A stretch of 36,088 nucleotides of DNA from positions 1 through 36,088 of the forward strand of contig JANQNN010000004.1 in assembly GCA_028279545.1 (NCBI GenBank), read 5' to 3'. Below the pieces are notes generated by a model. That model was not told the DNA's origin. It worked only from the letters and a program-made list of their open reading frames with translations, and ran no database searches. Source of the DNA: Nitrosopumilaceae archaeon (GTDB taxonomy: Archaea > Thermoproteota > Nitrososphaeria > Nitrososphaerales > Nitrosopumilaceae). The position numbers and the translations under genes were made by a program. Shown here piece after piece: positions 1 to 36,088 of the stretch (positions are counted from its first letter, which is position 1; the number at the start of each line of letters is the position of its first letter).

Positions 1-90
1 CCAACAGACTGACCAACAGACTGACCAACAGACTGACCAACAGACTGACCAACAGACTGACCAACAGACTGACCAACAGACTGACCAACA
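1..90 (+). repeat. 12-base in-frame tandem repeat encoding QQTD
   Basis: Seven perfect copies of ccaacagactga run from base 1 to 84, followed by a partial copy (ccaaca). Read in the frame of the downstream gene they encode Gln-Gln-Thr-Asp repeats. The array touches the window edge, so the total copy number is unknown. No base differs between copies, which suggests recent expansion or ongoing slippage. The encoded stretch is hydrophilic and probably a flexible linker. Confidence 0.95.
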
Positions 91-652
91 ATCATCTTCA
101 ACTGATCAGAATGATTCTAATTCGTCATCTGATTCTCAAATAATAACAAACGACAATCCTCTAATTTCTATCAAATCTGATTTGAAAGAATTGCAAAGAG
201 GAATGCCAGTTTCAATTACAATTACAAATCCCGATGGCACAATAACATCAAAGGGAATAAACCCAAGCAATACTGCTTTTGTGCATTATCATAAACTTGC
301 ATCTGATGCTTTACCTGGAGTGTATTCTATCAAAGTAGAATATGACAATAAAGTGATTGAAGAATTTTCAGTCGAGCTAATATCTGAAAAAGTACCAGGT
401 TGGATAAAAAACAATGCTGGTTGGTGGAGGGACGGTACCATAGATGATGACTCGTTTATTCAAGGAATACAATTTTTAATTAAAGAAAAAATTCTAGTGG
501 TAGGAGAGGTTGAAACTACAGGAAGTCAAGATACCTTACCAACTTGGATAAAAACAACTGCTGGGTTTTGGGCAGATGGAAATTCATCTGATACAGAATT
601 TATTAATGCAATTAAATTTCTCATCCAAAAAGGAATCATTAATGTAAATTAA
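2..652 (+). CDS. Secreted repeat protein, 3' part (QQTD linker, Ig-like stretch, two WIK..AGWW modules)
   Basis: The reading frame is open from base 2, so the gene is truncated at its 5' end and the TTG near base 182 is not its start. The visible part begins with (QQTD)n, then a Ser/Asn/Asp-rich linker, then an Ig-like beta-rich stretch (GMPVSITITNPDG to SVELIS). Two copies of a ~37-residue module follow, VPGWIKNNAGWWRDG (392-502) and LPTWIKTTAGFWADG (536-649), each ending in a helix of the type FLIxxxII. The same module sits at the N-terminus of the phosphonate-binding protein at 6957. I know this module from many secreted thaumarchaeal proteins but not its function. An extracellular location is inferred, since the signal peptide lies outside the window. 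Confidence 0.85.
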   Translation, partial: QQTDQQTDQQTDQQTDQQTDQQTDQQTDQQSSSTDQNDSNSSSDSQIITNDNPLISIKSDLKELQRGMPVSITITNPDGTITSKGINPSNTAFVHYHKLASDALPGVYSIKVEYDNKVIEEFSVELISEKVPGWIKNNAGWWRDGTIDDDSFIQGIQFLIKEKILVVGEVETTGSQDTLPTWIKTTAGFWADGNSSDTEFINAIKFLIQKGIINVN

Positions 653-710
653 TTTTTTATAAAGAAAATGATCAAACAATAAATAAAATAATAAAAAAGT
701 AAAAACTGAA

Positions 711-1118
711 ATGGAATGTATTTTTTGTGATATTTTATCAGGTAAAAGAGAGGGCCATATCATCTATGAAGATGACCTTCACGTCTCGTTTTTAGATAAA
801 TATCCAATAGATACTGGACATAGCTTGGTTATTCCAAGAGAACACCATGAAAAAATTACAGATATGGACTCAATTGCCGTTGGACAAATGTTTTCACTTG
901 TTCCAAAAATTGCTACAGGAATTTTAAGCGCTACAGGAGCTGATGCATTTAGTTTAGGTCAAAACAATGGAAGAGCTGCAAAACAAATTATCCCTCATGT
1001 TCATGTTCATATTATTCCACGTTACAATCACAAAGGAACTATTTGGACGAAGCGTTCAATAGAAAAAGATGATGACCTGCTAAGGCTTGCTGAGAAAATT
1101 AAAAATTCTATTACTTAG
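711..1118 (+). CDS. HIT family (histidine triad) protein
   Basis: This 135-residue protein is a typical HIT-domain nucleotide hydrolase or transferase. The N-terminus has the zinc-binding CIFCDI motif (C4 and C7), and the catalytic triad motif HVHVHIIPR lies near residue 100. Length and motif order match the HINT/HIT branch, whose members hydrolyse purine nucleoside phosphoramidates or dinucleoside polyphosphates; the exact substrate cannot be read from sequence. It begins with ATG after an AT-rich region with a TATA-like box (tttttataaag) about 60 bases upstream. Its stop overlaps the end of the convergent aRF1 gene by 8 bases. Confidence 0.93.
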   Translation: MECIFCDILSGKREGHIIYEDDLHVSFLDKYPIDTGHSLVIPREHHEKITDMDSIAVGQMFSLVPKIATGILSATGADAFSLGQNNGRAAKQIIPHVHVHIIPRYNHKGTIWTKRSIEKDDDLLRLAEKIKNSIT

Positions 1119-2391
1119 AGTGCCCAGGATTATATCTCAATATAGCTCCTACTTTTCCAAGGCTTGCTAACATATGTCCGTATTCAGCGCTTCCCGAAAT
1201 TACTTCAATTTTACTTCCAGTTTTAGCTGCAATGAGTGCTAGATAATCTACAATATCTCGCTCAGATGTTTCTACCTCCATTGCTTTACAACTTGGACAT
1301 GGATTATTGGTAAATTCCGTTTTTTTTGGGATTACTTGTGGTCGTTCAATAATTTCTTCTTGTATATGCTGACATCTTTTGCATTTTCCTTCTACTCTAT
1401 GCAAATCAGTATCATCTGTTATTAGCAAAGTTTCAACAACGTTATTTTGTAAATAAGAGATAATGTCTTTTAATCCATACATTCCTTTCCCAGTGTTTGA
1501 ATTGATATGCCGAAATAGTTCTTCAACTAATTTTTTTTCCTCCACTGTACGGAAATTAGATAAGATATCTGCAGATTTTGAAAAAGCTTCCCTAATTCCT
1601 TCTGCTCCTGCATAAGACGAATCAATTGTGCTAATAATCATGTTTTGTAATCTGTATTCCAAATAATTTCCATTGATGAAATCTTCTTTAGTAGGACCTG
1701 GTCCTGAAATAATTAGTCCTTTGACTGGATAAATATCAATAAAGTATTCTCGCGATGTTTCTGCCACACGATTATAAAAATAAGTTAACTCCATTTCTCG
1801 AAGTTTTTGAAATCTTTTTGCAGATTGCCCACCTTGTCGGTGTTTTCCTGCAACACCTGAACCTGTTTGTGCCAATACTTCAATTTTATCTCCATGCAGT
1901 AATCCCCATCCACAATCTTTGGCATCAATTGCAATAAAACCAATTAGATTATCGTCTTTTAGCATATCTTTGAGAATGTCAACATGGAAATGATCATCAC
2001 ATCGGTAAAGATACTGCTTCAAATCTTTGGGAGGATCTAATTCGTAAACCCTTACAACCTCACTTCCCAATGGACCGCCCCCTTCAGGAGGTAACGCACC
2101 ACTAAACACCACCAAACCACGTTCGGGAGTTTTTTTGTATAGTTTCAATCTTTGAATGACTTTTCCTAGAGAATCAACTACATGGCTTCTAGTAAAATCT
2201 GATTTTATATTATCTGCAGTTCCCTGTTCTTCTTTTAGAGTGCTAATTACTTCATGGAGTTGTTTTCCCTTGGGAATGTATACAGAGATTAATTCAGTAC
2301 CGTGTCCTGTTTTTTCAGAAAGCTCATCAAGGGTTTTTCTAATCTTATACATCTTTACTGAATCTTGCTTTTCAATGTTGATTTTACCCAT
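1111..2391 (-). CDS. prf1: Peptide chain release factor aRF1
   Basis: The 426-residue protein is archaeal/eukaryotic-type class I release factor 1, which recognises all three stop codons and triggers peptidyl-tRNA hydrolysis. The stop-codon recognition motif NIKS is at residues 61-64, preceded by TAD. The catalytic GGQ motif is at 187-189 in the context GKHRQGGQSAKRF. The C-terminal part has the cysteine pairs CKRC and CPSC expected for the zinc mini-domain of archaeal aRF1. Length is normal for the family. A TATA-like stretch (cttaatatt on the minus strand) lies about 27 bases upstream of the ATG, consistent with a leaderless or short-leader mRNA. A gcctc/gaggc inverted repeat sits just before the start. 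Confidence 0.97.
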   Translation of the reverse strand: MGKINIEKQDSVKMYKIRKTLDELSEKTGHGTELISVYIPKGKQLHEVISTLKEEQGTADNIKSDFTRSHVVDSLGKVIQRLKLYKKTPERGLVVFSGALPPEGGGPLGSEVVRVYELDPPKDLKQYLYRCDDHFHVDILKDMLKDDNLIGFIAIDAKDCGWGLLHGDKIEVLAQTGSGVAGKHRQGGQSAKRFQKLREMELTYFYNRVAETSREYFIDIYPVKGLIISGPGPTKEDFINGNYLEYRLQNMIISTIDSSYAGAEGIREAFSKSADILSNFRTVEEKKLVEELFRHINSNTGKGMYGLKDIISYLQNNVVETLLITDDTDLHRVEGKCKRCQHIQEEIIERPQVIPKKTEFTNNPCPSCKAMEVETSERDIVDYLALIAAKTGSKIEVISGSAEYGHMLASLGKVGAILRYNPGHSK

Positions 2392-2693
2392 TCATTGCCT
2401 CTCGAGGCTGTGCGAATATTAAGTTTGGCGAGTTTTTTTTGTTTATTTTCTAAAAAATTATAAAAATACAAATTCAAAATTTTTTTTGAAAAATTTTCTA
2501 AAATACAATAAATCAATTGTCAAAAGAATTTTTTAAAATTCAAAAACAAAATAAATTTAATTTTTTAATTATTCAGTCACACCTAGAACCAATTTGTAAT
2601 ACCAAATTTGAAATCTTTTTGAGGCTAGTGTGTAATATTTTTTTATTACGCAAGACTATCTTTAAAAGGAAAAAAGTGCAAAAATTCACACAA
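2392..2693. other. Gene-poor spacer with divergent promoters
   Basis: This 302-base, very AT-rich spacer separates divergent prf1 and the secreted protein at 2694. A short inverted repeat (gcctc, 2 bases, gaggc; 2397-2408) lies directly upstream of prf1. A TATA-like tttaaaagg at 2661-2669 is about 25 bases before the ATG at 2694. The frame stays open upstream to a TTG at 2517, but that extension (rich in Lys, Phe, Asn and Ile) would precede the signal peptide and looks like untranslated AT-rich DNA. I see no RNA gene here. Confidence 0.6.
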
Positions 2694-3749
2694 ATGGGCG
2701 TTAGAGGACTCAGTATCTACTTAATGGTAATTTCAATGATGTTAGTTTCATCTTCGAGTTTAGCTTTTGCAGATTCTATTATTCAAAATAAAAAAATAGA
2801 GTTTGATGAAAGTCTTACTCGTCCAACTTTTGGATTAAACCATGAAAAAAATTATAGAGCAGTAGACGACGGATTCAAATTTAATGACCATACATTTACG
2901 ATTACAAATAATTTTCACACACCATTTAGAGAAATTCCAATAGATATTGGTGAAGTAAACTCCTTTGAGGCCAAAGTTTTTGTTGAAAAGAAATTAAAGG
3001 TTCAAGAGTTTCTTTTTGGAATCCCAATTAAAGGTCAAGCCCATTTGGCAGAATTGGGAGTTGAAGTTTGGTATGATTTGTTTGGACAGATTGAAGACAT
3101 CAAAGTAATTCAAAAAACAAATGTGATTCACAGTGAAAGTGTTACTGCTATTCATGAAAAAGTGAAATGTAAAAGAACGGATTATAAAAAAGAATGTGAT
3201 GCTACAAAAATCTCTATGGTGTTTTTAGAACCTTTGAAAGATAAAGTGATGGCCATCAAAGCAATTGATTATAAAAATCGATACCAGATTACCTATCTTA
3301 ATGATGGATTTGATGTATCTGGAAACTCTATGAATCCACAAGAGCGAGTAATGATTCCCTCTCCTGTAAGAAATGAAGGGTTGATTCAGTTAGTTCAAAC
3401 TGAAAAATACAGCCCCCATTGGAAAGCAGCTGATGGAAGAACGTTTGAGAAAAATGATTTTGGATCATTTAAACAAGTTGACATGAAATTTGAGAGATTC
3501 CAAGATTCTGGCGAACCAAGAGACAGGTTGCATTCCGGATTTGGAGATGTAGTTTTATCAGAACAAGAAAGAGCAAAGGCAGTATTTGATGCAAGTAAGT
3601 TAGTGTCAGAACTTCCTGATAGCTTTGCGTATGTTTTTCCTGAACCTCACGAGCGAATCACAGATGAGATTCTCCAAATAATGTATGAAGAAGAACAAAA
3701 GTGTCTAAAGTATCTTGAAGAACAAGATAAACAGACAAGAGACTATTAA
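2694..3749 (+). CDS. Secreted protein of unknown function
   Basis: I chose the ATG at 2694 because it opens with a clear Sec signal peptide (MGVRGLSIYLMVISMMLV followed by SSSSLAFA), giving 351 residues. A TATA-like tttaaaagg about 25 bases upstream supports a leaderless start. The mature part is mostly soluble beta/alpha sequence without further membrane segments. It has one close cysteine pair (CKRTDYKKEC) that could form a disulfide and an acidic Glu/Lys-rich C-terminus (YEEEQKCLKYLEEQDK). No catalytic motif is recognisable. The DsbA-like oxidoreductase encoded next door on the opposite strand could plausibly act on such an exported, cysteine-containing protein, but that is inference. Confidence 0.8.
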   Translation: MGVRGLSIYLMVISMMLVSSSSLAFADSIIQNKKIEFDESLTRPTFGLNHEKNYRAVDDGFKFNDHTFTITNNFHTPFREIPIDIGEVNSFEAKVFVEKKLKVQEFLFGIPIKGQAHLAELGVEVWYDLFGQIEDIKVIQKTNVIHSESVTAIHEKVKCKRTDYKKECDATKISMVFLEPLKDKVMAIKAIDYKNRYQITYLNDGFDVSGNSMNPQERVMIPSPVRNEGLIQLVQTEKYSPHWKAADGRTFEKNDFGSFKQVDMKFERFQDSGEPRDRLHSGFGDVVLSEQERAKAVFDASKLVSELPDSFAYVFPEPHERITDEILQIMYEEEQKCLKYLEEQDKQTRDY

Positions 3750-3765
3750 TTAAAATTCTTCTAGT

Positions 3766-4410
3766 TTACAAATCATCAATTGTTCTAAGAAACGTGTCTA
3801 GAGGTTGATTGCCTCGAATTTTAATTATTTTTTCATCATTAAAAATTAAAAATGAAGGTGTAGCATCAATTCCAATATCTTTTCCAAATTGGTGAATGAT
3901 GTTTACTCGGTCTAGGTATTTATGATCATCAAGGCATTGATTGAATTTTTCTAAATCTAATCCAACCGTTGTTCCAAAGGCATTAAGTGACCACCTTGTA
4001 ATCCATCCAGTTCTTTCCCCACCCCAATTTTTGTACAACTCATCATGATATTGCCAATATTTTCCTTGATCTTCTGCGCAGTATGACGCCTCAGCTGCTA
4101 AAAGTGAATCAGGACCATTTAGTGGAAAATCTTTGAAAACCAAATTTACTTTTCCTGTTTGTATGTAATCTTTTTCCAATGTGTTTAATGTGGTGTCATG
4201 AAATCTATAGCAAAAGGTACACTGATAGTCCCCCCATTCAAGAATGGTGATTGGTGCTGAAGATTCCCCTAAAATTGGTGAGCCGTCTTGAATTAATTTT
4301 GATTTTGTTAAGGCTTCAGGGTTTGATTCAGAATCAGGAAAAAATGCCATAAATGCTCCAGCAACAACCCCAATTATTATGGGGATGGTAATGAGAATTT
4401 TTGACGTCAC
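3766..4410 (-). CDS. DsbA-family thiol:disulfide oxidoreductase, membrane-tethered
   Basis: The 214-residue protein has an N-terminal hydrophobic segment (residues 5-24) that can act as a membrane anchor or signal. A thioredoxin-fold DsbA/DSBA-like domain follows. The redox site is C64-T-F-C67 in the context EWGDYQCTFCYRF, and the conserved cis-proline is P185 (DATPSFLIF). Such proteins form or isomerise disulfides in exported proteins on the outer face of the membrane; the direction of the reaction cannot be told from sequence. It starts with GTG at 4410. Related proteins are usually about 200-250 residues, so it looks complete. It is convergent with the secreted protein at 2694, with 16 bases between the stops. 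Confidence 0.9.
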   Translation of the reverse strand: MTSKILITIPIIIGVVAGAFMAFFPDSESNPEALTKSKLIQDGSPILGESSAPITILEWGDYQCTFCYRFHDTTLNTLEKDYIQTGKVNLVFKDFPLNGPDSLLAAEASYCAEDQGKYWQYHDELYKNWGGERTGWITRWSLNAFGTTVGLDLEKFNQCLDDHKYLDRVNIIHQFGKDIGIDATPSFLIFNDEKIIKIRGNQPLDTFLRTIDDL

Positions 4411-4446
4411 TATTTTGCTGAAAAATAATGCAAGTAAATAGCTTCG

Positions 4447-5076
4447 CTAGTTTGCAGCCAAAGTGCATAATGCTGAATTTTTTGCAGAAACTTCAGCAAC
4501 AAAGGAGTCATTAGATGAGGAAATTATTATTACATCGCCTTCTTCAGGAAGTAATTTTTCCTTTAGTCTCTTTCTCGTATCAATATCACCCTTCAGACAA
4601 TCTCTATCTTCCCCTGGAAAAACAAATCGATTATTTTTATAAAGAATGGTTAGACAGCCTGAGGAGCCATACAAAATGGCATAGTCTCTTTGTTCTAGTC
4701 CAGTCTTTATCGAATATGCATAATTTTTTAAAACAATTGCGTGGTTATGTTTTCCTTGAGTAAGGGAAGACTTTGCTAGAGTACATTCTTTTTCAATTAT
4801 TTTACTTAGAGTTTCTGAAAATTTTTTACCCTTTTGTGTTAGGTATGTTCCTGACTTGGCAGTGTTGGCCAATTCTGCTTCTTTAAGATGTAAAATTAGG
4901 GTCTTAATTGCACCTTCTCCTAAATGTAATTCTTTACAAAATTTTGATCGGCTTACAAACTTTTCCAATGATAACAATTGCAAAGCTTTGAAAACATGAG
5001 GAATTCCAAATGTCAAAACTCGACTTGAACCTTTCCTTGATACAATTGATTGTAAAATTTTGATCTGTTGGCGCAA
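4447..5076 (-). CDS. Winged-helix protein, DUF4443-like
   Basis: This 209-residue protein has a predicted N-terminal winged helix (about residues 25-85: FGIPHVFKALQLL, then SRSKFCKELHLGEGAIKTLI and TYLTQKGKKFSE). A C-terminal alpha/beta domain of about 100 residues ends in VIIISSSNDSFVAEVSAKNSA. The architecture recalls the archaeal DUF4443 family as I remember it; a database search would be needed to confirm. The start is TTG at 5076, about 25 bases downstream of tttaaatac on the minus strand, so it is probably leaderless. It is divergent from cbtB with only 76 bases between starts, which makes it a candidate regulator of the cobalt transporter. DNA binding and ligand are inferred. Confidence 0.75.
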   Translation of the reverse strand: MRQQIKILQSIVSRKGSSRVLTFGIPHVFKALQLLSLEKFVSRSKFCKELHLGEGAIKTLILHLKEAELANTAKSGTYLTQKGKKFSETLSKIIEKECTLAKSSLTQGKHNHAIVLKNYAYSIKTGLEQRDYAILYGSSGCLTILYKNNRFVFPGEDRDCLKGDIDTRKRLKEKLLPEEGDVIIISSSNDSFVAEVSAKNSALCTLAAN

Positions 5077-5152
5077 GGTAATTTTGACTCTTTTGTATTT
5101 AAATTGGATAAATCATCCAAGAACTTAAATAGATTTGGAAAATAGAACGCAC
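5077..5152. promoter_or_regulatory. Divergent promoter region, winged-helix gene / cbtBA
   Basis: The 76-base interval carries two back-to-back TATA-like boxes. One is tttaaatac (minus strand, around 5095-5103), facing the winged-helix gene. The other is cttaaatag (around 5123-5131), facing cbtB and about 25 bases before the ATG at 5153. Both genes therefore appear to be transcribed without a leader. The promoters are close enough for one bound protein to affect both. Confidence 0.6.
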
Positions 5153-5368
5153 ATGTCTCAGTCAAGACAAATTACTACATCAAAAACTGGCGTTCCAATT
5201 ATTGCAATAGTCGCGCTAGCTATTGTGTTTGTGGCTGGATTATTTATCGTTGGATTTGACCAGGGACATATCTTCAGTGTTGTTTATGGCGAGCAAGCAT
5301 TTGAAGACCTATACATACATGAACTAACCCATGACATGCGACATGCAGCTGGGTTTCCTTGCCATTAG
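5153..5368 (+). CDS. cbtB: Cobalt transporter subunit CbtB
   Basis: This 71-residue protein has one transmembrane helix (about residues 14-36) and ends with the histidine-rich signature HELTHDMRHAAGFPCH, the hallmark of CbtB. CbtB works with CbtA in cobalt uptake, normally to supply cobalamin synthesis. I chose ATG at 5153 (MSQSRQITTSK) over a TTG 18 bases upstream because the TATA-like box at 5123-5131 places transcription start almost on the ATG. cbtA follows after 9 bases. Thaumarchaea are known cobalamin producers, so a cobalt importer fits. Confidence 0.92.
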   Translation: MSQSRQITTSKTGVPIIAIVALAIVFVAGLFIVGFDQGHIFSVVYGEQAFEDLYIHELTHDMRHAAGFPCH

Positions 5369-5377
5369 GAGTCATTC

Positions 5378-6109
5378 ATGAGAACATCTCTTTTTCTGCT
5401 AGTTGTGTTAATTTCCGGTGCAATAGCAGGGCTGATTTGGGGGTCAGCAAATTTTGTACTAGTTGAACCCTACCTTGATGAAGCAATCGGGATAGAAAAT
5501 CAGAATCTTTTTGCCTCAGGTGAAGAAGAAGACACTTTAGAATTTTGGGTAGAATATGAAGGATACAGAACTTGGCAAAAGGGAGGACAGATTTTAGCAG
5601 GAGTAATACTTGGAACATCAATTGGTGCATTGTATGGAATTGTATTTGCATTTTCTAGAAATTCCTTGCCTGGAAACAATAATATCAAAAAAGGTCTAAT
5701 TCTTGCCTCAATAATGTGGTTTACAATTTTTTTGATTCCTTTTTTAAAATATCCTGCAAACCCTCCTACTGTCGGGGAAGGTGAAACTGTAGTTTTAAGA
5801 GCAATATTGTATCTTTCATTTATTGCAATTTCAGGATTTTCAGCTCTAGGATTTTACAAATTATCAAAAGTTTTTCAAGGAAAAAAGAAACTCGTGGCTT
5901 TGGCAGGTTACGCAGTTTTCATTTCTGCAATATTTTTGGTGATGCCTGAAAACCCTGATGAGATTACTGCCCCCATGGAATTAGTAAATGGCTTTAGAAT
6001 AATGTCCGTCGTTGCAGTTTCTTCATTTTGGATTGCAATTGGTTTAATTCTTGGTCTTTTATGGAATCGTTTTAAACCCAACAGAGAAATTTCTACCTTT
6101 AATGACTGA
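5378..6109 (+). CDS. cbtA: Cobalt transporter subunit CbtA
   Basis: The 243-residue integral membrane protein has about six hydrophobic helices. Its glycine-rich first helix (GAIAGLIWGSANFVLVEPYL) and second-helix start (GGQILAGVILGTSIGALYGI) are typical of CbtA. It is predicted to be the membrane channel or carrier of the CbtAB cobalt uptake system. It lies 9 bases after cbtB, and a GGAG Shine-Dalgarno-like motif at 5368-5371 overlaps the cbtB stop, so the two are one operon. Length is in the usual range. Specificity for cobalt over nickel comes from family knowledge, not from a residue I can point to. Confidence 0.88.
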   Translation: MRTSLFLLVVLISGAIAGLIWGSANFVLVEPYLDEAIGIENQNLFASGEEEDTLEFWVEYEGYRTWQKGGQILAGVILGTSIGALYGIVFAFSRNSLPGNNNIKKGLILASIMWFTIFLIPFLKYPANPPTVGEGETVVLRAILYLSFIAISGFSALGFYKLSKVFQGKKKLVALAGYAVFISAIFLVMPENPDEITAPMELVNGFRIMSVVAVSSFWIAIGLILGLLWNRFKPNREISTFND

Positions 6110-6116
6110 TTCTAAA

Positions 6117-6176
6117 TCTATAGAATGAGAATAAAATCATGTCGTTTAAATAACTCTAGAGTTATTTTTGATTTAA
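6117..6176 (+). promoter_or_regulatory. Promoter of the twin regulator operon with upstream block and TATA box
   Basis: The block tctatagaatgagaat (6117-6132) is matched at 14 of 16 positions by tccatagaatgaaaat upstream of phnD (6901-6916). It is followed by the TATA-like tttaaataact (6145-6155), which is repeated exactly upstream of phnD (6921-6931). The TTG start at 6177 is about 25-30 bases downstream, so the mRNA is probably leaderless. The shared order of both blocks suggests that the two promoters answer to the same factor. Confidence 0.65.
6148..6167. promoter_or_regulatory. 20-base perfect palindrome, probable operator
   Basis: The sequence aaataactctagagttattt equals its own reverse complement over 20 bases. 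It overlaps the 3' half of the TATA-like box and fills the gap to the expected transcription start of the gene at 6177. A dimeric winged-helix protein bound here would block TBP/TFB or polymerase. This fits autorepression by one or both downstream regulators. The binding protein is inferred. Confidence 0.65.
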
Positions 6177-6509
6177 TTGAAAAAACGAATAACCCTGCCA
6201 CAATTAAAAAAATATGATATAACCCAAAAGGTAATTGAGGCACTTGCAGATGCAGAATCAAGAGCAATATTATTTTCAGTTATTAAACAGGGTAAAACAG
6301 CTACAGAGCTTTCTGAAAAATTAAAGATACCCTTAAGCAGTGTTTATAAAAAACTTGGAGATCTTGAAGAACTAACTTTAATTGAAATAGAAAAATGGAT
6401 GCTATCAGATAAGGGAAGAAAATACAAGGTCTATAAAAGTAGAATAAGCAAGGCAGATATCTCAATTAAAAAACCTGAACCTGTACTTAGTTTGGTTTCA
6501 AATAAGTGA
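6177..6509 (+). CDS. Winged-helix transcriptional regulator, first of a tandem pair
   Basis: This 110-residue protein is almost entirely one winged helix-turn-helix domain. A helix (QKVIEALADAESRAILFSVI) is followed by the HTH (TATELSEKLKIPLSSVYKKLGDLEEL), then a basic wing (EKWMLSDKGRKYKVYKSRI). The general type is ArsR/HTH_20-like with no visible metal-binding cysteines or ligand domain. It starts at TTG 6177 close to the predicted transcription start. Its stop overlaps the GTG of the next gene (GTGA). The next protein is a paralogue with the same layout, so a duplication is likely and heterodimers are possible. The palindromic promoter suggests autoregulation, and phnDCE downstream is the likely target. 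Confidence 0.82.
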   Translation: MKKRITLPQLKKYDITQKVIEALADAESRAILFSVIKQGKTATELSEKLKIPLSSVYKKLGDLEELTLIEIEKWMLSDKGRKYKVYKSRISKADISIKKPEPVLSLVSNK

Positions 6510-6850
6510 AAGTTATGGCTCAAGCAAATATTATTCAACTAAAGGAATTTGATGTAACTCAAAAAATAATTGAATCTCTAAGTAATGTTTGCACAAGGGC
6601 AGTTTTATTTTCTGTAAAAAATGAATCAAAAGATGCTACTCAAATTGCAGATGAATTAAATTTATCAATCTCTACAATTTACAAAACATTATCAGCTTTA
6701 GAAGATCTTGCTCTAGTAGAAGTTCACAAATTTATTTTCACTAGAGAAGGAAAAAAAATTAAAAAATACCGAAGTAGAATTGGAAAAGTAGAAATCACAT
6801 TAAATGATAATGAGCCTATTTTACATTTACATCCAAACAAGAAATTTTAA
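6506..6850 (+). CDS. Winged-helix transcriptional regulator, second of a tandem pair
   Basis: This 114-residue paralogue of the preceding protein shares its full layout: QKIIESLSNVCTRAVLFSVKNE, then the HTH DATQIADELNLSISTIYKTLSALEDL, then the wing EGKKIKKYRSRIGKVEITL. The GTG at 6506 overlaps the upstream stop codon (GTGA), which implies translational coupling. An ATG 9 bases further in is an alternative start. One cysteine is present, too little for a metal site. Unlike its neighbour it ends in a short HLHPNKKF tail. Together the pair probably controls its own operon and phnDCE; this follows from shared promoter blocks and position, not from a recognised family function. Confidence 0.82.
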   Translation: MKVMAQANIIQLKEFDVTQKIIESLSNVCTRAVLFSVKNESKDATQIADELNLSISTIYKTLSALEDLALVEVHKFIFTREGKKIKKYRSRIGKVEITLNDNEPILHLHPNKKF

Positions 6851-6866
6851 TTCGAATTTAACAGAA

Positions 6867-6956
6867 TGGACACAAACTTATTCCAATAACTTAGAATAAG
6901 TCCATAGAATGAAAATTCAATTTAAATAACTTAGCTAATCCTAAAATTTTCAGATA
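6867..6956 (+). promoter_or_regulatory. Promoter/operator region of phnDCE
   Basis: The region has an inverted repeat acttattc (6876-6883) / gaataagt (6894-6901) with a 10-base spacer. It holds the block tccatagaatgaaaat (6901-6916) and a TATA-like tttaaataact (6921-6931), both shared with the regulator promoter. It also has a direct repeat aataacttag at 6885-6894 and 6925-6934, exactly 40 bases (about four helical turns) apart. The ATG of phnD at 6957 lies about 26 bases after the TATA box. These repeats are good candidates for binding sites of the two upstream winged-helix proteins. Confidence 0.6.
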
Positions 6957-8045
6957 ATGAAACAAAAATTAATTTTTTCAACAATTGTAGTCTTTGCTAT
7001 TCTTAGTGTTACAGCTATAACATTTACTCAAAATGCCGAAGCACAGTCTTTGGTTCCTGAATGGATAAAAAGTAATGCAGGTTGGTGGGCAAATGGCGAT
7101 ATTGATGATAGAACATTTCTTGATGCAATAGAATTTTTGGTCCAAAATGGAATAATTAACGTCTCAGGTGAGACAAAATCGATTGATAAAGATACCTTAA
7201 CCATCGGATTTATTCCAGTTGAAAAGGCAGATGAATTAACACCAAAAGCTCAAGCATTAGAACAATTTTTAGAAAACAAACTAGGAATCGAAGTGGAAAT
7301 TGTTGTTCCAACTAACTATGAAACCATAATTGAAGGAATGAGATTTGGTCATATTGACGCAGCCTTTATGGATACAGGACCTGCATGGATAACTCACCAG
7401 AGAACTGGTGCAGAAGCAGTGTTAGCTGAGTTAGTTGCAGGAAAAGTAAACTATCAAGCAACAGTATGGACACTAGCAGAAAACGATTCACTCCACACAA
7501 TTGAAGATACTGTAGGAAAAAAGGTTGCATTTACTAGCATTACAGGATCATCTGGATTTGTAAGACCAATGGGAACCCTGGTAACAGATGGTCATATTAC
7601 AATTGAAGGAGACGATATTGTGGCTCTAGAATCAGCTTTAGCAAAAAACTTTGAAAGTTATACATTTGCTGGAGGATACAAAGCAGCCCTAGAACTTCTT
7701 TTAAATGAAAATGTTGACGTAGCCTTTGGTTCAGATATTGCCCCACAAAAATATCTCGAGCTTGAAGAGCAAGCAAAGCTACGACCTGTAACTACTATAG
7801 GTCCTGTCCCATCTCATGTATTTATGGTAAGTGCAGATTTATCTGACTCGACCAAAAATGCCCTAGTTGATACCTTAATTGAACTCAACTATGATGAGAA
7901 CAATGAAATTTTGAAGGATCTCTATGGAGCAGAAGCATTGGTTCCAACCACAACAACTATGCATATTGGTGAGTTTGGTACATTTATTGATGCGCTGACT
8001 GGGCTAGACCAAAAAATCTTAGATAAATACAACAAGAGCAAATAA
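6957..8045 (+). CDS. phnD: Phosphonate/phosphite-type ABC transporter substrate-binding protein with N-terminal AGWW module
   Basis: This 362-residue exported protein starts with a Sec signal peptide (KLIFSTIVVFAILSVTAIT, ending AEAQ). A WIK..AGWW module occupies residues 32-70 (VPEWIKSNAGWWANGDIDD). A PhnD-type periplasmic-binding fold follows: TLTIGFIPVEKADELTPKA, NYETIIEGMRFGHIDAAFMDTGPAW, VAFTSITGSSGFVRP and VDVAFGSDIAPQKY. PhnD proteins bind phosphonates, phosphite or related oxyanions and deliver them to a PhnE permease. The order phnD-phnC-phnE agrees. The N-terminal module is not part of ordinary PhnD and also occurs in the protein at the left window edge; it may anchor or position the protein at the surface. 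The actual ligand cannot be fixed from sequence. Confidence 0.9.
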   Translation: MKQKLIFSTIVVFAILSVTAITFTQNAEAQSLVPEWIKSNAGWWANGDIDDRTFLDAIEFLVQNGIINVSGETKSIDKDTLTIGFIPVEKADELTPKAQALEQFLENKLGIEVEIVVPTNYETIIEGMRFGHIDAAFMDTGPAWITHQRTGAEAVLAELVAGKVNYQATVWTLAENDSLHTIEDTVGKKVAFTSITGSSGFVRPMGTLVTDGHITIEGDDIVALESALAKNFESYTFAGGYKAALELLLNENVDVAFGSDIAPQKYLELEEQAKLRPVTTIGPVPSHVFMVSADLSDSTKNALVDTLIELNYDENNEILKDLYGAEALVPTTTTMHIGEFGTFIDALTGLDQKILDKYNKSK

Positions 8046-8062
8046 AAGCGGTAATTCTTAAA

Positions 8063-8893
8063 ATGGAATTACTACTAATGAAGAAATCTTCATCCATCTC
8101 GACCATTTTTACTAAAAAAATTATTCAAATGAATAATGTATCTACATCTTATGATTCCAAAAACTATGCCCTTAAAGGAATTAATCTATCCATAGACAAA
8201 GGAACTAACTATGCAATAGTTGGAAAATCTGGATCTGGTAAATCAACACTTCTAAAATTAATGAACGGAATGATGTCTCCAAGTGAAGGAACGATTAAAA
8301 TTGAATACCAAACTCCAAAAATGAACGATAAAAATTTCAAAGTATTAATGCATAAAATTGGGTACATTCCCCAAAGTCTAGGTTTAATAAAAAATATTTC
8401 TGTTCTTGAAAATGTTTTGATAGGGGCTTTACCTAGATTAGGTAAAATTCAATCAATGTTTAAAATTTTTCCAGAAAAGGAAATTCAAGAGGCAAAAAAT
8501 ATTTTAAAACTGGTCGGTCTGTCAGGTAAGGAAGAAAGAAAAGCCTACATGCTTAGTGGTGGAGAAAAACGGAGAGTCGCAATTGCAAGAGCGCTTATGC
8601 AAAAACCTACAATTTTACTTGCAGATGAAATTGTTTCAGAACTTGACCAAGCAACGGCAAGGGAAATTATGGAATTAATTTCAGATGCTCAAAAAAGAAT
8701 GAATCTAACTGCCATAATGGTACATCACGACATTCGTTTAGCTTTGGAATATTCAAATCGGGTAGCAGTAATTCAGGAAGGAGAAAAAATTCTAGAAATT
8801 GGAATCGAAGGAGATAAAATTATGGATTTTGAAACAGGCGGGTTAACAAATCAAGAAATTTTGGAGATGTATTCAGATGAATCAAAAAAATAA
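8063..8893 (+). CDS. phnC: Phosphonate-type ABC transporter ATP-binding protein
   Basis: The 276-residue ABC ATPase has Walker A GKSGSGKST (residues 54-62), the Q-loop region GYIPQSLGLI, signature LSGGEKRRVAIARAL, Walker B ILLADEI followed by VSELD, and switch histidine HHDI. Note DEI where most ABC ATPases have DEP. It energises import by the PhnE permease. The ATG at 8063 gives about 20 extra residues; the ATG at 8129 (MNNVSTSYD) matches the usual PhnC start and is a real alternative. The gene overlaps phnE by 17 bases, so the two are translationally linked. Confidence 0.93.
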   Translation: MELLLMKKSSSISTIFTKKIIQMNNVSTSYDSKNYALKGINLSIDKGTNYAIVGKSGSGKSTLLKLMNGMMSPSEGTIKIEYQTPKMNDKNFKVLMHKIGYIPQSLGLIKNISVLENVLIGALPRLGKIQSMFKIFPEKEIQEAKNILKLVGLSGKEERKAYMLSGGEKRRVAIARALMQKPTILLADEIVSELDQATAREIMELISDAQKRMNLTAIMVHHDIRLALEYSNRVAVIQEGEKILEIGIEGDKIMDFETGGLTNQEILEMYSDESKK

Positions 8894-9662
8894 TCTAATT
8901 GTGGGAATTATTATTGGCCTTGTTGTTGTTGCGTCATATAACGTTGATGCTAATCCAATAGAGTTTGTTGAAGGCCTTCCCAATCTTGCAATTGTAGCAG
9001 AAGAGATGACCCAAGTGGATGCAGAATTATTTGGAACAGCATTTTGGTCAATGTTTGAAACAATTCAGATGGCCTTTATTGGAACCATCGTAGGAGTAGC
9101 AATTGCATTACCATTAAGCATGTTTGCAGCTAGAAACCTAAATTCCAAATTTGTTTATGGGCCAGTTAGAGCAATTTTGGCTGCCATTCGCACCTTTCCG
9201 TCAATTCTATGGGCAATTTTGTTTGTAATTATGGTAGGGTTGGGACCATTTGCAGGAGTTTTAGCAATTATAATGTACACAGTTGGATTTGTGGCCAAAT
9301 TACAATACGAGTCAATTGAGACCATTGATGCTGACCCAATGGATGCTGTGAGTTCTATTGGAGTTTCCAAATGGCAATTAATACGATATGTAGTAATTCC
9401 AGAATCAGCGCCTCATCTTCTAAGTCAAATGTTGTACATGTTTGATTACAATGTAAGGCAAACAAGCATCTTAGGTTTAGTTGGAGCCGGTGGCATAGGA
9501 TTCTACATTATCAATTATATCAAATTCTTTGAATATGGAAAAGCAGCTGTGTTTATGCTAGTTGTTCTAATAACAGTTTTAATTATTGATTGGATTAGTG
9601 TTAAAATTCGTGACAAGTATATCATAAAATCCCAACACGGGATGGAAGTTACAACAACTTGA
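8877..9662 (+). CDS. phnE: Phosphonate-type ABC transporter permease
   Basis: This 261-residue membrane protein has an N-terminal helix (NNLIVGIIIGLVVVASYNV) and a binding-protein-dependent permease domain of about five helices. The PhnE-like coupling region reads ESIETIDADPMDAVSSIGVSKWQLIRYVVIPESAPHL across two stretches, with the EAA-loop glycine in SIGVSKWQ. The stretch FDYNVRQTSILGLVGAGGIGF is characteristic of PhnE. It starts inside the 3' end of phnC (17-base overlap) and closes the operon. No C-P lyase, phosphonatase or phosphite dehydrogenase gene follows, so the fate of the imported compound is not shown here. Confidence 0.92.
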   Translation: MNQKNNLIVGIIIGLVVVASYNVDANPIEFVEGLPNLAIVAEEMTQVDAELFGTAFWSMFETIQMAFIGTIVGVAIALPLSMFAARNLNSKFVYGPVRAILAAIRTFPSILWAILFVIMVGLGPFAGVLAIIMYTVGFVAKLQYESIETIDADPMDAVSSIGVSKWQLIRYVVIPESAPHLLSQMLYMFDYNVRQTSILGLVGAGGIGFYIINYIKFFEYGKAAVFMLVVLITVLIIDWISVKIRDKYIIKSQHGMEVTTT

Positions 9663-9673
9663 AAGTAACAATT

Positions 9674-10699
9674 CTATGTTGTAACTTTATCAAGTTTGTT
9701 TAATTCAGTGGCCTTTTTGACTTCTCGTGCAATTCTTTTACCCATACTCATAGGCTCATTATACAAGAGTGAATAGTATGGAGAACCATCCATGTAAATG
9801 TTAGTTCCTGCAACTATTCTTGCAGAAAATTCAAAAGAAGAAAATTTTGCATTCTCATCATATACTCCTTCAATACAAAAGGGCCCATTCATCCCTGGTT
9901 CTACCATTCTTTTTGCTGCCTCTACAAAATTATCTCCCATTGCATATACTTGCTCTAAAAGAGATTCTCTAAGAACTAGTGGACTATTACCAATTACATT
10001 AAAAGAAGGAACTTTGTTATTTTTTAATTGTTGTTCAGATGGAATTCTTGCAAGGCCTTCAATATCGGATTCATGTCTTTGATCAACACCAAAAAATTCT
10101 AATTCTTCATTTAGTGGCGAGTAAAAATATTGTAAATAAGCTAAAACTCCTCCAACATATTCTTGGATGTAAAGTATCTCATCTTTTGAAATTACCCCTT
10201 GTGAAATTAACTCGTTTCTTTTTTTATTGTAATCCTCTTCACTGGCTGCCATAAAGTAACCTTTTCCACCCGCTGCACCTTGCCTTTTTACTATTACAAG
10301 GCTGTTTATTTCAGAAGGACTTGAAACTGGCTTTGGCATAGGAAGGTTTGCTGCTCTCATAAGCTCTTCTTTCTTTACCCTATCTGATTCCCATCGTAAA
10401 ATCCATTTATTGCCAAAAATAGGGGTTTTAATTGATTCAATTTGTTCTGAACTCATTTGAGCAATTAATGTACCATGAGGAATAATTATTGCATTGTTTT
10501 CATCTAATTTTTGCTGGCAATTATTGTCTAAAACCTCCAAAAAAGAATCTACTATTATAAATTCATCAATAAAAGGAAATCTTTTGTAAAGTTTTTCCCT
10601 TTTTTTCTCACAAACCAATATTGTCTTAAGGCCCTCATCTTTAGCCCCCTTGAGAACTTGTAAAGAGCAGTGGGAGCCTAGTGTTGCAATTGCAGTCAA
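9674..10699 (-). CDS. purP: FAICAR synthetase PurP (ATP-grasp)
   Basis: The 341-residue protein matches PurP, 5-formaminoimidazole-4-carboxamide ribonucleotide synthetase. It makes FAICAR from AICAR, formate and ATP in archaeal purine biosynthesis, replacing the folate-dependent PurH step. Signatures are the N-terminal substrate loop LGSHCSLQVLKGAKDEG, the HGTLIAQ segment, the ATP-grasp glycine-rich stretch VKRQGAAGGKGYF, and the metal/ATP-binding end FCIEGVYD with FEFSARIVAGTNIYM and GSPYYSLLY. Length is typical. The start is TTG at 10699. Its 3' end faces phnE with 11 bases between stops. A small gene lies 27 bases upstream on the same strand and may be co-transcribed. Confidence 0.94.
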   Translation of the reverse strand: MTAIATLGSHCSLQVLKGAKDEGLKTILVCEKKREKLYKRFPFIDEFIIVDSFLEVLDNNCQQKLDENNAIIIPHGTLIAQMSSEQIESIKTPIFGNKWILRWESDRVKKEELMRAANLPMPKPVSSPSEINSLVIVKRQGAAGGKGYFMAASEEDYNKKRNELISQGVISKDEILYIQEYVGGVLAYLQYFYSPLNEELEFFGVDQRHESDIEGLARIPSEQQLKNNKVPSFNVIGNSPLVLRESLLEQVYAMGDNFVEAAKRMVEPGMNGPFCIEGVYDENAKFSSFEFSARIVAGTNIYMDGSPYYSLLYNEPMSMGKRIAREVKKATELNKLDKVTT

Positions 10700-10726
10700 A
10701 GCGTATAATTTCTTAATTTTTGGACT

Positions 10727-10936
10727 TTATGAACTGTGTGTGGTCGAAACATATTCAAAAACCTCGTCAATAAGATCTGCACTCAATTCGGGTTTAATAT
10801 CATCAGGAATTACTTTTAAAATAAAATCAAACATGGTAATGTTTTCAGGTAAACTGCCTTGTTTTTGATAAAGTGAGTAAATTGCAATACCATTTGAAAT
10901 AAGGGCTATCGTCTTTTCTTTGGTATTTAGAGCCAT
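10727..10936 (-). CDS. Small protein of unknown function
   Basis: This 69-residue protein is soluble and mildly acidic, with predicted helices (KEKTIALISNGIAIYSLYQ and ELSADLIDEVFEYVSTTHSS). It has an ATG start with TATA-like AT-rich DNA upstream (ataaaataaatta on the minus strand). It lies 27 bases upstream of purP in the same direction, so a shared transcript is plausible. No motif or cysteine is present and I do not recognise the family. It is listed because codon content, start and spacing look genuine and no other gene covers this stretch. Confidence 0.6.
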   Translation of the reverse strand: MALNTKEKTIALISNGIAIYSLYQKQGSLPENITMFDFILKVIPDDIKPELSADLIDEVFEYVSTTHSS

Positions 10937-11083
10937 AAGATAATTGGCATAGATTCTAATTTATTTTATCCTTAAAATTACGAGCCAAATAGAAGATCAT
11001 TCTATGGTTTTTGATCTAAAAAGGGCTCTTTTTTACGATAAATTGATAGAAAGATCTTTTAATGAAAAAAAGATAATTTGTGT

Positions 11084-11203
11084 ATGATTAACTTTTACAA
11101 GTATTTGGCGTGCCCGAAATGCCAAGAATCAGGACTTTATTGTGATAAGCATAGAAAAGAAGTAGAGCAGATCTTAGAAGAGCAATCTAATTTAGGGGTT
11201 TAA
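11084..11203 (+). CDS. 39-residue zinc-knuckle microprotein
   Basis: A short gene reads from ATG 11084 to TAA 11203: MINFYKYLACPKCQESGLYC in its first half, then DKHRKEVEQILEEQS and a short tail. Two half-sites, CPKC and CDKH, are separated by seven residues, giving a Cys-x2-Cys-x7-Cys-x2-His pattern fit for one zinc ion. A charged helix follows. The upstream cttttaatg about 25 bases before the ATG is TATA-like. The gene stands alone between divergent purP-side genes and aspS. The function is unknown; such mini zinc fingers often bind nucleic acid or act as small adaptors, which is only inference here. Confidence 0.55.
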   Translation: MINFYKYLACPKCQESGLYCDKHRKEVEQILEEQSNLGV

Positions 11204-11305
11204 CCCTTTCAATTTAAAATAGAACAAGAATTTTTCAGTTATTTGTATTATTGATGTGTGTGAGGAAAATTAATTACACCATGGAAATCCCAACTAAAGT
11301 AAATT

Positions 11306-12616
11306 ATGATTGAAACCGAACTTGGAGACTTGAGAAGAACCCATTATTCTAATGATTTAGATTCATCCAAAGATGGCTTAGATGTAGTTGTAATGGGTTG
11401 GGTTTTAACGGTTAGAGGTCATGGTAACATTAGTTTTCTAACCCTTCAAGATAAGAACGGAACAATTTCCATTATTGCAAAAAAGGGAGATTGTCCTGAT
11501 GACATACGGGAGAAATTATCATCCCTAAAAGCCCATTCGTCAATTGCAATAAAAGGGATGGTAAAATCTTCTGATAAATCTCCAAATGGATACGAAATTA
11601 TTCCAAATGAGATTAGAGTCTTTTCTGAAGTTGAAAAAATTCCACCCTTTGAACCTGTAGCTAAAACTGTAAAAAATATTGATACAAGATTAGAAGTAAG
11701 GCCAATTGATTTAAGACGGAAAGTTTTGCAAAATATTTTCAAGGTACGAAGTCAAGTATTAACATCTATTAGAAATTATTTTCATGAGCAAAAGTTTTTG
11801 GAAATTAATACGCCAAAAATGATAGCAACTGCAACAGAGGGAGGAGCTGCTTTATTTCCAATTTTCTATTATAACAAAGAAGCCTTTTTAGCTCAAAGTC
11901 CACAATTATACAAAGAACAACTTACAATGAGTTTTGAAAAAGTATTTGAGATTGCACCCATCTTTAGAGCAGAACCCTCTAGAACAAATAGACATCTGGC
12001 AGAAGCAATTTCAATTGATTTGGAAGAAGCTTTTGTAGATTACAATGATATTATGAATAGAATTGAAGAGATTATCAAAATTTCACTAAAAACTGTAAAA
12101 GAGTATGTAGAAAAAACTCCGGACACAGAATTTGTGGTTCCTTCAATTCAAAACGAAATTCCTAGATATTCATATGATGATTTGGTGGATAGGATGCAAA
12201 AAGCTGGTGCAAAAACTGAATGGGGTGATGACCTTTATCCATCAAATCTAAAAAAAATTGGATTAGAAGGATTTTATTTTATCAAAGATTGGCCTATGGC
12301 TCCAAAGCCATTTTATGTCAAGGGTAGTAAATCTAATCCCAAAATTTCAGAGTCTTTTGATTTAATGTTTGGAGATTTAGAATTATCTTCTGGGAGCACA
12401 AGGATAGAAAAAAGAAATGAACTTGAAGAAAGAATGAAAAATAAAGGTATGAAGATTGATGCCTTTGATTATCATCTAGGTGCGTTTGATTATGGTGTTC
12501 CTCCCCATGCGGGTTGTGGGATTGGGCTTGAGAGATTAATTATGGCCCTTACTGGAACCGAGAATATTCGCGATACAACGTTTTATCCAAGAGATGTAGA
12601 TAGATTAACTCCTTAG
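11306..12616 (+). CDS. aspS: Aspartyl-tRNA(Asp/Asn) synthetase, archaeal type, probably non-discriminating
   Basis: The 436-residue class IIb synthetase charges tRNA(Asp) with aspartate. An N-terminal OB-fold anticodon-binding domain (about 28-105) is followed by the catalytic core, with motif 2 FRAEPSRTNRHLAEA and motif 3 GCGIGLERLIMAL near the C-terminus. At two OB-fold positions that I recall as separating discriminating from relaxed archaeal enzymes (Trp and Lys in Thermococcus numbering 26 and 85), this protein has Leu34 and Pro93. Proline at the second position fits a non-discriminating enzyme that also makes Asp-tRNA(Asn). The gatCAB operon 2 kb away would amidate that product. No asnS is in the window. 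Confidence 0.93.
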   Translation: MIETELGDLRRTHYSNDLDSSKDGLDVVVMGWVLTVRGHGNISFLTLQDKNGTISIIAKKGDCPDDIREKLSSLKAHSSIAIKGMVKSSDKSPNGYEIIPNEIRVFSEVEKIPPFEPVAKTVKNIDTRLEVRPIDLRRKVLQNIFKVRSQVLTSIRNYFHEQKFLEINTPKMIATATEGGAALFPIFYYNKEAFLAQSPQLYKEQLTMSFEKVFEIAPIFRAEPSRTNRHLAEAISIDLEEAFVDYNDIMNRIEEIIKISLKTVKEYVEKTPDTEFVVPSIQNEIPRYSYDDLVDRMQKAGAKTEWGDDLYPSNLKKIGLEGFYFIKDWPMAPKPFYVKGSKSNPKISESFDLMFGDLELSSGSTRIEKRNELEERMKNKGMKIDAFDYHLGAFDYGVPPHAGCGIGLERLIMALTGTENIRDTTFYPRDVDRLTP

Positions 12617-12634
12617 CTAGTCAAGAAAATAAAA

Positions 12635-12844
12635 TTACAAATTTTTTACTCTTTTCTTATCTCTACAAACTCCACACAAGTAATTTTTCTTAAATTCTCT
12701 TAATTCTTCTCTAAAATTTTTTGTTTTAGAATATTTTTCAGAAGTCTTTATTCCACCAGGAACTTTTTTTCCACAGTTTGAACAAAAAATTTCCAAATTC
12801 AACCTAACGGTTTTTTCATCTTTTTTAATTTTTCCAATAATCAT
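12635..12844 (-). CDS. Small zinc-ribbon protein
   Basis: This 69-residue, strongly basic protein has two cysteine pairs, CSNC (near residue 21) and CGVC (near residue 57), separated by a lysine-rich helix. This is a zinc-ribbon layout typical of nucleic-acid or ribosome-associated small proteins. It starts with ATG and is convergent with aspS, 18 bases apart. I do not recognise a named family. A role in translation or transcription is only suggested by charge and zinc motif. Confidence 0.72.
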   Translation of the reverse strand: MIIGKIKKDEKTVRLNLEIFCSNCGKKVPGGIKTSEKYSKTKNFREELREFKKNYLCGVCRDKKRVKNL

Positions 12845-12905
12845 AAATTTTTTTTACTCTCTTAGTATATCAAAATTTTTTTAGATTGGTTTTACTAAAT
12901 TATTA

Positions 12906-14462
12906 TTAGAAATGCTTTCTAATGTGGTTTACCAGTATTGCAGGTGCAATAAAATACATTCCAATATTTAGCAAGATTAAAGATATGCCCACACTAAGTA
13001 CATTTTCCTCGGAATTCATATCAACATAATTTAAAATCGAGAGAGATGAAATTAATGGAGTAATTGCTGCTTTTACAAATTCCCTGAATACAGGATTTTC
13101 TCTCTCAAAATCAGCTATTTGAGGACTAATCAAGTAATACAAATTATTAAAATTAATCATAAAGAATTTTCCTGATTCAGTTTTTAGCAATTGGTTGTCT
13201 CTGAGTTCACGAAGTTGTTGTACTTGTGGTGCAAGCTCAGAACCATAGGTGGCAGTTGCAATCAAACATCCACCGCCATTTGAGGGCTTTGGTTCTGGTT
13301 CTAGGTTTTCCTTCTCAGGCAAAGCTTCAACTGGTAAAATTCTGTAAATTGTTCTCTCACCATGTGTAATTAAATATAGAAATCCATCTGGACCGCTTTC
13401 GATATCTGTAAGGCATCTAAATCCAGTTCCAATTACTAATTCTTCCATGGAATCATCTTCATTTACTAATTTGTCTTTCAAGTCAGAGTTTAAAAATTCA
13501 AAACCATCTCTATCTTGATTTAACTCAAATCGGTAAAGATTTCCTTTGCTACAATCGCCTACAAAAAGGGAATTGTCATATTTGTCGGTTTGGTGAAAAT
13601 TTCCAAAAGCCAAACCAACAGGGACAACTACTTCTTTCCAAGTAAATTCTGGATCACTATACTCATAGTCTTCAAATCCTGGAAGACTTGCAATCTCTTC
13701 ATTAGTTGCAGGACCCATAATTTTATTCCATCCGCTATTAAATTTCTCAGGTACAAAATTAATTTCATCAAAATCATCATCACCATTTTCTGTCGCCCAC
13801 ATTTTTCCAGTTACAGGATCTATTGCAAGCCCAAAACTGTTTCTTATTCCAATTGCATAGTATGGACCTTCAGGATCTACTCGTAAAATTGCGCTAGTAT
13901 CCATGTAATCGGTAGTGTCTGGAGGATAAAGGTTCTCAAGAAGCTTATTTTGTAAAGGTCCATACTTACCAGTATCTCCAATTACTGCATATACTTGATT
14001 ATCCAAACCAGTAACCATTGCACCACTATTGTGGTAAGAATTAGATGGAAGTTCTTTTAGTAAAATAGGGTCTACAAGATCTGCTCCATTCCAAGTATAC
14101 TTGTAAATCCTATTTCCTAAGGTTTCTCCATTTTTATCAGATTCTGTGAAAAAAAGATAAACAGTTGAATCAACACTGGTAATTCCTAACAACCCACTTT
14201 CTTGATCAGAATCAACTGAGAGTTCTAGAACTGGATTTGATTGAATTTTACCGTCTCGAATTAAACTAACAAAACCGTCTTTTTCCAAAACCAGAATATC
14301 ATTTTCAACAAAAGTCATTGCTGTATACCCCCAACCAAATTCACTTGCAAATTTTTCAAGAACCAAATTTTCATCATACAGTACCGGCTCAGCTAGTGCT
14401 ATAGGCAGGGTCCCAAGAATAATAATCCCAAGTGAAAAAAGAAAAATTGTTGTTGGAAACAT
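12906..14462 (-). CDS. PQQ-type soluble sugar dehydrogenase domain with CFI-box C-terminus, membrane-anchored
   Basis: The 518-residue exported protein begins with a signal peptide (FPTTIFLFSLGIIILGTLPIALA). A six-bladed beta-propeller of the glucose/sorbosone dehydrogenase family covers about residues 25-375. Signature parts are ESGLLGI, SYHNSGAMVTGLDNQVYAV with the probable catalytic His, YAIGIRNSFGLAIDPVTG, MWATENGDDDFDEIN and GLAFGNF. A proline/glutamate linker leads to GGGCLIATATYGSELAPQVQ plus LRELRD, the CFI-box-type C-terminal domain seen on archaeal surface proteins, and a final membrane helix (NVLSVGISLILLNIGMYFIA). It probably oxidises a sugar or alcohol outside the cell using PQQ. 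I see no PQQ synthesis genes, so cofactor supply and substrate are open. Confidence 0.85.
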   Translation of the reverse strand: MFPTTIFLFSLGIIILGTLPIALAEPVLYDENLVLEKFASEFGWGYTAMTFVENDILVLEKDGFVSLIRDGKIQSNPVLELSVDSDQESGLLGITSVDSTVYLFFTESDKNGETLGNRIYKYTWNGADLVDPILLKELPSNSYHNSGAMVTGLDNQVYAVIGDTGKYGPLQNKLLENLYPPDTTDYMDTSAILRVDPEGPYYAIGIRNSFGLAIDPVTGKMWATENGDDDFDEINFVPEKFNSGWNKIMGPATNEEIASLPGFEDYEYSDPEFTWKEVVVPVGLAFGNFHQTDKYDNSLFVGDCSKGNLYRFELNQDRDGFEFLNSDLKDKLVNEDDSMEELVIGTGFRCLTDIESGPDGFLYLITHGERTIYRILPVEALPEKENLEPEPKPSNGGGCLIATATYGSELAPQVQQLRELRDNQLLKTESGKFFMINFNNLYYLISPQIADFERENPVFREFVKAAITPLISSLSILNYVDMNSEENVLSVGISLILLNIGMYFIAPAILVNHIRKHF

Positions 14463-14694
14463 TTTGTTCTCATTTTTTTCATAAACGACAGGTAAAAAAA
14501 GATACCATGATGCTTCCTATAAAATCAAAAAAGTGAAATTTGGAAGAAGATTTTAACAATAAACGGTAATATACTGAAAATCAGTCACTACAACCATGTC
14601 TAAAATTTATTTTTCTTCCGAGGACTTTGGTTATTTGTATTTATATGGCCCAAAAAATTTAGGAGAAACCAAGAACTAGAGATTTGGTGATCTT

Positions 14695-14961
14695 ATGGTA
14701 ACAGAAGAAGAAATTGAACAGGTTGCAAAATTAATGAAGATTGATGTTCACGATCATAAAGAGTTTGTAGAAAAAGTTCATGACATGATAAATTATTTCG
14801 ATATCTTAGATTCTGCAGGAGTAAGTGAAGAAGAGATTTCTATGAAAGATTTACCCCTTACTAGTTTAAGAGAAGACAAGCATATTCCATTTGGAGAAAA
14901 TCTAATAGAAAAACTAAACAACTACAAGGGGCACTATGTTAGAGCCCCAAAGATGGTTTAA
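14695..14961 (+). CDS. gatC: Asp/Glu-tRNA amidotransferase subunit C
   Basis: The 88-residue protein is GatC, the small subunit that clamps GatA to GatB in the amidotransferase converting Asp-tRNA(Asn) and Glu-tRNA(Gln) to Asn- and Gln-tRNA. It shows EEIEQVAKLMKID, the MINYFDILDSAGV helix and the late SLREDKHIPF strand. An unusually good Shine-Dalgarno, GGTGATC at 14686-14692, lies 2 bases before the ATG. With the TATA-like tatttatat near 14640 this gives a short leader, unlike many leaderless genes here. gatA begins on the next base after the stop. Confidence 0.93.
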   Translation: MVTEEEIEQVAKLMKIDVHDHKEFVEKVHDMINYFDILDSAGVSEEEISMKDLPLTSLREDKHIPFGENLIEKLNNYKGHYVRAPKMV

Positions 14962-16407
14962 TTGAACCTCAAAATTTCTGCTCTAGAATATGTAGAGCAG
15001 GTAAAAAACGGAGATATTTCAGCTGAAGATTTTGTTTCATCTTCAATAGATAGAATAAAAAATGTTGATGATAAATTACATGCGTTTCTACAGGTAAATT
15101 CTAAAGCCGTAGAACATGCGCAACAAATCGATAAAAAAATTAAATCTGGAGAAAAAGTGGGTCAATGTTTTGGAATGCCAATTTCAATAAAAGACAATAT
15201 TTGTATTAAACACTCAAAAACAACATGCGCATCAAAGATGTTAGAAAAATTTACGGCACCTTATGATGCAACTGTTATCTCAAAACTAAAACAAGAAGAT
15301 GCTATTTTTGTAGGAAAAGCAAATATGGATGAGTTTGCAATGGGATTAACTACAGAATTTAGTGCCTATGGTCCAAGTAAAAATCCATGGAACACCGATT
15401 ATGTGCCAGGAGGGTCCTCTGGAGGAAGTGCTGTTTCTGTAAGTGCCTTTGAGTGTATTGCATCATTAGGTTCGGATACAGGGGGCTCTGTAAGAAATCC
15501 TGCAAGCTTTTGTTCTGTTGTTGGATTCAAACCAACCTATGGATTGATTAGCAGATTTGGTTTGATTTCTTATGCAAATAGCATCGAGCAAATTGGTCCG
15601 ATAACTAGGACTGTAAAAGATACTGCATTTTTGTTAAACATATTATCTGGTTTAGATTCCAATGACAATACTACAATTGAAAATGGGAACCAAGATTATC
15701 TTGCTGACATTGATTCTGGAATTGAAGGAAAAAAAATTGGTATAATTCAAGAGATGATGGGAGAGGGTATCGACCCTTCCGTTCTTTCAGCAACCAATGA
15801 TGCTGTTTCAAAATTGGAAGGACTCGGAGCTGTTTGTGAAAAAGTCTCTATTGATATGGTAAAATACTCTGTGGCCTCATATTACACAATTACTGCAACA
15901 GAAGCTGGAAGCAATCTTGCTAGATATGATAATCTTCGCTATGGTTATGAATTCCCAGTGGAAGGATTTGAATTTAATTCCTACATTTCAAAGGCCCGAG
16001 CTAAATTTGGTCCAGAAGTAATTCGAAGAATGATACTAGGAGGATTTGTGCCCTCAGCAGGCCATGCGGGAAAATACTTTCTAAAAGCACTCAAGGTAAA
16101 AAGTAAATTAACAAAAGAAGTAAAAGATGCTTTTAAGAAATTTGATTATCTTATTGCTCCTACCGTTCCAGTTCTTCCTTTCAAGCTTGGAGAAAAGATT
16201 GATGACCCAATTGCGCTATTTTTGGTGGATATAAACACAGTAATGTCGAATTTATCTGGCATACCATCTATTTCAGTACCTTTTTCAATTTCAAACGGAT
16301 TACCCATAGGAATTCAATTATTAGCAAATCATGGCGAAGATAAATCGTTATTGCAAGCAGCAAAAGCCCTTGAATCTACAGTCAACCTTCCGGAGGTTCC
16401 AATTTGA
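14962..16407 (+). CDS. gatA: Asp/Glu-tRNA amidotransferase subunit A
   Basis: The 481-residue amidase-signature enzyme releases ammonia from glutamine for the GatB kinase site. The catalytic triad is complete: Lys77 (ISIKDN), cis-Ser152 (PGGSSGGS) and nucleophile Ser176 (GSDTGGSVRNPA). The spacing of 75 and 24 residues equals that of characterised bacterial GatA. It starts with TTG directly after the gatC stop and overlaps gatB by four bases (TTGA), so all three are translated as a unit. Confidence 0.96.
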   Translation: MNLKISALEYVEQVKNGDISAEDFVSSSIDRIKNVDDKLHAFLQVNSKAVEHAQQIDKKIKSGEKVGQCFGMPISIKDNICIKHSKTTCASKMLEKFTAPYDATVISKLKQEDAIFVGKANMDEFAMGLTTEFSAYGPSKNPWNTDYVPGGSSGGSAVSVSAFECIASLGSDTGGSVRNPASFCSVVGFKPTYGLISRFGLISYANSIEQIGPITRTVKDTAFLLNILSGLDSNDNTTIENGNQDYLADIDSGIEGKKIGIIQEMMGEGIDPSVLSATNDAVSKLEGLGAVCEKVSIDMVKYSVASYYTITATEAGSNLARYDNLRYGYEFPVEGFEFNSYISKARAKFGPEVIRRMILGGFVPSAGHAGKYFLKALKVKSKLTKEVKDAFKKFDYLIAPTVPVLPFKLGEKIDDPIALFLVDINTVMSNLSGIPSISVPFSISNGLPIGIQLLANHGEDKSLLQAAKALESTVNLPEVPI

Positions 16408-17807
16408 CAAAAATAGGATTAGAGATTCACTGTCAATTAACAAAGCTTGAAAGTAAGTTATTTTGTTCATGTAAGGCAAATTATCGAGAGCAAGAAATCA
16501 ATTCTAACGTGTGTCCGGTTTGCATGGGCTTGCCTGGAACATTACCAAGAATTAACCAAAAAGCCATTGAAAAAGCAACAATAATTGCAATGGCTCTAAA
16601 TTGTAGCACTCCAGAAAAAATTGCTTTTTTTAGAAAAAATTATTTTTATCCTGATCTTCCAAAAAACTTTCAGATTACTCAGCTAAACATCTACGGAGAT
16701 ACGAGCGTTGGCGGGACAGGCTCCATCATGGTTGGAGATAAAAAAATACGAATCACAAGGGTTCAATTAGAAGAAGACCCTGGGAGGCTGATTTATGAGG
16801 GAAGTTCTTCTAAAAATCAAATTACTTTAGTTGACTACAATAGAGCTGGAACCCCACTGGTAGAAATTGTAACTGAACCTGACTTTGAAAATCCAAAACA
16901 GGTTAGAGAATTTCTAAACATTTTATCTGATTTACTTGAAAACCTAAATGTTTCAGACCCTAGTTTGGAAGGAGCAATGAGAGCTGATGCAAATGTTTCA
17001 ATAGAGGGAGGTAATAAGGTTGAAATTAAAAACATAGGGTCTTTTCATGATTTAGAAAAAGCAGTTCATTTTGAAATAACAAGACAAGAAAGTCTTCATT
17101 CTAGAGAAATACCAATTATTCAAGAAACTCGACATTGGGATGACAAACGAAAGATTACAATTTCTTCCAGGTCAAAAGAAGAAGAATTAGATTATCGATA
17201 TTTTCTTGAAGGGGATATTCCTTGGATAAAAATTGATTCAGATACTAGAGAAAAATTAAGATCAGAAATGCCTGAGAGTATTAGTTCCAAAAAAAATCGG
17301 TATATTTCAGAATATGGAATTCCTGGCCAGGTAGCTGATGTATTGTCATCAGATAAATTTTATTCTGATTTATTTGACAAATCACATTCACAAACTAATG
17401 CAAAAGAGGTTGCAAATATTATAACAACTGACCTTATGGGACTAGTCGATACCAGAGAAAAAAGAGAACAATCCAAATTAACACCCGAACATCTAAAGGA
17501 TCTTGCAGATTATATTCAAGAGGGGAAATTATCAAGAAGTTCTGCAAAAAATGCATTATATGAGATTGTAAAAAGCGGAAAAAAACTTTCACAAACAATA
17601 ACAGAATTAGATTTAGGAAACTTGTCTAATGAAGATGAATTATTAAAAATAATCAAACAGGTAATTTCAGAAGAACCTAAAGCTGTTGAGCAAACTAAAT
17701 CAAACCCTCAAACAATTAATTTCCTTGTGGGTAAGGTTATGCAAAAAACAAAGGGAAAGGCAGATCCCAGTTTAACTTTGAATCTTCTAAAAAAAGAAGT
17801 TGAGTAA
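16404..17807 (+). CDS. gatB: Asp/Glu-tRNA amidotransferase subunit B
   Basis: The 467-residue GatB activates the tRNA-bound acid group with ATP and receives ammonia from GatA. The N-terminus has GLEIHCQL, and the zinc-type cysteines in CSCKANYREQEINSNVCPVC (residues about 22-41). The core motifs FFRKNYFYPDLPKNFQITQ and LEEDPGRL, YRYFLEGDIPW and a C-terminal YqeY-type tail (HLKDLADYIQEGKLSRSSAK) follow. It is GatB, not archaeal GatE: there is no AspRS-like insert and gatA/gatC are adjacent. The TTG start at 16404 is preceded by a canonical Shine-Dalgarno GGAGGT (16392-16397), 6 bases away. Confidence 0.96.
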   Translation: MTKIGLEIHCQLTKLESKLFCSCKANYREQEINSNVCPVCMGLPGTLPRINQKAIEKATIIAMALNCSTPEKIAFFRKNYFYPDLPKNFQITQLNIYGDTSVGGTGSIMVGDKKIRITRVQLEEDPGRLIYEGSSSKNQITLVDYNRAGTPLVEIVTEPDFENPKQVREFLNILSDLLENLNVSDPSLEGAMRADANVSIEGGNKVEIKNIGSFHDLEKAVHFEITRQESLHSREIPIIQETRHWDDKRKITISSRSKEEELDYRYFLEGDIPWIKIDSDTREKLRSEMPESISSKKNRYISEYGIPGQVADVLSSDKFYSDLFDKSHSQTNAKEVANIITTDLMGLVDTREKREQSKLTPEHLKDLADYIQEGKLSRSSAKNALYEIVKSGKKLSQTITELDLGNLSNEDELLKIIKQVISEEPKAVEQTKSNPQTINFLVGKVMQKTKGKADPSLTLNLLKKEVE

Positions 17808-17810
17808 AAA

Positions 17811-18074
17811 ATGGAAGTGCTATCCACAGAAGAAATTAAATTCATCAGAATTTTAGCAAGCTCTGATTCTACTACAATACAAAAAGGAATGGATCCACCC
17901 ACAAAAAAATTTTTGGTTTCTCATATAGGCAAAATTTTACAAGAATATTATAAAGAAAAAACCACCCAAAAACCTCAAAATTGGATTAAAAAATTTGAAG
18001 AGGCTGAAATTTCAGAAGAGGATGTAAAGGCAGCAATTGCATGTATCAGGAGATTAGGGGTAGATATTTTTTAA
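17811..18074 (+). CDS. Small protein in gat operon, unknown
   Basis: This 87-residue soluble helical protein starts with ATG only 3 bases after the gatB stop, so it belongs to the gatCAB transcript. Visible features are STEEIKFIRILASSDSTTIQ, a basic KEKTTQKPQNWIKKFEEAE stretch and an acidic/hydrophobic end (EEDVKAAIACIRRLGVDIF). There is no transmembrane segment or catalytic motif. I do not recognise a named family. Its tight coupling suggests a link to aminoacyl-tRNA maturation, which is inference from position alone. Poly-T stretches (18084-18109) after the stop may terminate the operon. Confidence 0.75.
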   Translation: MEVLSTEEIKFIRILASSDSTTIQKGMDPPTKKFLVSHIGKILQEYYKEKTTQKPQNWIKKFEEAEISEEDVKAAIACIRRLGVDIF

Positions 18075-18114
18075 ATTAAAAATTTTTTACTGATAGATTT
18101 TTAAAAAAAACAAA

Positions 18115-20043
18115 TTGTCTAATTTTGAATTTTTCCCAACAGAAGATCAAAAAACAAATTGTAATATTTACAAATTTATGAAACTTTATGGAATATCGTC
18201 TCTTGAGGAATTATCCCAAAAAGCAAATATGGATTCTGAATGGTTTTGGGAGAAAGTTGAAAAATATGTTGGAATAGTTTGGGACAAATCATACACCAAA
18301 GTATTAGATTTATCAAAAGGATTTGCCTTCCCTACTTGGTTTGTAGATGGAAAAACTAACATTTACAAATCATCTGTAGAAAAAATTTTAAAAACAAACC
18401 CAAACAAAGTAGCATACGATTTTGTTTCTGAAGATGGAGTAACTTCACAACTAACTTATTTAGAATTGGATAAAAAAGTATCCAAACTAGCTAACGCATT
18501 AAAATTCTTAGGTGTAAAAAGAGGAGATGTTGTTGCAATTTATCTTCCAATGATTGAAGAGTCAATATTAGCAATTCTTGCCTCAGCTAAAATTGGCGCA
18601 ATTCAAACAATAATTTTTTCAGGGTATAGTTATGAATCACTTCAAATAAGATTGCAAGATTGTAAAGCAAAAATTCTTTTTGTAAGTGACGGGTTTCAAA
18701 GAAAAGGAAAAGCAATCTCTCAAAAAAACATAATTGATAAGGCAATAGAAAACACAGAAATTGAAAAAATCATCGTAGTGCCTTACAAGGGAATTGACTC
18801 GTATGAAATTTCAGAAAATGTCTTATCATATCCCAATTTAGTTTCTTCTCAACCTGAAGAATGTATAACAGAAATTATGAATTCAGAAGACCCATTATTC
18901 ATTTTATACACCTCTGGTACAACCGGAAGGCCTAAAGGTGTTGTTCATGTTCATGGAGGGTTCTCTGTCTTTGCTGGTCACCAGTCAGCTTTTTTGATTG
19001 ACACAACCAAAAATGATGTTATTTTATGGCCTGCAGATATTGGATGGATAACTGGAATTGTTTGGAACGTTTATGGACTTTTAATCCAAGGTGCAAGGGC
19101 GGTTATTTATGATGGAGCCTTAGACTTTCCAAATTTTAATCGAATTTGGGACATGTTACAAAATTACAAGGTAAACATTTTTGGAATTTCTCCCACAGCT
19201 GTTAGGTTATTTAAAAAAAATAACATTGATCCCTTAGAATCTCATCAATTACAAAATTTAAAAAATATTCCAACAACTGGAGAACCCTTAGATGAAGAAT
19301 CTTGGAGATGGCTTTTTGAAAAGGTAGGAAATAAAAAAATTCCAATTATGAATTTGTCCGGAGGGACTGAAATTGGTGGAGCAATGCTTTCTGTCTTTCC
19401 AGGAATGAAATTAAAACCATCAACAGTTGGGATTCCATGTCCAGGAATTAATGTAGATGTCGTTGATGATCATGGAAACTCAATTAGGGAAAAAGATGGA
19501 TTTCTTGTAATTAAATTTCCTTGGCCTTCTATGACAAGAAGTTTGTTAAATAACGATAAAAAATATTTAGAAACTTATTGGTCTCGTTTTGAAAATGTCT
19601 GGTTTCATGGAGATTATGTTTTTGTAGATAAGGATGGTCTTTGGTACATGAAAGGCAGAGTAGATGACGTTATCAATGTTTCAGGACACAGAATGAGTAC
19701 TGCTGAAATTGAACATGTAGCAATTAGTCATAAAAAAATATCAGATGCCGCTGCAATTGCAGTTCCTGATAAAATAACAGGTGAAGCAATTATTTTATTT
19801 ATTGTAGCTGAAGAAAAAAATGAGGAAAAATTAGATGTAGAAATTATTAAATTTATTTCTGAAAAAATTGGAAAAATTGCAAAACCAAAATTTGTTTTTG
19901 TCATTTCTAGTCTTCCAAAAACAAGAACCGGAAAAATTATGAGAAGATTACTCAAATCAAAATTACTTGGGTTTAGTTTAGGAGATTTATCGTCGCTTGA
20001 AAATCCTCAAGTTTTGGATGAAGTCACTAAATTAGATAATTAA
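18115..20043 (+). CDS. AMP-forming acyl-CoA synthetase (acetyl-CoA synthetase family)
   Basis: The 642-residue enzyme has the acetyl-CoA synthetase layout: WFVDGKTNIYKSSVEK in the N-terminal part, the P-loop YTSGTTGRPKGVVHVHGG, the hinge motif MKGRVDDVINVSGHRMS, and catalytic Lys607 in KTRTGKIMRRLL. It joins a carboxylic acid to CoA with ATP to AMP. At the acyl-pocket position where acetate-specific enzymes have Trp (WWQTETG), it has Gly416 in NLSGGTEIGG, so a larger acid than acetate is likely. In Metallosphaera the same Trp-to-Gly change is reported to allow 4-hydroxybutyrate. However, characterised thaumarchaeal 3HP/4HB ligases are ADP-forming, so the substrate is open. It starts with TTG. 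Confidence 0.88.
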   Translation: MSNFEFFPTEDQKTNCNIYKFMKLYGISSLEELSQKANMDSEWFWEKVEKYVGIVWDKSYTKVLDLSKGFAFPTWFVDGKTNIYKSSVEKILKTNPNKVAYDFVSEDGVTSQLTYLELDKKVSKLANALKFLGVKRGDVVAIYLPMIEESILAILASAKIGAIQTIIFSGYSYESLQIRLQDCKAKILFVSDGFQRKGKAISQKNIIDKAIENTEIEKIIVVPYKGIDSYEISENVLSYPNLVSSQPEECITEIMNSEDPLFILYTSGTTGRPKGVVHVHGGFSVFAGHQSAFLIDTTKNDVILWPADIGWITGIVWNVYGLLIQGARAVIYDGALDFPNFNRIWDMLQNYKVNIFGISPTAVRLFKKNNIDPLESHQLQNLKNIPTTGEPLDEESWRWLFEKVGNKKIPIMNLSGGTEIGGAMLSVFPGMKLKPSTVGIPCPGINVDVVDDHGNSIREKDGFLVIKFPWPSMTRSLLNNDKKYLETYWSRFENVWFHGDYVFVDKDGLWYMKGRVDDVINVSGHRMSTAEIEHVAISHKKISDAAAIAVPDKITGEAIILFIVAEEKNEEKLDVEIIKFISEKIGKIAKPKFVFVISSLPKTRTGKIMRRLLKSKLLGFSLGDLSSLENPQVLDEVTKLDN

Positions 20044-20115
20044 AATCTCGTATAGAATAATTTTTGTAAAAAATTGTTTCAAGATGTTCGGTATTCTTTT
20101 TAGGGTTACTCTATT

Positions 20116-20805
20116 TTATCCCAACCCAACAAAGTTGAATATAATATCACCAAACAACAATTGAACGATAAATCCTCCTAGAATAAAGATCATAAATGGT
20201 AAACCCGGAGTAACCCATGTATCAGGAGTTGTACAATACTCAGCAGAATCTGAATTATGCATAGCAATATTCAATGTCTTTTTTTTACCTACTTGTCTTT
20301 CTAAAGAAAAACTGTATTTGGGGTTTTTTGCCCTATATCCAATGAACATTGCCAGAGCTTTCTTTGATGTTGACTCATCAAATCCCATGAAAATGTTTTT
20401 CTTTTGCAAAATAAGTAGAGAGTTTCTTATAAAATTAATTATCATTGGAGTAATAGAAAGCAGGGCACTGTTTACCAATATCGAAAATGGACTGATTGGT
20501 GATTCAGAGAAAGTAGCCATAGGTGCCAATGCAGATAATACTATTAATCCCAATGCATCAGCTCCTCCAAATAACCCAAATCTCCACAACAACAATACTA
20601 ATGGAGCAACAATTAAGGAAAAACCTACCCCAATTGCAGCCTGAATTAAATCAGGTTCTAAGAACAATAGCGCTACAGAAATTCCCCCAAAAATCATCCA
20701 CCATAAATCAGATATTTCTCGAGTTCGAATATCAATAATGGTAACCGAAATTAACATTACTAAGGCAGCCAAAATTCTGATTTGAAAAATATCTATTTCA
20801 ATCAT
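20116..20805 (-). CDS. Archaeal prepilin peptidase (A24 family, class III signal peptidase)
   Basis: The 229-residue integral membrane protein has the two aspartates of A24 peptidases: Asp25 in IIDIRTREISD and Asp83 in FGGADALG, the GxxD-type motif. It has about five to six helices. Such enzymes (FlaK/PibD type) cleave class III signal peptides just before the hydrophobic stem of archaellins and pilins. Three candidate substrates are encoded further right (28371, 32982 and 33428), so it is likely to serve this pilus locus. It begins with ATG at 20805. A TrmB-type regulator gene lies 29 bases upstream on the same strand. Confidence 0.9.
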   Translation of the reverse strand: MIEIDIFQIRILAALVMLISVTIIDIRTREISDLWWMIFGGISVALLFLEPDLIQAAIGVGFSLIVAPLVLLLWRFGLFGGADALGLIVLSALAPMATFSESPISPFSILVNSALLSITPMIINFIRNSLLILQKKNIFMGFDESTSKKALAMFIGYRAKNPKYSFSLERQVGKKKTLNIAMHNSDSAEYCTTPDTWVTPGLPFMIFILGGFIVQLLFGDIIFNFVGLG

Positions 20806-20834
20806 TGTGAAAATCTCATTTGATAATTTTTCTA

Positions 20835-21347
20835 TTAATTTTCAAATTTTTCAGATTTTTCTCGCAGCTCTTCCAAATTTCTTTTAAAGCTAGATTTCAT
20901 TTTAGTAGAACCGTTATATTTTTTCATTTGTGATTTGAATTTTAACAAATCTGATTTTTTTAAGCCTCTTATTTTTTGGAATGAATTCCATAAATCCGTC
21001 ATGTCGTATTTCAACAGCTTTAACTCCTCAATTTTTTTGAGTTGGTTATCAATAATTGCATCAATTGCTTGTTCAATCACTACTGCAGAAAATCTGGTGG
21101 GTCTTTGAATTGAAGAAATTACTATTCCTTTACTTTCAAGGGTTGACAACAAATGATAAGTTTCAGTTCTAGGAATTCCCTCTTCTTGAGATATTTTAAT
21201 TGCTTTTGAAGGACCATTTTTACTCAAATATAGATAAATTCTTGATTCGTTGTTTGTTAAACCAAAATCACGTAAACGTTCCTGAAGAACTTGTAGAAGT
21301 TCATCCTGATTACTTTTACTATGAGAGATTGGTTGCTCTGTTCCCAT
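20835..21347 (-). CDS. TrmB-family transcriptional regulator
   Basis: This 170-residue protein has a TrmB-type winged helix (about residues 15-95). Its recognisable parts are LRDFGLTNNESRIYLYLSKNGP, KAIKISQEEGIPRTETYHLL and STLESKGIVISSIQRPTRFSA, followed by a helical dimerisation coil (QLKKIEELKLLKYDMTDLW) and a lysine-rich end. There is no sugar-binding C-terminal domain, so it is a short TrmB variant. I chose ATG at 21347 (MGTEQPIS) rather than the longer frame beginning 81 bases upstream, because that extension runs through the divergent promoter. Position next to the prepilin peptidase and divergent from the response regulator suggests control of the pilus genes. Confidence 0.85.
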   Translation of the reverse strand: MGTEQPISHSKSNQDELLQVLQERLRDFGLTNNESRIYLYLSKNGPSKAIKISQEEGIPRTETYHLLSTLESKGIVISSIQRPTRFSAVVIEQAIDAIIDNQLKKIEELKLLKYDMTDLWNSFQKIRGLKKSDLLKFKSQMKKYNGSTKMKSSFKRNLEELREKSEKFEN

Positions 21348-21459
21348 AAATTGTAATATTCTAAATGTAACATAAGCGAGAACATGTCTTTTTAAAATAC
21401 AGACAAAATTTTTGAGCCTAAATGACAACTTTTTATTAAATGCATGTAAAAAAGCAATA
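21348..21459. promoter_or_regulatory. Divergent promoter region, TrmB gene / response regulator
   Basis: The 112-base interval separates the divergent starts of the TrmB-type gene (ATG 21347) and the response regulator (TTG 21460). A TATA-like tttttattaaat (21430-21441) lies about 25 bases before the TTG. On the minus strand a tttagaata-type box lies about 20-25 bases before the TrmB ATG. Both mRNAs may be leaderless. Shared regulation is possible. Confidence 0.45.
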
Positions 21460-22107
21460 TTGATTCGTGCTGTGGTGGTTGATGATGAAAAAGATACTCT
21501 TCAGCTATTTACTGAATTGCTAACAAGTAATGGAATTAAGGTAGTTGGGAAAGGATACAATGGCCAAGATGCAGTTTTTTTGTTTCAAAAGTTAAAACCT
21601 GATGTGTTGTTTTTAGATATTTTAATGCCAATTTATGATGGAGTTTTTGCAATGCAGAAAATACGTGACACAAATCCAGATGCCAAAATTATTGTCATTT
21701 ATGATAAATTAAGTATTGAAAAAGAAATGGAGGTAAATAGGCTGAAACCTTCAGCAATTATTAGAGAACCAATTGATGTTAATGAAATTTTGCGGAAAAC
21801 GCATAAACTTTGCGTGCCTTCGGGAGATTCGCTTGATTTGATGAAAAAAACAATTGTGGTGCTAGCCATGAAAAATACGTTCTTAGAATTGGGATTAGAA
21901 GAATTTGATAAAATTGTTTTGCTGTTGCAAAAAGACCATAATTGTTCCTTGGAAGATTGCTATGAAAACCCTGAAGCCTTAAAACAAGTTTTGAAAGATT
22001 TGTTTGGTGATTCGTATAATGAAATCATGAGCTCATTAAAAGAAAATATTAAAAATATCTCGTCTCATAAATCAACTGAGAATTTCCTAAATGTATTGAG
22101 TAGTTAA
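21460..22107 (+). CDS. Response regulator with atypical receiver and shared C-terminal output domain
   Basis: I chose TTG at 21460 (LIRAVVVDDE) because the receiver fold begins there and a TATA-like box lies about 25 bases upstream, giving 215 residues. Residues 1-120 form a CheY-like receiver with acidic pair D8-D9 and phosphoacceptor D53 (LFLDILMP). The usual Thr/Ser of strand 4 is Tyr81 (IIVIYDK) and the usual Lys of strand 5 is Glu103 (IREPID), so signalling is likely altered. Residues ~135-215 form a helical domain (LELG..., LEDCYENPEALKQVLKDLFG) that matches residues 349-428 of the AAA+ ATPase at 30810 at about 30 of 80 aligned positions. It may belong to the thaumarchaeal NitrOD-type output domains; that is from memory. 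Confidence 0.85.
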   Translation: MIRAVVVDDEKDTLQLFTELLTSNGIKVVGKGYNGQDAVFLFQKLKPDVLFLDILMPIYDGVFAMQKIRDTNPDAKIIVIYDKLSIEKEMEVNRLKPSAIIREPIDVNEILRKTHKLCVPSGDSLDLMKKTIVVLAMKNTFLELGLEEFDKIVLLLQKDHNCSLEDCYENPEALKQVLKDLFGDSYNEIMSSLKENIKNISSHKSTENFLNVLSS

Positions 22108-22127
22108 TCAACAAAAGTAAAAACTAA

Positions 22128-24593
22128 TCATCTATTTTTTATAATTGGAATTTTTTCTTTAATATTCTCAATTCTAGATGTAATCTCTAATCTTTCAAAG
22201 ATTTCATCAAATCTAGTAAAAACACTTTCAATTATTGGGAATCTATCAGATAGGGGTTCAAGAAGTCCTCTTTTTCTTAATAGTATGCTACTTCCAATAA
22301 CTGCCCCAGGAACAAGGATCAGCACTACATTGTCTTCTAAAATATTTTTATTCTCTACTGGAACCGCAGCTTCGTCAACTGGTGGAGTTATTTGGATTTC
22401 TTTTGAAACTTTAATTTGATCAAAATCTAAAGTTGTGCCCTCTACTTTAACCATATCTGCATCCTCTGCAACCAAAGTTAGTTTAATTTTTCCACTACTA
22501 TCAGTAGTTTCAGATATTTCTTGAATTTGTGCTCCTTGAATGTTCCAATTGATTCCTATGTTCTCCAATGGAACTTCTTCCAATTTGGCATCTAGAACTA
22601 AATCAAAGACTTCACCAGCAACAATTGAATTTACAGAAGATATTACCAAGGTGGGAATGGTGTTTACTGTATTTAGGTTAAATTTTGATAAAGGAAAATC
22701 CCCAGCAAGAACAGAAATTTCTGTTTCTTCTACCTGCTTTGGAACAATATCAAACAAAGTATGATAAGTTCCTTTTTTTATAATTACTTTTTGAGGCATT
22801 TCAATTGTATTGTCATTTGCAGCAATTCTAAATTCAAGATCCTTATTAGCAAAAATTGGTGTCTCCTCATTGTCTAGTATTTGTAAGGACAATGTGTTTT
22901 TCATTCCAGATAGAAGATGGTCCGGAACAGCAAGATCTACTTTTGTAGGCTTTGATACTGCAGTGTCAAAGTCAATAGTTGTGGTAAATTCGTTTGCCTC
23001 AAAATCAAGTGGTACTTTTCCTTCCTTAATTGATTGAGATGTTAAAATCAATGTAGATTGTCCTTCGCTAACGGTCTGTACAGGTGTTTTAACAAATTCA
23101 TTAGGGCCCATTACTACATTGGAGGAATCTGGAAAATACCAACTTGCGTCATTTATATCAGTCATATACACCATCATTGGAAAATTTGTTTTTGGCATTA
23201 CTTTGTTGATTAATGGTTCTGAAACTAATTGTAATTCTGCTCTCTCAGGGCCATACACAATGGGAAAAATTGTTTCGGTTTGTTTTCCTACAACTGTAAC
23301 TTCTAAAACCTCGGGTTTGGTTTGTCCCATTTTTCCGAATAATAATTTAGCACCTGATCCAGTTTCCATTCGGTCATCCGATATAGTTAGTGTTTTACTA
23401 TCTGAGGAGGTTATTTGAGATTCCACCGGACTTATGTTTATCAAAGATACACCATTTACATCTGCAGGATACAAAACTCCGATTAATTGTTCAGACCCAG
23501 AGGCCAATAATGGGATCATTTCTAGTTTTGTTACTGGATCATTAATATCTGGAGTAATTACGGTTTGAAATTCAACAGGTTCTGAAACCAAATAATTCTC
23601 AGCTGAGATACTAACTTCATATGTGTCTTGTAAACCTGCAACAACGGATAATTTTGCATATCCTTCTGAAGACCCAGCAGGAATTACCAACGAATTAATT
23701 GTGCTAATCTCTGTGACTTGGTTATCGTTGAATTTAGCTTCGGCACGATCTATTTTAACTGAAACAGGAATCGATTCAGATGTCTTTATTGGTGAACCAT
23801 CCTCCGCTTGTAATTGGGCAATAGCAAAGGTGCTAGAAGTGGCAAAATTACTTATTTTTTCAGGATATACATACAATTGAATTTTGTAATTATCTGTGCC
23901 GCCAGAAACAGAATCACCAGTTGCTCCAATTACAGTTATCTTGCTATTTCCTGAATCAATGTTTGGCGTTTCTGCATATATAGAAACTTCACCTGGTTTA
24001 TTCACTTTAAATTCTCCGATAGCAAAATAATCTCCTTCTAAAATTGTAATTTGATTTTGAAGTAGAGTAATAATTTCTGAGTTGGATGTGCTAAGCGAAA
24101 TTTGCAAATCTTTTTGTGCCAAGGTTGGATTAGAATCGATATCTGCTAATTCTACAGAAAAATATCCTTCAGTCGGCCCATTAATTGTAAAAGTGTCTGG
24201 GGCTGCTTTTAATAACAACTTTTGTTCTGCTTGTTTAATATCATAAATTGTAATTGGAAATTCTTCAGATTCAAATCCAGGTGCTGCAATTGCAATATTT
24301 GCAATTCCTGAATCTAAAGCATCTAATTTTACTGAAGTTACAGCAGTATCTATATTTGAAGACATTTCTAAAACTTTTACAATATTTTGATCTGAGGATG
24401 TAACTATCAAATTATCTATTATGTTTGGAATCGGAACATCTTGTTGAAGTCCATAAATTTGTAAAATTCCTTTGGTCCCTTCAACTAATTTTTCTGGGAG
24501 TTGCTTATATCCAAAACTTTTAGGTTCTTGACCATAAGCTTCAGGTACAATTAGGGTTGTTAATATTAACAATAGGAGACATATGACTTTCAA
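22128..24593 (-). CDS. Large surface protein with Ig-like repeats and C-terminal anchor
   Basis: The 821-residue protein begins with a signal peptide (MKVICLLLLILTTLIVPEAYG) followed by about 700 residues of beta-rich, Ig/cadherin-like sequence. Repeated motifs of the type SVELADIDSNP, VPVSVKIDRAEAKFND, LSLQILDNEETPIF and VISSVNSIVAGEVFDLVLDA are visible. It ends in a membrane helix (NVVLILVPGAVIGSSILL) and a basic/amphipathic cytoplasmic tail of about 50 residues. It lies 65 bases downstream of the pilus platform gene on the same strand, so it probably belongs to that operon. It may be a pilus-base or adhesion protein on the cell surface. There are no catalytic motifs. Confidence 0.8.
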   Translation of the reverse strand: MKVICLLLLILTTLIVPEAYGQEPKSFGYKQLPEKLVEGTKGILQIYGLQQDVPIPNIIDNLIVTSSDQNIVKVLEMSSNIDTAVTSVKLDALDSGIANIAIAAPGFESEEFPITIYDIKQAEQKLLLKAAPDTFTINGPTEGYFSVELADIDSNPTLAQKDLQISLSTSNSEIITLLQNQITILEGDYFAIGEFKVNKPGEVSIYAETPNIDSGNSKITVIGATGDSVSGGTDNYKIQLYVYPEKISNFATSSTFAIAQLQAEDGSPIKTSESIPVSVKIDRAEAKFNDNQVTEISTINSLVIPAGSSEGYAKLSVVAGLQDTYEVSISAENYLVSEPVEFQTVITPDINDPVTKLEMIPLLASGSEQLIGVLYPADVNGVSLINISPVESQITSSDSKTLTISDDRMETGSGAKLLFGKMGQTKPEVLEVTVVGKQTETIFPIVYGPERAELQLVSEPLINKVMPKTNFPMMVYMTDINDASWYFPDSSNVVMGPNEFVKTPVQTVSEGQSTLILTSQSIKEGKVPLDFEANEFTTTIDFDTAVSKPTKVDLAVPDHLLSGMKNTLSLQILDNEETPIFANKDLEFRIAANDNTIEMPQKVIIKKGTYHTLFDIVPKQVEETEISVLAGDFPLSKFNLNTVNTIPTLVISSVNSIVAGEVFDLVLDAKLEEVPLENIGINWNIQGAQIQEISETTDSSGKIKLTLVAEDADMVKVEGTTLDFDQIKVSKEIQITPPVDEAAVPVENKNILEDNVVLILVPGAVIGSSILLRKRGLLEPLSDRFPIIESVFTRFDEIFERLEITSRIENIKEKIPIIKNR

Positions 24594-24658
24594 TACACAA
24601 CTTATTCCCTAAAAAATTGATATAAGAAACTGTATGACTTTTTATGAGACATCTATTC

Positions 24659-26098
24659 CTAAAACAAGGAATTTACATCAATTATTGAAAATTGAACCAG
24701 GGTAATTCCTACTAGAGTCAAAATTACTAATATTATACCATAAAGAAATCCTCCAGAAAATGAACCTTTAATCACTCTTCCTAGAAACAATCCTGCAGTC
24801 CAAGATTGAATTAGGACAATGAGTGGAAACAAACCAAGTGTAGATTGAATTATTTCCCCTTCAATACCTGATAAATCTTGGCTTTGCTGCTCAATATCAC
24901 CAAAGGAATCAATTACTAACAGAGTCGTAAATCCTGTTGTTCCCATCAAAATAAAACCCACATACAAGTAAGGAAGTAATAATTCACGTTTTTCTTTTTG
25001 AATTTCATGCAATCTTTCACTTGTTTCTGTTAGTGAATCCAAGGTTTGTGGATTTCCTCCACCAGCTGAAATTAATTCAAATAAAATATTGTAACTAATC
25101 AAGACATTGAAAAGTTTAATTTCTTTTTTCAAATCTTGGAAAATGGTTTTAAAATCAACACCCCATTGAATTTTGTTTGCGATTCCATTTGCAATAGAAT
25201 TAAAGATTCCATATTCTTTTCTTTTACAAGCATGAATTACACTACTTTCAGGACTCATTCCTGTTTTTCTGGCCTCTGATATCGTACGCAATATTTTTGG
25301 TGTAGAATCTTCAGCTGCAATAGTCATAGCATACAATTTTTTAAATTTAATGGAAGGAAGAATCGAGGCTGCAATAAATGCACCCCCCAACAAATAAGGA
25401 CCAAATAGAGGGTCTGGAATTATATCAAGTCCGATTACTATTCCACTTATAGCAAAAGCAGGAACTGAAAGCATGATTATTTTTTTCAGATCTAACTCTG
25501 GGCTTTTTGAAACTCTGTTTTTACTGGCAAAAAATAAGAATGCCGCAGAGACCAAGGGGGTTGCTATTAAAAATATCATTTCACCGGTTATTCCGGTTTG
25601 TGCTTCATTAAATGGGTCAGAGATAACAGCTGCTCCAATGATATAAACTGCTAGCAAAACAACCTGAATTGTCATATATGCTTCAACAAGTGCACCTAGC
25701 TTGGTAACTGATTGTTTTTGAGTATCAGCATACCTATCATATACAGTTTTCATTTTGCTTTTGAGATAACTCACAATATCTCCTCCACTTTCTATGGTGG
25801 AAACATATCCATCAAAAAATTCGCCTAATGCTTTTGATTTTGAGTGAGTTCTAACATTTCGCATTACCTCTAGCGGGTCAACACCTAACAAATCAATTCG
25901 TTTAAGCATTTTTTGGGTCTCTTGTCTTATTGTAGGTAAAAGTTCAATTGATTTTACTCTCTGTAACATAAAGTAAGGCCCTATTCCTGCACTGCTAAGT
26001 AATGTTACAATAGTGATAAAATAAGGTAATTCGTGATTGATCTTTTTATCTTGTTTTTGTTCAGCTCCTTTTTCCTTAAGTGAACTAATGGATATCAT
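24659..26098 (-). CDS. Type IV pilus/Tad platform protein (TadC/ArlJ-type, T2SSF family)
   Basis: The 479-residue polytopic membrane protein has two type II secretion F-like halves, each with a cytoplasmic helical domain flanked by hydrophobic helices. Examples are PYFITIVTLLSSAGIGPYFM, GGDIVSYLKSKMKTVYDRYA, RTISEARKTGMSPESSVIHA, and ISAGGGNPQTLDSLTETSER. It forms the inner-membrane platform on which the ATPase acts to assemble pilins. The ATG overlaps the ATPase stop by one base (TAATG), so the two are translated together. Gene pair and length fit archaeal TadC/ArlJ-like proteins; no other archaellum genes (arlB cluster, arlF/G/H) are in the window. Confidence 0.93.
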   Translation of the reverse strand: MISISSLKEKGAEQKQDKKINHELPYFITIVTLLSSAGIGPYFMLQRVKSIELLPTIRQETQKMLKRIDLLGVDPLEVMRNVRTHSKSKALGEFFDGYVSTIESGGDIVSYLKSKMKTVYDRYADTQKQSVTKLGALVEAYMTIQVVLLAVYIIGAAVISDPFNEAQTGITGEMIFLIATPLVSAAFLFFASKNRVSKSPELDLKKIIMLSVPAFAISGIVIGLDIIPDPLFGPYLLGGAFIAASILPSIKFKKLYAMTIAAEDSTPKILRTISEARKTGMSPESSVIHACKRKEYGIFNSIANGIANKIQWGVDFKTIFQDLKKEIKLFNVLISYNILFELISAGGGNPQTLDSLTETSERLHEIQKEKRELLLPYLYVGFILMGTTGFTTLLVIDSFGDIEQQSQDLSGIEGEIIQSTLGLFPLIVLIQSWTAGLFLGRVIKGSFSGGFLYGIILVILTLVGITLVQFSIIDVNSLF

Positions 26099-27648
26099 TA
26101 TTCCCCATCTCCATAATTAATTTTTTTTAAAACAGAATTTGGATCGTTGTAATATTTTCTAATCATCTCGGTTACAGCTTTATGTTCTCGTATATTGTTA
26201 GATGACATCCATTTCAAAATTTTTGTTCTTTTGTTGTGTTCTTTTAGGACATCTTCAAAATCATCTCCAGTTTGTTCTGAAATTTTTTTAAGATTTTTAC
26301 TTGTTGCAATTGAATGCTCAAAATAATCTGACTTTGGATTCCAACTTGAAACAGTTTGTGGATTAGAACTACTTGAAATCTCTTCAATGGAGATTGCACG
26401 TCTCATACTTTGCCCAGTTGCTTTATCTTTTACTCTTTTAATCACCAAAGCACAGTTCATCAAAGAAAGATATGCAGGAGGAATACTCATGGGCTTTTGT
26501 TGTAATCTTTTACTTGCGGATTCCAAACTATCTGCGTGCATTGTACAAAGACCACCATGTCCAGTTGCCATTGCCTGAAACATGACATAAGCTTCTGAAC
26601 CTCTAATTTCACCTACAATAATGTAATCAGGTCTATGTCTTACACCAGATTTAATTAGTTCATACAAACCAATCTCACCTTCATCATTTGAACCATACCC
26701 AGATCTTGAAATAAGAGAAAACCAGTTATCGTGTGGTAGGTTTATTTCAGCGACATCTTCTACTGAGAAAAGTTTGTCATTTTCACTTACCAAACCCGCA
26801 ATTGCATTTAGGACTGTTGTTTTTCCACTACCTGTCGAACCAATTATCATAATGGACATTTTAGCTTCAATCATCATCCAAAGATATGCTGCTGTTTCAA
26901 GATCAATGGTTCCAAAGCCTATTAGGTCAATAATGGTGAAAGGATCTTCTTTGAATTTTCTTATGGTAAAACTTGTTCCCTTTGGTGTAATCTCTTTTTG
27001 ATATAGTACTGAAATTCTATGATTTCCAGTAATGGCAAGATCAGAAATAGGATGAGCCGTACTTACGTGTTTTCCAGCCTTGAAAACAATTCTTGTAATA
27101 AATGAATTTAGTTTTTGGTGAGATTCAAAGGTCACATTCGAGGCTACACTATCATAATTTCTATGCCAAACATACAAAGGCAAACCAGGCCCACTGCAGC
27201 TAATATCTTCAATATTTGGGTCGTGCATTAATGCCTCTATCTCCCCATATCCTATGATGTCTCGTTTTAAGAAATATTTTACTTTCTCCATACTTGCAAC
27301 CGGATTTGAAACAAAAAATCCTTCGTTATTTTTTATCACCTCATTTAAGTGGGAATCAAAATTTTTCTCTTCACTAGTGTTTAATGAATCTAAACTTTGT
27401 TCTACAAAGTTGTACAAATCTTTGTAAATGCGTTCTTCTTCAAAATTTAGTTTAATCTCATCTACAAAATACTGAAAATTTGAATTTTTCTCATCCCATA
27501 AGATTTTTGCATAGCTAAACGGTGCATCTAATGGATACTCTTTTACTACTTTGAATTGATTTGAAACTTTGTTGATGATACTTTCATCTAAAAGATCATG
27601 ACTTAGAAGTTCATCCAGTTCCGTTTGGTTTTCATTTATGGGTTTCAT
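26098..27648 (-). CDS. Type IV pilus/Tad assembly ATPase (TadA/VirB11/ArlI-type)
   Basis: The 516-residue secretion ATPase has an N-terminal domain of about 200 residues. The catalytic domain follows, with Walker A GSTGSGKTTVLNAIAG, an Asp-box-like region VEDVAEINLPHDNW, Walker B IIVGEIRGSEAYVMF and His-box ATGHGGLCTMHADS. It powers pilin polymerisation together with the platform protein whose gene overlaps its stop codon. A canonical Shine-Dalgarno (GGAGG on the minus strand, 27656-27660) lies 7 bases before the ATG. Poly-T tracts separate it from the upstream pilin gene, which should make motor expression lower than pilin expression. Confidence 0.95.
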   Translation of the reverse strand: MKPINENQTELDELLSHDLLDESIINKVSNQFKVVKEYPLDAPFSYAKILWDEKNSNFQYFVDEIKLNFEEERIYKDLYNFVEQSLDSLNTSEEKNFDSHLNEVIKNNEGFFVSNPVASMEKVKYFLKRDIIGYGEIEALMHDPNIEDISCSGPGLPLYVWHRNYDSVASNVTFESHQKLNSFITRIVFKAGKHVSTAHPISDLAITGNHRISVLYQKEITPKGTSFTIRKFKEDPFTIIDLIGFGTIDLETAAYLWMMIEAKMSIMIIGSTGSGKTTVLNAIAGLVSENDKLFSVEDVAEINLPHDNWFSLISRSGYGSNDEGEIGLYELIKSGVRHRPDYIIVGEIRGSEAYVMFQAMATGHGGLCTMHADSLESASKRLQQKPMSIPPAYLSLMNCALVIKRVKDKATGQSMRRAISIEEISSSSNPQTVSSWNPKSDYFEHSIATSKNLKKISEQTGDDFEDVLKEHNKRTKILKWMSSNNIREHKAVTEMIRKYYNDPNSVLKKINYGDGE

Positions 27649-27660
27649 AGTTTATCCTCC

Positions 27661-27705
27661 AATAAGAAAAATAAAGAAAAAGAGAGATACAAAAAAAGGC
27701 TCTCC
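27661..27705 (-). terminator. Poly-T tracts between pilin and pilus ATPase genes
   Basis: Directly after the pilin stop, the minus strand carries a T7 tract (27691-27697) and then further T-rich runs (27666-27681). Archaeal polymerase terminates at such tracts without a hairpin. Transcripts could be trimmed here in part, with read-through to the ATPase. Confidence 0.55.
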
Positions 27706-28371
27706 CTATGGGTTTTGTATGATGGTACTTTGGGGAGCGCCTGCTTTGTCTGCAAATATCTTTAACGTTGATGTTGCACCTGAATCAAGCGTTGTGATTT
27801 TGCCAACTGGTACTTGGAAGTAAATGATAGCTCTGTCTCCAGGATTAAGTCCTACTGGACCTGAAACCTGTTGTAGACATAGTGTCTCTAGGGTATCATC
27901 TGGATTTGAAGCACCTGCGTCAAAATCAATCTCCAGAGTTGTGGCATCTGGAGTTGTACAAGCAGTTGTTACTTCTGCTGAGTCTTTCATTATTGTTCCT
28001 GCACCACTGGTACCTGTGTGTATGTAGTTAGACTGCCAGTTTGCGATTGATACTCTAGTTTGGTCTGTATCAACATACCAATTAGAGAAAGGAATGGTTT
28101 GACCCTTGATGGTAATTGTATCTACAGATAAGTTCTGATCACCATCATTTCTAACACCTGCTGCTCCCCACGCATCACCTGCGGCATCAGTAGCGTTTAC
28201 CCAGACTTCAATACCTGATACTTCAATACTTTCTTCTTGTGCTACTGTCTGGAACAAACTTGTTCCGTACAATACAACACCAGATCCGAGAACTACTGAA
28301 GCAACCAAGATGATTACTGTCGTAAGAACCGTACTGATTCCTCTTTTCTTTGTGAAAACGTGGTTTTTCAT
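27706..28371 (-). CDS. Major pilin / archaellin-like protein with class III signal peptide
   Basis: The 221-residue protein starts MKNHVFTKKRG and is then predicted to be cut after Gly11, leaving the hydrophobic stem ISTVLTTVIILVASVVLGSG, typical of archaeal type IV pilins and archaellins. The remaining beta-rich head (WVNATDAAGDAWGAAGVRND) contains two cysteines about 50 residues apart (TACTTP and ETLCLQ) that could form a disulfide. Third positions are visibly richer in C and G than in neighbouring genes, as expected for a strongly expressed structural protein. It heads the operon pilin - ATPase - platform - surface protein. It has a long structured leader instead of the usual leaderless start. 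Confidence 0.92.
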   Translation of the reverse strand: MKNHVFTKKRGISTVLTTVIILVASVVLGSGVVLYGTSLFQTVAQEESIEVSGIEVWVNATDAAGDAWGAAGVRNDGDQNLSVDTITIKGQTIPFSNWYVDTDQTRVSIANWQSNYIHTGTSGAGTIMKDSAEVTTACTTPDATTLEIDFDAGASNPDDTLETLCLQQVSGPVGLNPGDRAIIYFQVPVGKITTLDSGATSTLKIFADKAGAPQSTIIQNP

Positions 28372-28543
28372 TATTAAAAATAAATTACACTGTCAGGTTA
28401 TAGGATCTGATGTGTAATATTCTTGAACAGACACTTTTTCACAGAAATTACTCGAAACCTCAAATTATATAATATTTATATAAAATATTAATTTATTTGT
28501 AAAATTTATAGATTATATAAGATATTTTATAAAATATTGAAAA
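28372..28543. promoter_or_regulatory. AT-rich promoter and leader region of the pilin gene
   Basis: This 172-base interval separates the VWA gene end (28544) from the pilin start (28371). Bases 28459-28549 are nearly pure A/T and include several TATA-like stretches on the minus strand. Transcription of pilin probably starts around 28440-28450, giving a leader of about 70-80 bases. Near-identical inverted copies of gtttcgagta occur at 28449-28458 and 28550-28559. No RNA gene or small open frame is convincing. Confidence 0.5.
28384..28418 (-). promoter_or_regulatory. Hairpin in the 5' leader of the pilin mRNA
   Basis: On the minus strand attacac and gtgtaat (outer arms, 7 pairs) flank tcag/ctga (4 pairs) with a loop of about 10 bases. 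It ends 12 bases before the pilin ATG. It can fold in RNA as a start-proximal stem-loop or serve in DNA as an operator. Position in an unusually long leader argues for a post-transcriptional role, such as mRNA stability or translation control. Confidence 0.55.
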
Positions 28544-30103
28544 TTATATGTTTCGAGTAGTTTTCATGGAATATACCTTAATGAACTGATTTACTAGCTC
28601 TCTCATAGTAAAGCCCCAACAGGAGTCCCTAAAATATTTGGAAATCCCAGAAGATAAACCAATTCCAATAACTTCTACACCCATATTTTCAACCTCCCTA
28701 ATGGCAGCTTTTAGTTTAAGATCTTCATTCCAAATTCCAGTTGGAAAGTCATCTGTGAACACAAAAAGATTTCGCACATCTCCAGGATTTTTTGCCATTA
28801 CTCTTCCTGCCAACAAAATTGCATCAGAGGTATAAGACAAACCACCACTATACAATCCTCCAATTCTAGCTTTACAATCCTGATTGTATTTTCCTTTATG
28901 ATCTTTTAATATGGAAAATTTTTGGTCATAGCTAAACAAACCCCAAGAACCTGCAGGTCCAGTTAATTCATCTGAAGCCTCAGCTAGACACAACATAAAA
29001 TCTTTAACTTGTTTAAATCTTAATCTCATACTTGCACTATTATCTATAAGAATTCCCCACACTTCCTCAATTCTTTGTTCTTCTTGTTTAGTAAAAACTT
29101 CTGCATAATCTTGAGTGTTACTTGCAATGGCTTGAATTGCCAATTCCATATCTATTTCGCCAAACATATTATTTTGAGGATCTTCATTATTGTTTAGTAC
29201 ATTTCTAATTTGTTCCCGAATTTTTTTTAGAATTTTTTTATTTTCTTCCTTTAGTTGGAAAAATTGAAAAATGTCTTCCCTTGGAAAAATAATTTCATCA
29301 AAATTTAATCCAAATAATTCCTTTCTCATTTGATGTTTTAAATGATCAATTCTATCTTTTTCTTCAAGATAAAGATAATTTAATTTTTTAATTGTGGTTG
29401 CAAATTTTCCTGAAGGAGAAATATCTAATGTGTTAGGTTTTAACATTAATGAATGTGAACCAGTATTTTGCTCCAGATAAAATGGAGAGTCTTCTGAAAC
29501 TAAAAGTCTCTTTCGATATAGTTCGGAGGCCCATTCAATTTGTTGGTTTTGTGTATTTTTCTCAAAAGGTCTTAAATTTGCTCTTTCCATTTCTTGTTTT
29601 ATTGAATCAAGCCTTTTCGAGCCTAGATTAAGTGAAAATTGAGATTTTTTTGTTTTTATTTTGTAATGTTGAAAATAGTCATTTTTAATTTTTGAAAGGT
29701 TAATCCATACATCGTGATTATTTGCCAAAAGGTAGCGTTCAACGGCATCGTCTTCAATAAATGTAATTATTTTCCAAGCCAAATCTGGAGTCTTGCCTTT
29801 TGCCCAGTTATTATACATGGAATAATTTGATACAGCCACATGAGCTGCCAAATGGTAAACTGTTGCTAAAAAGAAACTCCAAACAGAAATTAAATCTCGG
29901 GGAGTATTTTTGAATAAATACCCCGAATAGGAAAATCCATGTTTTGTCCTCCTAGGAATTGGAATTTTTACTTCAATTGTAGGTTCAAATTTTATTGAAG
30001 GTGAAAAAAATTTTTCAGATAATAGTAATCTAACATCTTTAAAATCACGTTGAGCAGTTTCATAAAATATTTTATAAACAATGTCAAGAAAGGTCTGTTG
30101 CAA
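28544..30103 (-). CDS. von Willebrand factor A (VWA) domain protein, MoxR partner
   Basis: The 519-residue soluble protein has a helical N-terminal region of about 340 residues with no family I recognise. A C-terminal VWA domain follows with a MIDAS-type metal motif D354-N-S-A-S358 (GILIDNSASMRLRF) and FVFTDDFP further on. Such cytosolic VWA proteins (NorD/CbbO/CobT-like architecture) pair with MoxR-type AAA+ ATPases and hold client proteins during remodelling or metal insertion. The AAA+ ATPase gene is encoded divergently at 30810. It starts with TTG, 9 bases after the stop of the SecB-like gene, so those two are co-transcribed. Its placement between pilin genes suggests a client in the pilus machinery. 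Confidence 0.85.
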   Translation of the reverse strand: MQQTFLDIVYKIFYETAQRDFKDVRLLLSEKFFSPSIKFEPTIEVKIPIPRRTKHGFSYSGYLFKNTPRDLISVWSFFLATVYHLAAHVAVSNYSMYNNWAKGKTPDLAWKIITFIEDDAVERYLLANNHDVWINLSKIKNDYFQHYKIKTKKSQFSLNLGSKRLDSIKQEMERANLRPFEKNTQNQQIEWASELYRKRLLVSEDSPFYLEQNTGSHSLMLKPNTLDISPSGKFATTIKKLNYLYLEEKDRIDHLKHQMRKELFGLNFDEIIFPREDIFQFFQLKEENKKILKKIREQIRNVLNNNEDPQNNMFGEIDMELAIQAIASNTQDYAEVFTKQEEQRIEEVWGILIDNSASMRLRFKQVKDFMLCLAEASDELTGPAGSWGLFSYDQKFSILKDHKGKYNQDCKARIGGLYSGGLSYTSDAILLAGRVMAKNPGDVRNLFVFTDDFPTGIWNEDLKLKAAIREVENMGVEVIGIGLSSGISKYFRDSCWGFTMRELVNQFIKVYSMKTTRNI

Positions 30104-30112
30104 TTTTAATCA

Positions 30113-30718
30113 TCAAGCTTCAGCTGTCTTAGGTTGCTCCGTTGGTTTTTCAGGGGAAAATTCACTTTCAGTTTGAACCTGTTCATTTTGTAAATTGTTA
30201 TTTTCAGTTACCTCATCAACGTTATTGGTGGGTTTATTTTCTAATGATTCTCCATCCATTTCATTATTTTCCGTTTTTTCTACAGTTTCTTGTAATGGTT
30301 CATTTTCCATTTGTGTCTCATTACTTTCCAATTCTGTATCTTGATTTTCATGAATTCCAACATTATTTTGAGAAAGAGTATGAGCAGGTGACGGAATATT
30401 CATATTTTTTGAAATAATATACATTAGGGGAAATAGTTCCTGATAAATTAAAGAAACAACTTCAGGGGTTGTTTCAATTTCTTGTTTTAAAAATTCCTCG
30501 ATTTCTGATTTATCACCAGTTAAAGTCGCATTTCCGCTGAGATTTATAACAGAATTTTTAGGATTTGATGTTAAATCAAGGGAAAACTTTAGAACTGTTT
30601 TATCTTCATCACTTACTTCTTCTACCAAATCAACATTAATGTCATATTTTTTAAAATCAACACCTTTTTCTGATGTTTTATTAAACATTAGATTAGATAT
30701 CTCTACCTCATGATTCAT
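30113..30718 (-). CDS. Acidic protein with SecB-like N-terminal domain
   Basis: The 201-residue protein has an N-terminal domain of about 115 residues with alternating beta strands (YDINVDLVEEVSDEDKTVLK, then SVINLSGNATLTGD) and a helix reading PEVVSLIYQELFPLMYIISK followed by NMNIPSPAHTL. This resembles the SecB export-chaperone fold, whose helix has the pattern LFPYAR..I and a following P-x-L stretch. The other ~85 residues are a low-complexity Glu/Asn/Thr-rich tail. The similarity is by eye and weak; a structure-based search would decide. The gene is divergent from the AAA+ ATPase (91 bases) and directly upstream of the VWA gene. Confidence 0.6.
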   Translation of the reverse strand: MNHEVEISNLMFNKTSEKGVDFKKYDINVDLVEEVSDEDKTVLKFSLDLTSNPKNSVINLSGNATLTGDKSEIEEFLKQEIETTPEVVSLIYQELFPLMYIISKNMNIPSPAHTLSQNNVGIHENQDTELESNETQMENEPLQETVEKTENNEMDGESLENKPTNNVDEVTENNNLQNEQVQTESEFSPEKPTEQPKTAEA

Positions 30719-30809
30719 GACTAATATCCATTTAATTCATAGTTAACAACCTGTCTGTAGCATGACAATACATCTCTCTGGTTTAACCTATTTAGAATAA
30801 CTAATTGTA
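30719..30809. promoter_or_regulatory. Divergent promoter between AAA+ ATPase and SecB-like/VWA genes
   Basis: The 91-base interval has a TATA-like ctatttaga (about 30787-30795) before the ATPase ATG at 30810, which suggests a leaderless start. An AT-rich box on the minus strand lies before the ATG at 30718. The two halves of the MoxR-VWA system are thus driven from one compact region. Confidence 0.45.
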
Positions 30810-32096
30810 ATGATTTCTCCTACTTCTGAAGGTAATGTTAAAAATCTTGAAACCTCCAGAGTGAATAGCGATAAGTTTAGTCTAAAAATTAATTTTTCAA
30901 AAAATAAAAAAGTTGATTCAAAAAAACTACACACCTATGACATTAAAAAATATGTAAATCCAGACAATTTTGATTTTCCTCCAGATATGCAAGAATTAAT
31001 TCCTAAAAATACTCCACCCTATTATGATAGAGGGGAAAATTATGTTGAAAGAATTGTAAGAGCATTAGGATATTTTAAACAATGTGCTTGTATCGGTCCG
31101 AGTGGAACAGGTAAAACCCATATTGTTTATCTTGTAGCTGAATTATGTCAACTCCCATTATGGGAAATTAACTGTGGTTTACAAACATCGACATACGACC
31201 TTTTTGGTCGTTATATTGGACTAGGAAAAGAGAATTGGATAGATGGTATTATTACTTCTTGGTGTAGACATGGCGGAATTCTTTATCTGGATGAGGCAAA
31301 CATGATGAAACAAGATGTCGCTACAAAATTAAATCCAATTTTGGATACTAGGGGACACATGGTATTAAACGAAAAAGACAATGAGCTTATCACTAGACAT
31401 AAAGACGCTTACATGCTAATTAGCATGAACCCTTTTTCATCTGAATTTACAGGTACCAAACCACTAAACGCAGCTTTTAGAAGAAGAATGAGTGTTTGGT
31501 TAAACTTTGATTACATGAGCGTTGGAACTCACATCGATGATAAAGAAGTTAATCTTCTTTTAGAAAGAACCGGAGTTTCGAGAGATACTGCAACAAGTAT
31601 TGTTCATGTTGCCGCCAAACTCCGTCAAGAGTATAAAAATGGTGATTTGCCTTATGGACCCTCTGTTGGGGATTTGGCAAACTGGGCACGAATAATTGCA
31701 GATGGTGCATCACCAATAGATGCTGGAAATGAAACACTGGTAGCAATGACTAGTGACGATTATGAAATTCAAGAAGAAGTAAGAAAAATTATAAAATCAG
31801 TTGATTGGGATGAAACTCAAACAAGTGATGATCCAAAGGTATTCATCATCGTTGCCGTTGAAAAAGCTTTACTAGAGTTAGGAAAACCAGATTTGAATAA
31901 AGTAAAAGAAAGATTGATGAAAGATTATAAACGAACACTAGCTGATTGTTATGAAGAACCAGAATTCTTGAATAGAATTTTGAAAGACATTTACGGAAAA
32001 GCTCATGTAACCATAATAGACTCTATAAAGCGAAATCTAGGCAATGCTTCTAGTTCTGAACCAGTTCAAAAATTCCTAGCAGAAATTACGAGGTAA
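30810..32096 (+). CDS. MoxR-type AAA+ ATPase with C-terminal shared output domain
   Basis: The 428-residue protein is a MoxR-family AAA+ ATPase (same general branch as CbbQ, NorQ and GvpN). Walker A is GPSGTGKT (residues 96-103), Walker B GILYLDEAN, sensor 1 LISMNP, and the arginine-rich AFRRRM carries the likely Arg finger. These ATPases act as chaperones with VWA proteins; the VWA gene is divergent and adjacent. After the lid domain, residues ~349-428 (LELGKPDLNKVKERLMKDYK, LADCYEEPEFLNRILKDIYG) match the C-terminal domain of the response regulator at 21460. MoxR proteins do not normally carry this domain. The membrane protein gene follows after 4 bases, so they share a transcript. Confidence 0.92.
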   Translation: MISPTSEGNVKNLETSRVNSDKFSLKINFSKNKKVDSKKLHTYDIKKYVNPDNFDFPPDMQELIPKNTPPYYDRGENYVERIVRALGYFKQCACIGPSGTGKTHIVYLVAELCQLPLWEINCGLQTSTYDLFGRYIGLGKENWIDGIITSWCRHGGILYLDEANMMKQDVATKLNPILDTRGHMVLNEKDNELITRHKDAYMLISMNPFSSEFTGTKPLNAAFRRRMSVWLNFDYMSVGTHIDDKEVNLLLERTGVSRDTATSIVHVAAKLRQEYKNGDLPYGPSVGDLANWARIIADGASPIDAGNETLVAMTSDDYEIQEEVRKIIKSVDWDETQTSDDPKVFIIVAVEKALLELGKPDLNKVKERLMKDYKRTLADCYEEPEFLNRILKDIYGKAHVTIIDSIKRNLGNASSSEPVQKFLAEITR

Positions 32097-32100
32097 ACCC

Positions 32101-32889
32101 TTGCAATTTTTTTATCAAAGATTCAATGTGCAGGATTACCTTCTCTTTACTTTATTGGGAATTACTTCAATAGTTTTAATCTCAAATTTCATTGGACAAG
32201 GTGCAGCGGAAAATGCCACAAATGGAATTTCAATTGTTCTTTCAGCTTCTGTAATGTTTTTTTCCTTTTTAATGACTTCCAAGTATGGGACAAAAGGAAA
32301 CCATGGAAAAGCATGGATATTGTTTATGTTATTTTCAGCTTATTGGTTTTGTGCAGAAACCGTAGAAATTATTTATCCACTAGTATTGGGAGTAGAAGCT
32401 TGGGAATATGCTAATGACTTTTTTTATATTACTGGATATCCATTATTTTTTTCATTCCTTGTTTTTTATTTAAGACCTTTTGCAAGTCAAATTTCAAAAA
32501 AAATGGTTATAGGAATCAGTGGGTTATCTTTAGTTCTTTTAATTCCCTCTTTAATGATGATTGTTGATTCTGAAGCGTTTTCCACGAATGAAAATGTTTT
32601 ACTATTGATATCATATCCTATCTTAGATTCGCTTGTACTAATCCCAGCTTTAATTGGTGTTGTTTTATTTTTTAAGGGGGAAGTAAATTTCATGATTTCT
32701 CTTTTATGTTTAGGTATAATTACCCAAATTATTGGAGATAATAGCGTCCTTTACTTATCTCTGCAAAATATCTTCTATCCAGGACACCTTGTGGAAGTCT
32801 TATTTTTGTGGACATATGCCCTTTTTGCCTTTGGAATCTCTAATCAATTAGGCATATTCAAGGAAAATGTACGTAAAATTAGCATTTGA
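32101..32889 (+). CDS. Seven-helix integral membrane protein, possible sensor
   Basis: The 262-residue protein has about seven to eight transmembrane helices and almost no soluble loops, ending in a short basic tail (KENVRKISI). The layout resembles the N-terminal membrane-sensor domain of some archaeal histidine kinases, but no kinase, HAMP or other output domain follows. It starts with TTG 4 bases after the ATPase stop, so it is co-transcribed and could be the membrane partner of the MoxR-VWA complex. A T7 tract (32893-32899) right after the stop is a likely terminator. The family is not recognised. Confidence 0.75.
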   Translation: MQFFYQRFNVQDYLLFTLLGITSIVLISNFIGQGAAENATNGISIVLSASVMFFSFLMTSKYGTKGNHGKAWILFMLFSAYWFCAETVEIIYPLVLGVEAWEYANDFFYITGYPLFFSFLVFYLRPFASQISKKMVIGISGLSLVLLIPSLMMIVDSEAFSTNENVLLLISYPILDSLVLIPALIGVVLFFKGEVNFMISLLCLGIITQIIGDNSVLYLSLQNIFYPGHLVEVLFLWTYALFAFGISNQLGIFKENVRKISI

Positions 32890-32892
32890 CAG

Positions 32893-32899
32893 TTTTTTT
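32893..32899 (+). terminator. Poly-T tract after the membrane protein gene
   Basis: A T7 run lies 4 bases after the stop of the seven-helix protein and is followed by more T-rich sequence. Archaeal transcription commonly ends at such runs. A 6-base inverted repeat ggtgta/tacacc (32923-32928 and 32941-32946) follows before the next promoter. Confidence 0.45.
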
Positions 32900-32981
32900 G
32901 TATATTTTGAGGCTAAATTCATGGTGTAAGTTTTTGAAAATACACCTCGATGGATAATATCAAATTTTTTGTTTTTAGGGT

Positions 32982-33431
32982 ATGGTTAAGCATAGGAAGC
33001 ACAGAGCGTTAGCTACTGTTGTTTCAACGGGAATTTTACTTTCAGCCGTAGCAATTCTGGGTAGCGTGTTAGTTAGCTGGTCAAATAGTACTTTTACTGC
33101 AGAACAATATGAAATCAATAAAGTTTATTCAGACGGCGTCAATAAATTAAATGAATATTTAGTAATCGAAAATGTTTGGTTTGGGAATAATCCCAGTAAA
33201 TTTGTAAATGTAACTGCAAGTAATGTTGGGAGTGTTGGATTAAATGTAACAAGAATAACATTAGATAATTCTATTGATAGAACTGATTTACTAATCACTG
33301 ATGGAGGTATTGTAACCAATGAAGAATTCTCTACTGAAATAACTTACAATTGGACTAGCACTGATCCAATAAAAATTACGCTAACTACTGAAAAAGGATC
33401 TATCTATCAAACTTTTGTTCTGGGGCCATGA
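32982..33431 (+). CDS. Small pilin-like protein with class III signal peptide
   Basis: The 149-residue protein begins MVKHRKHRA and is predicted to be cut after Ala9, followed by LATVVSTGILLSAVAILGSV, the hydrophobic stem of an archaeal pilin/archaellin. The rest is a small Asn/Thr-rich beta domain (NVTASNVGSVGLNVTRITLD) with several N-glycosylation sequons. It has a TATA-like ataatatc about 25 bases before the ATG, so the start is probably leaderless. Its stop overlaps the ATG of the next gene (ATGA). It is likely a minor pilin or a partner of the large adhesin it is coupled to. Confidence 0.85.
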   Translation: MVKHRKHRALATVVSTGILLSAVAILGSVLVSWSNSTFTAEQYEINKVYSDGVNKLNEYLVIENVWFGNNPSKFVNVTASNVGSVGLNVTRITLDNSIDRTDLLITDGGIVTNEEFSTEITYNWTSTDPIKITLTTEKGSIYQTFVLGP

Positions 33432-36088
33432 CACAACGAAGAGCTTTATCAACTGTTGTGGGAGGAGTGTTTTTTCTAATTGTTATTGTTGCAGCAGCTA
33501 GCTACCTTACCTCTACAATGAATTTGTTTGATGATTTTTCTGAAACTGTTTTTGCAGTGGAACAAGAAAGAGAAAACAGAAAAAAAGAATCATTTGATAT
33601 TTCAAGATTGACAATCGAAAATAATAAAATAAATCTAGATGTCTTTAATTCTGGAGATATTCCAGTATTTTTTAACAGGTTATGGATAGAAAATGTTACA
33701 GGTGTTGATCAAGTTTACAAATTCAATTTAAATCAAACAGTTACACCAGGAGATATTGCTGAAGATATCTTACAATCTTTACCTTTTACAGCTTTGGGGA
33801 CAGAAAGTTACAAAATGAAACTAGTTACAGATAGAGGGACTACAAAAGAGTTTTCAGTAAATTCATCAACCGACCCATTGAATTTACAATTATTTGCTTT
33901 GCCAGAAGAAATTCCTACGGAATTTCCTTCTACGATTCTGTTATCGGTGACAAACAATTCTACACAAAATACAATCTATACCAACATTATGCCAATTCTT
34001 AATGTAGTTTCCATAGGCGGTCAAGCAGAATTAATAGGTTCTTTTCCTAATCCCCATCCTGTATTAGAAAAGGGTAATACGGCTATTTTTGAGTGGGCCT
34101 ATAGAATTACAGGAGATGAAGGAGATAAAGTACGATTTGAAGCAAATATTCTAAATGGTGTGCCTGGCAATGTAGTTTCCAAAGAAGTTACTGTAAAAGA
34201 TGTTAAATTTGCAGAGCAGAGTACTAGCTCATTAGAGAGTAGTTTCTTGACATCAAGTAACATTGCTCCAGGAGTTTTAATTTTTCATCAAGAAACTTTT
34301 GATGCACTAGGAGAACGACAAATGTGGCAATCTCTTCCTGAAAATAGTTTAGGAGAAGTTATCGATTTTGAAACAACAAATCCAATATTTTATACAAATA
34401 GCGATGGAAATGTAACAGTTAACATTCCTGATGGAAATTGGAATACGGTTATGAGGTATATTAGCAGTCCAATGCCCGAAACCTTGAGACACTCAGGTAG
34501 CACAGCAGAAGATATGGCATATCATTTTGAAACTGATCTAAATTCTCCATTAGATACAACTGAAAATACCGTTATGACTTTGGGTGGAGGTACCATAGAT
34601 ATTGAATTAGATGATTCCAATAACAATAGTGGGTCTTTATGTAGTTCTAGTTCTTGTAACATTGATCTCACAGTCTCTCCAGGAATTGACCGAATGGTTA
34701 TTGTTACGGTTGAAGACGAAGGTACCCTAAATCCAGTTACGTCGATAACCATAACAAATGGAACCAATCCTGCAACTTTAGTTGGAACAGAGCAAGTAGG
34801 TTCTGGTGCATTTGAACAAAATGTAGAGATGTGGCGTTTTATGGAATCAGACATTTCTTCTGGTGATCACACTATTACAGTAAACTTTGGGTCCCCCGTA
34901 TCTGGTGCAGGAATTACGGCTATGTCGTTCATTGGAGTTGAACAACAACCTGAAGAGGCAGAAAATTCAAACACTGTAACTAGTAGTTCCTCTATTTCAA
35001 CAGGAATTACTACCTTGACAAGCGATGCCATGATTGTGTCTGCTGTAGGTAACGGTCAAGGCGGAGGAAGTTACACGTCTCACGGTTCAGGTCAAATTGA
35101 AAGACATGATTTTGCTACATCTAGTGCAGGTCATGGTGTCACTACTGAAATAAAATCAACTCCTGGTTTTGATAGTCAATCCCATACTTATTCATCAACT
35201 GCAAATCGTCAAGCACAATACGTAGCAGCATTCGCGCCCTCCCCAAATTCTGGAACCCATCGTCCCATTTGGAACGCTACTGGCCATGATGGTGCAGGGG
35301 CTTATGTTTTTTCAGGACAGCAATACGCATTGATAGACGTAACAGACGACAACGATCTTGATGATAGCCCTGCAACCACAGCTGGTTGGTTTAATGCAGA
35401 CAGTTCTGGACCCTCAGATTATCAGACAATATACTTTGGACAGAATGGAAGTGGAAGTGACGATTATGAAATATATCTAAATCCTAGTGGCCATTTAGAA
35501 TTCAGGGTTGATGCAGCGTCTGCATCAAGAATTGCAACATGCACCAGTGCTGTAGATTATCGAGATGATACATGGCATCATTTTGTTGCAGTTTATCCAA
35601 GTGATAATGATTGTAAGTTGTACGTGGATGGAGTTTTCCAAGATTCTGATTTTAATTCAGGAGAATCTGGAATTAGACTTGCAGGAGATATTATCGTTGG
35701 AGCGTATTCAATTTCCCCCGTAACTGATGGGTTTCATGGAATGATTGATGATATCATCCACTGGGATAATTATGATCTAAATGAAGGTGCTGAAGATGAA
35801 GTACTAGATTTATTTAATACCAATTATGGTGTTGATGCACATCGCTTAGATTTTGATATTAGAGTTGTTGATGAGTTTGGAAATGATCTGGGACTTTCCA
35901 ACAAAACAATTACACAAACTTACAATTACTCTATTCCATATGCAAGTGATTTTGCTGAATATCCTTCTCCTATTGAAGATGTTTGGGGACAATTTAATTT
36001 CACGGTGACAAATTCAAATCCAGTGGTAATTGGTCCAGGTGAAAGATTAATGCTCAATATGACCAATATCCCAAGAAGTATAGGAAAT
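33428..36088 (+). CDS. Giant pilin-type adhesin with LamG/ConA-like domain, 5' part
   Basis: The frame is open from ATG 33428 to the window end (887 codons, no stop), so the gene is truncated at its 3' end. It begins MTQRRA followed by LSTVVGGVFFLIVIVAAASY, a class III signal peptide with pilin stem. After the stem come repeated beta domains rich in Asn, Ser and Thr. About residues 620-800 form a LamG/concanavalin-like fold (AGAYVFSGQQYALIDV, DTWHHFVAVYPSDND, CKLYVDGVFQDSD, GMIDDIIHWDNYDL). The ATG overlaps the stop of the small pilin (ATGA), coupling the two. A pilin stem on so large a protein suggests an adhesin at the pilus tip, binding glycans or surfaces; the ligand is unknown. Confidence 0.88.
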   Translation, partial: MTQRRALSTVVGGVFFLIVIVAAASYLTSTMNLFDDFSETVFAVEQERENRKKESFDISRLTIENNKINLDVFNSGDIPVFFNRLWIENVTGVDQVYKFNLNQTVTPGDIAEDILQSLPFTALGTESYKMKLVTDRGTTKEFSVNSSTDPLNLQLFALPEEIPTEFPSTILLSVTNNSTQNTIYTNIMPILNVVSIGGQAELIGSFPNPHPVLEKGNTAIFEWAYRITGDEGDKVRFEANILNGVPGNVVSKEVTVKDVKFAEQSTSSLESSFLTSSNIAPGVLIFHQETFDALGERQMWQSLPENSLGEVIDFETTNPIFYTNSDGNVTVNIPDGNWNTVMRYISSPMPETLRHSGSTAEDMAYHFETDLNSPLDTTENTVMTLGGGTIDIELDDSNNNSGSLCSSSSCNIDLTVSPGIDRMVIVTVEDEGTLNPVTSITITNGTNPATLVGTEQVGSGAFEQNVEMWRFMESDISSGDHTITVNFGSPVSGAGITAMSFIGVEQQPEEAENSNTVTSSSSISTGITTLTSDAMIVSAVGNGQGGGSYTSHGSGQIERHDFATSSAGHGVTTEIKSTPGFDSQSHTYSSTANRQAQYVAAFAPSPNSGTHRPIWNATGHDGAGAYVFSGQQYALIDVTDDNDLDDSPATTAGWFNADSSGPSDYQTIYFGQNGSGSDDYEIYLNPSGHLEFRVDAASASRIATCTSAVDYRDDTWHHFVAVYPSDNDCKLYVDGVFQDSDFNSGESGIRLAGDIIVGAYSISPVTDGFHGMIDDIIHWDNYDLNEGAEDEVLDLFNTNYGVDAHRLDFDIRVVDEFGNDLGLSNKTITQTYNYSIPYASDFAEYPSPIEDVWGQFNFTVTNSNPVVIGPGERLMLNMTNIPRSIGN

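Follow-up and report, generated by a model that had tools for sequence, protein, structure and literature searches.

What does a MoxR-type AAA+ ATPase with a VWA partner do in an archaeal type IV pilus locus? The question is raised by a 36,088 nt stretch of Nitrosopumilaceae archaeon contig JANQNN010000004.1 (the window), where the original prediction had placed a MoxR-type ATPase, a VWA protein with an intact MIDAS motif, an acidic protein and a protein of about seven transmembrane helices (7-TM) among pilus genes. Each of these parts is an open reading frame where it was predicted to lie, and their presence in a type IV pilus locus was confirmed by profile matches, MIDAS conservation and a hydrophobic profile. 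The association of MoxR-VWA pairs with pili has been known since 2016 (PMC4858521), without a SecB-fold partner or a mechanism. The host group, the ammonia-oxidising archaea, is both widespread and abundant.

A pilus locus with a MoxR-VWA pair

The window contains an archaeal type IV pilus locus together with a CbbQ/NorQ-type MoxR ATPase, its VWA partner, the acidic protein and the ~7-TM protein. All of the parts expected of such a pilus are present: a secretion ATPase (26098–27648, minus strand; T2SSE, 6.8e-37), a TadC/FlaJ-type platform protein (24659–26098, minus; T2SSF, 2.4e-16), a PibD-type (A24) prepilin peptidase (20116–20805, minus; Pfam Arc_PepC_II and Peptidase_A24, both above cut-off) and pilins with class III-type signals (KKRG/ISTV.., HR/ALATV.. 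and RR/ALSTV..). Pilin 1 (27706–28371, minus) and pilin 2 (32982–33431, plus) were assigned from their N termini and from matches under the NCBIfam cut-offs (UpsA, 1.1e-9, and ArlF, 4e-4, respectively). Pilin 2 is followed by a LamG-bearing pilin-like adhesin (33428–36088, plus; Laminin_G_3, 2.3e-17) with a class III-type N terminus, which has at least 887 aa in the window and is open at the contig end. Complete copies within the genus are ~815–820 aa long, so its earlier description as a giant adhesin was overstated.

Three further genes lie in the same region. A secreted Ig-like protein that is anchored to the membrane at its C terminus (22128–24593, minus; weak Big_1 match and hydrophobic segments) is pilus associated, and its gene was also seen in 29 related loci. 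A TrmB-type winged-helix regulator (20835–21428, minus; Pfam TrmB, 5.8e-15) lies beside a response regulator (21412–22107, plus; Response_reg, 6.8e-16), the start codon of which is probably ~17 codons inside this frame. The response regulator joins a REC domain to a NitrOD5-like output domain (approximately 21826–22104; NitrOD5, 0.003, under cut-off).

The MoxR AAA+ module (30810–31811, plus) matched Pfam AAA_5 (4e-20, 72.5 bits; cut-off 22) and CbbQ_C (5e-14, 52.6 bits; cut-off 20.6), and its Walker A, Walker B, sensor and arginine residues are invariant among 79 homologues. In a profile search of the PDB, the AAA+ sequences nearest to it were midasins (5e-55). Identification of the ATPase as GvpN was rejected, with a score of 38.9 bits against the NCBIfam equivalog cut-off of 266.8 bits. 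The 519 aa VWA partner (28544–30103, minus) has VWA domains that score above the Pfam cut-off, and its MIDAS residues (D354-x-S356-x-S358, S/T423 and D451; D354 codon at 29042–29044, D451 codon at 28751–28753) are conserved in 70 of 70 homologues. PDB sequence search and Foldseek of the AlphaFold model gave VWA structures of AAA+ partners as the best matches (NorD, 9.5e-9); these matches span the C-terminal VWA half, and the N-terminal half of the model is unmatched to NorD. The ATPase thus groups with NorQ, CbbQ and midasin, and the VWA partner with NorD and CobT.

A putative SecB-fold third partner tied to pilins

The acidic protein (30113–30718, minus) had been proposed to be SecB-like, which holds for its predicted fold and not for its sequence. 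The AlphaFold model (pLDDT 83.5) has the SecB arrangement of four strands followed by two helices, and Foldseek aligned it to SecB (PDB: 1qyn) with a TM score of 0.61 and a probability of 1.00. Neither the sequences of 41 family members nor a profile search gave a Pfam or PDB match to SecB; identity by sequence was therefore dropped, and the assignment is made on the modelled fold. Conservation in the family includes a near-invariant glutamate, E33 (30620–30622). Archaea are not known to have SecA, and SecA binding is thus inapplicable to this protein. In Nitrosopumilales outside the window's genus, the SecB-like gene lies immediately upstream of a pilin at 24 of 31 loci, which favours the half of the original prediction in which the system keeps its substrates competent for export. 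A pilin-tied SecB-fold partner would give the MoxR-VWA pair a concrete job, the chaperoning of pilins or of the adhesin.

Whether the block belongs to the pilus depends on the lineage considered. Pilus motor genes are present at 15/15 well-flanked MoxR loci in Nitrosopumilales compared with 0/20 for a paralogous control MoxR. The MoxR gene, the SecB-like gene and the window-type pilus ATPase are jointly present or jointly absent in 37/37 genomes of the family; both states occur inside four genera, and 23 of the 37 genomes are missing both the MoxR-VWA block and the pilus. The link is well supported within Nitrosopumilales, although co-occurrence of this kind could also arise by gain and loss of a single linked block whose proteins do not touch. 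In Bathyarchaeia and deep Thaumarchaeota, motor genes are near only 7/15 well-flanked MoxR loci and the SecB-like gene was recognised at 21/42 loci, indicating that MoxR and its VWA partner can function in the absence of both. The original prediction was to fall if related genomes carried the block mostly away from pilus genes; this pattern was found in about half of the loci in the deeper lineages and is absent from Nitrosopumilales. Across the deeper lineages, the MoxR-VWA system is not exclusive to pili.

A NitrOD5-like domain and its 7-TM partner

Residues 335–428 of the MoxR protein (31812–32096, plus) form a second domain that was overlooked in the original prediction. This C-terminal domain is homologous to the C terminus of the locus's own response regulator (E = 6e-15, 37% identity), and we call it NitrOD5-like (death-like) because of its homology to that REC-associated output domain. 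Scores against Pfam NitrOD5 (PF11537) are below the cut-off of 27 bits for both the regulator (18.1 bits) and the MoxR C terminus of a second genome, G007 (20.5 bits). The Pfam model was too insensitive for genome-wide search (eight weak hits), and the window's own domain was used as the query instead. The fusion is present in all eight MoxR-bearing genomes of the window's genus and in none outside it.

The gene for the 7-TM protein (32101–32889, plus), which has about seven hydrophobic stretches, begins 4 bp after MoxR. Elsewhere, the NitrOD5-like domain and the 7-TM protein form a free two-gene cassette at 21 of the 25 sites examined, and the 7-TM family also caps histidine kinases. In other genera, the cassette is not found near the pilus as a rule (within ~10 kb in genome G014 only). 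The domain tree indicates a single capture of a NitrOD5-like domain by MoxR. The possibility that the MoxR domain was copied recently from the regulator was rejected because the two domains fall in separate clades among the cassette domains, with weak deep support.

The fusion and its link to the 7-TM cassette are new findings, confined to the window's genus. Fusion of the ATPase to one half of a membrane-sensor cassette, with the other half as its neighbour, points to signal control and suggests that an outside signal governs the pilus chaperone. A broader proposal, which we put forward tentatively and rate somewhat below even odds, is that the pair is a general archaeal receptor-adaptor system, running from 7-TM sensor to death-like domain to effectors, and that fusion in this genus wired it onto the SecB-fold/MoxR/VWA pilus chaperone, exposing the logic of the cassette and one target. 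Together, the fusion and the free cassettes point to a receptor that probably acts upstream of an orphan archaeal output domain, and to one machine that probably lies downstream of it.

Proposed function and comparison with known systems

We hypothesize, with a probability of approximately 0.5, that the block is a dedicated chaperone-remodeller of the NorQD class for one archaeal type IV pilus, which in the window's genus has come to be controlled by a membrane sensor. The MoxR ring and its VWA partner would cooperate as in NorQ-NorD or midasin. The SecB-fold protein would hold exported pilin or adhesin precursors or adapt them to the VWA MIDAS, which its E33 may contact, and cycles of ATP hydrolysis would release or remodel the client for pilus assembly, above all the LamG-bearing subunit. 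The genus would have captured a widespread two-gene cassette by fusing the death-like domain to the MoxR C terminus, with the 7-TM gene kept as the next gene downstream; a signal sensed by the 7-TM protein could then tune the ATPase, as perhaps could the phosphorylated REC-NitrOD5 regulator. From the original prediction, this reading keeps the pilus link and export competence, and adds the signalling-domain fusion and the 7-TM pairing that it had missed.

The complex might instead act on the motor (secretion ATPase or TadC) as a switch between assembly and disassembly, with the SecB-fold protein as a mere adaptor. The VWA gene does adjoin pilin 1, the ATPase and TadC in a single-strand run, the block is lost jointly with the pilus ATPase subclade, and the 2016 census termed the pair a potential regulator (PMC4858521). 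In most genera, however, the SecB-like gene is part of a run that includes pilin 2 and the LamG pilin, and in genome G045 it lies among pilins even though the MoxR search there found nothing; we consider action on the motor rather unlikely. A role for the pair in serving some other enzyme (for example by inserting metal or by assembling a complex of respiration or ammonia oxidation), with the pilus a mere neighbour, would agree with most known MoxR-VWA pairs (NorQD, CbbQO, CobST and RavA-ViaA) and with the frequent distance of the pair from pilus genes in Bathyarchaeia. It is very unlikely here, as the block tracks the pilus and not the metabolism shared by ammonia oxidisers, with both block and pilus missing from most of the family.

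A further alternative is that the NitrOD5-like domain, together with the 7-TM protein, simply tethers the MoxR ring to the membrane at the base of the pilus and carries no signal. Such a tether would fit the 7-TM gene directly downstream of MoxR and the MoxR proteins of all other genera, which have no NitrOD5-like domain or sensor fusion and still accompany the pilus. The 7-TM family on histidine kinases and the NitrOD5-like domain as a response-regulator output are signalling contexts, however, and we regard a pure tether as improbable. The chaperone-remodeller under sensor control remains our preferred reading.

Among known systems, NorQ-NorD and CbbQ-CbbO share with the window CbbQ_C, the AAA+ module and a VWA protein with MIDAS, and are its best relatives of solved structure; the window differs in its SecB-fold third partner, its pilus context and the death-like domain on the ATPase. 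Midasin (MDN1/Rea1) is the closest AAA+ sequence relative in the PDB and shares the VWA fold, whereas the window system consists of separate small proteins rather than a single giant chain and has no ribosome link. The MIDAS of midasin binds an acidic residue of its client. SecB and the SecB-like toxin-antitoxin (TA) chaperone Rv1957 have the same fold and order of elements as the acidic protein, which unlike them is archaeal, has an acidic tail, lacks sequence similarity to them and goes together with a MoxR-VWA pair and with pilins. The NitrOD5/archaeal death-domain-like output domains (PMC5847659) are homologous to the window domain and occur alone or after REC; the AAA+ fusion and 7-TM pairing seen here are not found in that work. 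Bacterial MoxR-vWA ternary conflict systems (PMC7159879) also combine MoxR and VWA with a third component, and some carry death-like adaptor domains. A conflict or defence role was nonetheless rejected for the window because the locus has no VMAP, STAND (including iSTAND), FtsH or variable effector parts, its pilus synteny is stable and the modelled fold of its third partner is that of SecB. In thaumarchaeal T4P loci that belong to subclade 4A, Makarova et al. (2016; PMC4858521) described a pair formed by a vWA protein (arCOG02900) and a GvpN-like MoxR (arCOG00441). From the same kind of gene pair and locus, the window's MoxR-VWA pair is most likely that system; the SecB-like partner, the NitrOD5 fusion and the 7-TM cassette go unmentioned there, and all three are present in the window.

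Components of the pilus locus

The source genome (1.92 Mb, 99% complete; window on contig C50) has as its nearest named relatives 'Nitrosopumilus sp.' and Nitrosopumilaceae MAGs. A single type IV pilus locus spans 20116 to the contig end and encodes, in order, a prepilin peptidase, a TrmB-like regulator, a REC-NitrOD5 response regulator (21412..22107, +), an Ig-like anchored protein, TadC, a secretion ATPase and pilin 1, followed by a VWA protein (28544..30103, -), an acidic protein (30113..30718, -), a MoxR ATPase (30810..32096, +), a 7-TM protein (32101..32889, +), pilin 2 and a LamG-bearing pilin truncated by the contig end. Elsewhere in the window, a QQTD-repeat protein (2-652) and a substrate-binding protein (6957-8045; adjoined by an ABC transporter reaching 9662) have in common a short IKxNAGWWxxGxIDD module.

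The original prediction of a MoxR-type AAA+ ATPase and a VWA protein with an intact MIDAS was borne out. AAA_5 and CbbQ_C both scored above cut-off on MoxR residues 1–334, and the ATPase motifs were unvaried across 79 homologues; against the PDB, the family profile matched midasin (5e-55), CbbQ (7e-27), NorQ (1e-22) and CobS (2e-11). The MIDAS was kept in 70/70 homologues of the VWA protein, whose profile matched NorD (9.5e-9) and CobT (3e-5) and whose AlphaFold model (pLDDT 84.6) returned NorD and midasin VWA structures as Foldseek matches 1–9. On the basis of these profile, motif, MIDAS and structural matches, the pair is a member of the NorQD/CbbQO/midasin machine class. In those machines the AAA+ ring takes up a finger of the VWA protein, and the client is twisted by the complex (PMC13036017); by analogy, the window's pair may act likewise. 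In the N-terminal half of the VWA protein, residues 84–118 also carry a conserved H84-x3-H88 ... E117-D118 pattern (62, 62, 61 and 70 of 70 for H84, H88, E117 and D118), located on two helices that follow a small sheet and resembling a metal-binding, degenerate zincin-like site.

The acidic protein had been flagged as possibly SecB-like from its N terminus, and this held for the fold but not for the sequence, which had no match to SecB in Pfam or the PDB. The AlphaFold model (41 homologues; pLDDT 83.5) has four strands then two helices, and its first 23 Foldseek matches in the PDB, all at probability 1.00 with scores falling off thereafter, were SecB, the SecB-like chaperone Rv1957 and two uncharacterized streptococcal proteins (TM 0.61 to E. 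coli SecB). The modeled structure is therefore a SecB fold. Near-invariant residues are E33, P53, G62, G68, P85, Y92 and P111. In midasin, the MIDAS binds an acidic residue of the client; by analogy, E33, the sole acidic residue of this set, is a candidate MIDAS ligand. In three deep thaumarchaeal loci the usual SecB-like gene beside MoxR has a further, diverged paralogue close by (L107:3650-4129, L120:372-833 and L133:8164-8583).

Linkage to pilus genes

MoxR orthologues were gathered by profile (80 named loci) and their neighborhoods annotated. In Nitrosopumilales, pilus ATPase and TadC genes were present in 15/15 well-flanked MoxR loci (≥7 kb of sequence to either side), and the SecB-like gene in 37 of 38 MoxR loci. 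Around paralogous MoxR genes, used as controls, a VWA gene was nearby in 13/20 loci, whereas pilus genes and the SecB-like gene were each found in 0/20 (MoxR versus control, Fisher 3e-10, a value made optimistic by relatedness). MoxR, the SecB-like gene and the close pilus ATPase occurred together in 14 of 37 family genomes and were jointly missing from the remaining 23; some of these genomes are incomplete, with presence and absence both found within four genera. Gain and loss of one linked block would explain this co-occurrence, which does not in itself prove protein contact.

The predicted tie to the pilus thus held in Nitrosopumilales, but in Bathyarchaeia and deep Thaumarchaeota motor genes were nearby in only 7/15 well-flanked loci and the SecB-like gene was recognized in 21/42 loci; the MoxR-VWA pair therefore serves, or once served, other purposes. 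Of 31 Nitrosopumilales loci from outside the window's genus, 24 had the SecB-like gene overlapping a same-strand pilin gene or at most 83 bp upstream of it. In the complete genome G045, the MoxR search found no pilus-type MoxR, and the SecB-like gene is still among pilins. The locus concerned (L183:4705-15495) also holds a secretion ATPase and a 2007-aa pilin-like protein.

The NitrOD5-like fusion and the 7-TM gene

NitrOD5 has been described as an archaeal death-domain-like domain that occurs as a REC output and stand-alone (PMC5847659). MoxR residues 335–428 share homology (37% identity, E 6e-15) with the output domain at the C terminus of the response regulator, whose gene is ~9 kb distant; this fusion and homology went unmentioned in the original prediction. 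We use the label NitrOD5-like because the Pfam scores obtained here were below cut-off. Each of the eight genomes of the window's genus that have this MoxR carries the fusion, and it was found on no MoxR outside the genus. In the domain tree, MoxR-fused copies form one clade (96/88) among cassette domains (those paired with 7-TM genes), which fits a single capture event.

The 7-TM gene starts 4 bp after MoxR, a position seen only in the window's genus; elsewhere in the family, the NitrOD5-like and 7-TM parts are separate adjoining genes. Among the 25 strong, free-standing homologues of the 7-TM gene that were examined, 21 were neighbored by a NitrOD5-like gene, which in 20 cases was co-oriented and immediately upstream and in one case divergent; the other four share one conserved location, beside HIT-type and thioredoxin-like genes in several genomes (L165, L166, L187 and L195). 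Six cassettes are headed by a TrmB-type regulator (L164, L172, L173, L190, L196 and L198), that of L164 sharing as much as 70% identity with TrmB regulators found at pilus-locus edges in other genera. Fusion of the 7-TM domain to HisKA-HATPase histidine kinases, beside CheY-like regulators, marks it as a sensor module. At one conserved location it forms the N terminus of ~590-aa proteins next to a CheY-like regulator (L180, L181, L191 and L192; the two examined, L180 and L181, proved to be histidine kinases). In the window's own genome, a NitrOD5-like/winged-helix protein is divergent from a second 7-TM gene (L005, contig C37), a DNA-binding version of the cassette. In another genus, L199 (G014):8835-12723 holds two cassettes, one TrmB/NitrOD5-like/7-TM and the other NitrOD5-HTH/7-TM, both ~10 kb or less from the pilus locus; the fusion may have arisen from an arrangement of this kind.

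Proposed mechanism and known systems

Parts, motifs, fold, co-occurrence, fusion and cassette are evident from sequence or model; clients, interfaces and direction of signaling are inferred. Most likely, the locus encodes a NorQD-class chaperone-remodeler that would act on pilins or the adhesin, with the SecB-fold protein serving as holdase or adaptor and, in the window's genus, a sensor cassette wired into the MoxR ATPase. The REC-NitrOD5 regulator could give a second, phosphorylation-dependent input via like-with-like domain contact.

Neither 7-TM pairing nor MoxR fusion of NitrOD5 was found in PMC5847659 or the literature searched; a 2017 KaiC-hub/death-like-domain paper, outside that scope, could mention the pairing. 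Thaumarchaeal pili are already known to be accompanied by a MoxR-VWA pair (PMC4858521), and ours has the same association, but that description makes no mention of a SecB-like partner. Published NitrOD5 domains are REC outputs or stand-alone (PMC5847659), whereas here NitrOD5-like domains are also fused to MoxR and paired with 7-TM genes.
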